A stretch of DNA of 64,000 bases, taken from the NCBI GenBank assembly GCA_943789375.1, contig CALSTX010000011.1, forward strand, positions 1-64,000. The letters run 5' to 3'. Below the pieces are notes generated by a model that saw only the letters and a list, made by a program, of their open reading frames with translations, searched no databases and was not told where the DNA came from. Position numbers and translations under genes: made by a program. Below, in pieces: positions 1 to 64,000 of the stretch (its first letter is position 1; each line of letters starts with the position of its first letter). The stretch is from an uncultured Opitutales bacterium. Its GTDB lineage: Bacteria > Verrucomicrobiota > Verrucomicrobiia > Opitutales > Seribacteraceae.

Positions 1-2
1 CC

Positions 3-965
3 TTATCTGTTTCCAAAGGTACTGTTTGGCATGTTGGAGCAGAGTATAGCACTTTTGACGAGAACGATACTGAAACTTTCTTTTTTACGAAAGTAGAAAT
101 TGATGCTGATTTGAGCACTGAGGATTCAAAGTCTGATCTAGCGCTTGTTTTAGAAACACCAGATTTTGAGTTACCAGATGGATCAAGCATTACCTTTGAT
201 CCTACAGTTGATTTCGTGACCAAGCTTCCAGATGGTACTGAACTTACAATTCCTGGAGGTGCAGCCAATGTTGCTTCCGATGTAACCTCTGTTCGTCTTG
301 TTGTGACTCCAACAGCCAAGGGCTTATCAAAAAGCTCTACCGAAAAACCTTCCAATTATGGATATTCGGTCGATCTGTTTGACAGTACGGGTAAGACAGT
401 TGAAGGTAATTTCAAGAAAGATGTCATCCTAAAGGTAAAAGTTGATGTTAACGCTTCACGAGCCAATGGTTTAGATGTCGAAAATATGGAAGGTATGTAT
501 TATTCCACGACTAAGGATGCATGGGATAAAGCAAAAACCAGTACATGGGATTTGAACAGTTCGACTCTAACCATGACCACGGATCACTTCACTACTTTTG
601 CGACAGTATCAACCCCAGATATTTCAGATATTGCGGAAGGTCTTGCCAAAGTAGATGCATCTGCTTCAGGAGACTGGTACTCATCAAATTGGTTCGGTTA
701 TTTCTATGACGTCTCCAACGATTGGATATACCACAGTACGCTTGGATGGCTTTACGTGAAAAAAGATTCCAATGATAATTTTTGGTTTTATGATGCAAAT
801 ATCGGTTGGTTTTGGACCGGATCCACTTACTATGACGAGTCGCAATCTAAATCCTTTATTTATTCTTCATCTGAATCTAGTTGGTTGTATTTTCAAGTCG
901 TTGATGGTGAAAGAAAGTTTTACGATTACGGAGACCTGACATGGCTATCCCCTGATTCAAACTAG
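3..965 (+). CDS. Surface protein with Trp/Tyr-rich C-terminal domain (5' end outside window)
   Basis: The reading frame is open from the left edge of the window, so the N-terminus is missing; a TTG at 111 is not needed as a start. The first two thirds is a beta-rich extracellular type of sequence, with LPDGTELTIPGGA and, near nt 560-605, a TLTMTTDHFTTFA segment like those closing ZU5-like or post-Ig modules of bacterial adhesins. From about nt 670 it ends in a roughly 95-residue domain very rich in Trp, Tyr and Phe (SNWFGYFYD, DWIYHSTLGWLYV, NIGWFWTGS, SSWLYF, YDYGDLTW). The same type of ending occurs on three other intact secreted proteins in this window, so a shared cell-surface role is inferred. 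Exact function unknown. Confidence 0.75.
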   Translation, partial: LSVSKGTVWHVGAEYSTFDENDTETFFFTKVEIDADLSTEDSKSDLALVLETPDFELPDGSSITFDPTVDFVTKLPDGTELTIPGGAANVASDVTSVRLVVTPTAKGLSKSSTEKPSNYGYSVDLFDSTGKTVEGNFKKDVILKVKVDVNASRANGLDVENMEGMYYSTTKDAWDKAKTSTWDLNSSTLTMTTDHFTTFATVSTPDISDIAEGLAKVDASASGDWYSSNWFGYFYDVSNDWIYHSTLGWLYVKKDSNDNFWFYDANIGWFWTGSTYYDESQSKSFIYSSSESSWLYFQVVDGERKFYDYGDLTWLSPDSN

Positions 966-1029
966 TTGTTACTTATTCAAATTTTATTTACTTGCTAATC
1001 CTATTACAATTTCTACTTTTCTAATAACT

Positions 1030-2182
1030 ATGAAAATTAAGTTCCTTCTACCCTTTTACTAATGTTTAACATTGTAAACGCTCAAGTTCCATCCTCCTGG
1101 GATTCTACTGCCACCTACACTTCAGGTGCTCTTGTTCTGGATGCAAGTGGTGTTACTTACATTGCTCAACAAGATGTTTCAACCCCTGAAACAGCATTAA
1201 CGGATACTACCTACTGGAAGTCACTAGACGCTGCTGCACCCACCACCACTCCAACCGGAGCTCCAACTACTACCCCTGATACTTCGACGGTTCCAAGCAC
1301 GGCTCCCGATACAAATACTACGGCACCATCAACGAGCAGGTTGATTAATTTGTCGACTCGAGCATATGTAGGTCCCAAGGATCAGTTTCAAGAAATGGTT
1401 GGAGGATTTGGTATTACTGGAACTGGTTCGGTGAAATTATTTATTCGTGGATATGGACCCCACCTTGCACAATTCTTTGGAGAAGGAGCACTTAGTGATC
1501 CTATGGTCACTATCAAGACATTTCCTGGTGGAGAAGAGGTACTTGTGAATACACAGTGGAATGCTTCAGATTCTGAGTGGTCTGAAATAGCTGATGAATA
1601 TCAACCTTCCACTGCGGGTGACTGTGGAGCATTTATAACTTTGCAACCAGGTCTATATACGACAGAAGTCGTCGGTGAGAATGGAGCAAATGGAATTGGC
1701 ATGATCGAAATTTTCACCTATGATGATCTTACTGCAAAGAGTGGAGGGACTGTAGGTAATGGAAGTGCATCACTAAGTAAGTTGATGAATCTTTCGACCC
1801 GTAGCTATGTTGGTCCCAAGGATCAGTTCCAAGAGATGGTTGGAGGTTTTGGTGTCAGCGGTACAGACCCATTAAAGCTATTTGTTAGAAGCTATGGTCC
1901 ACACCTTGCACAATTCTTTGGAGATGCGGCACTTAGTGATCCTATGGTCACTATTAAGACATTTCAGGAGGAGAAGTCTCCCTTGAAAATGATAATTGGA
2001 GTGCATCAGATGCGGAATGGAGTGAAATTTCTGACGAGTATAAGCCGTCAACTGCAGGAGATTCCGCTGCATTTATAACGGTGCAGCCTGGTCTCTTTAC
2101 TAGCGAAGTCTTAGGAGTCAACAGTGCAACCGGTTTAGGTATGATTGAAATCTTTACCTATGACGAAATGAATAAAAAATAA
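1030..2182 (+). pseudogene. Secreted CBM5/12-like protein with two tandem surface modules, frameshifted
   Basis: After a likely signal start at ATG 1030 (MKIKFLLPF, which itself shifts frame at about 1060), the frame from 1062 encodes a short chitin-binding-like module (PSSWDSTATYTSGALV, YIAQQDV, TYWKSLD), a Thr/Pro linker, then two copies of a module common in Verrucomicrobia surface proteins: LSTRAYVGPKDQFQEMVGGF, LFIRGYGPHLAQFFG, DPMVTIKTF, PGLYTTEVVGENGANGIG. The second copy is broken at about 1964-1966, where ATTTCAGG replaces the ATTTCCAGG of the inverted copy at 8043. The correct frame then continues to the TAA at 2182. The gene shares nt 1311-2201 almost exactly with the opposite-strand gene at 7808-8698. 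Whether it is dead or a sequencing indel cannot be settled here. Confidence 0.75.
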
Positions 2183-2201
2183 TGCTTCTATTTTAGGCCA
2201 T
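1311..2201 (+). repeat. Inverted repeat arm A (891 bp)
   Basis: This stretch is repeated in inverse orientation at 7808-8698. By eye the arms differ at a C missing here near 1965, a G missing in the other arm near 8246-8250 (this arm has GG at 1761-1762), and one substitution in the GPKD/GLKD codon. Identity begins at ACAAATACTACGG and stops abruptly after TTTTAGGCCAT. The arm itself contains two diverged tandem copies of the surface module, offset by about 440 bp. No transposase or short terminal repeats are seen at its ends. Confidence 0.9.
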
Positions 2202-2260
2202 CCACGGAATTAGTCGTTGCCATTTTTATTTATTATTTTTTAGATCAAGACATTTATTGT

Positions 2261-3088
2261 ATGAGTGAAAATAATCATTTACCCAACAAATTTGATGTAG
2301 GGGAGTACCTTTCATGCAACCCTGATTTGCTTAATCACTTTTGTGATATAGAGGGTTTAAAGAAGCATTTTCTGGAGAGTGGCCATTCTGAAGGCAGATT
2401 GTACGATTTAGCTAAAAAACCTCAATCCCGATGGGATTACAAAAATGTTTGGGACAAAGCTTCATCTAATTTCGGTAATGCAAAAATTGGTGTAGCTGGT
2501 TATACAGATGAAGTTTTATTTGAAAAATCAGCGACCGAATCAGTAGAGTACATTTGTAGAAATCTCAACATTACTGAGCAATGTTCGGTATTGGAAATAG
2601 GGTGTGGTGTTGGTCGTGTTGGTAAGGTGTTGTCCAAGATATGTTCTAGATGGACTGGGGTGGATGCTTCTTCAAAGATGATTGAATACGCTAAACAATA
2701 TTTAAATGGAATTGACAATGTTTGTTTACAGGAATCTTCTGGTTACGACTTGAGCGAGATTGCATCAAATTCTGTCGATAAGGTTTATTGCATTGTTGTG
2801 TTCATGCATCTTGATGAATGGGAAAGATATAATTATATAAAAGAGTCATTTCGTGTTCTTAAAGATGGAGGTGAGTTGTTAGTTAATAATATTAATATTT
2901 GCTCTAAACAAGGTTGGAAATTATTTCTTGAACATTGTTCTGTTGAACCTAAAGATCGCCCTCTGAACATAAGTAAGACGTCGACATCAACTGAGATTGA
3001 GAATTACTTCGATAAGGTTGGATTCTCAGATATTACTACAACTAAAGATGATACCAGTTTGTGGCTCACTGTTTGTGGGAAAAAATGA
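2261..3088 (+). CDS. SAM-dependent methyltransferase of the LPS/O-antigen type
   Basis: A 275-residue class I methyltransferase. Motif I is VLEIGCGVGRVG at residues 110-121, followed by an acidic end of strand 2 (WTGVDASSKMIEYA) and a later motif VYCIVVFMHLDEWE. The first 50 residues carry a YLSCNPDLL...FLESGHSEGR segment, a short N-terminal module often fused to methyltransferases and glycosyltransferases in polysaccharide clusters. It is the only plus-strand gene and the only intact one in the 5.6-kb island between the inverted repeat arms, next to a glycosyltransferase and a Wzt-like ATPase. It probably methylates a surface sugar or cap residue; the substrate is not determinable. AT-rich relative to the housekeeping genes further right. 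Confidence 0.8.
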   Translation: MSENNHLPNKFDVGEYLSCNPDLLNHFCDIEGLKKHFLESGHSEGRLYDLAKKPQSRWDYKNVWDKASSNFGNAKIGVAGYTDEVLFEKSATESVEYICRNLNITEQCSVLEIGCGVGRVGKVLSKICSRWTGVDASSKMIEYAKQYLNGIDNVCLQESSGYDLSEIASNSVDKVYCIVVFMHLDEWERYNYIKESFRVLKDGGELLVNNINICSKQGWKLFLEHCSVEPKDRPLNISKTSTSTEIENYFDKVGFSDITTTKDDTSLWLTVCGKK

Positions 3089-3106
3089 GCTTGTAGCATG
3101 TACTAA

Positions 3107-4707
3107 CTAGTAAGAGAAGTTTTCTAATACCCGAGTCAAATTTGGATTATAGTTAGGATCTTTTATATATATTTTCTTCCACTTAGATTTCATATACTTA
3201 ACTGCATTCTCTTCATCGATAATTTGTTTTTTACTTGTAGGTTTTCCTCGTGTTACAGATTCGTGATGTATTGCTGTTACAGGTTCGTATAGTATTTTGT
3301 ATTTTCTCTGTCCGACTCTTAAACATAGATCGACATCGTTATAAGAAGTTGGGAGGTTAACTGCATCAAAACCATTAACTGCCATAAAAACCTCACTTTT
3401 AATAAGCATGCAAGCGGCAGTCACAGCAGTATAATTTTGCTTCAGGTTAATCCTTGCGCCCATAACTGGTTCATTTTCTCTCAGATGCCTATATGCATGC
3501 CCCGCAAAATCACCAATTCCTAAAACAACACCAGCATGTTGCACTTTTCTATTTGGATACAGAAGTTTACAACCTACGATACCAATGTCATTTTGTTGAA
3601 TTGATCCAACCATCTTAGTCAACCAATCTGGTTGAATCATTTCAGTATCATCATTGAGGAAAAGATACAATTCGGAGTCATTCCTGTCTACACTTAGGTT
3701 ATTGATTGCTGAATGGTTAAATGACTTATCATAGTTTTGGATTTGAATATTATCATTGTTCTCAAGAGAATCTAAATAATTCAAAGTTTCTGGTTCATCA
3801 GATGAATTATTTACTATGATTATTTTATAATTTTGATAATCAGTATTAAGAAAAATGCTTTCTATACATCTCTTAAGAATAAAATAATTATTCTTTGTAG
3901 GAATAATTATTGTGACAAGGGGTCTAGGGATCGGAAGTTGTTGACTTACATAAAAATAACATTCTTCAACAACCTCTACATGGGCATCAATATTCTCTCT
4001 ACAACAAAAGTCATTCAATGCTTTGAGGCTAGATTTAATTACATTAGGTTTAGCAGATACATTTGATGCGGTAGAATTTTCGTGAATTCTCCAATGATAA
4101 AGAATTTTAGGTATATGCAAAATTTGCTTATCTTTAATTTTACTAATTATGTGCAGTAAATTATCCCAATCTTGAGCACCATCACATTCGGATCGAAAGC
4201 ACCCGTGTTTATCAAATGTTTGTTTCTCAAGCACGACAAAATGACAAAGGTAGTTCTGGGATAAAAATAAGTTATAATTCCAGTCAGGTTTGAAGTATGG
4301 CTTATCCGCTTGCCATCCGGGGCTATCTTGTCTTCGTCAGAATAAATTAATTTTAAATCTTTATTACAATTGAGAGCAGCAACCACGCTCATCAAGGCAC
4401 TCGGGTTCAAGACATCATCGTGATCCAAAAAACCAATGTAATCTCCTGACGCAATGGATATTGCAGAAATCGTTGCCTTTGAAATATTACCAGTCTTTTT
4501 TCTATAAACAACTTTTATCCTAGAGTCACTATTGACATACTTTTTAAGTATTTCTTTTATAATTTTGGAATCTGAATTGTCATCCGCAATACACAATTCA
4601 AAGTTATAATATGTTTGTTTTTGAACAGATTCAATTGCCTCGACTAAAAATTCTTTAGGGGTATTGAAAACAGGCATTATTAAAGAAATAAGAGGTCGAT
4701 ACTTCAA
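3107..4707 (-). pseudogene. Tandem two-domain family 2 glycosyltransferase, frameshifted
   Basis: Two GT-A domains are encoded on the minus strand. The first starts at 4707 (LISLIMPVFNTPKEFLVEAI, GFLDHDDVL, IYSDEDK). The second starts near nt 3920 (PLVTIIIPTKNNYFILKRCI, LFLNDDTEM, GIVGCKLLYP, FDAVNLPTSYNDVDLCLR). They lie in different frames. Reading the other frame from about nt 4300 gives KPYFKPDWNYNLFLSQNYLC and then VVLEKQTFDKHG, which joins the halves exactly as in intact tandem glycosyltransferases, so one single-base indel near 4290-4310 breaks the gene. The start overlaps the stop of the upstream kinase-like gene by 4 nt, indicating one transcription unit. Likely role is O-antigen or capsule chain assembly. 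Confidence 0.8.
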
Positions 4708-6137
4708 CGTCTTTTCATTATGTTGGTCATCCAGCCGATTGTTTTTTCATGACTTCTAACCCAATTTGTGTGATGAGTTTCAGTCCTTAACAATGATCTT
4801 GAATCCAAGTATTTTCTTCTTAAGAATCTGAGTGGACTTGAAATTTTCCACGAAAAAGAATTTTTCATTCTTAATATTTTGTCAGTCTTTAAATCAATCT
4901 CGAATTTAAGTGAAGAAACAATGGATTTTTCTTTGTCCAATAACTTTTGTAACCGGAGATTATGGTCACAAATCTTTTGATGTTTTGATATTATTGTAAT
5001 GTTTTGCTCATTAATTCTTTTGCATTTAACTCCAATTTGTACTAATTCGCTGTTCGTTTTTTTATGAGCTTCTTCAAGTTGTTTAAATTGTTCCTCAATT
5101 ATTTCTTTTTCATTACAGAGTTTCTGGTACGATTTATTGAAATTTGAATTACTTTCGAGAAGATCGATTTTGGATTCATGTAGTTGATTTTTGAGTAATT
5201 TAAAATTTGATAGTACCCCGTTTATTGTCAGGTTCCCGACCTTTGGCGAATGATAGGCTATCTTGAGAGATTTAATCAGATCATGTTGCAGATAATTAAG
5301 ATAGGATTTACCAAAATGGATATTCTTATTGAGGTATGTTTGGCGGAGATAAAAATATAATGAGATTATGGATGGAATTTCTTTAAATATTTTTTGGAAA
5401 CACTTTAGTTCAGCAAAGGCGGTTTTGGAAAAATTGGCAAGCCTGACCCAGTCCTCGTTATGAAAATGCGTTTGGTGTGCAAACTCACAATCTATAATCC
5501 TGAAACTCATTTCAGGATTTACTAATATATTTTTTGCGGCCAAATCGCCAGAGGACCATCTAATAGTAGGACTGATCCCTTTGATTTCATCCTCAAAATA
5601 AGGAAGAATTTCATTTTCTAATAAATAGCGATCTGTTTTACGAATCAAAACTGTTCTCAGTAATTTTCTTATAAAATCTGTGAAATTCATCTCGCAATAA
5701 TTGGTGCGTCGATTCTTTTTCAAGAGAAGCTAATAAATCTTTTATTTTTTTAACTAAAAAGCTGATTTTCTTTTCACTGATTTTCGTTCTTAAGGGTAAT
5801 TCGTCTATTGGACTTCAGCAAAATATTCTTGTCCAAATAAATGATATTTACCTTTAGTGGTTAAAAAAAGCGGTTTGCAAGTGAACTCAGGCAAAGCTTC
5901 ATTAAACGATTTAGTTTTTTCAAATACATTCTTTAGATCGGAACCGCATGTAAGATGAATCGTTTCAGAGTTGTTTAAAACTAAACGATAGCATCTTTTA
6001 CGAACAAAATCATTTTTATTGAGTGGTTTAATTTCATTTATCTCACTTATACTTGATTTATCGAAAGTTTTAGGGAGCAAGTGTTTAATATCATTTGATT
6101 TAAAACTAGGCATTCCATCTATGATTTTAATGTTCAT
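4704..6137 (-). pseudogene. Kinase-like (APH-fold) protein with coiled coil and NSFSWKISSPLR tail, frameshifted
   Basis: The 3' part contains an aminoglycoside-phosphotransferase-like catalytic stretch, SSGDLAAKNILVNPE followed by FRIIDCEFA (Brenner-type GDL...N and IIDxE). A long coiled coil follows at about nt 4880-5180, then the tail MKNSFSWKISSPLRFLRRK. That tail resembles the NSxSWRxTxPLR ending typical of O-antigen cluster glycosyltransferases and methyltransferases. The 5' part (from ATG 6137, MNIKIIDGMPSFKSND) stops at 5805, but another frame continues directly (SPIDELPLRTKISEKKISFL ... LLASLEKESTHQLLRDEF), and a further shift near 5645 joins the catalytic part. At least two frameshifts are therefore inferred. 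Probably modifies a glycan such as by phosphorylation; substrate unknown. Confidence 0.6.
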
Positions 6138-6165
6138 CTGAATTTACAATCAAGGAACTGTATAG

Positions 6166-7450
6166 TTATCCCTTTGCGATCGATATGGTACTTTCACAAT
6201 TTGAAATTCCAAAAAAATACCCTTCGTTCAAAACTTCAAATTTTAGGCACTCCCTCAATCTATGCACTATTTTCAAATTTATTCCTTCATAGTATGTAAA
6301 TCCAAGAGAAATGAAGTATTTACCACTTCCCAAATTAGCATCCAGTGTGAATTTAACTTTTAAAGTTTCTGCAGTTGATAGATGTGGAGTTTTGAACTTT
6401 TAAGAATTTAGTATTTGTGCCGTAAATTTCTTGACCATAACAATCTCTGATACGGATAGCAAAAATTGGTTCTTCGATTTCTTGATATGAAATTGCTTTA
6501 AAGGAAACAGAGAATTTTTCTCCACTACGGATTATTTGATTTTCACTGTTATTGAATCGTATTGCTTTTATGGCACCTATTTCTCCACCATATGAGATTG
6601 GTTCAATCTCATCTGTCGATTTAACGACTGAGTTTTCTATCTGATTCATTTTAGTTTTTTTACCTTTACTCAGTTTCTTTTCGTGTTGGTTTTCGGCAAT
6701 CAACTTTGAGTAGTGATTGATTATGTTGACTGTTTTTCCAGATTTTAAAACCTGTCCTTTGTGTAACAAAATTGATTCTTCACATAACCTAGCAATACTA
6801 TTTAAGTCGTGTGAAACTAACAATAGCGAACCGCCTTTTTTTTTGAATTTTTCGAGAAATGCGAAGCATTTTAATTGAAATCTTGCATCGCCTACCACCA
6901 GTGCTTCATCAATTATCAAAACATCTGCTTCAACATGTGCAGTTACAGCAAAAGCAAGTCTGAGTGTCATTCCGGTGGAATATGCTTTTACAGGTTGAGA
7001 AATAAAGTCTCCAATATTAGCAAAATCTATTATACTGCTGAGTTTAAAATCAATTTCTTCTTTCTTTAATCCATGCAAATATGCAGTTAAGTAGATATTC
7101 TCAATGCCAGTGAATTCAGGATTAAATCCAGAACCAAGTTCAAGTAAAGCGGTTACTTTTCCATTCAATTTAATCGAGCCCTTACTGGGTTGCATAGTAT
7201 TTGAAATAATTTGGAGCAGAGTGGTTTTTCCTGCACCATTTAATCCAATTATTCCGCAGGATTTTCCTCTTTTCAAACTAAAGGTGACTTCGCTTAAAGC
7301 ACAAAAGCTTTTGGTCTCTGGATTGAGCTTCTTTTTTGGAAACAGAGTGCTAATCAAGGTTCGTAAACCAAGATTTCTTAGGTCTTCATTTTTGATTATA
7401 GTATCGAATATCTTAGTGACCTTGTCAGCGATGATTATTGCGTCATGCAT
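6166..7450 (-). pseudogene. Wzt-like ABC transporter ATP-binding protein, C-terminal domain frameshifted
   Basis: The nucleotide-binding domain is complete: Walker A GLNGAGKTT at residues 69-77, signature YSTGMTLRLAF from 157, Walker B VLIIDEAL near 177-184, and H-loop SHD at 213-215. The length and the Pro/Glu-rich linker followed by a beta-sandwich (YGGEIGAIKAIRF, GEKFSVSFKA) match Wzt, the ATPase that exports O-antigen and recognises its terminus. The open frame ends early at 6353, but the next frame continues (AETLKVKFTLDANLGSGKYF, LGFTYYEGIN) to a TAA at 6166-6168, so a single indel near 6375-6395 cuts the carbohydrate-binding domain. No Wzm-type permease gene is present in the window, so the exporter is incomplete here. 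Confidence 0.8.
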
Positions 7451-7807
7451 TCAGAATAAAATTCTTTTATGAAAAGTAATATGGATTTATGCGTGATTCG
7501 AAAAGTATTCGAACGCAAATATGCATACCTATAAAAAGAAAATCTTAGTTTCTAACAACAGTATTATTTCACGACATTTAATTTCTACTTTTTTTCAAAG
7601 TGGATCAGTTCACTATTCTATCTAGTACCAATGAATTTACATCAGATACTATTTAGACTTTTAATATTTCAAATTGTCTCAGAACAGGGATACGCTAAAT
7701 AAACTATTCAAGATAAATACATGAAATGAAGTCTAAAGATTAAACAACCACGCAGAAGGTGACTTTTTCCGTGGTTAATCGTATTCTACAATGTATCGTG
7801 AATGATA
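7451..7807. other. Intergenic region, no gene seen
   Basis: About 357 bp of AT-rich DNA between the start of the Wzt-like gene and inverted repeat arm B. No credible coding frame is present. A small stem, AACCACG at 7746-7752 paired with CGTGGTT at 7770-7776, could be a weak terminator for the minus-strand gene ending at 7827, but it has no good T tract. The promoter of the minus-strand LPS genes is expected in this region; no convincing -35/-10 pair was identified. Confidence 0.5.
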
Positions 7808-8698
7808 ATGGCCTAAAATAGAAGCATTATTTTTTATTCATTTCGTCATAGGTAAAGATTTCAATCATACCTAAACCGGTTGCACTGTTGACTCCTAAGA
7901 CTTCGCTAGTAAAGAGACCAGGCTGCACCGTTATAAATGCAGCGGAATCTCCTGCAGTTGACGGCTTATACTCGTCAGAAATTTCACTCCATTCCGCATC
8001 TGATGCACTCCAATTATCATTTTCAAGGGAGACTTCTCCTCCTGGAAATGTCTTAATAGTGACCATAGGATCACTAAGTGCCGCATCTCCAAAGAATTGT
8101 GCAAGGTGTGGACCATAGCTTCTAACAAATAGCTTTAATGGGTCTGTACCGCTGACACCAAAACCTCCAACCATCTCTTGGAACTGATCCTTGGGACCAA
8201 CATAGCTACGGGTCGAAAGATTCATCAACTTACTTAGTGATGCACTTCATTACCTACAGTCCCTCCACTCTTTGCAGTAAGATCATCATAGGTGAAAATT
8301 TCGATCATGCCAATTCCATTTGCTCCATTCTCACCGACGACTTCTGTCGTATATAGACCTGGTTGCAAAGTTATAAATGCTCCACAGTCACCCGCAGTGG
8401 AAGGTTGATATTCATCAGCTATTTCAGACCACTCAGAATCTGAAGCATTCCACTGTGTATTCACAAGTACCTCTTCTCCACCAGGAAATGTCTTGATAGT
8501 GACCATAGGATCACTAAGTGCTCCTTCTCCAAAGAATTGTGCAAGGTGGGGTCCATATCCACGAATAAATAATTTCACCGAACCAGTTCCAGTAATACCA
8601 AATCCTCCAACCATTTCTTGAAACTGATCCTTGAGACCTACATATGCTCGAGTCGACAAATTAATCAACCTGCTCGTTGATGGTGCCGTAGTATTTGT
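7808..8698 (-). repeat. Inverted repeat arm B (891 bp)
   Basis: Near-perfect inverse copy of 1311-2201. It contains the same two tandem surface modules on the minus strand. The lesion in this arm is at 8246-8250, where GGTAATGAAG (read on minus) lacks one G compared with GGTAATGGAAG in arm A; the region corresponding to the arm A lesion is intact here (CCTGGAAATG at 8041-8050). The boundary at 8698 falls inside a coding region, joining the module pair to the end of a different protein. Confidence 0.9.
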
Positions 8699-10241
8699 GT
8701 CCGGTAGGGTGCCATCGAGTGGGTGGGTGTCTTCGGAGTCATTCAGACCGTCGTTGTCGGTGTCGGCGTCGTTGGGGTCGGTTCCGGCGGCGACTTCTGC
8801 GGAAAAACTTAGACCGTCGCCATCCTGGTCGGAGGTCGTTGTATTAATGGATCCGATGTGGGAGTCTTCTGCGATTTTGGACCATCCATCCATCCAAGTA
8901 CCCGAGGCGGAGGGATCAAACGCTCCGTGGTAATTAGCGGTTACGAAGAAGGACTATCCGAAGTGGGCAGGGCACTTCGTGTAGTGCTTGTAGCAAGCCC
9001 TGTCGAAACACGGTTAAGGACGAGGATCGAGAGCCGCTGATTGCGGTGTAGGAGATTCCTCCGAATGAATGGGTTCAGCGTACGGAATTGCCTGTTTGTG
9101 CCGTACAATGCTAATTCGTTGGCATCGCCGTCCTTGGTTCAGACTGGATCAGTGTGAGCCATCGTAGTCGGCCAGGTTCCAGAAGATGTTGTTGTTGAAC
9201 TTGAGATTACCGTCTGCAATTTGCTTGGCAATGTTTTGAGTTGGATCAACTGCATCATCTACTCTGAAGGCATATTTGAAGTTGGTGTAGATCGAGTTGT
9301 GATACTCACCACCAAAATTTTCCTTCAAACGATACGCTCCATTGTCGGAAGCTCCAATCCAGGTGGCGTTGTACACGGTTGGGTGTGCGAAGGGTGCTAG
9401 GGTCTTGTCGGGACTGTTACCTCCGTCATGCTCTCCTCCGTAATCAGATCCGTTTCCGATATTTTTTTGGATGGCAAACCAGAACTGGCCTTTTCCGCGG
9501 TAGCCCTCGTCCATGTCAAAAGACTCGTCCTCATTGTAGGCCATGACCATGTACTTGGTGTTGACCGTGCCACCGAAGAACTCGATTCCATCGTCGGAGT
9601 TGTTGTACACCTCGACATATTCGATGGTAGTTCCGGAGCCGACCGCACCAAGGGTCAGGCCGTTAATTTCCTCATCGGGGGCGAACTCGTATCCGCCATA
9701 ACGGATCGAAACATAACGGAGAACACCTGAGTTGTCGGTGTCATCGATCCCACCGTACTTAATGTAGTCAGAGGAACCAGCAGGGAAGCCTTCGATCTCA
9801 CGCTCCGGCGGGTTGGTGGTGTTGTCGGGTCGAGAGTAGATGTTGCCCGCGTCGTTGAGTACCGCCTTACCCAGATGAATCAAGCCACCCCACTTTTGGC
9901 TGGTGGTCAGGCTCAGAGAACCTGGATCGTCGCGCTCCTCGAGAGCGGTGAAGACGATGGGCTTGGATGCCGTACCCGAGGCGATGATTTTTGCACCGCG
10001 GGTGATAACCAAAGAACCGAAGGTCGAGTTGACGGTGTCATCGGGTTCCGTAAATGGTGGTGCCAGGCTCGATGGTTAAGGTCGCTCCGTCGTTGACATA
10101 AATAACCTTGTTGAGAATGTAATCGTTGTCAGCAGACAATGTGGTGTCCGTGGAAATGTCTGAGCTGAGGGTAATATCAGCACCAAACAGGCTTTGACCG
10201 AAACAGAACAGAAGCAGGTAGTTAATTAATTTATTTGTCAT
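7827..10241 (-). pseudogene. Parallel beta-helix surface protein fused to the tandem surface modules, multiply frameshifted
   Basis: Starts at ATG 10241 with a signal peptide (INYLLLFCFGQSLFGADI) and a beta-helix entry (ATLTIEPGTTIYGT). It shifts frame near 10030, then continues from about 10012 with WGGLIHLGKA, LRYVSIRYGG, NNSDDGIEFFGGTVN and EDESFDMDEGYRGKGQFWFA, a parallel beta-helix protein type usually found next to TonB-dependent receptors. The stretch 8894-9148 is broken in several frames, yet shows the usual family ending (FFVTANYHGAFDPSASGTW then MDGWSKIAEDSH). A calcium-binding TSP3-like stretch (DQDGDGLSFSAEVAAGTDPN, DADTDNDGLNDSED) leads into repeat arm B. It is a decayed chimera; the intact form was probably an exported partner of the adjacent receptor. 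Confidence 0.75.
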
Positions 10242-10336
10242 GATATGATGATTAAATGTAAACCTAAGTTATATTGGTAAAAAATTTTTTTTTATCACAG
10301 AAAATGTAACATTTGCGCAACTTGGCGTGATTTGTC

Positions 10337-13328
10337 TCAGTAACTCCAATTTAAACTCAACCCGAAGGATCTCCCTTTTTTGTAGCTTGAGTGAACCCGA
10401 TCTTCGTATCCTTCATAAAAGGTAACTTGTTCAGGGTCTAAAATATTTTGGGCTGAGAATTTGACGCTCCAGTTTTCTAAAAATAATTTTTGCAAATTGA
10501 AATCCAAGGACATGGTTTCTTTATGGATAATGTTGGGGATGGAACCAGCACTTACGCTGTGTAAATACTCCCCAACAAAATTAAAAAATAAATTACTGGT
10601 AAGTTGATACTCTTCCAGGTTAAGTCCAATATCGAAATTAAATATATACGATGGCTGTCCCTGAAAGGAGGTATTTGATCCGGTGGCAAATGCATCCAGT
10701 TCAGAAAGCTCAGATTCAACTATGGTTAGGTTTGAACCAACGGAATAAAACTCAAACAAATTCATTCTTCCTTCCAATTCAAGTCCCTTGATCGTTCCAT
10801 TTTTTGCGTTTGGTCCAACTGTAAAGTGCGCTTGTACTCGTAAACTAGCGGTGCTTACAATTGGATCTGTAAAATCTTTTTTGAAAGCACCTATAGAAAT
10901 GATTTCACCTTCACTAGGAAACCATTCCCACCTTAAATCAAAATTATCCACCAGGTTCTCCTAAGATCGGGATTACCTTCCACAGTAAATTTTTCAGCCT
11001 CGTTGGACAGTCTAACTGGAGTGAACTCGAAAAAAGTAGGGCGTGCAATAGTTTCACCATAGGCAAACCTTAAGTTCATGTTTTTTTCTGAACCATGCTC
11101 CCAGGTAAGAGAAACTGCACGAAGGGTATCACTTGCATCAATTTCACCAGTTAAGGAGTCCATAGAACCAAGCACGCTATTAAAGGCACCGAATATTGGT
11201 TTAGCATTAAAAAATGTATTCTCTTTTCGTAAACCAAGTGTGGTACGGAAATGCTCGAGGAATTTTATATCCAACATAGCAAAAGAACCATCAATCTCCT
11301 GAACACCTTCGTAATTGAGAATGGTATTTCCCGATATAGTTTTGTCCTGATATCCAAAGGTTTGGAGCGGGAATTTGATTGTGTCATTGCACTATGTAAA
11401 TAATCCCAATCATTAGTGTTCTTGTAAACCTGCTCAACTTGATCCAAATTTGCCACAATTGGGTTCCAATTTGTTTTGCTTACATTGAGACTGTATTTCT
11501 TGCCGTAACCCATTCTCTCAAACTTGGAAGCAGACAAACCGGTTTTTATCGATAAAGAATCTAAAAACCCTTGTTCAATATCTAATGGTATTATCAAATC
11601 AACTTTCCAACTTTCCCCATCTTCTTCAATACCGCTAAATTGTTTGGCGGGTGACCTTGCATTCCCTCCCACATATTCCCAAGTGTTAACTTTACGGTCA
11701 TTCAAATCAACCAACATTCCAGTGAGTTGCCTGGAATCGGGCCGTCTCTCTTCAGCTTTGGATTTAGAGAAGAACCATTCAGCTCTTGCCTCTTCTTCAT
11801 CAAGCTGATGTTTCCCTGCAATTTGTGCCGTGGTCATTTCTCTTTCTATCTGCTCAAACTGATCGATACTGTAAAACGCTTGCCCCGGATTTGCCTGAGA
11901 TACGGTTCCACTTAGTCCATAGGTGTCAGTAAGAGACTTTGTAATTGTGTCAGGATAAGAGACGGAACCACCCTTATAAAGACCGGCTTCTGAGCTGGCA
12001 ATCTGCTCAGCAACCCGATTGTGCATTACCATCAAAGACAATTCATGGTTATCAGATGCCAAAATGGAAACACCAAGTAAACCGTTCAAATCAACTTCTT
12101 CAGAGGATTCTTGACCCGAAACCTCCAAGATTGGATTAAGACCACTGGAACCGAGCGTATAGGTTCCCGAATGTTTATTTTGTAAATTCGAAAAAGATCT
12201 GCCCTGAGAGATGGCAGAAATGATTCCAATTCTAATATCATTTTTTAATTCAAGGGTATTGCCTGCACTTAATGAAATACTTCTGTCAAATTCTCCCTTT
12301 TGAGTGATCGGAACGAAACCCGTGTGGACTATTTTACTACTTGCTTCTCTCCGAGCTGCATCTCCGGAGAAATATTCTGAGTTCAAATATTGAGCTGTAG
12401 GTAGCTGATCGTACGAAAGGGAGTTTGATTTTGCATCATTTCCAATCTTCAGGTTTGGTGCGTAAAGCATACTTTCACCTAAGACACTTGGATTCATCTT
12501 TAAGGAAACACCCGCCTTGATGTAAAACATATCCGGGAATGATTTTGTTCGAACATCGACATTTCCCCCGGTGAAATCTCCAGACTTGTCAGGAGTAAAG
12601 GATTTGGTTGTCACGATACTATCAACAAGTTCAGTGGGGAAAAGGTCCAACTGTACAGCTCGCTTGCTTGGGTCTGAACTGGGTATGGGAGCACCATTGA
12701 GGGTGGTATTGGAGTAACGGTCGCCAAGTCCCCTGATGACCGCGTATTTACCCCCGACAACATTCGCACCGGTTACTTTGGTCATGGCAGCAGCAACATC
12801 TCCAACGCCAGCACGAGAGAAGAAATCTGCACCAATCGAGTCACTTAATACGATTGCTTCTCTCCGAGTTGAAAGAAGTTCAATCTCAGTATTTTCTAGA
12901 TCCGCGGCATTGATTTCAAAAGCATCCAGTGATTCCAGGTTTGAATAATCCGGAACCATGGGCAAATCGACTAGTTTTGTCCTGCCTTCTTCAAGAATTA
13001 CATCTGGAACTCTAGTTCTTGTGTATCCTTCTTTAAAAAACAAAAGGGAATAAATTCCAGGCTCTAAATTTGATTGGCGGTACCTGCCTTCCAGGTCAGT
13101 TTTAGTCTCAATTGACTTGTCTTCAAAAACAATGGTTACCCCTGAAAGGGCTTCTCCGGTATCATCATCGAAAACTCGCCCTAATATACGTCCTGGCTTT
13201 ATGGAAACTTTCTCTACAGATGAGTTTGATTCAGTATTGGAGTTTGAATCCTGTGCGACCATGTAGAATGGTGCCAAAGCGAAGCAGGTGAAGAAGATAA
13301 ATAAACTTTTGGCTGAACTAAAAAGCAT
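10337..13328 (-). pseudogene. TonB-dependent outer membrane receptor, frameshifted
   Basis: Signal peptide (LFIFFTCFALAPFYMVAQ), then a carboxypeptidase-regulatory-like beta-sandwich (GRILGRVFDDDTGEALSGVT), then the plug domain (DVAAAMTKVTGANVVGGKYA, VIRGLGDRYSNTTLNGAPIP) and a long beta-barrel. The first frame runs to about 11375. Another frame takes over (DTIKFPLQTFGYQDKTISGN, NYEGVQEIDGSFAMLDIKFL) to about 10950, and a third covers the barrel end (DNFDLRWEWFPSEGEIISIG), closing with FGLSLNWSY, a terminal aromatic as expected for barrel insertion. Two indels (near 11380 and 10950) break it. It sits directly downstream of the TPR and TonB genes in the same orientation. The substrate is unknown. 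Confidence 0.85.
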
Positions 13329-13343
13329 GAGACTCGAGTTACA

Positions 13344-14759
13344 TTAGGATTGAGTAAGATCAGCAAGTCGGCGCACTTGCTCCAGGTATTTTTCGAGGGA
13401 GTCTCTAGGCTTGAGGGCATGAGATCTATCAAGAAACTTTACAGCGTCTGTATATTTTTTCTGGCGGACGAGGATTTGACCGTGTCTCATGAGTGCTGAT
13501 GCTTTAACGCTTGTATCTTCTAAATTGGCAGCCCGTTCGTAGAGAAAAATTGCCTTAGCTGCGAACTCATCCGCCTTGCTTTGATTATTATCTAAATTCT
13601 CCCGAAAGTTTGTGGAGTAGTGACCGGCAAGCAGGAGCAAGACTCGGCCATTGAGCGGATCTCTTTGTGCAAGTTCTTCGAGGGCTTTCACTGCCTCTTC
13701 TTTTCGATCAAGAGCAAAGAGGATTTCGGCACGCAAGGAATCAAATTTATTGGCTTCAAGCGGACTAAATTTTTCAGCATATTTCTCCCTTATCTTGGGT
13801 GCTACTTCAGACGCCGCCTGCCAATTGGTGGAACGTGCCAGAACTTCAACAATTCGTAGGGCTTTTGTGACTGAAAGTGTCTCATCTGATTGGAGGACTT
13901 CAAGGTACTGGGGTACAGCCAGATGAGGAAGTTCCAAGGTTACATAAATGTCACCGAGCAGGAGTTTAGAATTAGCGTCTGCCTTTTCCATAAGGTCTAC
14001 GAGATATAAATTGGCGGCTGCTTCCGCACTTTTCTCGCTGGCAAGATATGCATTTGCCTGAAAGAGCCAAAAATCTTTCTTGGACTGGTCCATCTGAATC
14101 AGCTCGGTAAGCATCGCGATCGCATCATCATATTTTTCCAAAGAAATCAGGCATTGAGCTTTTCCTAGACGCCAATCTTTGCTGTCGGGTTCAAAAAGCA
14201 GAGCCATGCGGTAAGCGTCCAATGCAGAGCCGTAGAGCTCCCCATTCAAGTAGCAGTAGCCAATCAGACCATAGAGGTCTCCTCCTGCACCACCCAATTC
14301 CACGCATTTGACAAGGTGAGGAAGGGCTTCGGAGAAATTACCATCCTGCACATAAATGAGACCAAGGTTTTTACGGGCTCTCAAAAAGTCCGGAAATTTT
14401 CGAATGGCTGAGATATAGTATTTTATCGACTCCGTCATATTGCCTTCTTGGACAAGGAAATTAGCGAGGGTGAAGTCAATGGCTGGGTTGGAATCGATCT
14501 CGTCAAATTCCTCTTTCAGTTCTTCAATGACTTCATTGGTACGATTATCATCGATCATATCTGTGATGTCATCAAACAACACTTGCTCAGCCCGGCCGAT
14601 TTTTGGTTCGACTTCGGAGTTGATGGCAAAGGAGCCCAAGTATTCCTTGATAAATATGGGGTTTGACCAGATTTTTTCAGTCAAGGGGGCCACTTTACCA
14701 TAAAGGACAGTCAGTCCTGAAAGTAGTATAATGATTGGTGCAGCTATTTTATTTTTCAT
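13344..14759 (-). CDS. Periplasmic TPR protein of the TonB operon
   Basis: An intact 471-residue protein with an N-terminal hydrophobic signal (IAAPIIILLSGLTVLYG) and a row of tetratricopeptide-like helices from about residue 90 to the end (for example IDFTLANFLVQEGNMTESIK, ARKNLGLIYVQDGNFSEALP, SALMRHGQILVRQKKYTDAV). It lies 8 bp downstream of tonB and about 16 bp upstream of the receptor gene. A TPR protein in this position is standard in DUF3450-ExbB-ExbB-ExbD-TonB operons of Verrucomicrobia and gammaproteobacteria, where it probably assists the TonB complex or its receptor. It remains intact while most neighbours are broken. Confidence 0.8.
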   Translation of the reverse strand: MKNKIAAPIIILLSGLTVLYGKVAPLTEKIWSNPIFIKEYLGSFAINSEVEPKIGRAEQVLFDDITDMIDDNRTNEVIEELKEEFDEIDSNPAIDFTLANFLVQEGNMTESIKYYISAIRKFPDFLRARKNLGLIYVQDGNFSEALPHLVKCVELGGAGGDLYGLIGYCYLNGELYGSALDAYRMALLFEPDSKDWRLGKAQCLISLEKYDDAIAMLTELIQMDQSKKDFWLFQANAYLASEKSAEAAANLYLVDLMEKADANSKLLLGDIYVTLELPHLAVPQYLEVLQSDETLSVTKALRIVEVLARSTNWQAASEVAPKIREKYAEKFSPLEANKFDSLRAEILFALDRKEEAVKALEELAQRDPLNGRVLLLLAGHYSTNFRENLDNNQSKADEFAAKAIFLYERAANLEDTSVKASALMRHGQILVRQKKYTDAVKFLDRSHALKPRDSLEKYLEQVRRLADLTQS

Positions 14760-14766
14760 AATCTAT

Positions 14767-15424
14767 TTATCTCATGCGAAAAGGTACAGGGAGGAGGAAC
14801 TTTGTGCGGACCGCTTTTCCTCCTTTTTTGGGTGCTTCGTAGCGTGATCGTTCCACGGCTTTCGTGGCAGCTTCGGTAAATTCCGGATGGCTTGTAGAAA
14901 GAACTTTAAGAACTTTTACACTTCCTCTCTCATTAATCAGGACAAGGAGCTTTACATCACCTTCGATTTTTTTCCGCTTAAGGGAAGGAGGGATATTTAA
15001 TCGAAGGTTTACGAAGAAGGCGGGGTTTGCGGTCAAGCTCCGCAAGGTTGAAAATTTTCATTTCAGACATGGCATCCTTGCTGGCAGAAAATCCCTTAAA
15101 GGCGAAGACACCTGCCATTATGTTTCCGACGCCGGCATTGAGATTCATGTCCAATTGAGAAAGATCGATATTCATCGATTGATCTGGAGGCGGTGGGGGT
15201 TCTTCCGGAGTATCTGGTGGCGGTGGGGGTTCGGATATCGGTGGCGGGGGAGGAGGAGGAAGGGCAATTTCAACAGAACGAATCTGTTTTTTTCCTTCAT
15301 TAGGGTTAAGTAATTGCGTCAGGGGCAGGAGAATTCCTATTCCAAAAGCAATGGCTAATGCACCAATCCCAAGAAGAATTGGGTTGGCTCCAAATTTAGG
15401 AGGCTGGTAGGGTTCGCCCGGCAT
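14767..15424 (-). pseudogene. tonB: TonB energy transducer, one frameshift
   Basis: The N-terminal part (from 15424) has a single transmembrane segment (NPILLGIGALAIAFGIGILL) and a Pro-rich periplasmic span (two PPPPP runs between nt 15180 and 15265). The C-terminal TonB domain is in another frame (SLKRKKIEGDVKLLVLINER, GSVKVLKVLSTSHPEFTEAA, VERSRYEAPKKGGKAV). The two halves meet at AAATATCCCTCCTTCCC near 14985-15000, where KYP should lead into PSLKRKK, so a single-base indel separates the anchor from the receptor-binding domain. As written, the transducer would lack its functional C-terminus. Neighbours are exbD (8 bp upstream) and the TPR gene. Confidence 0.85.
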
Positions 15425-15432
15425 ACGAAAAA

Positions 15433-15849
15433 CTACGATTCGGTCGCAATACTGACCGTTTGGGCTCCACCTAGCTTGGCCTCATCTATGACCCGCACAA
15501 GAAGATCGGTTACGACTGTTTTATCAGCTTGCAAAATGACGGGCAGGGCGTCGTCCTCCCCCTTACCCTCATTTAATCTCCGCACGACTGCCCGGACTCC
15601 ACTTACCCCAACTTCTCTGCCCCCGTAGACAACTCTGCCTTCACCGGTGATGGCTATTAAAATACTGTTTTTTTCAAGCATGCTGGCAGCGGCTGCCTGA
15701 GGCTTATCCACATCGACACCGGTTTCTTCCACGAACACCGTAGTGACAATGAAAAAGATCAATAAGATGAAAACCATATCGATCAGGGGTGAAATATTAA
15801 TATCTTCCGCTTTGTCGGCGGCTGAAAAACTTCTGCGTGCTCGGCTCAT
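15433..15849 (-). CDS. exbD: ExbD/TolR biopolymer transport protein
   Basis: 138 residues, intact and of normal length. The single N-terminal membrane segment carries the conserved aspartate (INISPLIDMVFILLIFFIVT, Asp at about residue 24) used for proton flow, followed by a periplasmic domain ending ADKTVVTDLLVRVIDEAKLG and GAQTVSIATES. It works with ExbB to drive TonB. It lies 6 bp downstream of exbB and 8 bp upstream of tonB, so the three are transcribed together. Confidence 0.9.
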   Translation of the reverse strand: MSRARRSFSAADKAEDINISPLIDMVFILLIFFIVTTVFVEETGVDVDKPQAAAASMLEKNSILIAITGEGRVVYGGREVGVSGVRAVVRRLNEGKGEDDALPVILQADKTVVTDLLVRVIDEAKLGGAQTVSIATES

Positions 15850-15855
15850 AATAAA

Positions 15856-16488
15856 TTATTCCTCATTCTCATCAGTTTCGAGAATTCCTTTGTAGTTTTG
15901 CATTGTTAAGCTTTCCAGGGTGGTGAAGAAAACTTCCAGTTGATCTCTCTGTGATACAATACGGTTGATCATAATGTAGGCAGGGATGGCGATAATGAGA
16001 CCTGTCTGCGTCGTTATGAGTGCCTCGGAAATACCTCCAGCAACAAAGTCAATTGTCTTCCCCCCAGAACTTGTGGATAGACCCTTAAATGTGGTTAACA
16101 TTCCCATTACTGTTCCGAGTAGTCCGGCAAGAGGGGCGGTACTTACAAGTAAACTCAGAAAAGTGATGCGGCGATCGATTAAGGGTAGGAAGCATGCACG
16201 GATTTCGTCAAAGCGTCTGCGTGCCTCTCCCAAGGTCTCTTTTCCATTGGCAACATAATAAAGAATTTTTTGGGTCTCCAAGTCTGCTTGTTCGGGGTTC
16301 CCAATCCATTGAATGAGAGTGTTTTTGTTGGTTCGCTTGAAAGATGTTCTTGATTTTAAAAACAGGTAGGTTTCCAGAGTGGCGTAATAAAGGATTAATG
16401 CAATTGCCAGCAGCATGAACATAAGAGAACCTCCCTGAAGCCAAAGGCCCCAAACTTCATCCGAAAACCAAGAAATGAGAGAATTCAT
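15856..16488 (-). CDS. exbB: MotA/TolQ/ExbB proton channel protein
   Basis: 210 residues, intact. Three membrane spans: an N-terminal one (GGSLMFMLLAIALILYYATL), then the paired ones in the conserved core (FLSLLVSTAPLAGLLGTVMG and GISEALITTQTGLIIAIPAY). The TAPLxGLLGTVxGM and GGISEALITTxxGLxxAIPA motifs are diagnostic for the family. This is the short ExbB of a two-ExbB operon; the longer paralogue lies just upstream at 16536-18015 and is broken. Forms the stator with ExbD in the inner membrane. Confidence 0.9.
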   Translation of the reverse strand: MNSLISWFSDEVWGLWLQGGSLMFMLLAIALILYYATLETYLFLKSRTSFKRTNKNTLIQWIGNPEQADLETQKILYYVANGKETLGEARRRFDEIRACFLPLIDRRITFLSLLVSTAPLAGLLGTVMGMLTTFKGLSTSSGGKTIDFVAGGISEALITTQTGLIIAIPAYIMINRIVSQRDQLEVFFTTLESLTMQNYKGILETDENEE

Positions 16489-16535
16489 CAGTTCAGTAAG
16501 AGAGAATGGTGGTGGGCTTTAAATAAAAAGAACAA

Positions 16536-18015
16536 TCAGGCCGGCTCCGGGAGCGAGTCCAAAGATGAATCGTTTTCTTTTTGGTCCGTAGGTTTCTCTT
16601 GCTCAAAAAGATCTTTCTTTTTAGGGAATGCATTGAGGAATAGAGAAGATAGTCTTTCCATCTCGGATAGGATCGCCTTGGTCTTTCTGGAGAGAATTGC
16701 GTAAAGGATAAGGGAAGGGATTGCGGCAACTAGTCCAAGCTCTGTTGTGATAAGAGCTTCAGAAATTCCTTCGGATAAGCTTTTGGCATCTCCAGTGCCA
16801 AAAAGTGTAATTTGTTTGAAGGTTTTTATCATGCCTGTCACCGTTCCCAATAGTCCCATAAGCGGAGCTGTCGCGGCAGTTACCTGAATAACTGGCAGGT
16901 AACTTTCTAATTTTGGCTGGGTGGCCAGGAGCTCTTCGTACATTGATTCATCCACCATTTTCTTGCCTTCGGTACACTTGGAAATTCCGGCTGAAAACAT
17001 AGTTTTAAAAGGTCCTTTAAGTTTTTGGGCATATTTCATTGCGCCTTCCTTGTCCCCTTCTTCCATTTTTCGGATAATCTCGGTGACTGCTTTGGATTTT
17101 GGAAAGCTGATGCCGCTTAGTTGAAAGTATTTAAAAAGGGCAATGATGAGAGAAACGGCGGCAGCAATGACGATGGGGTATGCCCATGTCCCTCCCTTTC
17201 TGTATGTGCTCCAATGGCAGTATCCTCGGCTGCAGCTACTTTAACCGCATCTCCGAGAGTTACATCAACGGGTAAGGCTGGCAGTCGGTATTCGCCCTTG
17301 GAATTCAAAGTATGATCGGAGGGTGGAAGCTTGTGGTTCCTGCAGTTCAAAAATCCTCGGTTTTAGGTCGCGTCCGGATTCGGTGATACCTGCCAGAGTT
17401 CCCTCCTTTTTCATTCAAAATATGCGAGGGGCCCCGAGAGTACAAATGTGCCTTCCCGTACCTTGCCGTTACCGTCCAAGGCTTGCTCCGTCGAATTGAG
17501 TGCCTCCGAGCTAATTCCTCGATGCGGTTAATGGATAGCGAAAGGAGTTGCATCCGAGCTTTCATTTTGTCTTTTTCCGTAGGCATCGCCGTCGAGTTTT
17601 GTTTTGATCTCAGATAGTTTTTCCTGGTTCCTGTCTATTTCAGCAACATGCAGGCGGGCCTCGAAAGTTTGCCAGGTAATCACTTCCCAATGTTGAAAGA
17701 AATTGGACTTCAGCTTTTCTTCCGTCCACTTCCTTTTTGAGTGTGGAAAGGCTTGACCGATCTTGTTATCCCTGAGCCTTTGTAGGCGGTCTAGGGATCG
17801 TCCTTTTTTCTTGAACAGACTCTTTCGAGCCCGCTCAGCTTTGTTGCCAAGGGGGATCTTTTCATTTTGGATCTTGGCTCCTTACCTCCGAAAGTGTGGA
17901 AAGTGCCGCTGTATTTTTATCAAGCAGTTCCTGTTCAGCTTTCTGGTATTCAGCTTGGCTGGAAGTGACAGCCAAGATGGACAGGCCAAGAACCCATAGT
18001 AACGATTTTTTTCAT
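16536..18015 (-). pseudogene. Long MotA/TolQ/ExbB protein with periplasmic coiled-coil N-terminus, multiply frameshifted
   Basis: The C-terminal third (from about 17066) is a normal ExbB core (VTAATAPLMGLLGTVTGMIK, GISEALITTELGLVAAIPSL). Upstream pieces fall into several frames. A signal peptide becomes visible if one A is removed from the A run near 18005-18012 (MKKSLLWVLGLSILAVTSSQ then AEYQKAEQELLDKNTAALST). Next comes a coiled coil near 17570-17990, then MKARMQLLSLSINRIEEL, then HTLNSKGEYRLPALPVDVTL and AVKVAAAEDTAIGAH, then the first membrane span GTWAYPIVIAAAVSLIIALF. At least four indels are needed to rebuild it. Intact family members of about 450-500 residues pair with DUF3450 proteins in this operon type. 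Confidence 0.8.
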
Positions 18016-18035
18016 TAGATTATAAAAGGGGCTGA

Positions 18036-18815
18036 TCAATTAGTTTTGAAAGGAAGATCTACAAAAGTCGCTTGTTTTTGAGCGGTACGATTGTAAAAAG
18101 CAATTGCTTCAAGGATTGCAGGGCCGGACTAGGTTGGTCGAATTCTTCCCATCCAGAATCTGAAGGAAGTAGATAGCCCGCTTTGGAACCCTGTCTCATC
18201 CGAAAAGTAGGCAATCCCAAGGCCAAAATACAGGACACTTACCTTAATTTCTCCACTGTCCACTTTTAAAAGTTTTTCATCGAGTGCAATTGAACTATTA
18301 AACTTATCGATTTTGGCGAGTGCACCTACCACAGCTTGCAGTCGTTGACTAACGGAAGGAGCAGAAGTCTGTTTTTGATCTTTTTTGGGATCCGATTAAG
18401 GAAACTTTGAAGTCGTCCTGAAGAGGAGAGGGAAAGCGGGGTGCAAGGCTTAGAATTTGGACTCCAATTTTTCCAGAGTTTCAGATACTGGTAGGATGGC
18501 AGATTTTAAATCTTCATTTTGGTCTGCAAGTTTGATTCTTTCCTCTGCCTCTCCTGAGGAATTTTCCTTCTCCACTGAGTTCCAGCTTTTCCTGGATCAC
18601 CTAGTCTATTTCTTCCTCCAAGCAGTTCTGATGAATTCCTGGAGTGCCATCTTTTTCTATTTCCCAGTTTGAAGATTCCCTGGAAATTAAGCCTTTCGGT
18701 GGCAATCCATTCCTTTAAAAATTGGGGTGCTTGGGGAACTTCACCATGCATTTGTTGAAGAGCACCACAAAAGTGCTACTAGCAAGAAGGAGGAGGAAAT
18801 GATCAACGTTTTCAT
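18036..18815 (-). pseudogene. DUF3450-type periplasmic coiled-coil protein, multiply frameshifted
   Basis: Begins with a signal peptide at ATG 18815 (MKTLIISSSFLLVALLWCSS). It then runs through several frames that together give the DUF3450 pattern: a coiled coil (LADQNEDLKSAILPVSETLE, then KLES), ALAKIDKFNSSIALDEKLLK, VDSGEIKVSVLYFGLGIAYF, DSGWEEFDQPSPA and a short conserved end (FYNRTAQKQATFVDLPFKTN) before TGA at 18036-18038. Several stops and shifts interrupt it. It is the first gene of the minus-strand TonB operon; DUF3450 proteins accompany the long ExbB in such operons. Reading the pieces in this order relies on family knowledge. Confidence 0.7.
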
Positions 18816-19035
18816 ATTGCAAGAATTTGATTTTAAAAAACTGCATTTTTCATTCTCATCAATGCCCTGAAACAAGGGGATTGTTCCTTTTGTGACTTCG
18901 TAACATTGCGCTTTCTGTTGCATAGTCTGGCGCAAAGCTGCTTTGTCGGTATGATACTTAATTTCTTGGTTTTGCTGAAGAGAAAATTCTTAATCAAGTT
19001 GTCAAAATGCTGTGATTGTGTGCAATGAGAGTGGG

Positions 19036-19915
19036 ATGTATATCATCCTTGGCTCAACCGGCTATTTGGCTTCAAGTTTTACTAGGCATTTTGTTGCCAA
19101 AGGGATAAATCCAGTTTGCTTGAGTCGAAATGATCTGAATTATTTTGATGCAGCATTGTTAAGAGAGTTTCTTAAATCCAGAAGAATCTAGCTTTTCTCA
19201 TTAATGGAGCTGGTTTTACCGGAAAGCCGAATGTGGATGCTTGTGAGTTGCCAAAGCTGAATGTTTAAAGGGGAATGCCGTACTTGCCTGGGATTATTCG
19301 GGAAGTTTGTGAGGATTTGAAGATTCCTGGGGGCATATATCGAGTGGGTGTATTTATTCGGGGCGTAGAAGTGACGGAAAGGGATGGACTGAGGAGGATG
19401 AGCCCAATTTTTCTTTTCGTGATGGCCCGTGTAGTTTCTACAGTGGATCCAAAGCCTTGGGAGAAGAGGTTTTGGCGGGGGCGGAGAATTGTTTTGTTTG
19501 GAGGCTTCGTATTCCTTTTAATGAAGACCGAAGTCCGAGGAATTACCTTCAGAAATTAGTGAACTACGATTCTTTACTTGAGGCTGAAAATTCTGTTTCC
19601 CACTTGGATGAGTTTGTCGAGAAATGTGTGGATTGCTTTGAGAAAGATATTGAACCGGGGGTTTATAATATGACGAATCAAGGGTCGGTTACGACTCGGC
19701 AAGTTACGGAATGGATGATCGAAGAAGGGGTAACGGATAAAGGGTTCAAGTTTTTTGAAAATGAAGAACAATTCATGCAAAAGGCGGCAAAAACACCCCG
19801 ATCAAATTGCGTGCTTGATACTTCCAAGGCGGAAAAGGCTGGTATTGGTATGCGGCCTGTAGAGGAAGCCATGCGGGATTCAATGCGCAAAATGGCCAAG
19901 GAGGTCATGGTTTGA
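19036..19915 (+). pseudogene. RmlD-like NAD-dependent sugar-nucleotide reductase, multiply frameshifted
   Basis: From ATG 19036 the sequence MYIILGSTGYLASSF gives a Rossmann GxxGxxG start, then breaks at about 19188. Successive frames give LAFLINGAGFTGKPNVDACE, CLKGNAVL, PGIIREVCEDLKIP, GHISSGCIYSGRRSDGKGW and YSGSKALGEEVLAGAENCFV (YxxxK catalytic pair), ending in the long intact tail to 19915 (ENSVSHLDEFVEKCVDCFEK). The order matches short-chain dehydrogenase sugar reductases that sit beside rfbB and rfbA. About five single-base indels are needed. The stop overlaps the rfbB start, so the three formed one operon. Confidence 0.75.
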
Positions 19916-20967
19916 ATACGATTCTTGTTACCGGAGGCCTTGGTTTTATTGGCTCTAACTTTGTCCGTATGCTTTTGGCAAAAAATCTACATGACCTGGT
20001 GATTAATTTGGACAAGCAGACTTATGCTGGTAACCCAGAAAATCTTCAGGAATTTGAAGGTAGTGAGAAATACAAATTTATAAAAGCTGATATTTGTGAT
20101 CAGGAAGCAGTTGCTGAGGTATTGTCGCAATACCAAGTTGATGCAGTAGTGAATTTTGCAGCCGAGAGTCATGTGGATCGCTCCATCGATGGTCCTGAAC
20201 CTTTTGTGCAGACCAATGTGGTTGGCACCTTGCGTTTACTTGAGGCGACGAAGGATTATTTAAGCAACATTGCCACTGAGAAAAAGGAAAGCTTCCGTTT
20301 TCTGCATGTTTCAACAGACGAGGTATACGGCTCCTTAGGATTTTCCGATCCTGCCTTTTCAGAGTCGACACCCTATGCACCGAATAGTCCATACTCTGCC
20401 TCCAAAGCTTCGGCAGATCACTTAGTTCGAGCCTACCATCATACTTTCGGGTTGCCGGTGCTGACCACAAATTGCTCTAATAATTACGGGCCTTATCAAT
20501 TCCCGGAAAAGTTGGTTCCTCTTATGATTTTAAATGCATGTGAAGGGAAGAATCTGCCGATCTATGGAGATGGTTCTAATATCCGTGACTGGCTTCATGT
20601 GGAAGATCATTGTACAGGAATACTTGCGGTTCTTGAAAAAGGAAGGGTAGGGGAAACCTATTGCATCGGGGGTGCTTCGGAAAAAACAAACTTAGAAGTG
20701 TTGGACTCTTTATGTCAAATTCTTGATAAGTTGCACCCAAGTGGTGCTCCGCATTCTCAATTAAAAACATTTGTAAAAGACCGCCCTGGTCATGATCATC
20801 GTTACGCGATTGACTTTACAAAGATTCAAATTGAATTAGGTTGGGTGCCATCTTACACATTTGATGATGGCATGAAGCAAACGGTAGACTGGTATATCAA
20901 CCACCAAGAATGGTGCAGTAATGTGACCTCAGGGAAGTATCAAAGAGAGAGGTTGGGGGCATCATGA
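19912..20967 (+). CDS. rfbB: dTDP-glucose 4,6-dehydratase
   Basis: 351 residues, full length. NAD-binding TGGLGFIGS at 7-15, the TDE catalytic triplet at 135-137 ([10 protein letters not shown]), and Y161/K165 of [12 protein letters not shown]. Later family motifs are [17 protein letters not shown] and [10 protein letters not shown]. Converts dTDP-glucose to dTDP-4-keto-6-deoxyglucose for rhamnose or related deoxysugars in surface polysaccharide. It starts with TTG at 19912, overlapping the stop of the broken reductase upstream, and its stop overlaps rfbA by 4 nt. rmlC is absent from the window and the neighbouring reductase is broken, so the end product of the pathway is uncertain. Confidence 0.93.
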
Positions 20968-21854
20968 GTAAACGAAAAGGGATCGTTCTGGCTGGAGGGT
21001 CGGGGACACGGCTCTATCCATTGACCATGGCAGTGAGCAAGCAGTTGATGCCTGTCTATGATAAGCCGATGATTTACTACCCGATCTCAATTTTGATGTT
21101 ATCGGGAATTCGGGAAATTTTAATTATTTCAACACCCCGCGATTTACCGATGTTCCAGGAATTACTTGGTGATGGCTCAAGATTTGGAGTTTCTTTCAGC
21201 TATGAAGAACAACCAAGCCCTGATGGCTTGGCTCAGGCGTTTATTATAGGTGAACAATTTTTGGGGGCTTCTGGCTCAACCCTGATTTTAGGTGATAATG
21301 TATTTTACGGGCATGAATTGGAAAAGATTTTAGACGATGCCGGACAAAAAGAAAAAGGTGCCACTATTTTTGGGTACCATGTATCCGACCCAGAGAATTA
21401 CGGAGTGGTTGAGTTTGATCCATCCGGCAAGGCAGTATCTCTTGAGGAAAAGCCGGAAGTCCCAAAATCTCAATACGCTGTTCCTGGCCTTTACTTTTAT
21501 GACCAGCAAGTCTCTGCTATTGCAAAAGAACTAAGACCTTCTCCGCGGGGTGAACTTGAAATAACTGATTTAAATCGCGTTTACCTTGAGGCGGGGCAAC
21601 TTTCGGTTGAAGTGATGGGTCGTGGAACCGCTTGGCTGGATACAGGAAGTCATGACAATTTGGCCTCTGCTACAGATTTCGTAAAAGTTATAGAACGTCG
21701 CCAAGGTCTTAAAATTGCCTGTTTGGAAGAAATTGCCCTTTACAAAGGTTGGATGAATTTGGAACAGCTAGAAAAGCAAGCTACAGCCCATGGATCTTCT
21801 TCCTATGGGTTGTACTTGAAATCGATTATTTCTCGACCTTTGAAAGATCAATAA
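20964..21854 (+). CDS. rfbA: Glucose-1-phosphate thymidylyltransferase
   Basis: 296 residues, intact. Nucleotidyltransferase signature [13 protein letters not shown] near residues 9-21, then [13 protein letters not shown], the metal site [10 protein letters not shown], and the RmlA-type stretch [20 protein letters not shown] and [13 protein letters not shown]. Makes dTDP-glucose from dTTP and glucose-1-phosphate, the step before RfbB. The ATG overlaps the rfbB stop (ATGA), so translation is coupled. Confidence 0.94.
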
Positions 21855-21865
21855 TTTAAAAACAT

Positions 21866-21889
21866 ATCAACGCATCATGATGCGTTGAT
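21866..21889. repeat. 24-nt perfect palindrome between rfbA and metK
   Basis: ATCAACGCATCA followed directly by its reverse complement, 12 nt after the rfbA stop and 43 nt before metK. As RNA it would form a hairpin of 10 or more pairs. It could end the rfb operon, but there is no T tract behind it (AATAATCTTGATTTC follows). It could instead be an operator or a leader structure of metK. Confidence 0.6.
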
Positions 21890-21931
21890 GAATAATCTTG
21901 ATTTCTCATTCGGATATGTTGGAATGATGGA

Positions 21932-23101
21932 ATGTCTAAATCCTTCATTTTTTCTTCTGAATCGGTTGGCGAAGGTCACCCGGATAAAGTTTCGGATTTC
22001 ATTTCCGATAGTATCTTAGATGCCTGCCTTAAACAGGACGCCACAAGTCGTGTTGCCTGTGAGACTCTTGTAAAAAGTAATTGTGTCACCATTGCCGGAG
22101 AAATCACGACTTCCTCAGAATTTAACTATGAAGAGGTTGTAAGGGAAGCTATTCGTGACATTGGATACATAAACGATGATGACATATTTCATGCAGATAA
22201 AGTTTTCATAACCAACCAGCTTACAGCTCAGTCACGCGATATTGGACAGGGGGTTGATGCAACTGCTGCGGACGGTAAGGGTACTAACGAGCAAGGTGCC
22301 GGAGACCAAGGTATTATGTTTGGCTATGCTTGTAATGAGACGGATGAATTGATGCCTGCACCCGTAATCTTTGCTCACCGTATTCTTCGTAAAATGGCAG
22401 AAGTTCGGAAATCTACTAATGATGCTCCTTGGTTGCGTCCTGATTGCAAATCACAAGTTGCTCTCAAGTACGATCAGGGCGAAATGGTTGGAATTGAAAA
22501 TGTTGTAGTATCCACTCAGCACGCGGATGCTGTTGATAACGAAACGATTCGTTCCTTCATCACGGAAGAAATTATCAAGCCATCCTTGCCCGCTGCATTA
22601 CTTTCCTCCAGTACGGAATATTTAATCAACCCTACCGGCCGCTTTGTTGTTGGTGGCCCGGAAGGAGATTCAGGACTGACTGGACGTAAAATCATTGTCG
22701 ATACCTATGGAGGATGGGGAAGGCATGGTGGCGGAGCTTTTTCGGGGAAAGACCCCAGCAAAGTCGACCGTTCTGCGGCCTACATGTGTCGATGGGTTGC
22801 GAAGAATGTGGTGGCCGCAAAGCTTGCAGACCGTGCAGAGATTCAAGTAGCCTACGCCATTGGTCACCCTCATCCTACCAGCATTACCATTGATTGCTTT
22901 GGGACCGAGAAAGTAGAAGAATCAAAAATTCAGCAGGCGATTCAAGAAGTTTTTAATTTCCAGCCTGCTGCCATTGTTTCACAACTCGACTTACTCCGTC
23001 CCATCTACCGCCAAACTACTCATTATGGGCATTTTGGTAAACCTGATTTACCATGGGAGCAAACCTCGAAGACAGATGCTCTTATCCGGGCAGTCTCCTA
23101 A
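21932..23101 (+). CDS. metK: S-adenosylmethionine synthetase
   Basis: 389 residues, normal length and intact. Contains the ATP-binding [14 protein letters not shown] (residues 13-26), the hexapeptide-containing [16 protein letters not shown], the P-loop-like [18 protein letters not shown] and the C-terminal [16 protein letters not shown]-like stretch. Makes SAM from methionine and ATP. It is 40 bp upstream of ahcY; the pair drives the activated methyl cycle and ends at the terminator at 24612. Confidence 0.96.
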
Positions 23102-23141
23102 TTAATTGATCTAACATTCTTTGACCATCGTTATTTAACCC

Positions 23142-24590
23142 ATGACCACAATGACAGAAACCATCACCCCCACACTTGACTACAAAGTCGCCGACATCAC
23201 ACTTGCTGAATTCGGCAGAAAAGAAATTTCAATAGCTGAGCATGAGATGCCCGGTTTAATGTCAACCCGTGACAAATACGGTCCCTCCAAGCCCTTGGCT
23301 GGTGTCAAAATCATGGGATCTTTACACATGACAATCCAAACGGCGGTGCTCATCGAGACACTCGTTGAGCTTGGTGCTGATGTTCGTTGGTGTTCATGCA
23401 ATATTTTTTCCACCCAAGACCACGCGGCCGCAGCGATAGCAGCCGCTGGCATTCCTGTGTTTGCCTGGAAGGGAGAAACGCTGGACGACTATTGGGATTG
23501 CACATGGAATGCTCTAACTTGGCCAGATGGATCTGGTCCTGACCAAATTGTGGATGACGGTGGAGACTCAACTTTGCTGATTCATAAAGGTGTTGAATTA
23601 GAAAATGGCAGCGACTGGGTTCATTCAGATTCCGAAAGCGAAGAAGAAGCCGTGATCAAAAAACTTCTCATCAAAACTCATGCCGAAAGACCCATTCACT
23701 GGTCAAAGGTGGCGGAAAATGTGGTAGGAGTCTCTGAAGAAACCACCACTGGTGTTCTTCGTCTTCTTCAGATGCAAGAGCAGGGTAAGCTTCTTTTCCA
23801 AGCCATCAATGTCAACGACTCAGTAACTAAATCCAAATTTGATAATAATTATGGGTGTCGCCACTCTTTGGTCGATGGTATCAAACGTGCCTTGGATGTC
23901 TTAATTTCTGGTAAAGTCGCGATGGTATGCGGCTACGGCGATGTCGGTAAAGGATCTGCGGATTCACTTGCCAACGAGAAAGCCCGGGTAATGGTTTCTG
24001 AAGTAGACCCAATTTGTGCACTCCAAGCATGTATGTCCGGTTACCAAGTCACCACTATCGAGGATGCACTTGAAACTGCGGATATTTTTGTCACCACAAC
24101 TGGTAATAAAGATATCATCACAGCTGATCACATTAGCCGTATGAAGGATCAAGCCATTGTTTGCAATATTGGTCACTTCGACAACGAAATCCAAGTTGCT
24201 GAATTAGAAAATATGCCAGGCGTCACCAAAGAAATTATCAAAGAAGATAGTGTCCCAGGTGGACCTGTAAGCCGATTTACTTTTCCTGACGGTAAAAGTA
24301 TTTATCTTCTCGCAGAAGGCCGCTTAATTAATTTGGGTTGTGCAACGGGTCACCCTAGTTTTGTGATGTCTAACAGTTTCACCAACCAAACAATTGCTCA
24401 AATCGATATACGAAATAATCCCGACAGAGAAATTGGGGTAACTCGTTTAAGTAAAGAGTTGGATGAGGAAGTCGCTCGTTTGCACCTTGATAAACTCGGT
24501 GCTAAGCTAACAAAACTTACAGATGAACAGGCCGGCTATATTGGGGTATCTGTTGATGGTCCTTACAAACCAGAGCACTACCGCTACTAA
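23142..24590 (+). CDS. ahcY: Adenosylhomocysteinase
   Basis: 482 residues, the long bacterial form. Substrate-binding [15 protein letters not shown] and [19 protein letters not shown]-binding [11 protein letters not shown] at 263-273; C-terminal [20 protein letters not shown] and the ending YKPEHYRY, in which the conserved Lys and Tyr contact NAD of the neighbouring subunit. Hydrolyses S-adenosylhomocysteine to adenosine and homocysteine, relieving product inhibition of methyltransferases. Co-oriented with and probably co-transcribed with metK. Confidence 0.96.
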
Positions 24591-24611
24591 TCTAATTTCT
24601 TAGAGTTTAAT

Positions 24612-24648
24612 AAGACCGCGACTCAAATAGAGTTGCGGTCTTTTTTTT
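24612..24648 (+). terminator. Rho-independent terminator after ahcY
   Basis: AAGACCGCGACTC, loop AAATA, GAGTTGCGGTCTT, then a run of eight T (24641-24648). The stem of 13 pairs has one G-T pair. It starts 22 bp after the ahcY stop and is the clearest intrinsic terminator in the window. Confidence 0.92.
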
Positions 24649-24696
24649 GATACATTGACCGAAATCAATGGAAAGGTTATACCTGTTACCTAATTA

Positions 24697-25692
24697 ATGT
24701 TTTACGATGAAACAAAAGTTTATTTGAAGGCGGGCAAAGGAGGAGATGGTTGCATGTCTTTTTTGCGGCAAAAATACATGCCCAACGGCGGCCCTAATGG
24801 AGGGAATGGCGGTCGTGGAGGAGATGTTTATCTGTTGGCCGATGAAAATATTTCTGATTTACGCGCCTTTCATTTCAAAAAACATTGGAATGCTAAAAAC
24901 GGGGAGCCGGGTCGTGGAAGTGATCAAAATGGAAAAGGTGGAGCTGATTGCGTGCTCAAGGTTCCTTTGGGTACTGAAGTAAGAGAAGTAGAATCCAATG
25001 AAATAGTTTGTGAACTTCTAAATCATGAACAAGAATTTCTTGCATTAGAAGGGGGTAAAGGAGGACGTGGGAATGCAACATTTAAGTCATCCGTTAATCA
25101 AACTCCCCGACAGTTCACCGAAGGCAAGCCAGGTTTAGAAGGTAATTTTGTCTTTACCCTTAAGACGATTGCAGATGTCGGCTTAGTTGGTTTCCCAAAT
25201 GCAGGAAAGTCTACGCTCCTCAATGTTCTGTCGAACGCGACCCCTAAGGTCGCTTCTTATCCTTTCACTACATTAGTCCCAACAGTGGGTGTGATTGATT
25301 ATCCAGAAGACTTTGCTTCCATTACCATGGCTGATGTCCCTGGCTTGATTGAGGGGGCTGCAGAAAATCGGGGTTTGGGGCACCGCTTCCTTCGTCATGT
25401 TGAGAGATGTAAGTTGTTGCTCTTTTTATTGGATATGGCTGCAACGGACGAAAGAGACCCAGCCGAAGATTTTGAACATCTCCAAAAAGAACTTTTGGAT
25501 TACGATCCGAGGCTTGCAGAAAAACCATTTGTCGTTGTCGGTAATAAAAATGATGAAGAAAACGCAGTGGAAAATATAAAAGAATTTCAAAAACGATTTC
25601 CTGAAATAAAACCTCTTTTTATCTCTGCGGTTCTCGAAGACGGGTTGGACGATTTAAAGAGTATACTTTTGAAAAAATTAAAAGAAGCATGA
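24697..25692 (+). CDS. obg: GTPase Obg/CgtA
   Basis: 331 residues, intact. Glycine-rich Obg fold at the N-terminus (KAGKGGDGCMSFLRQKYMPN, GGPNGGNGGRGGDV), then the G domain: G1 GFPNAGKST at 165-173, G2 YPFTTLVPTVGVI, G3 DVPGLIEGA, G4 NKND, and G5-like FISAVLEDGLDDLK. Essential ribosome-assembly and stress GTPase. The C-terminus is short, lacking the extra OCT domain of Gram-positive Obg. Confidence 0.95.
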   Translation: MFYDETKVYLKAGKGGDGCMSFLRQKYMPNGGPNGGNGGRGGDVYLLADENISDLRAFHFKKHWNAKNGEPGRGSDQNGKGGADCVLKVPLGTEVREVESNEIVCELLNHEQEFLALEGGKGGRGNATFKSSVNQTPRQFTEGKPGLEGNFVFTLKTIADVGLVGFPNAGKSTLLNVLSNATPKVASYPFTTLVPTVGVIDYPEDFASITMADVPGLIEGAAENRGLGHRFLRHVERCKLLLFLLDMAATDERDPAEDFEHLQKELLDYDPRLAEKPFVVVGNKNDEENAVENIKEFQKRFPEIKPLFISAVLEDGLDDLKSILLKKLKEA

Positions 25693-25743
25693 TTCTTTTT
25701 TTTGTACTTGATTTACACAATCGCTTGTGCAAAAAGAACGGAC

Positions 25744-25959
25744 ATGAGCAATAACACGGTGGAAATCAGGAGGGGAGGGAGGTTGAAGCATTTTATCCAG
25801 GAAACTGGAATCTATCATGATCCAGATAAACCTTTACTCATGCCTCTCATCAAGGGGGAGAGCCAAGAGCAAAGAGCGGAAAGAATTTTACGAAAATTGG
25901 AGTCGTCCTCCAATTATCTTGAAAATGTGCTGGATGTTTTAAATCGGGTGAGTCGATAA
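25744..25959 (+). CDS. Small protein of unknown function
   Basis: 71 residues from ATG 25744 (a TTG at 25702 extends the frame but adds an unlikely N-terminus). Sequence starts MSNNTVEIRRGGRLKHFIQE and ends in a helical region (EQRAERILRKLESSSNYLEN). Charged, no membrane span or signal. It follows obg by about 50 bp and precedes another small gene by 1 bp. I do not recognise the family. Confidence 0.55.
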   Translation: MSNNTVEIRRGGRLKHFIQETGIYHDPDKPLLMPLIKGESQEQRAERILRKLESSSNYLENVLDVLNRVSR

Positions 25960-25960
25960 A

Positions 25961-26143
25961 ATGGTCCAGAAAATTTTAGATTCATTAAGTTCAATTGCTT
26001 CTCAAATGGGCAAAAAGGGAGGGGTGTCCGGAAAAGGAAAAGCTAAAAAACGGGGGAACTCATCTTATTACCGTGACATGCAAAGAAAATCAGTGGCTTC
26101 CCGATTGGCTAAATCCAAAAGCCAGTCCAAGAATTCCACTTAG
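25961..26143 (+). CDS. Small basic protein of unknown function
   Basis: 60 residues, very rich in Lys, Ser and Gly (MGKKGGVSGKGKAKKRGNSS, SVASRLAKSKSQSKNST). Starts 1 bp after the preceding small gene stops, so they are probably cotranslated. The basic tail suggests nucleic-acid contact, but this is only inference from composition. Confidence 0.5.
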   Translation: MVQKILDSLSSIASQMGKKGGVSGKGKAKKRGNSSYYRDMQRKSVASRLAKSKSQSKNST

Positions 26144-26198
26144 GCTGATCTTACTGGCTGATAGTATTTTTCCCAAAAGCCTTGAAGCAAGAAATACA

Positions 26199-26990
26199 TT
26201 AAACCGCCATTCGCTTTTCTTCGGAACGGGTGAACACTGGCTTCAAGTCTGTCGACTCAATTTCGTTAAGTTGATAGCCCTGCTCGGCAAAGCTCATAAG
26301 CCCCTGCAAATCTTTTATGCGGTTTTTGATCAAATAAGCACTCATATACCCCCGTGCTTTTTTAGCGTAAAAGCTGATGATCTTAAATTGCCCATTCTTC
26401 TCATCTTTAAATACAGGAGATATTACCTGAGTTTCGATTTCTTTCTCTTTGGCCGCTTTAAAGTATTCCTGGGACGCCAAGTTTACGAGAAATTCGGATT
26501 TCGATTTAGTTAAGTCATGATTGATGGACTGAACCAACCGATTCCCCCAAAAAGCGTAAAGGTCTTTCCCAGCCGGGTTGGCATATAAGGTCCCCATTTC
26601 CAATCGATGTGCCTGAATTAAATCCAAAGGTTTAAGGATCCCGTAAAGCCCAGATAAAATACGCAGATGCTTTTGGGCGAAAGTAAAATCATTCTTATTA
26701 AATTCCCAAGCTCGTAACCCTTCATACACATCCCCTTTAAAAGCAAGTGCTGCCTGTTTGGCATTGTCCGGGCTGTGGGTAAGAGGCCCAGTCCTGGTAG
26801 CGCGACCGGTTCAGTTCGGCCAGCTTGGGGCTGATCCCCATAAGGCTCACTGATTTCATCCGATGACATGCCCGCAAGTCCCTGAATCAAGTTAGCAGAT
26901 AAGTCCAGAAAGTCAGGCTGTGTGCAAACTGACTTGTGAGGAAGGCGTTTCGAAGTCCAGAGTTTTAGCGGGGGAAAGCAGAACGATCAT
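26199..26990 (-). pseudogene. yaaA: YaaA-family (UPF0246/DUF328) protein, frameshifted
   Basis: The start at 26990 gives the family opening MIVLLSPAKTLDFETPSSQ. Subsequent pieces lie in different frames (PDFLDLSANLIQGLAGMSSD, ISPKLAELNRSRYQDW), until the long C-terminal frame YEGLRAWEFNKNDFTFAQKH, LRILSGLYGILKPLDLIQAH and RLEMGT, with FISFYAKKARGYMSAYLI-like sequence near the end. About three indels lie between 26730 and 26930. YaaA limits intracellular iron and oxidative DNA damage under peroxide stress; this copy looks inactive. Confidence 0.85.
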
Positions 26991-27051
26991 TTTCACCTTT
27001 TATGATTATTCCTTCTCAAAAGTCAAATTATGTATCAGTATAAGTTTTTAC

Positions 27052-27080
27052 TTGCGTAAATACACTAAATAAGCAAATAT
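27052..27080 (+). promoter_or_regulatory. Upstream element, copy 1
   Basis: Matches a 29-bp element at 32987-33015 with the core TTGCRTAAATACACTAAATA and then RGYAARTAT. It can be read as -35 TTGCGT, a 17-bp spacer and -10 AAATAT. The only thing downstream is a truncated gene 3' end, which suggests that the gene body was deleted. Confidence 0.4.
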
Positions 27081-27128
27081 ACAAAATAAGCATATTAACC
27101 ACTTCCATAATAATTTTTCTCAAATTAG

Positions 27129-27356
27129 TCCACCAAACTTGAGGAGGAATATGCCCCACTTGCCGCAAAAATTGCGGTCCCTCATGTAAAGGGCTGGCAC
27201 TATAAAGCCGAGCAAGGATGGTTGTATGTGGAAGTCGGGTCCTATCCCTATGTGTTCTCAGAAAGGCTTGATGCCTGGATGTATTACAAACAGGGAAGTC
27301 ACTCACCCTGGGAATACTTTAACTACAATACCCAGTCCTGGGTTGCCTGGAGATAA
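27129..27356 (+). pseudogene. Orphan 3' end of a surface protein gene
   Basis: A 75-codon fragment starting directly after an in-frame TAG with no start codon. It encodes the end of a coiled coil (TKLEEEYAPLAAKIAVPHV) and the complete Trp/Tyr-rich domain (KGWHYKAEQGWLYVEVGSYP, LDAWMYYKQGSHSPWEYF, NTQSWVAWR). It is about 98% identical to the end of the gene at 35928-37040. A partial duplicate or deletion scar, not an expressed gene. Confidence 0.85.
27132..27356 (+). repeat. 225-bp direct repeat, copy 1
   Basis: Direct repeat of 36816-37040; by eye only five substitutions. The two copies bracket 9.5 kb holding the TpsB/TpsA/FecR locus and the surface protein genes. Confidence 0.92.
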
Positions 27357-27446
27357 ACTGAAAATAATTGTTTGAATGATCTAAGAAATTAGCCAATAAA
27401 CATAAGGCTTTAGATTTCATTACAAAACTAAATTTTTTATAGAGGT

Positions 27447-29183
27447 TTGAACCATACCAAAAATTTCTTAGCTGTAAGCTTATACTTCCTTTTATCGGGG
27501 TTTGTTTTCGCTACCTATCCAGTTTCCCGAGTCTACTACGAGTATGGTTCATCAAGCGAGGACCTTCCATCCCTCAGCCCATTAAATGAGGCAAGTGTAC
27601 AACTCCGAGAAGACCCAGAAGAAATTGGACTTGATAGTCTGATTCGGGGTGCTTCCTTAATTTTAGAATTATCCCATAAAGATCTCTTTAAATTGTCTGA
27701 GGTCCCTTTACATTTTCTTAAGTCCAAAGGCTTTGCAGGTATGGTTGCTTTTCCGGATCCCAATGATATCGACCCGGTTAGTGGAAAAGACCTCCGTCCG
27801 TCCGGAGACACCGCCTTGGTGATTAAAATTTGGGTCTCTCGTTTGGACTCAGTCGCAGTGCAAGCAACTGGATTAAATGATCGCGAAGAAAAGCGAATCA
27901 CCGAGGCCGTGACTCAATTTATAGAGAAGGAAGAAGCCCAAGGTAAGCCAGTGACCAAAAGTATACTCTCCCGCCTGAAGGCTTATGGCACCCACGCTTC
28001 CCGCTCTTCCAGGGTTTTACTCTCTGCAACTGATGATCAACCCGGCATGGTAAAAGCAGTGATGAAAGTTAAAGAAAGAGAAGATCGTCCGAATTTCCTT
28101 TTGTCTGCCTCCAATGCGGGCAGTGAATCAACCGGCGAATGGTTGTTTTCAGGTTCCTACATGAATGACCAATTGACGGGAATAGATGATGCCCTCACCC
28201 TTTCTTACATCTCATCAAATACGGGAGAAAGGCAGGGAGTGAATGCGAATTATTACATTCCACTGCTTGCCCCAGAGGTCGTATCCTTGGGCGTGGGTGT
28301 TGGTTACTCCACTTATGACGCCTCCACTTTTGCCCACACCTTGATCGACTTTGAGGGAGATTCAGTCTTTGCTGATTTGTCCATCCTTCTCAAGCCTTTG
28401 TCCTGGAGAAATGAATCGGCAATGGTTTCATTAGAAAGTGGTTTAAATTTCGAGAATGTCTCTGCTTTCAATTCAATTTCTGGCTCTGCCCGCTTTACCA
28501 CCTTAACTCCAAGGCTTGTTTTATCAGTTGATTCAAAAGGTGAAAACCGGCTGGGTAAAACAAGTCTTACCCTCAAAGGTAACCTGAGCTCAATTGATGA
28601 CGCGGATCAGTTGGCCATGGGTGGGGATAATACCACGGATACCTATTCCCGTTTCATCTTTCAACATCTTGAAAACTGGAAAATTGGGCGAATATTTGCT
28701 GCCGGGAGAGAAGGGGAAACCCCATACCTCGACCGCCACCTTATGTCACTTCGCTTCGAAGCAAGTTGGGCACTAAGTTCCCGCAGGCATCTTCCCCAGC
28801 ACCAATTCATTACCGGCGGGTCCTCTTCAGTTCGTGGATATCCTGAGTCGCTGGTAGCCGGTGATTCTGGTTATCTTTTTTCCCTGGAATACCGGATCCC
28901 CTACCTGTTGATTAGTGGTGATTCCGATGAGCAACAACTGGCCTGGTCATTGGTTCCTTTTTTGGATATTGGTGCCACCAAAGTAAACGATGCCCGTTTT
29001 TATGAATCGAGCTATAACCTTTTCGGTATGGGCTTGGGTCTTGAGTTTCAACTTCCCTACGGCGCTTATGCCCGGATTGACTTCGCGAAACCTTTAAAGG
29101 AATTGAGCCGTATGGGTACCCCGGTCGATGGAACGGAGGGGGGAGATTATCGAGTCCATGGAAATCTTAGCTGGAAATTTTAG
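27447..29183 (+). CDS. TpsB/ShlB-type outer membrane secretion pore
   Basis: 578 residues, intact. A hydrophobic signal (FLAVSLYFLLSGFVFA) follows the TTG at 27447; no upstream ATG exists in frame after the TAA at 27429, so TTG is the best start. The N-terminal third is a periplasmic region and residues from about 230 form a beta-barrel. The ShlB/FhaC-type motif is TGGSSSVRGYPES near residues 453-465; the last residues LSWKF end with Phe. Such proteins export a partner TpsA across the outer membrane, and the next gene encodes a TpsA-like protein. The POTRA region is not obvious by eye. Confidence 0.82.
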   Translation: MNHTKNFLAVSLYFLLSGFVFATYPVSRVYYEYGSSSEDLPSLSPLNEASVQLREDPEEIGLDSLIRGASLILELSHKDLFKLSEVPLHFLKSKGFAGMVAFPDPNDIDPVSGKDLRPSGDTALVIKIWVSRLDSVAVQATGLNDREEKRITEAVTQFIEKEEAQGKPVTKSILSRLKAYGTHASRSSRVLLSATDDQPGMVKAVMKVKEREDRPNFLLSASNAGSESTGEWLFSGSYMNDQLTGIDDALTLSYISSNTGERQGVNANYYIPLLAPEVVSLGVGVGYSTYDASTFAHTLIDFEGDSVFADLSILLKPLSWRNESAMVSLESGLNFENVSAFNSISGSARFTTLTPRLVLSVDSKGENRLGKTSLTLKGNLSSIDDADQLAMGGDNTTDTYSRFIFQHLENWKIGRIFAAGREGETPYLDRHLMSLRFEASWALSSRRHLPQHQFITGGSSSVRGYPESLVAGDSGYLFSLEYRIPYLLISGDSDEQQLAWSLVPFLDIGATKVNDARFYESSYNLFGMGLGLEFQLPYGAYARIDFAKPLKELSRMGTPVDGTEGGDYRVHGNLSWKF

Positions 29184-29184
29184 A

Positions 29185-31320
29185 ATGCATATGAAGCACG
29201 CAACTTACGCTATTGTCCTTCTGCTCACTCAGGTTGTTTTGAAAGTATGGGGACTCCCTGAAGGCACAACACCAGTCGCAGGAGGAGGGACCACGAGCTT
29301 GAATGAAAAAGAAATGGTCATCACCGCCCCGGATGGCAGTATTTTTGAACATCAAAGTTTTAATGTGGCTGAGGATGAAACGGTTCGCTTTGTGCAACCC
29401 TCCGAGCAGTCACGAGTTTTAAACCGGGTGACCGGTGCTTCGGTATCCAGTATAAACGGAAATATTCTGGCCAATGGGCAGGTCTATCTGGTCAACCCAT
29501 CGGGGATTATTTTTGGAGCCGGAGCCGTGGTCGAGGCTGCTAGGTTGCATGCAATTTCCGGGGTTTTATCCAATGATGATTTTACTCAAGCAGTGGATAA
29601 CTTTAGCCATTTATCAGGGAGTGTTGAAAATGAAGGGCTTCTCACTGCCGATCAGGTCATTATGGCCGGTTCTTCGGTTTCCAATCAAGGGTCCATCAAT
29701 GCAGCCCAGGGAGAAGTGGTGATGGGAGCTGGGGGGAGTATGATTGCGTCCAGTGCAGATGGTTTTCTATCGGTTTCGGTTTCTCCGCACTCCACCGCTC
29801 CCATTGGAGTGGCCACCGACCTGGTGGGGCAGGCCTTATTGAACTCAGGTATCATCAAGGCAAAAGAAACTCAGTTGCTTGGTAATCAAATTACCCATTC
29901 AGGTACCATTGAATCCGAAAATGTGGTGTTTGGGGATTTTTCAGTGGTCAATGCCCAGCAAGGGAGCATCACGGCAGACAAGGTTTCTTTGCTGGGGGGG
30001 GTGGATGAGCTCACAACCCTTGGTACAGAGAAAAATGCCGGCAGCGCCTACCTGGATTCTCCCAGTAATGCGATCTCTCAAGCTCAGTCTCACCGGTAAT
30101 CTTTATGAAGTATCGATGCGTTCCAAGGTGCCCACAACCCTTGCAGTTGAAGGAGAAAACCGTTCTCGGGGATCTCCGTTTTTGCAACATGGAGATTTTC
30201 GGGTCACTGGGGGTGACCTTTCCGCACAGGTTAGTTTTTCTCCGGTGTTTTCCGGAAGTGGCACCCTGGTTCTGGCAACGGATCAAAACCTCTATCACAG
30301 TACATCGCTTACAGACCTCGCCTCCACCTACCAGGTGTTGCTGATGGGGAATAACTTGGAATCAAGTGAAATTTCCAACCTCAATAATCAGCTGAATAAT
30401 TTACGATATGAATACACATCCTATAATAATAATTATAACGATCCTAACTCTAATCTTTACGACCCAACCTACATCTCCAATCTTTCCACCCAGATTACCA
30501 AGCTGGAAAGTGCTCTCAATAACCTGTATGCCTTGGATGCAACATCCTTAGCAGCTTGAGGAGGTGTCCATTCCTCTGGGTGCATCCGCTATTCAGAAAC
30601 TTGCCCTGGAAAACCCCCAATCCTCAGCTTTTTCGCTCTCTGGTAAGCAGGCTTTCACTCTGTCCCAGGCTGCACAGGTAAGCGCTGAAGTGGTGGAAAC
30701 CCCTGGGTTAACCACCCCCACTGCGGAGATTCCCTCTTCCATTCCGGACGGTGGTTCCTCTTCTGGCCTGTCACCAGCCCTGTCAGCCAGACACCGAATG
30801 CCTTACCTTATACGCAAGCAATGGAAGGAACCGATCGATTAACGGCCGAGCAAATTACTTTGGCGGTGGAAAATGGTCTTTTTTCCGGTCACTCCTATTA
30901 TCTCTCGCAAGCACCTCTTTCTGACAGTGAACTTGTCCTCGAAGCCATCTCCGAAGCAGGTGGGGCCACTGCTCTTTTCGGGGGAGTTATGCAGTGGTTG
31001 ACTCGGCTGCCCCCTCCTCAAGCAGTACCGCAACGGAAACTGACAGCAGTGGGACATCCTCCGAATCGGATAGTGCTGGGGATACTGCAGACGACTCTTC
31101 AGGCTCCGGAGATGATTCCTCCGAGAGTGACAGTTCCTCCTCTGCTCCAGGTGCCAGCCCGGGGAATGTGCCTGCCTCAGTCTTAGCCCGCAGGGCATTG
31201 GGTGCGGTACCGTTTGCCCCAATCAGTGCACCCATTCTCTCTCCCGCAGCTTCCCTTCTTCTCGATGAAGCTCTCAGTCCCCAGGTGGAGGCTAAACTGC
31301 AAAATTATATCGACCGATGA
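29185..31320 (+). pseudogene. TpsA-like filamentous haemagglutinin-type exoprotein, multiply frameshifted
   Basis: Starts 1 bp after the TpsB stop (ATG 29185 or 29191) with a signal peptide and a classical TPS domain (ITAPDGSIFEHQSFNV, LNRVTGASVSSINGNILANG, VYLVNPSGIIFGAGAVVEAA, SNQGSINAAQGEVVMGAGGS). The frame breaks near 30070. Later frames give SSLTLTGNLYEVSMRSKVPT, DFRVTGGDLSAQVSFSPVFS, a coiled stretch with NNLRYEYTSYNNNYND, then LTAEQITLAVENGLFSGHSY and a Ser/Asp-rich tract (GDSSESDSSSS-like, nt 31060-31150), ending PVEAKLQNYIDR-like at 31320. Four frameshifts (about 30070, 30555, 30810 and 30985) separate the pieces. Export partner of the intact TpsB. Confidence 0.8.
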
Positions 31321-32121
31321 AAACATTTTTTTGGATGATTTTATTTTTAGGCTCTCACTTATTGGTTTGGGGACAGCCATCTCGGGCCCAAAAAGTCTTG
31401 GATATGGAAAACCGTCTCCAAAAATTGGAAGAAACTTTATCCCGCTTACGCGGGGGGGAACCACCCCAGGCAGCCCCCACTCTCACCTCCGCTGCCAACC
31501 ATTCCTCCGAGCGTCCCAAATACAGAATCCTCCGCTGGCCTTCTCCCATCGGTTGATACACCTGGTGCCTCAAAGGAGCAGGCGAGTGCCCCTGCCTTTT
31601 CTCCACCGTCCAGCAGGATTCAAGCTGATCTTTCCCAAAGCCCCTACCCATTGGTGGAAGAACTTGCGGGGGAAGTAAGTCGTTACCAACAGGATTCCCA
31701 GTCCTTTATTCCCGTGCTTCCGGGGTATGAGATAAAAGAGCCGACTCTTTTGGTGGTGGCTGCAGATTCTGAGTTGATATTGTCTTTCCCGGGTCGTGTA
31801 GCTGCTCGGGTGGCGGAGAATTCCCGCCTGGTTGTGGGACCCGCGGTGGATGGCCGCTATGAAGTGGATTTGCGGAGCGGTACACTATCCGCCTTGCTTG
31901 ACCCAGATCGCGACTTATCCCAGGACCCATCTTTTGCGGTGCGTACACTCTCCGGTGTGACCGAAGCTGTCGGCACTTACTATGCAGTTACCGAATACAA
32001 AGGACAAAGCTACACCTCGGTCAAAAAAGGGAAGGTTCAGAAAAAAACCACCCCCCCGTCTAAACCTGATTTTTCCGCTTATTTGAAAAAGAAAAAACCA
32101 ACTGCATCCTCCAAGAATTAA
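31317..32121 (+). pseudogene. FecR-domain protein, one frameshift
   Basis: Starts at ATG 31317, overlapping the TpsA stop by 4 nt, with a signal sequence (FFWMILFLGSHLLVWGQP) and a short coiled coil (LDMENRLQKLEETLSRLRGG). The frame shifts between about 31470 and 31550, after which VDTPGASKEQASAPAFSPPS leads into the FecR-like domain (FAVRTLSGVTEAVGTYYAVT, SYTSVKKGKVQKK). FecR-type beta domains of this kind occur in periplasmic or surface proteins; the link to a TpsA/TpsB pair suggests a role in surface assembly. A single indel; otherwise well preserved. Confidence 0.75.
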
Positions 32122-32131
32122 TTCATCTGCC

Positions 32132-32923
32132 ATGAAATTATCTCGATCTCTCCGACCCAACCCTTTTTTCGTAGTTTTTTTACTTAGTTTCTTTTTTTTG
32201 GCTCCCTTCACAGCCAATGGAGAGGTAACAACTTACACGCTTTCCCTTTCTCCTTCTACAGAAGCTGGGGGTGGGGTGACCGGGGGTGGGGCATATGCAT
32301 CTGAATCCAACCAAACCATCATTGCCACAGCCAACCCTGGTTATCTATTTAGTGCCTGGTCGGGAGATGTTAATTCTGTCAAGGCAAGCCTGGTGGTGAC
32401 AATGACTGATGACCTTGAGATCAACGCAACCTTTGTTCCTGATCGTAATGATGATGATGGGGATGGGTTAAGTAATTACACCGAGATTGTTCTGCTTGAT
32501 ACCAACGCCACAAATTCTGACACCGATGGGGATGGTTTTAGCGATTACGATGAAAATCAAACCCAGGGGCTTGATCCTTTGGTTGAAAACTCCGATTTGT
32601 ACTCCTATGCTACAGGCCGGGAGCAAACGGCCCGGCTTGCAGGAAAAGCGGAGGCACAGGCAGAGCTTGCCGAGGGCGGACTTTCCAGCCTGAGCTATTT
32701 CCAAAATGTGGACCTGGGGCAGCCTTACACATCCCAATGGTTTTACCAACCGGGCATGGGGTGGCTATGGACAAGCAAAGAAAGCTTTCCTTTCATTTAC
32801 CGGGCAGCGGATAATGAGACTGGCGTAAGTGCGGGCTGGTTATACCTCAGCCAGACGGAAGATCAAACCAAGGTCTCGCTCTATGATTACGGAACTGAAA
32901 CCTGGCTATTCCAGGATTTCTAG
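32132..32923 (+). CDS. Secreted protein: InlB-type repeat, calcium-binding TSP3-like repeats, Trp/Tyr-rich end
   Basis: 263 residues, intact. A signal peptide (FFVVFLLSFFFLAPFTANGE), then one Listeria/Bacteroides-type B repeat (residues 34-105: ATANPGYLFSAWSGD, VTMTDDLEINATFV). Two TSP3-like calcium loops follow (DRNDDDGDGLSNYTE, NSDTDGDGFSDYDE), then a short helical linker rich in Ala/Glu, and the Trp/Tyr-rich domain (QWFYQPGMGWLWTSKESFPF, AGWLYLSQTED, YDYGTETWLFQ). It follows the FecR gene by 10 bp and so belongs to the TPS-like operon. Probably a surface-attached component. Confidence 0.75.
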   Translation: MKLSRSLRPNPFFVVFLLSFFFLAPFTANGEVTTYTLSLSPSTEAGGGVTGGGAYASESNQTIIATANPGYLFSAWSGDVNSVKASLVVTMTDDLEINATFVPDRNDDDGDGLSNYTEIVLLDTNATNSDTDGDGFSDYDENQTQGLDPLVENSDLYSYATGREQTARLAGKAEAQAELAEGGLSSLSYFQNVDLGQPYTSQWFYQPGMGWLWTSKESFPFIYRAADNETGVSAGWLYLSQTEDQTKVSLYDYGTETWLFQDF

Positions 32924-32986
32924 GCTGATTTTTTAAGCCTTTCCCATCTCTTTGTTTTTCTAAATCCAAAAAATGTGTAATTATAT

Positions 32987-33015
32987 TTGCATAAATACAC
33001 TAAATAGGTAAGTAT
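32987..33015 (+). promoter_or_regulatory. Upstream element, copy 2
   Basis: Second copy of the 29-bp element (core TTGCRTAAATACACTAAATA), 25 of 29 positions matching 27052-27080. As a promoter it reads TTGCAT, 17 bp, AAGTAT. A related, looser version (GTGTAAATACA then AAGTAAGTAAAAAGTAT, about 35876-35906) precedes the surface gene at 35928. Probably drives the surface genes from 33 kb. Confidence 0.45.
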
Positions 33016-33033
33016 GTTTAATATATAAATATT

Positions 33034-33255
33034 ATGAATAAGAAAATTACACACATCCAAGTCGCTGGGAAGGGTAAGAACCTAACTCTTTTCCCATTCT
33101 ACGAAATTACTCCTACGGAAAATGAAAAGGAGGAAAGAAAAACCATAACGAAGCCAATACCCAACGGTCTGTCACTTGATTTGCGCCTAGGACTTGATCT
33201 GCTTGCCTATAAAACGACCTGTCCTGCTCATGTCGCAAAATCTTTAAATTTCTAA
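33034..33255 (+). CDS. Possible small protein, unknown
   Basis: A 73-residue frame starting 18 bp after the upstream element and ending 30 bp before the LamG gene. Begins MNKKITHIQVAGKGKNLTLF; polar and charged, with no signal, membrane span or known motif. Its position behind a promoter-like element is the only support. It may instead be part of a leader. Confidence 0.3.
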   Translation: MNKKITHIQVAGKGKNLTLFPFYEITPTENEKEERKTITKPIPNGLSLDLRLGLDLLAYKTTCPAHVAKSLNF

Positions 33256-33284
33256 TTTCGCCTTACACTCAAAACACCTAAAAC

Positions 33285-35876
33285 ATGAAAGTACCCGCAC
33301 CTAATTTTTTATCTTTTCATAACATACACGAATTTATCTACAAGATTTCGAAAAAAAGTCTGTTGTTGTTTGTGACTCATATTCTTATTCTGAATTTTTC
33401 CATAGCTTCCACTCAACAAAATGGATACACGCCGGGCAAGGCATCCAGCTCAGAATTAAGTCTTGAACTTGAAGAGAGAAAGAGAATTGATTTTGCCTCA
33501 TCTTTTTCTGGTTTCACATTGGATCAGGATAATTTAGCAACCTGGCATGAAACTGGAAATGGGGAGGTGAAACTTTGGGATATATCAACTGACGGGGTAA
33601 CTCAGAACCGGGCTACAATTAGAAGTCCTCATCGGGCTTACGATAGACCTACTTTCGGTTGCTCACTTGTTATGGATGGAGATTTTATAGGAATCGGATC
33701 TTATTACACATGGCGGAATAATCCGCATGATGGTCGTTTTTATGTTTATAATCTAAAAAATAATCAAAAAGTCAGTGAGTTTAACCCCAGTCCTAGAAGT
33801 GCCCAGTATTTTGGGATGCATGCCAGCAGAAGTGGTGACGTGGTTTGCGTAACCCAAGGTGGTGCAACTCATGCCAGCTGGCGTGTACCCGCATCTGTTA
33901 CTTTTTATGCTAGGGACCATTTTAATCTCAGACAAATTAAACATTTTGAACATCCTGGTTCTGGGAGTCATGCTGGGGTGGTTGAATCAAAGGGAGATTA
34001 TTTTGCATCTTATGTTTACGCGCCTCTTGATCGTCATTACAAATATTTTTTGTATCTCTGGAAGGTGCAAAGAGGTAATGATGGTTCGGTTATCGATGTG
34101 AATATTGTGGATTCCATTTCAACCAATGATTTAAATACCAATCCGATAAGAGGATCGATGTCCTTCGGCGAAAAAATGCTCTATGTAGGAAATGTTAAAA
34201 GTAATCCATCTGATGCATTTGTTGCTATGTATAAAATCAATGAGAAAGACCAGCTCGTGTATGCAGGGGAGATGAAACCTCAACTTAGTTCAGGCGAAAA
34301 AAGTTTTGGACATAGCGTTCAGGTAGTTGATGATTATCTCTTTGTGGGAGCACCTGAAGCCAAGACCGCAACTTCCGGCTCAGGTAAATTATTTACATTT
34401 AAAGTTAAACCTACGGGTGAATATCAGCAGATTAATGAATTTTCCCCAGATACTCTTAAACAAGGGGAGACTTTTGGGAAAAAGATTGAGGTAAGCTCTG
34501 ATACAATGGTTGTAAGTGCAAGTAGTAAAGTAATTTACACTTACGAGTTAAAAAAAATCGAACAACCATTGTCACCTGTTGATTTAAATGAAGGACTTCT
34601 TGCCCATTTTCCGTTTGATGGGAACGCTCAAGATTATTCCGGAAATCATTTACATGGTCAAGTTTACGGGGCAAAATTGACGAAGGATCGATTTGGTGTA
34701 GAAAATAAAGCGTACCAATTCGACGGAGTTGACGACTATATTAAAGTCAACCACCATCAATCCTTGATTCAACTACCCTTAAGTTTGAGTTTGTGGCTGA
34801 ATTCTGAAGGTAATCAAAAAGAGTCAGGGATCATTAGTAAATACCATGCAACCGCATGGAATGGTTGGCAGCTTATGGAGTTCGATGGTCAGCTTGTCCC
34901 ATGGTATTTACGAAGTTACAGTCCTAAAAATGTAATTATTGGAAAGTATGGGGAGTCTAAAAATTTTGAAACAAGTTTTACTCAAAATACTTGGAACCAT
35001 GTAGTATGTGTTTTTAGTAAGTCTGGTGGTGAGATTTATCTCAATAATAACTTGGCGGATAGCAAAGCCTGGACTGGGCAGCCCAGTGCTCCAACCTCAC
35101 AATATCCTCTATATTTTGGTAAATACAGTGGGGTTTCGAATGGGTTTTTCCAAGGAAAAATTGACGATGTACGCATTTACAACCGTGCCTTAACTGAAGT
35201 TGAAATAGTAAGCCTATTTGAAACTGATTTTTCTGGTCGTGGAGCGCCGGATATGCCGGAGCCTGGAGAAGTGCCCGGAGGATTGGTAAATTACATATTG
35301 TTACTTGGTGAAGTGAATGGAAAAGTTCAAAAGGCGGAAAAAGAGCTAGCGGAGCTTATGAAGCAAGGGGAGGGTAAAGCACAAAAGATCCGGGATTTGG
35401 AAGTGGAGTTATCGAGATTGAACCAGGAGCTTGGCCGAGTGGAAGGGGAGCTCAAGAGTTGTGAAGAGGAAGGAGACCGCACGCGTGAGCAGATCAAGGA
35501 AGTGGAGAGACTGACACTTTCCCGCGAGCTTGAAATCATTGGGCTGGAAGGGCAGGTGGATGGAGTGCAGGCCCGTTTGGATGCCACCCATTGTGAGCAT
35601 TTAAAAGTCGGGGAAAGGTTGGAGTTTTTAAAGGAGGAGATGTCCGGATACGCGGATAAGCTTAAAACAGCCCATACCCCGGGTTGGCACTATGTACCCG
35701 GTTACGGATGGTTGTGGACTTCACCCGAGCACTACCCTCAAGTGTACTCCAACGCCCGAAATGGGTGGTTGTATTACGAGCCTGGAACCTCTGAGCCCTG
35801 GTTATACTACGACTACACGCTGGAGCAATGGGAAGAGTGGTTTGTGGATCCAGCCCTTTTTTCGCTCAATAATTAG
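33285..35876 (+). CDS. Large surface protein: propeller-like repeats, LamG domain, coiled coil, Trp/Tyr-rich end
   Basis: 863 residues, intact. A signal segment near residues 24-44 (KKSLLLFVTHILILNFSIAS) comes after an extended N-terminus. Residues 60-430 hold FG-GAP-like propeller repeats (FGCSLVMDGDFIGIGSYY, FGHSVQVVDDYLFVGAPEAK, FGKKIEVSSDTMVVSAS). Residues 435-645 form a LamG/concanavalin-like domain (LLAHFPFDGNAQDYSGN, AYQFDGVDDYIKVNH, NTWNHVVCVFSKSGGEIYLN, GKIDDVRIYNRALTEVEI). Residues 668-795 are a coiled coil, and 800-855 the Trp/Tyr-rich domain (GWHYVPGYGWLWTSPEHYPQ, NGWLYYEPGTSEPWLYYDY). A stalk-plus-head adhesin or glycan-binding architecture is inferred. Confidence 0.8.
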   Translation: MKVPAPNFLSFHNIHEFIYKISKKSLLLFVTHILILNFSIASTQQNGYTPGKASSSELSLELEERKRIDFASSFSGFTLDQDNLATWHETGNGEVKLWDISTDGVTQNRATIRSPHRAYDRPTFGCSLVMDGDFIGIGSYYTWRNNPHDGRFYVYNLKNNQKVSEFNPSPRSAQYFGMHASRSGDVVCVTQGGATHASWRVPASVTFYARDHFNLRQIKHFEHPGSGSHAGVVESKGDYFASYVYAPLDRHYKYFLYLWKVQRGNDGSVIDVNIVDSISTNDLNTNPIRGSMSFGEKMLYVGNVKSNPSDAFVAMYKINEKDQLVYAGEMKPQLSSGEKSFGHSVQVVDDYLFVGAPEAKTATSGSGKLFTFKVKPTGEYQQINEFSPDTLKQGETFGKKIEVSSDTMVVSASSKVIYTYELKKIEQPLSPVDLNEGLLAHFPFDGNAQDYSGNHLHGQVYGAKLTKDRFGVENKAYQFDGVDDYIKVNHHQSLIQLPLSLSLWLNSEGNQKESGIISKYHATAWNGWQLMEFDGQLVPWYLRSYSPKNVIIGKYGESKNFETSFTQNTWNHVVCVFSKSGGEIYLNNNLADSKAWTGQPSAPTSQYPLYFGKYSGVSNGFFQGKIDDVRIYNRALTEVEIVSLFETDFSGRGAPDMPEPGEVPGGLVNYILLLGEVNGKVQKAEKELAELMKQGEGKAQKIRDLEVELSRLNQELGRVEGELKSCEEEGDRTREQIKEVERLTLSRELEIIGLEGQVDGVQARLDATHCEHLKVGERLEFLKEEMSGYADKLKTAHTPGWHYVPGYGWLWTSPEHYPQVYSNARNGWLYYEPGTSEPWLYYDYTLEQWEEWFVDPALFSLNN

Positions 35877-35927
35877 TGTAAATACAGAAGTAAGTAAAAA
35901 GTATAAAATTTAACAAAAAGAATTACT

Positions 35928-37040
35928 ATGAAAAATATAATCAAAGATCGCCACAACTCCGTTATCGACTTGGCCAAAAGAGTTTTGGTGAAGGGATTTA
36001 CCTACAGTCTGCTTGTCTCCGCAAGTCTCTGTACAGTGATCACGTCAAGTGCTCAAGTTCCGACGAGTTGGTCGAACCTCCAGCCATATAAATCTGGATC
36101 TTTGGTGCTTAACCAAAAGGGAAATACCTTTATAGCCCAACAAGATGTATCTTCAGGTATTGCATTATCGAACACCTCTTATTGGGCATCATTAGACGAA
36201 GCGGCCCCAACTTCTGTGCCAGGCGGGGCACCTTTTACGACCCCAGATACAAGTACGGTGCCTTTAAACACCCCGCTTGACCAAGGAGTTGGCTCTGCTC
36301 AGAAGCAGGCAGATCATGGCTCTGTGACTAAAATGCATCTTGGAGACACGGAGGTTGTGGTTGCATCGTCCACTCAAGACACATCTCTGTCCCATGCGTG
36401 CTGTGGGGGAGAGGATTTGCACAAAGAGGAACAGGACCGAGCCGGACCCCGTCCGGGTAACCCGGGCGGTTCCGGCTATGTGGATTATAAACTGGAGTGG
36501 GAAAAAGTAACTGTCCGGCTTGGGGTTCTGGAAGATGAAATTAAGAAAGAATTAGATAAGCAGGCAGAGCAGGATGTAAAAATCATCACCTTGGGCGAAG
36601 AAATAGCAAATCGGATGGCAGAGATCAGTAAGACAGAAGAAGATTTAGCCAAGTGCCAGACCATGGGAGCGAAGTTACTTGCCGGGTTGTCTTCGAAGCA
36701 GAAAGTCCTTGGGGGGTTGGATAACAATATTGCCCAGTTGGTTGCCAAGAGGCAAAACCTGGAGAATGAGATCCTCGAATGTAATCAGGAACTTGCTGAA
36801 TTATCCTCGGAATATACCAAGCTTGAGGAGGAATATGCCCCCCTTGCCGCAAAAATTGCGGTCCCTCATGTAAAGGGCTGGCACTATGAAGCCGAGCAAG
36901 GATGGTTGTATGTGGAAGTCGGGTCCTATCCCTATGTGTTCTCAGAAAGACTTGATGCCTGGATGTATTACAAACAGGGAAGTCACTCACCCTGGGAATA
37001 CTTTAACTACAATACCCAGTCCTGGGTTGCCTGGAGGTAA
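35928..37040 (+). CDS. Secreted CBM5/12-like protein with coiled coil and Trp/Tyr-rich end
   Basis: 370 residues, intact. Signal region at 20-42 (GFTYSLLVSASLCTVITSSA), then a chitin-binding-like module at 43-92 (QVPTSWSNLQPYKSGSLVLN, FIAQQDVSS, TSYWASLDEAAP). The module is very close to the N-terminus of the frameshifted gene at 1062. A Pro/Thr linker, a coiled coil at about 185-308 and the Trp/Tyr-rich domain at 314-369 (GWHYEAEQGWLYVEVGSYPY, AWMYYKQGSHSPWEYFNYN) follow. The last 225 bp are duplicated at 27132-27356. Likely binds an insoluble glycan at the cell surface. Confidence 0.78.
   Translation: MKNIIKDRHNSVIDLAKRVLVKGFTYSLLVSASLCTVITSSAQVPTSWSNLQPYKSGSLVLNQKGNTFIAQQDVSSGIALSNTSYWASLDEAAPTSVPGGAPFTTPDTSTVPLNTPLDQGVGSAQKQADHGSVTKMHLGDTEVVVASSTQDTSLSHACCGGEDLHKEEQDRAGPRPGNPGGSGYVDYKLEWEKVTVRLGVLEDEIKKELDKQAEQDVKIITLGEEIANRMAEISKTEEDLAKCQTMGAKLLAGLSSKQKVLGGLDNNIAQLVAKRQNLENEILECNQELAELSSEYTKLEEEYAPLAAKIAVPHVKGWHYEAEQGWLYVEVGSYPYVFSERLDAWMYYKQGSHSPWEYFNYNTQSWVAWR
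36816..37040 (+). repeat. 225-bp direct repeat, copy 2
   Basis: Intact gene 3' end that is copied at 27132-27356 (five differences by eye). Recombination between the copies would delete the 9.5 kb TPS/surface block or make a tandem duplication of it. Confidence 0.92.
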
Positions 37041-37099
37041 TTTGAAAAGGAAGTAACCAGACAGATAGAAATATTATGACTATCTATAATGAAAGGCGA

Positions 37100-38065
37100 T
37101 CACATCGGGTGCGATGTCTTGATCACAATCTTCTGGAAAGTATTTATCCACACAGTTTGGCTGATTTCAAGGTACACGGCAATGGTTCGCAAGGATTCCA
37201 GTTCTTCATCGGTGATTTCATTGTCGACAATAACCAACCGGCTCATGGCACTAAAAAGCTCATTTCTTTCCATCGACTGGGTAATCTCACGCAAAGATGC
37301 CGTCAGGTCTCTGAGTTGAAGTTCATTTACATCGATCGCAAAAGAAACTTCTTGGATACACCGGGCAATTTCCTCCGAAAGGCCGCAGGTGTCGATGAGG
37401 ATATTCCGAATCACCCGCATTTCAGGAAGGCTGATTTTGGAATCAGCATTGGCAAGCCAGCAAAGGATTGCGGAATAAAGGCAAACCTTTTGCATTTCTG
37501 GCTTGCTTTGCGGCACGGCTATTTCTTTTTTCAGCAAGGCTTTGCGGAAAAGAAAATAGATCGGGTTATCAAAAAATTCATGAATAAAACGATCTCTACC
37601 CGACTGGTCCTTATCTGTTGGCCAAGCATTTTGAGCCTTAATGTTATCTTTAAAGAAAAAGAACTTCAGTTTGCGTAAAAAACTTTCAGCATTGTCGGCA
37701 AGGGCAGAATCGATCTCTTCGACAAAAGCCTTTTCTTCTGTGTTAATTCCTCCATCGGCCCGAATTACTTCGAGCATAGCGGTCCAAGCACTTTTTCGAT
37801 GTTCAGTGAGGTAAACCTGTTCACTAAATTGTTCAGTTATGGTCAACTGTTCTGGTTTGCTTACCGGATAAGCCAGGTAAATCTTCAATTTCCTCCAATC
37901 TTCAAAAGTTATACCCGGTAAGCGAAGAATGATATTTTTAAGACAGGACAGTTCCTGCTCATTCAGTTCACCATCCACCCAAGCGGCGGCCGCAAGTGTT
38001 TTGCCAAGGGCGATATTAAATGCCGGGAACGAACTCTTTCTTTTGATCACGGGATCAGTCATCAT
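37100..38065 (-). CDS. TerB-like protein with two TerB repeats
   Basis: 321 residues, intact. Two helical TerB-type halves: AAAAWVDGELNEQELSCLKN with IRADGGINTEEKAFVEEI, and WLANADSKISLPEMRVIRNI with VIVDNEITDEELESLRTI. The acidic D-x-x-x-x-x-E pattern is typical of the metal-binding TerB/DUF533-like fold. No signal or membrane span, so probably cytoplasmic. TerB-like proteins are linked to tellurite and envelope stress; the role here is unknown. It is on the minus strand, convergent with the surface cluster. Confidence 0.75.
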   Translation of the reverse strand: MMTDPVIKRKSSFPAFNIALGKTLAAAAWVDGELNEQELSCLKNIILRLPGITFEDWRKLKIYLAYPVSKPEQLTITEQFSEQVYLTEHRKSAWTAMLEVIRADGGINTEEKAFVEEIDSALADNAESFLRKLKFFFFKDNIKAQNAWPTDKDQSGRDRFIHEFFDNPIYFLFRKALLKKEIAVPQSKPEMQKVCLYSAILCWLANADSKISLPEMRVIRNILIDTCGLSEEIARCIQEVSFAIDVNELQLRDLTASLREITQSMERNELFSAMSRLVIVDNEITDEELESLRTIAVYLEISQTVWINTFQKIVIKTSHPM

Positions 38066-38521
38066 TTCAACATGAAAGAATTTACCGGCAAGTAAAGTTT
38101 TAAAAGATTGAAGAAATGATTCTGTGCTATACAGATAGGCGATTAGGTTATATCACAGATAAATTTTATTGGATCTGTCCAGTTTTCTTTCGCATTAATG
38201 AAAATATTTTTTTCCATTTTTTTTTCTGTTCCATTGTGGAACTTTTTTTATTTGCTTCTGATCAAGAAAGATCAAACTCGTCGATTAGTAAAGAGTTCGA
38301 AAAATCTCTCTTTAATAATTTCATTGTTTCTAAAAATTCCAACATGCTAGATTCAAATAGATTTTTCTACAGTTTCCATATTCAGGGTTTTCCCTCTTTT
38401 GAGTCATTTAGGGCTGCCTACTACAAATATCTTCCTGCCTTGATCTCATTGAAGTTTCTACATTTACTACAAACCAATAAGCGAAGGGGAGATACTTACC
38501 CTCCAGGATCATTAATTTAGT
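38066..38521. other. Region without a convincing gene
   Basis: About 450 bp between the TerB-like gene (minus) and the gene at 38522 (plus). A 134-codon plus frame (38116-38520) exists, but it is rich in Phe, Tyr and Ser from AT-rich DNA, lacks a ribosome-binding site and resembles nothing known. The divergent promoters should lie here. No strong -35/-10 pair was found. Confidence 0.45.
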
Positions 38522-39928
38522 GTGATTTTTTTAAAACTTACCCGTTCCGCCAAAACATTTTTTTCCCGCTTTGGGTGGCTGATTGCCGAGTTAATTTTTG
38601 TGTTCCTTGGTCTCTACGGAGCTTTTCTTTTGGAGCGTGCGAATGATGATAAGAATGATCTTATCCGCAAAAAGCAAATCCTGGAAGCTCTGGTCGACGA
38701 GTTTGTGGAGTATGAAAGTGATTTGATTGCAGCCAGCGAAAAGTTGGATGAAGGCTATGGTATTCCATTTTTTACCGCCTACAGCGGGGGTGAAAAACCT
38801 TTCCCTCAGCCCTTACCGTTTGGCCATGGTGGTGGACTGGGTGATCTAAATACCGGCATTTGGGAAGCCATGCTTCAAAGTGGAGGAATTGATGTATTGG
38901 AAGTGGAATTAATCCAAGAGGTTCAGCAATTCTTTAAAAAGTTTCAGGATATGCATTCGGTGTATGAACGCTTTGAGCGAATGGTTGAACTCATGATTAT
39001 GCCCGAACTAGATCAGAATAATTCGTTTTTTTATCAGTCTGAAGGCCCAGAATTACGGGATAAATATAAATGGTATGTACACCAGCTTTTTACTATTGGT
39101 ATGTCTTTGCGTGGTTTGAGTGAACAGGCAGGCTCCACCAAAGACCTTCTACAGGGTGAACTCCAAACAACCTTGGCCCTGCAACAACCGAAGCCCCCAA
39201 GTAAGTCGCAGAATATAAATGGGAGGAAAAGAACCCGACGCAAACTCTCGCAAGCCCCGAAAAAAGACCCTGTCGAGGATGAACAGCAGGAGGAAACTGT
39301 TGAAGAAAATACCAATGAGTTGTCAGATGCCGGGGCACCAACGGTTGCAAACCTCAGAAAGCATTGTCAGGCAGTGGCAGAATTTTTTGAACGCACCAAG
39401 GCAAGCTATGATCAAGCTCATGCCCTGCCATTTTTCAACGCTTACTCGGAGGGTACTCAACCCATACCCCTTGCCTTAACCGAAAATCTACTGGATGGAA
39501 TCAGCCCAGAGCCCCTTTCCACATTTCTGGCCTCCGACGAGATTGAGGAAACACTCCCCCCTGAAGTATTGGATTCCTTGGATCAATTAATTGGGAAAAT
39601 GAAGGAGACGGAAGGGTTGAGCCGGGAGTTTATCCGCCTTTCTGAGGCGGAAGTTTTTTCCTTAGAGGATGCCAATACTGCGTTTTTTTATGAGGGTAAT
39701 GCCACGGAGTTAAAAGAGGAGTACAGGTGGTACCCCAATATACTTTATTCAATGGGCCTTGCCTTGGAAGGCTGCCAGATAGGGGCCGCTACTATTCTTG
39801 AAAAGTTGGTTGTGCTGGAGAGGGCAATTGGCGCGAAGCCCTTTCCTGCCCAGGCTTCTAGCGGTGAAGAAGTCACCGTACCTACTTCAGATAATAATGA
39901 TTCCCATAGTACAGAAAATGAAAAGTAA
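38522..39928 (+). CDS. Membrane-anchored protein with internal duplication, unknown family
   Basis: 468 residues from GTG 38522. One N-terminal membrane span (residues 16-38, FGWLIAELIFVFLGLYGAFL) and a large soluble part made of two related halves. ASEKLDEGYGIPFFTAYSGG resembles TKASYDQAHALPFFNAYSEG, and NNSFFYQSEGPELRDKYKWY resembles NTAFFYEGNATELKEEYRWY followed by SMGLALEG/TIGMSLRG. A Lys/Arg and acidic linker (about residues 225-275) separates them. I do not recognise the family; an N-terminal span with LIAELIFVFLGLYGAF resembles small stress or envelope proteins with DUF6090-like starts, but that is a guess. Confidence 0.65.
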   Translation: MIFLKLTRSAKTFFSRFGWLIAELIFVFLGLYGAFLLERANDDKNDLIRKKQILEALVDEFVEYESDLIAASEKLDEGYGIPFFTAYSGGEKPFPQPLPFGHGGGLGDLNTGIWEAMLQSGGIDVLEVELIQEVQQFFKKFQDMHSVYERFERMVELMIMPELDQNNSFFYQSEGPELRDKYKWYVHQLFTIGMSLRGLSEQAGSTKDLLQGELQTTLALQQPKPPSKSQNINGRKRTRRKLSQAPKKDPVEDEQQEETVEENTNELSDAGAPTVANLRKHCQAVAEFFERTKASYDQAHALPFFNAYSEGTQPIPLALTENLLDGISPEPLSTFLASDEIEETLPPEVLDSLDQLIGKMKETEGLSREFIRLSEAEVFSLEDANTAFFYEGNATELKEEYRWYPNILYSMGLALEGCQIGAATILEKLVVLERAIGAKPFPAQASSGEEVTVPTSDNNDSHSTENEK

Positions 39929-40163
39929 ATGAGTGAAACTTCATTACTGGTTTATGTATCTAGGGCTTTTGAAATGATGGTAAAATTTTAAAGTAGGGAT
40001 TTGTATGAAAATGATTTCAGAAACGGTTGGTAAAGAGTTAAATACAAGTGGTATTGCTTATGTGCAGACATAACTTTTCTACATTTAATCTCTTTACTAT
40101 ATTCCATAAATCCGATGAGAAATTACAGCTGGGGCCTAGCTTTGTTTTACTTACCTGGAATAA

Positions 40164-40349
40164 ATAAATACCAGTGTGCCTCATACCCAAAGCTGGTCCT
40201 ACAAACCGGAAATGGGCTGGTTGTTGACGGATGCGAAAACTTTTCCTTTCATTTATCAGCATGGATAGGGGGATATAGCAAACAGGTGGCTCTATTTCAG
40301 TCAATTGAAGGATTAGCAGGGACCAGCGTTTTATGATTACCAGTTGTAA
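40164..40349 (+). pseudogene. Remnant of the Trp/Tyr-rich domain
   Basis: In the frame starting after TAA at 40161-40163 the sequence reads QSWSYKPEMGWLLTDAKTFP, FIYQHG, stop, GDIANRWLYFSQLKD, stop, QGPAFYDYQL. This aligns residue for residue with the end of the protein at 32132-32923 (QWFYQPGMGWLWTSKESFPF). Two in-frame stops and no start: a dead copy of the domain upstream of the antiporter operon. Confidence 0.8.
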
Positions 40350-40473
40350 CTGTGGGTATACCCCTCTTCCGTTGTTGATTAAGAAAGAGTTATTTGCTGC
40401 ATAACATAAGCAGTTTACTACCTCCGTTAAACTTCAAAAGAGTTGTAGAATTCGTTTAGATTCCGTCCGTTCT

Positions 40474-41040
40474 TTGTTGCCCCGATTTGGAAATATCTTT
40501 TTCTATATTCTAACATTTTTATCAACTTTGCTTATTGTGTATCCCATTCTTATATTTCTACTGCTTTTCCTTAATTGGATTGTGTTGTCGGGTAAGTTTG
40601 ATGCATTTCATTTGATCTTGGGGGTCATATCTTGCGGAGTGGTTACTTGGTTATCTCAAGATTTGCTTTATTCTGACCGAAGGAAAAAATTGGGTGAAAG
40701 ACTTCGGGAAACCTGGTTCTTTATCAAGTACATCCCTTGGATTACCTGGGAAGTGGTAAAGGCAAACTTGCATGTCTTCAAATTGGCGATGACCAAAGAG
40801 GGCTATGAGGAAATTTCCCCACGGGTGGTGACCTTTAAGACCTACCTGCGGTCGGATTTTGCAAAATTTGTACTCGCCAATTCCATTACCTTAACTCCGG
40901 GTACCATTACCATGCTGATCAGGGGAAGTGAATTTCATGTTCATACCATGAGCCAATTTTTGGAGGATGACCTTCTTGAGGGAGCTATCGAGGAAAAAGT
41001 AGCCCAGGTCTTTGAACCCGAGGTCTTGAAGAAGAAATGA
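40474..41040 (+). CDS. mnhE: Na+/H+ antiporter subunit E
   Basis: 188 residues, MrpE/MnhE family. Two N-terminal spans (FYILTFLSTLLIVYPILIFL and LLFLNWIVLSGKF), then the family core FIKYIPWITWEVVKANLHVF, SPRVVTFKTYLRSDFAKFVL and ANSITLTPGTITM. Start at TTG 40474; no ATG nearby. First gene of a ten-gene antiporter operon joined by 4-nt overlaps. Exports Na+ (or K+) in exchange for protons as part of the Mrp complex. Confidence 0.88.
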   Translation: MLPRFGNIFFYILTFLSTLLIVYPILIFLLLFLNWIVLSGKFDAFHLILGVISCGVVTWLSQDLLYSDRRKKLGERLRETWFFIKYIPWITWEVVKANLHVFKLAMTKEGYEEISPRVVTFKTYLRSDFAKFVLANSITLTPGTITMLIRGSEFHVHTMSQFLEDDLLEGAIEEKVAQVFEPEVLKKK

Positions 41041-41348
41041 CCCATTGGTTTGCTATTATTATGGGGGCCGCCCTGTTTACATTGATGATTCCGGTCATCT
41101 ACCGGATTTGGGTGGGGCCGACATGTTTTGACCGCATTCTGGGGGTTAATGTAATTGGAACAAAGACCGCGGTCTTGCTTGTCATTATCGGTACTCTTTT
41201 TGAGCGGGTGGAAATGTTTGTGGACTTTGCGATTACCTATGCCTTGCTTAATTTTGTCGGGGCCATTGTAATTTCCAGATATTTAAACAGGACCATATCT
41301 CTCAAAGATATGGAGTCACGGGAAAAAGAAGGGGCGAGAAAGAGATGA
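41037..41348 (+). CDS. mnhF: Na+/H+ antiporter subunit F
   Basis: 103 residues, three membrane spans typical of MrpF/PhaF (IIMGAALFTLMIPVIYRIWV, GTKTAVLLVIIGTLF, FAITYALLNFVGAIVISRY), with the conserved GPTCFDRILGVN. Overlaps mnhE by 4 nt and mnhG by 4 nt. Confidence 0.88.
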   Translation: MTHWFAIIMGAALFTLMIPVIYRIWVGPTCFDRILGVNVIGTKTAVLLVIIGTLFERVEMFVDFAITYALLNFVGAIVISRYLNRTISLKDMESREKEGARKR

Positions 41349-41779
41349 TGTCTTTTTCTTCACCATTTCAATGCCTAGCATCTGCCACAGTGGAAGCAGG
41401 AAGCAGTGAGGGTGGATTTCTGGTGCTGCAAGTCATTGGTGTCCTCCTCGGGGTTCTTGGGCTGATCTTCTTTTTAGGGGCAGCTGTGGGACTGGTTCGC
41501 TTTCCTGACTTTTACACTCGGCTGCATGCGGCAGGGAAAGGAGATACTTTATCCACAATGCTTATGCTTACTGGGTTTGCCTTGGTGACCATGGAGGATT
41601 TTTCTCTCAGCAGCTGGTTGCTCCTTATCAAAATCATGGCGGTGGTGTTTTTTATCTACCTGACGAGCCCTACCAGTTCCCATGCCTTGATGCGGGCCGC
41701 GTTTGAAGATGATGAAATGCCTATTACCGAGGATGATATAAAGAAAAGAAATAGACAGAAGGGTGGCAAGAAAAGCTGA
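41345..41779 (+). CDS. mnhG: Na+/H+ antiporter subunit G
   Basis: 144 residues. MrpG/PhaG pattern: LGLIFFLGAAVGLVRFPDFY, TRLHAAGKGDTLSTMLMLTG, LLLIKIMAVVFFIYLTSPTS, SHALMRAAF. Slight charged C-terminal extension (KKRNRQKGGKKS). Overlaps neighbours by 4 nt and 1 nt. Confidence 0.88.
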   Translation: MMSFSSPFQCLASATVEAGSSEGGFLVLQVIGVLLGVLGLIFFLGAAVGLVRFPDFYTRLHAAGKGDTLSTMLMLTGFALVTMEDFSLSSWLLLIKIMAVVFFIYLTSPTSSHALMRAAFEDDEMPITEDDIKKRNRQKGGKKS

Positions 41780-42027
41780 TGGGCCTGGAGTTATTTAATA
41801 CCTTTATCTTACTCCTCTTAGTGGTGACTGCCTTGGCTGCGTTGCGGGTACGGGATTTGATTACGGCTGCTGCTGTTCTGGGGGTGTATAGTTTTTTGAT
41901 GTGTCTACTCTGGGCCGAGATGGGAGCCGTGGATGTAGCGTTTACTGAAGCCACTGTCGGGGCGGGCATTAGCACAGTGGTGCTGGTGGCGACAATTTTT
42001 AACCTCAAGAGAAAATCCAACGACTGA
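41779..42027 (+). CDS. MbhD/MrpA C-terminal-like subunit (DUF4040)
   Basis: 82 residues, three hydrophobic spans, with the DUF4040 signature AAVLGVYSFLMCLLWAEMGA and DVAFTEATVGAGISTVVLVA. In classic Mrp systems this domain is fused to the C-terminus of MrpA; here it is a separate small gene, as in Mbh-type and group 2 Mrp operons. Starts at the last base of mnhG and ends at the first base of the next gene. Confidence 0.82.
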   Translation: MGLELFNTFILLLLVVTALAALRVRDLITAAAVLGVYSFLMCLLWAEMGAVDVAFTEATVGAGISTVVLVATIFNLKRKSND

Positions 42028-42779
42028 TGAAGTGGATAAGCTTGATACCCGTTGTGGGCGTAGGAGTGCTTCTTCTTTTTGCTGCTCAGGATTTCCCAGA
42101 GTGGGGAGACCCGCAGTCTCCTGCTTCACAGTCTCCTGTAGCCTCCCATTTTATCAACAATACCGGGGTGGATACGGAAGTGCCCAACATGGTGACTGCG
42201 GTGTTGGCTGACTATCGTGGGTTTGATACCATGTTTGAGACCGTGGTTGTCTTCATTGCGGGTATCGCGGTGCTGGCTATCCTTAAGGGTTCGGGAGGGA
42301 GACGACGGGGCACACGGCGTGCCTACGAGGTGGAGGCTGAGCCTGATATCATTGTCACTCATACTGTTCGTTTGATGGTGCCCGTTATTCAAATTTTTGC
42401 CTTTTATGTTCTTGCTCACGGGCATGTTAGCCCAGGCGGTGGTTTTCAGGGTGGGGTGGTAATGGGGGCAAGTTTTATCCTCGTAGCTTTGGCCTGGGAC
42501 CTGGATCATGCCTTGGTCAGGATGTCCTTGCCCCGTTGCATGGCTATTGCGGCTGCGGGGATTATTATCTACGCGGGGATTGGTTTTCTTTCCATGTTTC
42601 TGGGTGGCGAATTTTTGGACTATGCGGAATTGGAAAAAGTACTTCCAGTATCCCGAGAAATGGCAAGGTATCATGCCATGTTGGGGGTAGAGATCGGGGT
42701 TGGGTTTACGGTAACCTCGATCATGTTTGCTCTCTATGCAAATCTGTCTACGGAGGGGCGCTTAAAAGGGGGGCTTTAG
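42027..42779 (+). CDS. mnhB: MrpA-tail/MnhB-type antiporter subunit
   Basis: 250 residues. The N-terminal part (residues 1-85) resembles MbhE or the MrpA tail (NNTGVDTEVPNMVTAVLADY, RGFDTMFETVVVFIAGIAVL). The rest is MnhB (IVTHTVRLMVPVIQIFAFYV, LAHGHVSPGGGFQGGVVMGA). A natural fusion of both parts. Spans match the family. The LAHGHxSPGGGFQGG motif is diagnostic. Confidence 0.88.
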   Translation: MKWISLIPVVGVGVLLLFAAQDFPEWGDPQSPASQSPVASHFINNTGVDTEVPNMVTAVLADYRGFDTMFETVVVFIAGIAVLAILKGSGGRRRGTRRAYEVEAEPDIIVTHTVRLMVPVIQIFAFYVLAHGHVSPGGGFQGGVVMGASFILVALAWDLDHALVRMSLPRCMAIAAAGIIIYAGIGFLSMFLGGEFLDYAELEKVLPVSREMARYHAMLGVEIGVGFTVTSIMFALYANLSTEGRLKGGL

Positions 42780-42812
42780 GCTAAGTATATCCCTTGCAGC
42801 CATATAAATACC

Positions 42813-43625
42813 ATGTTTGAGGACGGTGCCATAATCAACGAGTTGCTCATCGAGCGGTTGAATTATATCATATATGTGGTGCTTCTATTAATCGGTCTGC
42901 ATGCGATGATATCCAAGCAGAATTTGATTAAGAAGTTGATTGGTATGTCGATTTTTCAAACCGCAATTATATTGTTTTATGTATCGATCGCGGTAAAGGA
43001 TAATGCCACCATTCCAATCTATAAAACCGAACATGACCCCCACGGTGATGCGGCCAAGGCTGCTGTCCTGGATTCAAATAGGAGTGGCGAGGAAACCAAG
43101 GCTTTCTATGCACCCGTAATGCTAAAGCCTGAGGAAACCCAGCAATACAGTAACCCGCTCCCTCATGTTTTAATGCTTACGGCAATTGTTGTCGGGGTGG
43201 CCACGCTGGGACTGGCTCTTGCTCTATGCCTTCGTATTCAACAGGGTTATGGTACCGTGGAGGAAGATGAACTGCTTGTAAAAATCGAAAGGTCAGACGC
43301 AAGGTACAGCCAATCCCCTTTGGCCAAAGCCAAGAATCGGAGAAGGACCCAGAGTCGTAACACCCGGAAGCCAAGAACTTCTGTTAAATCAACCAAATCA
43401 ATCGGGAAATCTGCGAAATCTCTGGAAAGTCGAGATTCCACGAAGACCAAAAAAACGACTTCCAAATCCAATTTGTCTCAGCCTAAAAAAAAGCCAGCAT
43501 CCACCTCCCGAAAGCCAAGATCTTCTTCCAGTAAGGTGGAGGGATCGAAACCGACCACCCCCAAAGCCCCTGCTAAGAAAGCATCCGAGAAAACCAGGGC
43601 CCCAAAAAAGAAGGGGGCAGAATAA
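42813..43625 (+). CDS. mnhC: Na+/H+ antiporter subunit C with long basic tail
   Basis: 270 residues; normal MnhC (NuoK-like) proteins have about 115-130. The core has three spans (YVVLLLIGLHAMISKQNLIK, KLIGMSIFQTAIILFYVSIA, NPLPHVLMLTAIVVGVATLG), with an insert between spans 2 and 3. From about residue 158 comes a 110-residue Lys/Ser/Thr/Arg-rich low-complexity tail (for example KTTSKSNLSQPKKKPASTS), resembling histone H1-like or nucleoid proteins. The tail runs to the stop 1 nt before mnhD, so it is not a sequencing slip into another frame. Confidence 0.88.
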   Translation: MFEDGAIINELLIERLNYIIYVVLLLIGLHAMISKQNLIKKLIGMSIFQTAIILFYVSIAVKDNATIPIYKTEHDPHGDAAKAAVLDSNRSGEETKAFYAPVMLKPEETQQYSNPLPHVLMLTAIVVGVATLGLALALCLRIQQGYGTVEEDELLVKIERSDARYSQSPLAKAKNRRRTQSRNTRKPRTSVKSTKSIGKSAKSLESRDSTKTKKTTSKSNLSQPKKKPASTSRKPRSSSSKVEGSKPTTPKAPAKKASEKTRAPKKKGAE

Positions 43626-45182
43626 ATGGATAACGCAATTGCCTGGATTTTACTTTTCCCTCTGATCGGATCTATTGCTTGTGCCTTGCTTGGTATGGTG
43701 AACCGCAAGCTATGCTATCCCATATCTGTGTTATCAATGGTGGCAGCAACTTGGGCAAGTGTTGAGACTTTATTTCAAGCGGTTGCCTCTCCAACTGCTG
43801 AGGTGTCCTACATTTTTGGGGGTTGGGTATTGGATTTATTTCCGCGTGGTGTTGGTATCGAATTTAGGGCCGACTTGCTCGGTGCTTTAATTGCCTTGGT
43901 CGTTGTGGGTGTAGGTTTGATTGTTTCCATGTATGCAAAACTTCCAGTGGAAAAAGAGACCCCGAGAAAAGAAGCTCTCTATTATCCCTTATTTCTTCTT
44001 CAAATTACAGGCTTGGCCGGTATCGCCCTCACGGGAGATGCCTTTAACTTATATGTTCTTATTGAAGTGGCGGCCCTTACTGGATATGGCCTGATAGCGA
44101 TTGGGAGCAACCGGGCAGCGGCTGCCACTTTTAATTACTTAATTTTGGGAACCATTGGGGCCTCTCTTTACTTACTTGGTGTTGGGTATGTTTACATCAA
44201 GACGGGTACTCTAAATATGGTTGGTATCCAAGAGGTTATTGCCACTAACGGCCTTCACGACTCCCCAACTATGCAGGTTGCTTTTGTATTAATTGGTCTG
44301 GGTATTTTGATAAAGATGGCCTTTTTCCCCTTTCATGCCTGGTTACCCAATGCCTACTCCAGTGCACCCACCACCACATCCTGCCTCTTGGCACCCTTGG
44401 TTACCAAGGTGATGATATATGTGATGATCCGGATGGTGCTCACCGTCTTTGGGGTAGAGTTTTCTTTTGAGTCCACACTGTGGTCGGAATTTATGCCCTG
44501 GCTTGTGGTCATTGCGATTGTATGTGCCGCGGTCATGGCCTTAGCCCAAAGAGAAATTAAGAAAATGCTCGCGTACTTAATTGTGGCTGAAGTGGGCTAC
44601 ATGGTGGGCGGAGTCTGGATCTACAATTACTATGGTTTCATTGGATCTATCTTTCATATCATCAGTGATGCCTGTATGACGCTTTGCTTGTTTCTTGCCA
44701 CTGGCATTATACTTCGGGCATGTAAGACCACTCACTTCGATGGTCTGCGCGGCCTGTTTTCTAAAATGCCACTTACCATGATTGGGTTCTTTGTAGGAGG
44801 CTTTTCGATCATTGGCCTGCCTCCAACCTGTGGCTTTTTCAGCAAGTGGTACCTGATTACCGGAGGTATGGTTGCCGAACGGTGGGAGTACATGGTGGTA
44901 CTGATGTTTTCCACAATGATTATGGTGGTTCTTTTTTTCCGCCTTATCGAGCGTATCCATCTTGCGGTAAGTGAAAGTGGTGAAGACCTGGGCAAAGGTC
45001 ACGGGGACCTCGGATTAACCAAGGAACAAACCACGTTTGAGGAAGCCCCGCTATCGATGTTGATTCCCTTATTGTTGGCTGCTTCCATTGTCATGATTAT
45101 TGGGATTTATAACCAGGAGGTGGTCGACCAAATTGAGCTGTTTCTGGCACCATTTAACCTCCCAAAGGGGACTGGGCACTAA
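43626..45182 (+). CDS. mnhD: Na+/H+ antiporter subunit D (ND-like)
   Basis: 518 residues, about 14 membrane spans, Proton_antipo_M family. Key motifs: ALTGDAFNLYVLIEVAALTG (conserved Glu), IKMAFFPFHAWLPNAYSSAP (Lys and His of the proton path), REIKKMLAYLIVAEVGYMVG, IIGLPPTCGFFSKWYLITGG. Related to NuoN/NuoM. First of three ND-like subunits in this operon. Confidence 0.92.
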   Translation: MDNAIAWILLFPLIGSIACALLGMVNRKLCYPISVLSMVAATWASVETLFQAVASPTAEVSYIFGGWVLDLFPRGVGIEFRADLLGALIALVVVGVGLIVSMYAKLPVEKETPRKEALYYPLFLLQITGLAGIALTGDAFNLYVLIEVAALTGYGLIAIGSNRAAAATFNYLILGTIGASLYLLGVGYVYIKTGTLNMVGIQEVIATNGLHDSPTMQVAFVLIGLGILIKMAFFPFHAWLPNAYSSAPTTTSCLLAPLVTKVMIYVMIRMVLTVFGVEFSFESTLWSEFMPWLVVIAIVCAAVMALAQREIKKMLAYLIVAEVGYMVGGVWIYNYYGFIGSIFHIISDACMTLCLFLATGIILRACKTTHFDGLRGLFSKMPLTMIGFFVGGFSIIGLPPTCGFFSKWYLITGGMVAERWEYMVVLMFSTMIMVVLFFRLIERIHLAVSESGEDLGKGHGDLGLTKEQTTFEEAPLSMLIPLLLAASIVMIIGIYNQEVVDQIELFLAPFNLPKGTGH

Positions 45183-45183
45183 G

Positions 45184-46716
45184 ATGAGTGAAGCAGTTGT
45201 AATCGACTCCGTAACCCCAACCGTTGAATTACTGGCTCCTTGGGTAGTGGAAGACATTCGTCCCCTGATAGCCTTTTTGGTCCCTTGGCTTGGCATGATT
45301 GGTATTATGTGGGCTGGTGAGAAACGTCCCAACCTTCGAGAAACTTTTACTTTAGTTGCTGCGGTGATTCAATCCACGGTGGTGCTTTCAATGGTTCCAG
45401 TTATCTTGAATGGAGCGATTATAGAATGCCATGTATGGCAGATTTTCACCCATGTTCCCTTACTCCTTCGAGTGGATGGGCCCGGTATTCTTTTTGCCTG
45501 TGTAGCTTCCCTCTTATGGATCGCCACCACCGTCTATGCTATAGGATATATGCGTGGTTTACATGAGCACGCCCAAACCCGCTTCTACTCTTTTTTTGCT
45601 CTATCTCTTTCGGCAACCATGGGGGTAGCTTTTTCGGCCAACCTTTTAACGATCTATATCTTTTATGAAATGCTTTCGATTTCCACTTTCCCGTTGGTTA
45701 CCCACATGCAGGATAAGAATGCAAGGACGGGGGGGCGTACTTATTTGGGCTACCTGCTTTTTACTTCTCTTTGCTTGCTCTTACCTGCTCTAAGTTGGTG
45801 TTACGTGTGGCTGGATGGCGGGAAGGTAACCATGGACTTTCTTACTGATACCGGGAAGATTGGCTTTTTTACCGAACCGACTCAAATTATACTACTCGTA
45901 CTGTTTACCTTTGGTTTTGCAAAGGCAGGCTTGATGCCTTTTCACTCCTGGCTTCCCGGGGCGATGGTGGCTCCAACTCCGGTATCTGCTTTGTTACATG
46001 CCGTGGCGGTAGTTAAGGTTGGAGTCTTCTGTGTATATCGCGTATACACTGATGTTTTTGGCCCTGAAGTCTTGGCTAAAATGGACGGCGAGGACTGGAT
46101 GATGCTGGTTGCTTGTGCCACGATCCTCATTTCTTCCCTGATTGCCTTGTCGCAGGATAACTTGAAACGCCGTCTCGCATTCTCCACCATTGGACAACTT
46201 GGATACATTGTACTGGGGGCCACTCTGGCCACAGAGCAGGGAAGTGGGGGGGCAGTGCTTCATATTGCCATGCACGCCTGTGGAAAAATAACCCTCTTTT
46301 TCTGTGCCGGTGCCATCTTTGTAGCAACAGGAAAAAAATATGTCAGTGAACTGCGTGGGTTGGGTCGAAAAATGCCGATCACAATGGGTGCCTTTTTGAT
46401 TGGTGCTTTAAGTGTGATTGGTCTTCCACCCCTGGGCGGATTTATAAGTAAGTGGTATCTCGCTATGGGTGCTCTTGACCGAGATGCGGCTTGGGTGGTT
46501 GTGGTTCTTTTGGTGAGTTCGCTTTTAAATGTTTTCTATCTGTTACCTGTGGCAGTAACCGCTTTTTTCCGAAAAGATGAAACAGATAATGAACCGATTG
46601 GCATCAAGGAAGCACCATGGGCCTGCGTGGTTCCACTTGCCTTGACGGCGGTGGGTTGCTTTGTGCTTTTCTTTCTGAGTGATCCACTCTTACGCCTTGC
46701 TGGAATAAAGGATTAG
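45184..46716 (+). CDS. Second ND-like (NuoM/MnhD-type) subunit
   Basis: 510 residues from ATG 45184, 1 bp after the preceding stop; an in-frame upstream extension would overlap mnhD. Motifs: FSANLLTIYIFYEMLSISTF (Glu), FAKAGLMPFHSWLPGAMVAP (Lys, His), VKVGVFCVYRVY, DNLKRRLAFSTIGQLGYIVL, IGLPPLGGFISKWYLAMGAL. Another proton-pumping antiporter-like subunit, consistent with the extra ND4-type subunit of group-2 Mrp complexes. Confidence 0.88.
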   Translation: MSEAVVIDSVTPTVELLAPWVVEDIRPLIAFLVPWLGMIGIMWAGEKRPNLRETFTLVAAVIQSTVVLSMVPVILNGAIIECHVWQIFTHVPLLLRVDGPGILFACVASLLWIATTVYAIGYMRGLHEHAQTRFYSFFALSLSATMGVAFSANLLTIYIFYEMLSISTFPLVTHMQDKNARTGGRTYLGYLLFTSLCLLLPALSWCYVWLDGGKVTMDFLTDTGKIGFFTEPTQIILLVLFTFGFAKAGLMPFHSWLPGAMVAPTPVSALLHAVAVVKVGVFCVYRVYTDVFGPEVLAKMDGEDWMMLVACATILISSLIALSQDNLKRRLAFSTIGQLGYIVLGATLATEQGSGGAVLHIAMHACGKITLFFCAGAIFVATGKKYVSELRGLGRKMPITMGAFLIGALSVIGLPPLGGFISKWYLAMGALDRDAAWVVVVLLVSSLLNVFYLLPVAVTAFFRKDETDNEPIGIKEAPWACVVPLALTAVGCFVLFFLSDPLLRLAGIKD

Positions 46717-46732
46717 ACACAATATTTTAAGA

Positions 46733-47050
46733 ATGAAGACTGCACCCAAACAAAAGAAAATAGAACCCAAGGATTGGCTTGATTTTCCTGCCAATCGGGC
46801 ACGGTTACTCCGTTCTTTTTATTGGCTTTGTGGGCTGGTTGTATTGGTGGATATTGTCTTCAGCTTAGGCTGGCATAAGCATGCTATATTTAAGGAGGGT
46901 GAACCTTTACATACCCTGGAGACCTTGCCTGCTTTTTATGGACTTTTTGGCTTGGTTGCCTGTGTTGGGATTGTCTACTTATCGAAAATTATGCGTAATG
47001 CGAATGGTAAAAATGGGCTGATGCGCGAAGAGGAATATTGGGAAAGATAA
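46733..47050 (+). CDS. Small two-span membrane protein of the antiporter operon
   Basis: 105 residues with two spans (FYWLCGLVVLVDIVFSLGWH and YGLFGLVACVGIVYLSKIM), separated by a charged loop containing KHAIFKEGEPLHTLETLPAF. Located between two ND-like subunits with 16 and 1 bp gaps. I do not know the family by name; similar short proteins accompany this Mrp arrangement. Confidence 0.6.
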   Translation: MKTAPKQKKIEPKDWLDFPANRARLLRSFYWLCGLVVLVDIVFSLGWHKHAIFKEGEPLHTLETLPAFYGLFGLVACVGIVYLSKIMRNANGKNGLMREEEYWER

Positions 47051-47051
47051 G

Positions 47052-48866
47052 ATGAATATTCTCGCTGCCAGTAGTTTAGAAATTGGGTTTCATCCGGCAA
47101 TGCCCTTACTCCTAGGTGGTTTGCTTGCTGGAATCCTGAGGGGTCGGTATGCAGCAATGACCTTGGTTATAGCTCCAGTTTTTGGGCTTTGGTATGTGTA
47201 TTCCCTTGAGATTGGAGCGGTGTCTCATCATTCTCTTTTTGGCTTTGAATTACTGGGTGTGGCCGTTGATCAACAGGCGAAGTTTTTTGGGTACCTCTTT
47301 CATGTGGCTGCCATCATTGCTGGAATTTATTCCTTCCATGTGCGAGACCCCTGGCAATTGTCGATGGGTTTATTATACGCGGCCAGTGCCGTGGGGGTGG
47401 CGTTTGCTGGGGATATGCTTTCCTTATTTTTATGGTGGGAGGGTTTAGCCATAACTTCCGTTTTTCAAATATGGGGGAGAAAGACAAAAGCGGCAGAGGA
47501 GGCTGGGTTTCGCTATCTTTTCTTCCATATATCTTCGGGTCTTCTTCTACTTGCAGGGATTATGTTTCGTTACCATGGAGAAGGTGCTTCGGCTTTGGCT
47601 ATGGAACCTCTTACTGCAGCGTTGGAATCCGGAGATATTGGAGCCATTCTTATTCTCATAGCTGTGGGGATAAAGGCTGCATTTCCCGGATTACATACTT
47701 GGCTTAAGGATGGGTATGCGGAGGCGACGCCTACCGGACCAGTTTGGTTGTGTGCTTTTACCACCAAGTGCGCGGTATGTATGCTGGCCCGCTTGTTTCC
47801 AGGTGCTGAAGTGTTGATTGTGATCGGTGCAATCATGGCGGTATTTCCAGTCTTTTACGGGATGATGGAGAATGATTTGCGACGGGTGCTCTGTTATGGA
47901 AAGATTAACCAAATCGGGTTTATGGTGGTGGGTATTGGGATTGGTACCGACTTGGCCATTGACGGGGCGATAGCCCATGCTTTTAGCCATGTCCTGTATA
48001 AAGGCTTACTTTTTATGGGGATGGGAGCGGTTCTTTACCGGACAGGAGAGATACGGAGTTCCCACCTTGGTGGGCTTTATAAGTCCATGCCTTGGACGAC
48101 TGCTTTTGGTATATTGGGTGCACTTGCTGTATCCTTTCCTTTGTTTTGCGGATTTGTAAGCAAGTCGGTGATTATTACAGAAGCCGCTCAAAATGGGCAT
48201 ATGGTGGTCTGGCTCTGCCTGCTTTTCGGAGCGGTTGGGGTGTTTTTGCAAGCTGGTGTAAAAATTCCCTTCTTTGCCTTTTTTGGAAAAGATGCTGGAT
48301 TACGACCCAAAGAAGCACCTGCCAATATGCTTTGGGCAATGGGTTTTTCCTCATGTTTGTGCCTCTTTATTGGGTGTAATCCTGAATGGCTCTATTCTCT
48401 TTTGCCTCATGGCGCCGCCGGATATCATCCATATGATGCCACTCATGTAATTACCCAGTTACAGATTCTGTTTTTTGCAATTCTTGCCTTCTTTCTGCTT
48501 AGAAAATTTGAAAAATATCCCAAAGACTCGCCTTCAGTGAACTTGGATATTGATTGGGCCTACCGGAAATTTGGCCGCGGGTTTATGCTTGCGATGGGCT
48601 GGTTTTGGAATGGGTGCAATGACATCGCTCACCGCTTATTTGTCGGCGGCCTAGTTAAGAAAGTAAACAATTTCACCAAGGGTGGCCAAGTGCATGTTCT
48701 CAGTTTCTTAGCCGACCCGTTGCATGAGATTGGGCTCTTGGGGGATGGTGACAAGAAAATGGCCAGGCAACGCATTACTATCCGGGCACGATTAGGTCTT
48801 CATCCCATTGGATTGACTGCTCTTGTCGGCATGCTTTTTCTGCTGGGCTTCTTATTATTGGCTTAG
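47052..48866 (+). CDS. Third ND-like (NuoL/MnhA-type) subunit
   Basis: 604 residues, about 15 spans. Motifs: FAGDMLSLFLWWEGLAITSV (Glu), GIKAAFPGLHTWLKDGYAEA (Lys, His), ENDLRRVLCYGKINQIGFMV, HAFSHVLYKGLLFMGMGAVL, FCGFVSKSVIITEAAQNGHM. The C-terminal 110 residues are a charged extension followed by a final span (HPIGLTALVGMLFLLGFLLL). It probably takes the MnhA role together with the split DUF4040 subunit. Last gene of the operon. Confidence 0.87.
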   Translation: MNILAASSLEIGFHPAMPLLLGGLLAGILRGRYAAMTLVIAPVFGLWYVYSLEIGAVSHHSLFGFELLGVAVDQQAKFFGYLFHVAAIIAGIYSFHVRDPWQLSMGLLYAASAVGVAFAGDMLSLFLWWEGLAITSVFQIWGRKTKAAEEAGFRYLFFHISSGLLLLAGIMFRYHGEGASALAMEPLTAALESGDIGAILILIAVGIKAAFPGLHTWLKDGYAEATPTGPVWLCAFTTKCAVCMLARLFPGAEVLIVIGAIMAVFPVFYGMMENDLRRVLCYGKINQIGFMVVGIGIGTDLAIDGAIAHAFSHVLYKGLLFMGMGAVLYRTGEIRSSHLGGLYKSMPWTTAFGILGALAVSFPLFCGFVSKSVIITEAAQNGHMVVWLCLLFGAVGVFLQAGVKIPFFAFFGKDAGLRPKEAPANMLWAMGFSSCLCLFIGCNPEWLYSLLPHGAAGYHPYDATHVITQLQILFFAILAFFLLRKFEKYPKDSPSVNLDIDWAYRKFGRGFMLAMGWFWNGCNDIAHRLFVGGLVKKVNNFTKGGQVHVLSFLADPLHEIGLLGDGDKKMARQRITIRARLGLHPIGLTALVGMLFLLGFLLLA

Positions 48867-48968
48867 AGTGCCGCCGGTTTTTCTTTCTTTTTTTTGATAA
48901 AAAGGAATCTGTGAAAACCTGATTGAGCCTTGCAACTCCATTCCTTGAGTGCTTGGTTACATAGGGTG

Positions 48969-49493
48969 ATGGTTTTACAAAAAAGATTGTTTCAATGCGT
49001 AATTTTTGCTGCCTTTTTATTTTTACAGGCGGGTTGTAACTACATTGACAGCAATGCAGATTACATAACAGGCAGTAAAGTTTGGGAGAAAATAAAACTG
49101 GAGGCACCCACTTATGGATTGGAGCCAAGCTTTGTCTATGCAGTCTGTCATGCTGAGAGTAGCCTGAATGCAAATGCGGAGACATCAGTGGCCCGGGGCA
49201 TGATGCAATTAACCGAGGCAGCCTGGTCAGATGTTACCAAACTGCATTACCGGCAAGCATTTGACTGGGAAACCAATGTGGAAGTGGGCATGCTCTATTT
49301 AAAAAGACTCAAAGGGATGCTTGGAAGCCAAGGCTTGTTTTCATACCCAAGGTTGGCAGCGAGCTACCGATATGGTTATGGGGCTTTGCGCAAAGAAAAA
49401 TTTATGGTCAGCCGGTTAAAGACACCTATCAATCGAATTTACCGCAAGTTGTTTGCTGGCGAATTAGCTCCCGTAAAAACTCCTGGTGGTTAA
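48969..49493 (+). CDS. Lipoprotein lytic transglycosylase (SLT-type)
   Basis: 174 residues from ATG 48969, which has AGGGTG just upstream; a TTG at 48930 only adds an unlikely extension before the signal. Lipobox FLQAGC puts the lipidated Cys at 23. SLT domain: AVCHAESSLNANAETSVARG (Glu63 catalytic), MMQLTEAAWSDV, WETNVEVGMLYLKRLKG, LAASYRYGYG. Cleaves peptidoglycan glycan strands at the membrane. The XerC/D-like recombinase gene follows after 17 bp. Confidence 0.85.
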   Translation: MVLQKRLFQCVIFAAFLFLQAGCNYIDSNADYITGSKVWEKIKLEAPTYGLEPSFVYAVCHAESSLNANAETSVARGMMQLTEAAWSDVTKLHYRQAFDWETNVEVGMLYLKRLKGMLGSQGLFSYPRLAASYRYGYGALRKEKFMVSRLKTPINRIYRKLFAGELAPVKTPGG

Positions 49494-49510
49494 TTTCTAA
49501 AGGCTGGCTA

Positions 49511-50470
49511 ATGGGTGCGAAGAGTAAAGTGAAGCGAAGAGAGAGGGGAGAGACTTTACTCGAACCGCCCCAAGCTTTTGAGTCTGAAATAAGTGCCTTC
49601 CTGGCCTGGGTGCAATTAGAGAAAGGGCTTTCTCCCAATACCGTTGAATCTTATGAGAAAGACTTGGTGCAGTGTGCGGTGAATCTGAAGGAACAGGGGG
49701 TAAGTAATTGGCAAAATGTAAGACTAGAGAATCTGTCTGGCTGGTTGTCGTCTCTTACGGCTGACGACTATGCCGCCTCGAGCTTATCCCGTAAACTATC
49801 GGCAGTTCGAATGCTTGCTAAGTTTTTAATGGGTGAGGGGAAATTGGATCAGGATTTTACTGAGCTGCTGGCAAACCCTAGAAAAGCCAGGCATTTGCCT
49901 GATTGTTTAAGCATTGAGGAAATGGAACGCTTTTTAGAAGCACCCGATTTAAATACGCCTACAGGCAAAAGAGACCGGGCACTGTTTGAACTCATGTATG
50001 GCAGTGGACTGCGGGTTTCTGAAATCTGCAGTTTACCGATGAACGCAATCGATACCGATGAGGGGTTTGCCCGAGTTTTTGGCAAAGGGTCAAAGGAAAG
50101 AGTTGTACCGGTGGGTAAACACGCAAGTGAAGCCATTCGTAATTATTTGCATGGGGGACGGCCTCACTTTGTGAAAGATGGAACCGGTGGAGAATTGTTT
50201 CTAAGCATGAGAGGAAAAGCGATATCGAGGAAAATGGTTTGGGTTTTGGTGAAAGAATATGCCCGAAGAGCTGGGATTGAAAAAAATGTCAGTCCCCATG
50301 GATTGAGGCATTCTTTTGCCACGCATTTATTGATGGGGGGGGCAGATGTCCGGTCGGTGCAGGAAATGCTTGGTCATGCAGATGTGGGGACCACTCAGAT
50401 CTATACCCAGGTCGAGGTAGAGAGACTTCTTGATGAGCATGCCAACTTTCATCCATTGGCCAATTCTTAG
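49511..50470 (+). CDS. xerD: XerC/XerD-type tyrosine recombinase
   Basis: 319 residues, intact, with an SAM-like N-terminal core-binding domain (FLAWVQLEKGLSPNTVESYE). Catalytic residues: R168 (GSGLRVSE), K192 (GKGSKERVVP), H263 and R266 (SPHGLRHSFATHL), H289 (EMLGHADVGTT) and Y298 (IYTQV). Resolves chromosome dimers at dif. The fit to XerC versus XerD cannot be decided by eye. Confidence 0.9.
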   Translation: MGAKSKVKRRERGETLLEPPQAFESEISAFLAWVQLEKGLSPNTVESYEKDLVQCAVNLKEQGVSNWQNVRLENLSGWLSSLTADDYAASSLSRKLSAVRMLAKFLMGEGKLDQDFTELLANPRKARHLPDCLSIEEMERFLEAPDLNTPTGKRDRALFELMYGSGLRVSEICSLPMNAIDTDEGFARVFGKGSKERVVPVGKHASEAIRNYLHGGRPHFVKDGTGGELFLSMRGKAISRKMVWVLVKEYARRAGIEKNVSPHGLRHSFATHLLMGGADVRSVQEMLGHADVGTTQIYTQVEVERLLDEHANFHPLANS

Positions 50471-50548
50471 AAAAAATATCGGCTATTTCCTAACGTGCGC
50501 AAAATTTGGTTGAAAGGATGGGCGAACAAGGATTCATAAAATGGTGTT

Positions 50549-50794
50549 GTGAAGGTTATGGTATATGTATCTCCCAAGGCTACTGTCTTGGATCCTCAAG
50601 GCGCCGCGGTTCAACAAGCGATGAAAAGTTTAGGACACGCATCGGTTGATGCCGTTCGGGTGGGCAAGACGGTTACTTTCGAAATCGATGCGGAAGATAC
50701 CGCTGAGACGAGAGCCACGATTGACCAACTCTGCGATGGGCTGCTGAGCAACCCTGTCATTGAGGACTACCGTTACGAAATTGTCGAGGAGTGA
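50549..50794 (+). CDS. purS: PurS, FGAM synthase small subunit
   Basis: 81 residues. KVMVYVSPKATVLDPQGAAV, SLGHASVDAVRVGKTVTFEI and a C-terminal PVIEDYRYEIVEE match PurS. GTG start at 50549 (in-frame). With PurQ and PurL it makes formylglycinamidine ribotide. Its stop overlaps the GTG of the FAH-family gene. Confidence 0.88.
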   Translation: MKVMVYVSPKATVLDPQGAAVQQAMKSLGHASVDAVRVGKTVTFEIDAEDTAETRATIDQLCDGLLSNPVIEDYRYEIVEE

Positions 50795-51633
50795 AGATAT
50801 TTCGCTACCTTGATCAAGCCGGTAGTATGGGCTTTGGTCGCTTTGACGAGCAGGGCCAAACCTTTATGATCATCCAAAAAGATGATGGTTCTTTTGAGGC
50901 AACCGATCAAAGAATTACTCCTTTTCAATTACTGACTCCCATTGACTTTCGTATTATCTACGCCATTGGGTTAAATTATCGGGCTCATGCAGAAGAGACT
51001 GGTGCTGCAATCCCTAAGCATCCGATGGTTTTTATGAAGGCACCCACGGCGGTACAAAACCCAGGTGACCCCATCGTACTGCCCCGCTTTTTACGGAGCG
51101 ATAAGGTTGATTATGAAGGTGAACTGGGTGTGGTGATCGGAAGGCCTTGTAAGAATGTTTCCCCCGAAGAAGCTCTTTCCTATGTTCTAGGTTATACCTG
51201 TGTAAATGATGTGAGTGCCCGGGATTGGCAGAAGGAAAAGGGGGGTGGCCAATATTGCAGGGGCAAGAGTTTTGATACTTTTTGCCCGGTTGGCCCTTGT
51301 CTTGTAACCGCTGATGAGATTCCGGATCCTTCAAGGTTAACGGTTCGCTCCTTTGTAAATGAAGACAAAATGCAGGAGTCATCCCTTGGTGATTTGATCT
51401 TTGATGTGCCTACCTTAATTTCTTTCCTTAGTGGAAGCACTACTTTGCTACCCGGTACTCTTATTTTAACCGGTACTCCATCTGGTGTCGGTGAGGCCCG
51501 GGATCCCAAGCGTTTTTTATTACCCGGCGATGAAGTGACAGTCGAAGTGGATGGGGTGGGTATTCTTACCAACCCAGTGGTTGAAGAAATTTTTAAAGAC
51601 GAGGAACCCCAAAAAGTGGAGAAAAAATCTTGA
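50791..51633 (+). CDS. Fumarylacetoacetate hydrolase (FAH) family protein
   Basis: 280 residues. Core of the FAH fold: IYAIGLNYRAHAEETGAAIP, VFMKAPTAVQNPGDPIVLPR, KVDYEGELGVVIGRPCKNVS (metal ligands E, E and later D), VLGYTCVNDVSARDWQ, GKSFDTFCPVGPCLV, LPGTLILTGTPSGVGEARDP. Acylpyruvase- or ketopantoate-type substrates are usual for this size; the exact one is unknown. It is translationally coupled between purS and purQ, an unusual place. Confidence 0.85.
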   Translation: MKIFRYLDQAGSMGFGRFDEQGQTFMIIQKDDGSFEATDQRITPFQLLTPIDFRIIYAIGLNYRAHAEETGAAIPKHPMVFMKAPTAVQNPGDPIVLPRFLRSDKVDYEGELGVVIGRPCKNVSPEEALSYVLGYTCVNDVSARDWQKEKGGGQYCRGKSFDTFCPVGPCLVTADEIPDPSRLTVRSFVNEDKMQESSLGDLIFDVPTLISFLSGSTTLLPGTLILTGTPSGVGEARDPKRFLLPGDEVTVEVDGVGILTNPVVEEIFKDEEPQKVEKKS

Positions 51634-52319
51634 AAGTAGCGATTATACAATTCCCTGGTTCCAATTGCGATTGGGATGCAGAACATGCGGTAGACCAAGT
51701 GCTTGGTGTACCCGCCAAACGCATTTGGCATAAGGACTTATTGCCGGGGGAGACCGAAGCTGTGGTCGTACCCGGCGGATTTTCTTTTGGCGATTATTTA
51801 AGGTGTGGGGCCATTGCCCGATTTTCTCCGATTATGACCGACCTGAAAAATTTTGCCGCTAAAGGGGGTCAGGTATTGGGTATCTGTAATGGGTTTCAAA
51901 TCCTCTGCGAGGCCGGTCTGCTCCCAGGTGCTCTTATCCGAAATGACTGCCTTGATTTTCGCTGCCTCAATCAATCCCTCAAGGTTGAAGATTCCAATGA
52001 TCGGTTTAATTGCTCGAAAATAGGAGACTTGATTTCACTACCCATTGCCCATGGAGAGGGTAATTACCGGGTGAAAGATTCCACCCTGAAAGAAATTGAA
52101 GCCAACAATCAGGTCCTATTACGCTATGAAGGTAACCCAAATGGATCAATCCATGATATTGCCGGTATTCGCAATCGAGACGGAAATGTTTTTGGCATGA
52201 TGCCTCATCCTGAACGAGCGATTGAAGCACATCATCCCTGTCTCGATGGTATTCCTGTTTTACAATCTTTTCTTGAACCCCTCCAATGGGCTCGTCCAGT
52301 CGAGCTTGTATCTTCATGA
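51630..52319 (+). CDS. purQ: PurQ, FGAM synthase glutaminase subunit
   Basis: 229 residues. Class I glutamine amidotransferase: [36 protein letters not shown], nucleophile Cys in [20 protein letters not shown], and His/Glu in [11 protein letters not shown]. Starts with TTG overlapping the FAH stop, and its TGA overlaps the purL ATG. Confidence 0.93.
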
Positions 52320-54631
52320 CGGACTCATCGATGACCTCCTTGCCGCCAAATCCCGACCCTTGCCTGAATGTCGAGATTACTCCAGAACTTGTTGCTCAGC
52401 ACGGACTTCTTCCCGAAGAGTATGAAAATATTCTGCAAATTTTAGGGCGCGTTCCAAACCTGACTGAATTGGGAATCTTTTCTGTGATGTGGTCTGAGCA
52501 TTGTGCTTATAAAAATACCCGGAAATTACTCAAGCTTTTCCCAACTGAGAAAAAAGACAAAGACTCGATTGGCCAGGTTCTTGTAAAAGCCGGAGAAGAA
52601 AACGCCGGTGTCATTGACATCGGAGACGGGTGGGGCGTTGCCTTCAAGATAGAATCTCATAACCATCCCAGTGCGATCGAACCATTTGAAGGTGCAGCAA
52701 CTGGGGTAGGTGGGATTGTCCGAGATATTTTTACCATGGGTGCACGCCCTATTCTTTTAACTAACTCTCTACGATTTGGGGATATTGAGAATCCTCAGGT
52801 GAAGCGTTTGTTTCGTGGAGTTGTGAGTGGAATTTCTAACTATGGCAACTGTCTGGGTATACCCAATATGGGCGGTGATATTTACTTTGATTCCTGTTAT
52901 GAAGGGAATCCTTTGGTCAATGCACTATGTGCGGGTATTCTCCGCCATGAAGAAATTCAGAAAGGTGCTGCCACAGGGGTGGGGAATCCTGTTTATTATG
53001 TAGGGCCTGGCACCGGTCGTGATGGACTGGGCGGTGCAAGCTTTGCCTCCCGGGAGTTAACTGAGGAAAGTGCGGCAGACCGACCCGCTGTGCAAAAGGG
53101 TGACCCTTTTATGGAGAAGCTATTGCTTGAAGCCTGCTTGGAAATGATGGCAATTCCTGGCCTTGTTGTTGGGATCCAGGACATGGGTGCTGCCGGCCTT
53201 ACCTGTTCCACCTGTGAAACTGCATCTCGTGGAGATTCGGGTATTGAAATTGATTTGGATCTGGTTCCCCAGCGGGAAACGGGCATGAATTCCTATGAAA
53301 TTATGCTTTCTGAGAGCCAGGAAAGAATGTTGGTTATTGTAAACCGTGGCCGCGAACGCGAGCTTGAAGAAGTCTTTGAGAAATGGGACTTGCACGCGGC
53401 CAGAATTGGAGAGGTCAAGGAAGGAGATCGTATGGTTGTTCGCCAAAAGGGTGTGGTGGTGGCGGACTTACCTGCGAAATCCTTGACCGATGAAGCCCCT
53501 ATCTATGACCAGCCATCCAGTGAGCCTGCTCATGTCGCGATAGCCCGTAACTGGACCGCTGATTCCATCGCTTCATTACCTGCAAATGAGGTAACCTCTG
53601 CGTTGGAGAAGTTATTGGCTCACCCCACCATCGCATCCAAGCGGTGGGTGTGGAAGCAGTATGATCACATGGTTATGTCCGGATGTACCGTTGAGCCTGG
53701 TAGTGATGCGGGTGTGGTTCGTCTTAGTATTGCCGGTTTGGATAAGTACCTGGCGATTGCCAATGATTGTAACAACCGGTTCTGCTACCTGGACCCATAC
53801 AAGGGTGCCTTGATTGCCTTTGTGGAGTGCATGCGGAACTTGGCATGTTCCGGAGCCAAAGCTTTGGCCGTAACCGATAACTTGAACTTTGGAAACCCCA
53901 ATAAACCAGAAGCCTATTACATGCTTAAAGAATGCGTAAAAGGTTTGGCTGATGCGTGTGCCCATTTTGATGTGCCGGTTGTGGGAGGAAATGTAAGCCT
54001 CTACAATGAACATGGTGACGGATCCATAGATCCAACTCCGGTGGTCTCCATGGTCGGGCTTATCGACCACGCTGAGCATATCACCAGGTCATCTCTTTCC
54101 CGTGCGGGTCAGTCAATTATTCTTCTCGGTGATTTGCCGCACGAATTGGGAGGCAGTTATTTTCTTCAGACCCAGTATGGGCTCAAGGAGGGCGTGGTAC
54201 CAGATGTTGATTTGGGAGCAGAAGCCAAACTGCAGAATTTCCTGATATCTAAAATTGAAACTGGATCAATTGCTTGTGCTCACGACCTTGCTGAAGGAGG
54301 TCTTTTAGTAGCTCTTGTAGAAATGCTTTTTGGAGAATCTCCTTTGGGTGCCAATGTAACCATTCCAAGCTTAGGTTCCTCTTCCCGTCTGGATGCCTTA
54401 CTTTTTGGGGAAAGCCAGGGTCGTGTTATTATTGGAGTGTCTCCTGAAAAGGTGGACTTGATACTGAATGCGGCTCAGAGCGAAGGAGTGCCAGCCCAAG
54501 TTATTGGGCAAAGCACCGAGGGCCCGGAGTTTTCATTGACGGTCAATGATCAGGAAATTGTACGCTCTGACATTTCAAAGTTGCAGAAGATTTGGGAAGA
54601 TGCGATTCCTTCCCACATGCAAGCTGTCTAA
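52316..54631 (+). CDS. purL: PurL, FGAM synthase large subunit
   Basis: About 771 residues from ATG 52316, overlapping the purQ stop (ATGA). A longer frame from 52286 exists but would run inside purQ. Small-type Pur[101 protein letters not shown]-like metal and phosphate sites, and [21 protein letters not shown]-dependent amidation of FGAR. Confidence 0.94.
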
Positions 54632-54640
54632 CGAACGAAA

Positions 54641-56560
54641 ATGAGTGACGAAATCGGACACCACTGCGGGATTGCTCTCGTACGGTTAAAAAAGCCATTA
54701 GCTTACTATGCTGAAAAGTATGGAAGTTCGCTTTGGGGATTTAATCAATTATTCCTGCTTATGGAAAAGCAGCATAATCGTGGACAAGATGGTGCCGGGA
54801 TTGGTTCGATGAAGCTGAACATGCCCGCGGGCGAAGCTTTCATGTTTCGGGAGCGGAGCACGAGCAGTAAAGCCTTGGCTAAGATTTTTGGTGGCCAGCA
54901 CCGGCAGTTTGATAAATTAATTAAGCGTGGCAAAGCTTTCCCGGAATTTCCCGAGACCGTAAAAGAGCACTTTGATTACGGGGGTGAGATTCTGCTTGGT
55001 CACTTACGATATGGTACATCTGGTGCCTATGGTTCCACCACTTGTCATCCTTATTTCCGCAAGAGTAATTGGCCAAATAAGAATCTTATGGTCGCGGGAA
55101 ATTTCAACCTTACCAATGTGGAGGAACTCAACCAGAAGATTGTAGAGCGTGGCCAACATCCTGTTTTTGACACCGACACCCAAGCTATTTTGGAAGAGAC
55201 CGGCTATCACTTGGATGCCAGCAATGACGAATTGGGGATGGCTGCTCAAAAAGAAGGTATTTCGGGCGACCAATATTCCTCATGGGTTGGACAACGAATA
55301 AAACTACCTGAGATTTTTCGAAAAGCTGCCGCCCATTGGGATGGTGGTTATGCCTTGGCTGGTATCATTGGTAATGGAGATGCTTTTGCTATGCGAGACC
55401 CACTTGGGATTCGGCCGGGTTTTTATTTTGAAGACGATGAAGTGGTCGCCGTAGCCTCTGAGCGTGCCCCTCTGATGACTGTCTTTGATAAGGAAGCCAG
55501 GGAAATAGAGGAAATAAAACCTGGTACCATCATTGTTGTTCGTGCCAAGGGTACGGTCGAGATTGAACGATTTGCAGCCGATCCAGCTCGGCAGGCAGGG
55601 TGCTCTTTTGAGCGTATTTATTTTTCCCGGGGTAATGACCCCGACATTTATGCCGAGCGCAAGACATTGGGTGCACTTTTGGTTCCTCAAGTCCTTGAGG
55701 TTGTGGGAAAAGATTTTTCCAACAGCGTTTTTAGTTATGTCCCTAATACCGCGGATAGTGCGTATTATGGTTTTATGGAGCAGTTACGCTTGGTTCGCCG
55801 GGCTGAAGTGCAGCAGCAATTAATTGATGCAAAAAATAACGGTAATCTCACCGATGAATTAATCAATGAGCTTGTGATGGATAACTGGCCAAAGGGGGAG
55901 AAAATTGCCAATAAAGACATCAAGCTTCGAACCTTTATTTCTCAGGAATCTGGTCGAAATCAATTAGTTTCCCATGTCTATGACATTACTTACGGGGTTG
56001 TACGTGAGCAGAAGGATGCGTTGGTCTGCATTGATGATTCTATCGTGCGGGGCACAACCCTAAAGAAAAGTATCCTGCAGATTTTGGGTCGCTCTAAGCC
56101 TAGAAAACTTTTAATCGCCTCCACTGCTCCTCAAATCCGTTATCCTGACTGCTATGGTATTGATATGTCGGAGCTCGGGAAGTTTATCGCTTTCCAGGCA
56201 GCTGTATCCCTGATCAAGGAAAGGGGATATGATGGCTTACTTGATGACGTGGCAGCAAATTGTAGAGAAGCGTTAAAGGAAACCAAGCCGTGCCTGGTCA
56301 ACCATGTAAAGCGTGTGTACGAAAATTTTAAGGTTTCCGAAATTTCTGCGAAAGTTGCAGAACTTGTGAAACCAAAATGTTTGGATGGGGTTACAGATGT
56401 AAAAATTGTCTTTCAGGGAATAGAAAACTTACATGAAGCTTTACCTGACCACCCAGGTGACTGGTATTTTACAGGTGATTATCCAACTCCAGGTGGGTAT
56501 CGTGTAGTGCACAAGGCCTTTCTGAATTTTTACGAAGATAAAGAAGGCCGGAGTTACTGA
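54641..56560 (+). CDS. purF: Amidophosphoribosyltransferase (long form)
   Basis: 639 residues, longer than the usual 470-510. N-terminal Ntn glutaminase: the nucleophile Cys is at position 9 (MSDEIGHHCGIALVRL), implying a short propeptide. Then KQHNRGQDGAGI, ILLGHLRYGTSGAYGSTTCH, AGNFNLTNV and FAMRDPLGIRPGFY. PRPP-binding motif VCIDDSIVRGTTLKK is near the C-terminal third. Extra inserts around residues 80-120 and 385-430 and a C-terminal extension fit the Bacteroidetes/Verrucomicrobia type. First committed step of purine synthesis; 9 bp after purL. Confidence 0.9.
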   Translation: MSDEIGHHCGIALVRLKKPLAYYAEKYGSSLWGFNQLFLLMEKQHNRGQDGAGIGSMKLNMPAGEAFMFRERSTSSKALAKIFGGQHRQFDKLIKRGKAFPEFPETVKEHFDYGGEILLGHLRYGTSGAYGSTTCHPYFRKSNWPNKNLMVAGNFNLTNVEELNQKIVERGQHPVFDTDTQAILEETGYHLDASNDELGMAAQKEGISGDQYSSWVGQRIKLPEIFRKAAAHWDGGYALAGIIGNGDAFAMRDPLGIRPGFYFEDDEVVAVASERAPLMTVFDKEAREIEEIKPGTIIVVRAKGTVEIERFAADPARQAGCSFERIYFSRGNDPDIYAERKTLGALLVPQVLEVVGKDFSNSVFSYVPNTADSAYYGFMEQLRLVRRAEVQQQLIDAKNNGNLTDELINELVMDNWPKGEKIANKDIKLRTFISQESGRNQLVSHVYDITYGVVREQKDALVCIDDSIVRGTTLKKSILQILGRSKPRKLLIASTAPQIRYPDCYGIDMSELGKFIAFQAAVSLIKERGYDGLLDDVAANCREALKETKPCLVNHVKRVYENFKVSEISAKVAELVKPKCLDGVTDVKIVFQGIENLHEALPDHPGDWYFTGDYPTPGGYRVVHKAFLNFYEDKEGRSY

Positions 56561-56625
56561 GAAGGCTCATAAGTCTCCCATTTTATTTGGGTTCATTTTA
56601 GTACAAAAAAAGTGAGAAAAATCCT

Positions 56626-56655
56626 TTGACATCCTACCGAGGTATTCCGTTATAT
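56626..56655 (+). promoter_or_regulatory. Consensus-like promoter of the HNH gene
   Basis: TTGACA (56626-56631), an 18-bp spacer and TTATAT (56650-56655). The expected transcription start is about 56661-56663, only 3-5 nt before the ATG at 56666. Either the transcript is leaderless or the AAGGCGG just before the ATG comes from chance. Confidence 0.6.
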
Positions 56656-56665
56656 CTTAAGGCGG

Positions 56666-57256
56666 ATGGACACTAATTATCAAACCCTCGTGCTCAACCG
56701 CCTTTGGCAAGCGGTCAACGTCGTGGGGGTAGAGCGGGCCTTTAGTCTGCTTTCCCTCGATCACGCTCAGGTGATTTATGCAGAAGATGGGAGTTTCCGG
56801 GTTTTCGATGGCCCGTCTTGGTTTGAGCATTGTAAAGAGTTGGATTCTCAGGTTGGGAATCGTGTGGTGCGTACTATTAATCAACAAGTCATTGTCCCTA
56901 CGGTTTTAATTTTGCGATCCTATGACCGGATGTTGATGCAAGAGATGAAGTTTAATCGGCAAAACTTGCTAGAGAGAGATGATTATAGTTGCCAGTATTG
57001 TGGGAAAAAGTTGCCAATTAAAGATTTGAATATGGACCATGTCATTCCCCGAGACCGGGGAGGAGGAACCTCTTGGGAAAATGTGGTCATTTCTTGCATT
57101 CGTTGTAATAGTAAGAAAAGTAACCGTCTGCCTAAAGAGGCGGGCATGCGATTGCTCAAAGAACCGAAGCGTCCATCCCAGCGTCCTTTTATGTCTTCAT
57201 TGATGGGTAAGCCCATGGAGGAGACCTGGTCTCACTTTATCCAAAGAAAACAATAA
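56666..57256 (+). CDS. HNH endonuclease family protein
   Basis: 196 residues. N-terminal VLNRLWQAVNVVGVERAFSL and DGPSWFEH, then a zinc-stabilised HNH: CQYCGKKL (first Cys pair), NMDHVIPRDRGGGTSWENVV (His-containing DHV with the N of WENV) and CIRCNSKKSNR (second Cys pair). This family is widespread in Bacteria as a housekeeping-type HNH of unknown role, not necessarily mobile. Own promoter at 56626. Confidence 0.85.
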   Translation: MDTNYQTLVLNRLWQAVNVVGVERAFSLLSLDHAQVIYAEDGSFRVFDGPSWFEHCKELDSQVGNRVVRTINQQVIVPTVLILRSYDRMLMQEMKFNRQNLLERDDYSCQYCGKKLPIKDLNMDHVIPRDRGGGTSWENVVISCIRCNSKKSNRLPKEAGMRLLKEPKRPSQRPFMSSLMGKPMEETWSHFIQRKQ

Positions 57257-57429
57257 GTCGTTTTCCTTTCTCGCATTCCTGCTAAGTCCCGATAATTTGC
57301 ATGGTGTGGATTCCAAAATAACCCATCAAAATTCTGACCGCCGTGCATTGGATGTACTTTACCGCATCAGTGCTTTGTCGAGCAAAGAAAGCAACCCACT
57401 TGTTTCCTTGAGGTAATATTCTGGATGAA

Positions 57430-59013
57430 GTGATGGGCGTATTTGGGGCGAGTTCTGCCTCCATTTGTATGCTTAATGCAGACTCCGATAAGTTACTTAT
57501 CGAAGTGGAAAAAGGGCTGTCTAAGGAAAGTAAGGGGTTTGAACTCCCCATGGGGGTAGGCATTACCGGTTGGGTAGCGATGTACGGAGAACCTTTCCTG
57601 TCTGGTGATGTGACCAAGGAGGAAAAATATTTTTGTCTCGATGAACGAATAAAGTCTGAAATGGCTGCTCCTCTAACTGAAGGAGAAAGAACAGTGGGTG
57701 CATTGAATGTTGATTCAATGACCTTAGAGGCTTTTGACGAGGATGACCTCAGGCTCCTGGTACTGATGGCCAAAGAAGCCAGTCGGGTATTGGGTAATAT
57801 GTGGATGATCCAACAATTGCGTCGCAAAGCCGATCAGTTGCAAACTTTGGTGCTCGTGGGTCAAGATATGGCTGGCACTCGAAAAGTGGACGGGGTGCTG
57901 GAATCGATCACCCGGGAAGCACTGCTTCTATTGAACTGCCGTTTATCTGCATTTTTTCTTTACGATGCAGACAACGATTACCTACGTTTGCAATCTTTGC
58001 AAAACGAACAGGGTCTGGTTCCATATGAAGAAAACCTAAAGCCAGCGGATAGCATTTTGGGAACTTCCCTTCGGGGTCACCGTCAGGTGCAAACCCGGGA
58101 TTTATTGCGTACCGAAGAGCATCACTTTGTTTCACTTATCAGGCAGGAGAATTTACATTCAATGCTGGTGACGCCAGTTGTTTACGAAGATGAGCCGATT
58201 GGCTTACTCAGTCTCTATGTGGACCGTAAACACCGCTTCAATGATGACGAGCGATTAATTGTACGGGCTCTTGCAGACTTGGGTGCAATTGCAGTGCAAA
58301 ATGCTCGCTTGTATGGCCGGGTATTTTCTACAGAGGAGAGTATGAGGAAAAGTGAGCGCCTGACGACCTTGGGTACCTTGGCTGCAGAAATTGCTCATGA
58401 AATCCGTAACCCTCTGATGGTGGTACGGTTACTTTTTGATTCCCTCGAACTTGATCATAATTCTGATGAAAGTAAAAATAAGGATATTTCTATTATTCGT
58501 GAAAAACTTAACCACCTGGATCAGATAGCCGGCCGTATCCTGGATTTTGGCAAAAGCCGGGAATCATTCCGTAGAAATTATTCTTTGCAGGAAATCTTGA
58601 AAGATGCATCCCTTTTGGTACGCTTGAAGCTAGAGCAGTCCCAAGTTAGTCTTTCGGTAAATCAAGCGGAATCCAACCTGATGGTCTTTGTTGATAAGGG
58701 ACAAATTCAACAGGCCCTGCTAAATCTAATTCTCAATGCGTTGGGTGCGATGCCAAATGGCGGGGGCTTGAGAATTGAGTCTTCTGTAAATTCTGATAAC
58801 CGGGCAGAGGTATTAGTGAGCGATACCGGGACAGGGATTCCTGAGGATTTGAGAGCTCAGATATTCGATTCCTTTTTAACGGCTCGGACCGATGGTACCG
58901 GTCTCGGACTTACGATATCAAAGCGAATACTGCGTAGCCACGATGGGGATCTTGAACTGGTGAAGTCCGATGAATTAGGCACCGTTTTTAAACTTACCCT
59001 GCCGATCTCTTAG
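57430..59013 (+). CDS. GAF-domain sensor histidine kinase (N-terminus in another frame)
   Basis: 527 residues in this frame. GAF domain 1 (SSASICMLNADSDKLLIEVE, GVGITGWVAMYGEPFLSGDV), GAF domain 2 (VLVGQDMAGTRKVDGVLESI to GAIAVQNARLYG), H box LAAEIAHEIRNPLMVVRLLF, then N, G1 and G2 boxes (QQALLNLILNALGAMPNGGG, VSDTGTGIPEDLRAQIFDSF, DGTGLGLTISKRIL). Cytoplasmic, no membrane span. The frame just upstream encodes the expected start (ALDVLYRISALSSKESNPLV then SLR), which joins NILDEVMGVFG if one base is removed near 57411-57416. So either the start is GTG 57430 or a frameshift has cut off about 40 residues beginning at TTG 57297 or GTG 57306. Confidence 0.8.
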   Translation: MMGVFGASSASICMLNADSDKLLIEVEKGLSKESKGFELPMGVGITGWVAMYGEPFLSGDVTKEEKYFCLDERIKSEMAAPLTEGERTVGALNVDSMTLEAFDEDDLRLLVLMAKEASRVLGNMWMIQQLRRKADQLQTLVLVGQDMAGTRKVDGVLESITREALLLLNCRLSAFFLYDADNDYLRLQSLQNEQGLVPYEENLKPADSILGTSLRGHRQVQTRDLLRTEEHHFVSLIRQENLHSMLVTPVVYEDEPIGLLSLYVDRKHRFNDDERLIVRALADLGAIAVQNARLYGRVFSTEESMRKSERLTTLGTLAAEIAHEIRNPLMVVRLLFDSLELDHNSDESKNKDISIIREKLNHLDQIAGRILDFGKSRESFRRNYSLQEILKDASLLVRLKLEQSQVSLSVNQAESNLMVFVDKGQIQQALLNLILNALGAMPNGGGLRIESSVNSDNRAEVLVSDTGTGIPEDLRAQIFDSFLTARTDGTGLGLTISKRILRSHDGDLELVKSDELGTVFKLTLPIS

Positions 59014-59057
59014 GGAAAAGCCCAAAACCTGTAAGGAAAGGTGAAAAGTTTTGTTTT

Positions 59058-61832
59058 TTACACCTCGTGGTAAAATTTCCCTTTATGCAGGGCGGTGCTT
59101 AGGTCTTCCCTCAGTTCCAAAAAGCGGGACGGAGAAAACGGTTCTTTGGTTTGTAAGGGTTCAATGTTGAAAATGTCTGTGGCGATACCTTGTTCGGTGG
59201 CAATCCTCGCAAATTGAATACTGAACCCGCATTTGGAAATAGTTTTGGCTATTAGATGGAGTAAGCCAACTTGGTCAGGTGCCCGGACCTCAACAATTGT
59301 ACGGTTGAGGGAAACATCGCGGTAAACATCCACTTGGGAGGGTATTTTCTCTCCTAATTTATCTTCGCTGGAAAACCGGCGGGTACGATCTGTTTTCTTT
59401 CGTTTTTCTGAAATTAATTTATCGGGCGAAGCCTGATCATTGAGGAAAGAACGAATGGAGGTTTCGCAATGCTCACGCATTTTTATATCGTCCACAACCC
59501 CACCATTTTTATCCTCCACATAGAAAACATCAATTGCCAGACCATCCTTTCGGGTAACGGCACGGGCACCCAGAATGTTTAGACCAGCGATCGAAAAAGC
59601 CCCGGTTAATTTTTCAAACAAACTATTACGGTCTCGGGTTACGATATCAACCACGGTGAGGGAGCGACGAAGGTCATTTCTCCAATTAATCACAGGTACA
59701 GGAGCTGCAGTTCCACTAGCAAGGTAGCGGTGGATCATATCCACATGTAAACTTACTTCTTCTTTACCGGTGTGGGAAAAGTATCGAATCGGGACCTTTT
59801 CCAGGTGTTCAAGGACTTCCTCTTTGGATACCCCTTCAACCTTAAGGTTTTTGTAGGCATCCTTCAGGGTATTCGGGTCTTTGCGGGCTCGTTTTCCTTC
59901 AAGAACTGACAAGGTGTTGGTGAAGAGTTGCGTATGGAGTTCTTCTTTGTGCGAATTCCAAAGGTCGGGTGCCGTAGCGTTGGCATCGCAAAAAGTATGC
60001 ACATATAAAAAGCGCAGGCGTTGCTCTCCTTCCACGAATTGGGCAAACGAATCAATAACCTCAGGATCTTCGAGGTCAAATTTGTTGGCATAACGTACCA
60101 TTTCCAAATGGTTACGAATCACAAATAAAATACGGTCCCGCATCTCATCAGATACACCAAGCCTGTCCATCATACTAACCGCAATTTCCACACCCCGTTC
60201 ACAATGTCCTTTCGGTCCTTGGTCTTTGCCAAGATCATGAAGAAATAAAATCAAGTAGAGTAAGCCAGGCACTTCATTTTTTCGCAGGGCTTCCAAATAG
60301 TGCTTGGATCCCTTTTTCTTCCCCTGAAAAATTTTGTCAAGAGTCGTGATACAATGAAGAACATGGATGTCCGCGGTAAAGCGGTGGTAGAGGTCATGCT
60401 GTACTTTGCAGGTAAGTCTCCCGAATTCGGGAACAAATCGCCCCAGGACTCCGAGCTCATGCATTTCGCAAAGGGTTGGGCTTACATTGCCGATCTCTTG
60501 GAGAATGGAGCGAAAGGCTACATTTGCCGAAGGCGAATTAATCAGGGCCGAGTCAATTAAGGCCAGCCGGTTTCGTACCAAGGATCGAAGGTCAGGTGCT
60601 AGCTTGGCTGAAAGACGCTGCGAGTGCCGAAATAGCCGAATTAAGCGCTCCGGATCTTCATCAAAAATTTGCAGATTTGGGCTGCTAAGTTCTTCCCCAT
60701 TGAGGTCAAACCCATCTACCTTTTGAAGGGGAGGGGATTGATAAGCTTGAATAACTTTTTTGAAACTGATCGAAGAGGTGGAGCCTGTGGTTGCATGAAC
60801 AAGGCGTTGTTCCAGGATACCTGATAACTGATTAATGGTTCGGGCACGGGAGTAGTAATCGCCCATAAAAAGCTCGACCCTGCGGAAAATATCATCCTCA
60901 TCATACCCAAGGCCCAGGGCAACTTCGGGTTGCTTTTCAAGATGTAAAATATCTACCGGCCGCTTACTTTTAAAATGCAGTTCGTTCCGAACCCGCAAAA
61001 GAAAGGAATAGGCTTCTTCAAAAGACTGGGCTTCTTCTTGGGTAAGAAACTTTTTTTTGATAAGCCCGGGTAGCCCATATTTTTCAAACTTTGCCTTGGT
61101 CATCCACAGAATTCCTTGGTAGTCGCGCAATCCACCCACACCGTTTTTTACATCTGGGGCTTGTAGAAAAACGGTGCTCCCTTTATCAAGCCTTCTCTGT
61201 TCTTGATGGGCGAGGACTTCTTTAAGGTATTGAGCGGGATTATTTTTTCGGCAAAACTTATGGAATTTATCGGTGAATTTTTCCGCAATCTTTCGGTCTC
61301 CGCAAAGATAACGAGCGTCAAGCATGGAGTTCTTATTTCTTATATCCTTTTGAGATTCGATGAGTGCTTCTTTGATCTCCCGGGACGCATGACCTACTTT
61401 CATCCCCGTATCCCACAAGGGATATAGGATTTCCCGGGTCATGGTTTCCTTTAAGTCGTCCAAGGATTTACCCATCGCTGTTTTGGGGTATAGAAACATG
61501 AGGTCGATATCACTGTGAGGGCTCAATTCACCCCGGCCATATCCACCAGTCGCAAGAAGACACATGGGCTTGATTTTCGCCATGCTTTGCTTGGCCACAT
61601 CCATGGCATAGGCAAACAGATTTTGGATCAATACATCAACAATGACCGATCTGGCCCGGGTGAGGCGCAAGCCGGAATCCCCTTTTTGGTGATACCGGTG
61701 GAGCATTTCTTTTTCAAGACGCATGAACTCTTTTATCTGCTCAATTCTTTCTTGATCGGATTGGCCAGAATGAAAAGTCAGTCTTAGTTCGGCATGTTGC
61801 CTTGTTCTTCTAAATAGCGGGTCGTCCTCCAT
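59058..61832 (-). CDS. glnD: PII uridylyltransferase/uridylyl-removing enzyme
   Basis: 924 residues, intact. Nucleotidyltransferase motif GGYGRGELSPHSDIDL at 96-111, helical NT-associated region, HD domain (FTADIHVLHCITTLDKI, LILFLHDLGKDQGPKGHCER with the HD pair), and two ACT domains (SLTVVDIVTRDRNSLFEKLT near 715-770 and TIVEVRAPDQVGLLHLIAKT near 855-905). Senses glutamine and modifies PII proteins. Convergent with the kinase gene, 44 bp apart. Confidence 0.92.
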   Translation of the reverse strand: MEDDPLFRRTRQHAELRLTFHSGQSDQERIEQIKEFMRLEKEMLHRYHQKGDSGLRLTRARSVIVDVLIQNLFAYAMDVAKQSMAKIKPMCLLATGGYGRGELSPHSDIDLMFLYPKTAMGKSLDDLKETMTREILYPLWDTGMKVGHASREIKEALIESQKDIRNKNSMLDARYLCGDRKIAEKFTDKFHKFCRKNNPAQYLKEVLAHQEQRRLDKGSTVFLQAPDVKNGVGGLRDYQGILWMTKAKFEKYGLPGLIKKKFLTQEEAQSFEEAYSFLLRVRNELHFKSKRPVDILHLEKQPEVALGLGYDEDDIFRRVELFMGDYYSRARTINQLSGILEQRLVHATTGSTSSISFKKVIQAYQSPPLQKVDGFDLNGEELSSPNLQIFDEDPERLIRLFRHSQRLSAKLAPDLRSLVRNRLALIDSALINSPSANVAFRSILQEIGNVSPTLCEMHELGVLGRFVPEFGRLTCKVQHDLYHRFTADIHVLHCITTLDKIFQGKKKGSKHYLEALRKNEVPGLLYLILFLHDLGKDQGPKGHCERGVEIAVSMMDRLGVSDEMRDRILFVIRNHLEMVRYANKFDLEDPEVIDSFAQFVEGEQRLRFLYVHTFCDANATAPDLWNSHKEELHTQLFTNTLSVLEGKRARKDPNTLKDAYKNLKVEGVSKEEVLEHLEKVPIRYFSHTGKEEVSLHVDMIHRYLASGTAAPVPVINWRNDLRRSLTVVDIVTRDRNSLFEKLTGAFSIAGLNILGARAVTRKDGLAIDVFYVEDKNGGVVDDIKMREHCETSIRSFLNDQASPDKLISEKRKKTDRTRRFSSEDKLGEKIPSQVDVYRDVSLNRTIVEVRAPDQVGLLHLIAKTISKCGFSIQFARIATEQGIATDIFNIEPLQTKEPFSPSRFLELREDLSTALHKGKFYHEV

Positions 61833-61875
61833 ATCACATTAGGTTTAAATTTCTTATGATTTCTTACAGAAGGGT

Positions 61876-61894
61876 GCGAGATAAAACATCTCGC
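61876..61894. repeat. Short hairpin in the glnD-wzi intergenic region
   Basis: GCGAGA, loop TAAAACA, TCTCGC. It lies between divergent glnD and wzi promoters. A second palindrome (ATACATAATGTAT, 61933-61945) covers the wzi start codon. No T tract, so probably not a terminator; may be a protein site or RNA leader. Confidence 0.4.
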
Positions 61895-61938
61895 TTTGGA
61901 ATTGCTCAGCAAAATAGAGTGATGTATAAGCATACATA

Positions 61939-63459
61939 ATGTATACAAATCATTCTCTTTTACGATGGAGGCATGTCCTTTTGGTTTGGGTGTGTGCTGC
62001 TGGTCTTTTAGGAGCCGAGCCTTTTCTCGCTCCGAATGATCCATTCCTTCGCCATGAAATCCGCCTGCTTGGAGATGAAGGGGGGTTGAACAGTTTACAG
62101 AATACTTGGCCTCTGGATTTGGGTGGTTTGCATGCCATGCGTTCAGATTCCGAACATTCCTATCACATTCGGCTTCTTGATCAGCGTCTTTCTCAAGAGG
62201 GTAACTCTGGGTGGTCTCCCGTATCTGCAACCATTGGGTTGGCAGATGAGCGTGTCACCGCTCGTGGATTTGGCCCAGAACCCCGTTCCAGTTTTGCTAC
62301 CAATGCTTCGGTTTCCTGGATGAATGATCGTTTCGCGGCGAAATTATCGCTGAATGCATTTTACGGAATGCCCCGTGACTGGAAAGGCCGAAAAGATGAA
62401 GGTTTTGCTTTGGATGGTTCCTACATCGCTGCCCGTTTGGGCAATTGGTCTGCCAGTTTTGGACAACAGGAACGCTGGTGGGGCCCAGGTTGGGATGGTA
62501 GCTTGATTTTATCCACCAATGCCCGTCCCATTCCTGCCATATCCATCGACCGCCGTGTGTCCGAGCCCTTTGAGACCAAGTGGTTATCCTGGATCGGCCC
62601 CTGGAGCTTTCATTCCTTTATTGGGCAAATGGAAGACGAGCGGGACCCCGCAATCGATTACCCTAATCATTTTTTGTGGGGTATGAGAGGAGAAGTCGCA
62701 CCAACCATTTTGGATGGTTTAGAAATTGGGTTTTTTCGAACTCTTCAATTAGGGGGAGATGGACGAGATGTTCGCTTCAAAAGTTTTATAGATGCTTTTC
62801 TTTCTCAGGATAATTACGGTGCCAATACTGGACTTACTGATCGATCCAAGGAGCCAGGTAATCAGTTAGCCGGTATTGATTTGCGATGGAAGGTGCTCGA
62901 CGCCCCTATTGCTCTGTATGGCCAAGTTGCCGGTGAAGATGAGGATAAATTTTTGCCCAATTCCTTAATGTTTCAATATGGGTTAGAAGGTTGGACAAAG
63001 TTAAATGATTCTACCCTAAGGATTTTCGCTGAATATGCCGACCTTACCTCTCATTGGTGGACAGGGGATCCCCGTACGAGAAATATTACTTACGGGCACC
63101 ATATTTACAAAGAAGGCTATCGGTATCGCGGTCGCCCTGTTGGGCATTGGGCTGATCAGGACTCTCAAATCCTTAGCATCGGTGGCTTGCTTGTAAATGA
63201 TGAGGGTACAGGGTGGGGGAGTACAATTCGACTTGGTGAGTTGAATGCTGGACCACTACGCAATGCTCCTCCTCACCAGGGAAGTTTGGGGAATAGTTCG
63301 GTCTCGAATGAGGTTACAACAGAATATTTTTCTCTGGATGTTTTCAATGCCCGGCAATACCCAGAATATGGACTTTCGGTTTACACTTCGATCGGTTGGG
63401 AATCACTTGATGTGATTGGAGGAGTAAAGATGATGGGCTTTCAGCTTTCTTATCCGTGA
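61939..63459 (+). CDS. Wzi-family capsule assembly outer membrane protein
   Basis: 506 residues with a signal peptide (RHVLLVWVCAAGLLGAEP). Beta-barrel with the Wzi fingerprint: ATIGLADERVTARGFGPEPR, GQQERWWGPGWDGSLILSTN, RPIPAISIDRRVSEPFETKW, FHSFIGQMEDERDP, LRIFAEYADLTSHWW, YRGRPVGHWADQDSQIL. Wzi helps attach or organise capsular polysaccharide at the outer membrane. It is followed by a polysaccharide export gene, so this is the start of a capsule/exopolysaccharide locus. Confidence 0.85.
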   Translation: MYTNHSLLRWRHVLLVWVCAAGLLGAEPFLAPNDPFLRHEIRLLGDEGGLNSLQNTWPLDLGGLHAMRSDSEHSYHIRLLDQRLSQEGNSGWSPVSATIGLADERVTARGFGPEPRSSFATNASVSWMNDRFAAKLSLNAFYGMPRDWKGRKDEGFALDGSYIAARLGNWSASFGQQERWWGPGWDGSLILSTNARPIPAISIDRRVSEPFETKWLSWIGPWSFHSFIGQMEDERDPAIDYPNHFLWGMRGEVAPTILDGLEIGFFRTLQLGGDGRDVRFKSFIDAFLSQDNYGANTGLTDRSKEPGNQLAGIDLRWKVLDAPIALYGQVAGEDEDKFLPNSLMFQYGLEGWTKLNDSTLRIFAEYADLTSHWWTGDPRTRNITYGHHIYKEGYRYRGRPVGHWADQDSQILSIGGLLVNDEGTGWGSTIRLGELNAGPLRNAPPHQGSLGNSSVSNEVTTEYFSLDVFNARQYPEYGLSVYTSIGWESLDVIGGVKMMGFQLSYP

Positions 63460-63494
63460 CCCGCACCTTTTAACTTTCAGTTTTACTTAAATTT

Positions 63495-64000
63495 ATGAAA
63501 AAAATTACTTTAGCATTTCTATTCTTTTTATTGCAGACGCAAAGTGGGCTCTTTGCTCAATTGGATCCATCGTTGATGTCTAAGCTTTCACAGCTTAGCC
63601 CTCAACAGCGTCAACAACTCATGACTCAAAAATCCATTGGGGGAACTCAACCTGGGGGACTTGCTCCCACAACAGATCTTAAGACTCGTGCCTTGGAAGT
63701 GGAAACACCGGATGAAGAATCTTTTGAATCCCGTTCCAACTTTTTAAAGGATTTGGCTGAGATGGAAGCTATGGTCTCAAAGGATATAGAAAAGTTTGAA
63801 AAAGAAAGGGAAAACAAGGAGTCTTTTTTTGAAAATGAGAGTGCTTTGTCTGAAAGTAAGGTCACTTCTCCAAAAAATCAAAGCAAGTCCAGCGCAAGGA
63901 AATCGAAAAAAGAGCGGATGAGTTTGGCAACTCCACAGTCGACTCGATCAAGCCTTTTGGCTATGACTTATTTGCTTCAGACCCAAGTACTTTTGCACCT
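63495..64000 (+). pseudogene. Polysaccharide export (Wza/SLBB-type) protein, 5' part, frameshifted
   Basis: Signal peptide at ATG 63495 (ITLAFLFFLLQTQSGLFAQ), then a charged helical N-terminus (LSPQQRQQLMTQKSIGGTQP, FLKDLAEMEAMVSKDIEKFE). In the starting frame the sequence becomes meaningless after about 63880. In the next frame it reads VQRKEIEKRADEFGNSTVDS and IKPFGYDLFASDPSTFAP, the stretch that precedes the export domain in Opitutales-type Wza proteins. The likely indel is in the A6 run at 63872-63877, a homopolymer, so a sequencing error is quite possible here. Runs off the window. Confidence 0.7.

What the first reader, a model, noticed from the sequence alone, without database searches (positions are those of the whole stretch)
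672..37040. A recurring Trp/Tyr-rich C-terminal domain on unrelated secreted proteins
The same type of ending (GW.YxPGxGWLWTSxExxPxxY, then GWLYxxxxT and YDYxxxxW) closes the proteins at 3-965, 32132-32923, 33285-35876 and 35928-37040. It also survives as fragments at 27129-27356 and 40164-40349. The N-terminal parts differ completely (InlB repeat, propeller plus LamG, CBM, Ig-like). A shared C-terminal end on different secreted heads is the layout of a sorting or wall/outer-membrane attachment signal, like those of T9SS or PEP-CTERM, but without their motifs. No described name is known to me.
Basis: partly seen in the sequence, partly recalled or inferred. Interest (0 to 1): 0.75.

Follow-up and report, generated by a model that had tools for sequence, protein, structure and literature searches.

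The report
Tryptophan-rich surface-anchoring domain of Opitutales
Many bacteria of the order Opitutales attach the same small tryptophan-rich folded domain to one end of dozens of otherwise unrelated exported proteins, probably to hold them on the cell surface, and the family libraries checked here do not describe it.

Summary
Four window proteins end in a Trp/Tyr-rich domain; two fragments exist. The full domain is about 95 residues; three window copies are a short form of about 60. No Pfam or NCBIfam family covers it. AlphaFold2 predicts an all-beta meander (pLDDT 89.8); Foldseek finds no solved fold at E<=0.001. The window's genome has 41 matches; a single-contig genome of another family in the order has 60. 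It occurs in 79 of 273 genomes of the order; of 387 sampled across the phylum 9 have it, 2 outside the order. Heads are diverse exported proteins. The C-terminal sorting-signal reading is only partly right: in the single-contig genome 46 of 59 proteins carry it at the C-terminus, 11 right behind the signal peptide, 2 elsewhere. No C-terminal copy tested has a hydrophobic tail. It therefore looks like a portable terminal retention module, probably binding a constant surface ligand. In two proteins it directly follows a choice-of-anchor domain. Ligand and location are inferred. Against a clean picture: exosortase is somewhat commoner in genomes with the domain (67 of 79 versus 135 of 194). I rate it an undescribed domain family, a new variant of a known kind.

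The parts
3..965 (+). 3' part of a domain-bearing protein cut by the contig start; full-length domain at about 657-962
   Evidence: 319 of 320 residues equal to the tail of a 2879-aa frame on contig C1
657..962 (+). full-length Trp-rich domain (long form), predicted beta meander
   Evidence: model of 669-962, pLDDT 89.8, pTM 0.78
27129..27356 (+). headless fragment with the short-form domain; partial duplicate of the end of the gene at 35928-37040
   Evidence: 27132-27364 is 97.0% identical to 36816-37048
27447..29183 (+). context: two-partner secretion pore (TpsB, ShlB/FhaC family)
   Evidence: PF03865 E 1.6e-15; PF01103 E 3.5e-11
29128..30099 (+). context: TPS-domain secreted protein; its likely continuation up to about 31650 lies in other frames
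   Evidence: PF05860 E 1.6e-23
31651..32121 (+). context: FecR-domain protein
   Evidence: PF04773 E 3.4e-07
32132..32923 (+). domain protein: signal peptide, InlB repeat, TSP3, short-form domain (about 32714-32917)
   Evidence: model of the short form
33285..35876 (+). domain protein: FG-GAP, LamG, coiled coil, short-form domain (about 35667-35843)
35928..37040 (+). domain protein: unassigned head, coiled coil, short-form domain (about 36861-37034)
40164..40361 (+). decayed short-form domain remnant with 3 stops, upstream of the antiporter gene where relatives have a domain gene
40474..41040 (+). context: Na+/H+ antiporter subunit MnhE, syntenic marker

Best explanation
It is a portable terminal surface-retention domain. 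Proteins leave the cytoplasm by an ordinary signal peptide (Sec; one has a Tat-like motif) and carry one copy of a ~95-residue aromatic beta-meander at one end of the mature chain, usually the C-terminus, sometimes directly behind the signal peptide. The folded domain then binds, non-covalently and through its Trp/Tyr pairs, a constant component of the cell's own envelope (most likely a surface glycan), so that dozens of different adhesin-like proteins, enzymes and repeat proteins stay on the cell. Shown: existence, copy number, diversity of heads, terminal position at either end, signal-peptide enrichment, absence of a hydrophobic tail. Predicted: the fold. Inferred: retention, non-covalent binding, glycan ligand.
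For: Single-contig genome G116: 59 proteins, 46 with the domain within 30 residues of the C-terminus, 11 with it starting at residue 33-61 of the frame behind the signal peptide, 2 elsewhere, one copy each. SP-like start in 56 of 59 versus 28 of 62 control ORFs (49 versus 20 at the strictest threshold). No hydrophobic 10-mer in the last 40 residues in any of 46 and of 109 C-terminal copies, so the tail cannot be a membrane anchor. Heads: cadherin, Ig, LamG, InlB, TSP3, LRR, FG-GAP, S8 and trypsin-like proteases, multicopper oxidase, MauG, PPIase, phosphatases. No glycoside hydrolase, polysaccharide lyase or sulfatase among the 25 families shown in each of the lists 57, 58, 106. Two proteins have choice-of-anchor M over its cut-off (65.2 and 81.5 bits, cut-off 55) with the domain directly behind it; one of 45 proteins matches choice-of-anchor I at 2.2e-144 (which protein, and where the domain lies in it, was not traced). 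W-x-Y/W pairs on successive predicted strands.
Against: No binding or localisation data exist. C-terminal copies outnumber N-terminal ones 46 to 11, which an anchor indifferent to position would not require; in the window's own genome internal copies were seen but none directly behind a signal peptide. The N-terminal copies need 6 moves on the best tree, but well-supported branches force only 1. No match to a known glycan-binding family. One head has a sub-threshold match to a glycosylhydrolase family (L296, 42 bits, cut-off 175), and 12, 13 and 22 head families were not shown. Exosortase is somewhat commoner in genomes with the domain (67 of 79 versus 135 of 194), which a sorting role could explain. 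The meaning of 'choice-of-anchor' is recalled; a plasmid search for relatives of one such head found nothing.
Confidence: 0.5

Rival explanations
1. A C-terminal export and sorting signal recognised by a dedicated machine and perhaps cleaved, working like the T9SS CTD; N-terminal and internal copies would be secondary uses.
For: 134 of 149 instances end within 30 residues of the C-terminus, 46 of 59 in a single-contig genome; many copies per genome on diverse heads; choice-of-anchor heads; exosortase in 67 of 79 genomes with the domain versus 135 of 194 without.
Against: 11 of 59 proteins carry it directly behind the signal peptide; internal copies with more than 300 residues behind them in several genomes; no T9SS-type family match; exosortase is also in most genomes without the domain, and 12 of 79 with it have no hit.
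Confidence: 0.2
2. A glycan-binding module aimed at external substrates such as algal polysaccharides, as a CBM of degradative enzymes.
For: Aromatic-rich beta module on exported proteins; LamG and other lectin-like heads; one sub-threshold glycosylhydrolase match.
Against: No glycoside hydrolase, polysaccharide lyase or sulfatase among the 25 families shown in each of three head lists (12, 13 and 22 further families were not shown); heads such as PPIase, multicopper oxidase, MauG and cadherins do not need substrate targeting.
Confidence: 0.12
3. A protein-protein docking module that binds a proline-rich or other peptide on a scaffold, like OCRE, WW or dockerin modules.
For: Weak resemblance to OCRE (7 of 78 members, best E 0.005) and WW (3 of 78, best 0.0018); the OCRE domain is an aromatic-rich beta-sheet that binds poly-proline (PMC5127646, passages); the short form gives weak Foldseek hits to single WW domains (E above 4).
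Against: The hits are weak and may only reflect Trp/Tyr content; no PDB fold match at E<=0.001; no scaffold gene was identified.
Confidence: 0.13
4. A folding or stability cap without ligand, spread by duplication of secreted repeat proteins.
For: Terminal position at either end; many heads are long repeat proteins.
Against: Also on enzymes; the conserved Trp pairs exceed what a cap needs (inference).
Confidence: 0.05

Closest known systems
T9SS C-terminal domain (features recalled)
   Same: High-copy, all-beta, mostly C-terminal domain on diverse signal-peptide proteins.
   Different: No Pfam or NCBIfam match; also placed directly behind the signal peptide; SprA search of the window's genome empty, but its control also rang nowhere.
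PEP-CTERM, GlyGly-CTERM, MYXO-CTERM and LPXTG tags (features recalled)
   Same: C-terminal tags on many unrelated exported proteins; one exosortase hit in the window's genome.
   Different: A folded ~95-aa domain; no hydrophobic stretch in 46 and 109 C-terminal tails; only a loose association with exosortase.
Choline-binding and other aromatic hairpin repeat anchors (features recalled)
   Same: Aromatic beta-hairpin units at either end of exported proteins; proposed non-covalent retention.
   Different: No match to any such Pfam family at E<=1 in 78 members; one short domain per protein rather than repeat arrays.
OCRE domain (PF17780)
   Same: Imperfect aromatic repeats forming one antiparallel sheet; weak hits in 7 of 78 members.
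   Different: Weak match only; the described one is in a human splicing factor (PMC5127646, passages); no fold match found.
DUF6600 (PF20245)
   Same: Local W-x-Y/W..GW-x-W motif; weak hits in 5 of 78 members.
   Different: hhalign probability 9%, 17 columns, E 0.0036; no match in the window's genome.

Membership tests
T9SS C-terminal domain | Matches the family profile (NCBIfam/Pfam libraries) | tested here: not met
   No such family among hits at E<=1 of the window proteins (for one protein 25 of 26 Pfam families are shown) or of the 78 domain rows
T9SS C-terminal domain | Located at the extreme C-terminus only (recalled) | tested here: not met
   46 of 59 C-terminal, 11 of 59 behind the signal peptide, 2 of 59 elsewhere
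T9SS C-terminal domain | Genome encodes the SprA translocon | tested here: inconclusive
   no match in the window's genome, but none of 14 control genomes rang either
PEP-CTERM and other hydrophobic C-terminal tags | Hydrophobic transmembrane stretch near the C-terminus | tested here: not met
   0 of 46 and 0 of 109
PEP-CTERM | Co-occurs with exosortase | tested here: inconclusive
   67 of 79 genomes with the domain have PF09721 versus 135 of 194 without (Fisher p 0.0096, uncorrected for kinship and completeness); 12 of 79 lack a hit, several being incomplete
PEP-CTERM | PEP-CTERM motif proteins in the window's genome | tested here: inconclusive
   none, but no control genome rang
Choline-binding / cell-wall-binding repeats | Matches the family profiles | tested here: not met
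   not among the ten families hit at E<=1 in 78 members
Choline-binding / cell-wall-binding repeats | Non-covalent binding to an envelope component | not testable with these tools
   Needs a binding assay
OCRE domain | Profile match over the curated cut-off | tested here: inconclusive
   7 of 78 members, best E 0.005; cut-offs and bits are not printed for alignment scans
OCRE domain | OCRE fold | tested here: inconclusive
   no PDB match at E<=0.001; of 396 and 102 matches at E<=10 only 50 each were shown, and I recognised no OCRE entry
DUF6600 | Full-length profile homology | tested here: not met
   17 aligned columns, probability 9% (DUF6600 side built from 7 sequences)
Choice-of-anchor architecture (meaning recalled) | A choice-of-anchor domain followed by an anchoring or sorting element | tested here: inconclusive
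   choice_anch_M at 121-288 and 53-245, over cut-off, in two proteins whose Trp-rich domain is at 299-390 and 259-340. The first half is met; that the following domain anchors or sorts is the inference

The most novel reading that the evidence does not exclude
Opitutales own an undescribed surface-attachment system: one aromatic beta-meander module, with a fold not matched in the PDB, that docks dozens of exported proteins to one common envelope ligand and works from either end of the mature protein, alongside or instead of sortase-, exosortase- and T9SS-type tags.
Probability: 0.35. Interest if true: 0.78.

Novelty: new variant of a known kind. Interest (0 to 1): 0.6.

Why it matters
The place of most exported proteins of these Verrucomicrobiota is unknown. 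A domain present up to 60 times in one genome would, if it is an anchor, define much of their surface proteome from sequence alone, give a handle to display or purify proteins on these cells, and point to its ligand as a key envelope component. It also adds a case in which the slot behind a choice-of-anchor domain is filled by something the family libraries do not list.

Tried and rejected
Obligate C-terminal sorting signal: rejected as the main reading because of N-terminal and internal copies. Membrane or sortase-type tail: rejected, no hydrophobic tail. T9SS and PEP-CTERM searches in the window's genome: empty, but their controls rang nowhere, so inconclusive. DUF6600 and OCRE kinship: local or weak resemblance only. 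Two-partner secretion as the general partner: the TpsB/TPS/FecR cluster is syntenic with the short-form gene in three relatives, but long-form genes are scattered over the genome. Plasmids and phages: no match with the window's long copy. Literature: nine searches, of which I saw listings only, named no such domain in the rows listed; one search listed 15 of 11,857 papers; only open-licence papers are held, so absence from print is not shown. Passages were read in PMC5127646, PMC10434189 and PMC11982257. PDB sequence search: best E 0.19. VIA-align was not available.

Limits: rows of A5 come from a scan with the pattern [DGN]W[ILM]YHxx[LH]GW, so conservation of those columns is partly selected; A3 was not so selected and keeps six invariant W. 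The 80 GTDB loci are the best of 136 confirmed. The signal-peptide score is a home-made hydropathy rule, not SignalP; its controls include spurious ORFs. In the mixed data it gave 48 of 71 versus 167 of 429. Frames are stop to stop, so residue numbers count from the preceding stop, not from a proven start. In G116, 60 matches gave 64 frame rows in 60 regions; 5 rows cut by a region end (second views of other rows) were dropped, and one weak match (L337, E 1.3e-4) missed the script's threshold, leaving 59. One ORF seen in two views (L046, L175) carries two copies.
Full report
OBSERVATION. Six copies share six invariant residues, W, G, W, W, Y, W. A long-form profile (A3, 27 rows, none of the short window copies in it, though its rows had been found with a profile that held them) recovers the short copies of the window at E 2.4e-10 to 1.6e-8. 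The domain has a long form of about 95 residues and a short form of about 60 that equals its second part. The window holds one long copy, three short copies on intact ORFs, and two fragments.

EXTENT. The window's genome (2.73 Mb, 27 contigs) has 41 matches at E<=0.01. In the order, 79 of 273 genomes and 30 of 88 genera have a match at E<=0.001. A sample of the class gave 8 of 384 genomes, all 8 from the same order; a sample of the phylum 9 of 387, 2 of them outside the order. A scan of 84,980 species with one degenerate peptide pattern gave 158 stretches, 136 confirmed; the 80 listed are titled Opitutales, Opitutia, Opitutae, Verrucomicrobia or Verrucomicrobiota. That the order is Opitutales rests on these titles; that most are marine I infer from isolate names. 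The long window copy has no plasmid or phage match. A single-contig genome of another family of the order, G116 (5.80 Mb), has 60 matches at E<=0.001.

IDENTITY. No Pfam or NCBIfam family covers the domain in the window proteins or in 78 domain rows. The nearest Pfam hits are weak: WW (3 rows, best E 0.0018), OCRE (7 rows, 0.005), DUF6600 (5 rows, 0.031). Profile-profile comparison with DUF6600 gives 9% probability over 17 columns. The PDB sequence search gives nothing better than E 0.19.

STRUCTURE. AlphaFold2 on 78 rows: mean pLDDT 89.8, pTM 0.78, ten short strands, no helix of four or more residues. Short form: pLDDT 86.6, six strands. Foldseek: no PDB match at E<=0.001 (best 0.21; short form best 2.1), no viral one (best 0.59). 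The conserved aromatic residues come as W-x-Y or W-x-W pairs on successive strands. Residues i and i+2 of a strand point to one side, so the pairs could line up as an aromatic face; that is inference, since no coordinates were read.

POSITION. Mixed set (own genome, relatives, GTDB loci): 153 distinct instances, 149 with a 3' stop. Of these 117 end within 10 residues of the C-terminus, 17 at 11-30, 6 at 31-100, 1 at 101-300, 8 further in; four more run off the 3' end of their locus. Several internal cases are well-formed, e.g. behind a signal peptide (L173, second ORF), before cadherin-like and PPIase domains (L179), between a subtilase and InlB-like repeats (L055). G116 removes the doubt from fragmentary assemblies: 59 frames, 46 with the domain within 30 residues of the C-terminus (33 within 10), 11 with the domain starting at frame residue 33-61 behind the signal peptide, 2 elsewhere, one copy in each. 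On a tree of 89 domains the N-terminal label needs 6 changes (5-6 in bootstraps; shuffled mean 10.5), though well-supported branches alone force only 1, so repeated moves are likely but not proven.

EXPORT. With a simple hydropathy rule 56 of 59 G116 frames have a signal-peptide-like start versus 28 of 62 control ORFs of the same stretches; at the strictest threshold 49 versus 20. L289 starts with an RRDFLK motif (Tat reading recalled). None of 46 C-terminal copies in G116 and none of 109 elsewhere has a hydrophobic 10-mer in the last 40 residues.

HEADS. Own genome (31 of 37 frames scanned): cadherin 6, InlB-type repeat 5, surface Ig 5, LamG 5, TSP3 3, with single S8, trypsin and reprolysin-like peptidases. 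Other species (66 of 81 proteins, cut by the size limit): cadherin 22, TSP3 15 and others. G116 C-terminal set (45 of 46; the 5019-residue frame left out): InlB, Ig, LRR, multicopper oxidase, trypsin, MauG-type, PPIase, beta-lactamase-fold and others. G116 N-terminal set (nine of eleven scanned): DM13, DUF1800, histidine phosphatase, a sub-threshold Vgb lyase, and five without a hit; L289, also scanned, is a metallophosphoesterase. In the own genome 51 pairs of heads are similar; the script printed 666 pairs, but three heads under 30 residues had been left out, so 561 were compared. 21 of 37 own domain copies have their best match in another species, so many copies are old. Two G116 proteins have a choice-of-anchor M domain, over cut-off, directly before the Trp-rich domain; one of 45 matches choice-of-anchor I at 2.2e-144, protein not traced. 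By NCBI's naming, as I recall it, such heads carry different anchors in different bacteria; here the Trp-rich domain takes that slot.

EXOSORTASE. PF09721 is in 202 of 273 genomes of the order, including the window's. Of the 79 with the domain 67 have it, of the 194 without it 135 (Fisher p 0.0096). This is a loose association, not corrected for kinship or completeness, and speaks a little for a sorting role; but exosortase is common without the domain, and the domain has no hydrophobic tail.

MECHANISM. The best fit is a terminal retention module: export by the ordinary signal peptide, then non-covalent binding of the folded domain to a constant envelope ligand. A C-terminal-only machine does not explain the copies behind signal peptides. 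A substrate-binding CBM is not favoured, since no polysaccharide-degrading family appears among the head families shown; one sub-threshold glycosylhydrolase match exists (L296). A peptide-docking module like OCRE, which binds poly-proline through exposed tyrosines (PMC5127646, passages), is possible. Shown: position, copy number, head diversity, export signals, no hydrophobic tail. Predicted: the fold. Inferred: ligand and location.

WINDOW CONTEXT. The short-form gene 32132-32923 follows a two-partner secretion cluster (27447-32121). The same order occurs in three relatives (L230, L231, L232), and in seven of 13 regions fetched from relatives (L229-L234, L237) an antiporter gene like 40474-41040 lies just downstream of a short-form gene. 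In the window the remnant 40164-40361 occupies that place, so the region was probably rearranged.

VERDICT. The feature is real, undescribed in the libraries searched, and widespread in one order. The sorting-signal idea is right in spirit (a common tag on exported proteins) and wrong in strict form (not C-terminal only; no processing gene identified).

Noticed in passing
window 27447-32121: Two-partner secretion cluster (TpsB, TPS-domain protein, FecR). The TPS gene seems split over several frames after about 30096; decay and assembly indels cannot be told apart.
   Followed up: partly
window 1305-2201 and 7808-8704: Inverted repeat of 898 bp at 99.4% identity, each arm containing two ~400-bp copies at about 74% identity; one arm overlaps an ORF without Pfam hit (1062-2078).
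   Followed up: no
window 3107-21854: Genes of surface polysaccharide type: glycosyltransferase, ABC transporter with Wzt C-terminal domain, nucleotide-sugar dehydratase and nucleotidyltransferase; a candidate source of a surface glycan. Only some ORFs of this stretch were scanned.
   Followed up: no
G000 contig C1:112726 onward versus window 1-965: The window starts inside a gene whose tail is nearly identical to that of a 2879-aa frame on another contig; a repeat that may have broken the assembly.
   Followed up: partly
L312, L315 (G116): Choice-of-anchor M domain directly before the Trp-rich domain in both proteins.
   Followed up: yes
L282-L284 (G116:C1:837791-845122): Three adjacent related genes with the domain directly behind the signal peptide; the two scanned (L282, L284) have no Pfam hit.
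   Followed up: partly
L190 (G374) and L191 (G295): Copies outside the order: near the C-terminal end of an ORF with a CxxCH motif (L190) and at the end of a short ORF (L191).
   Followed up: no
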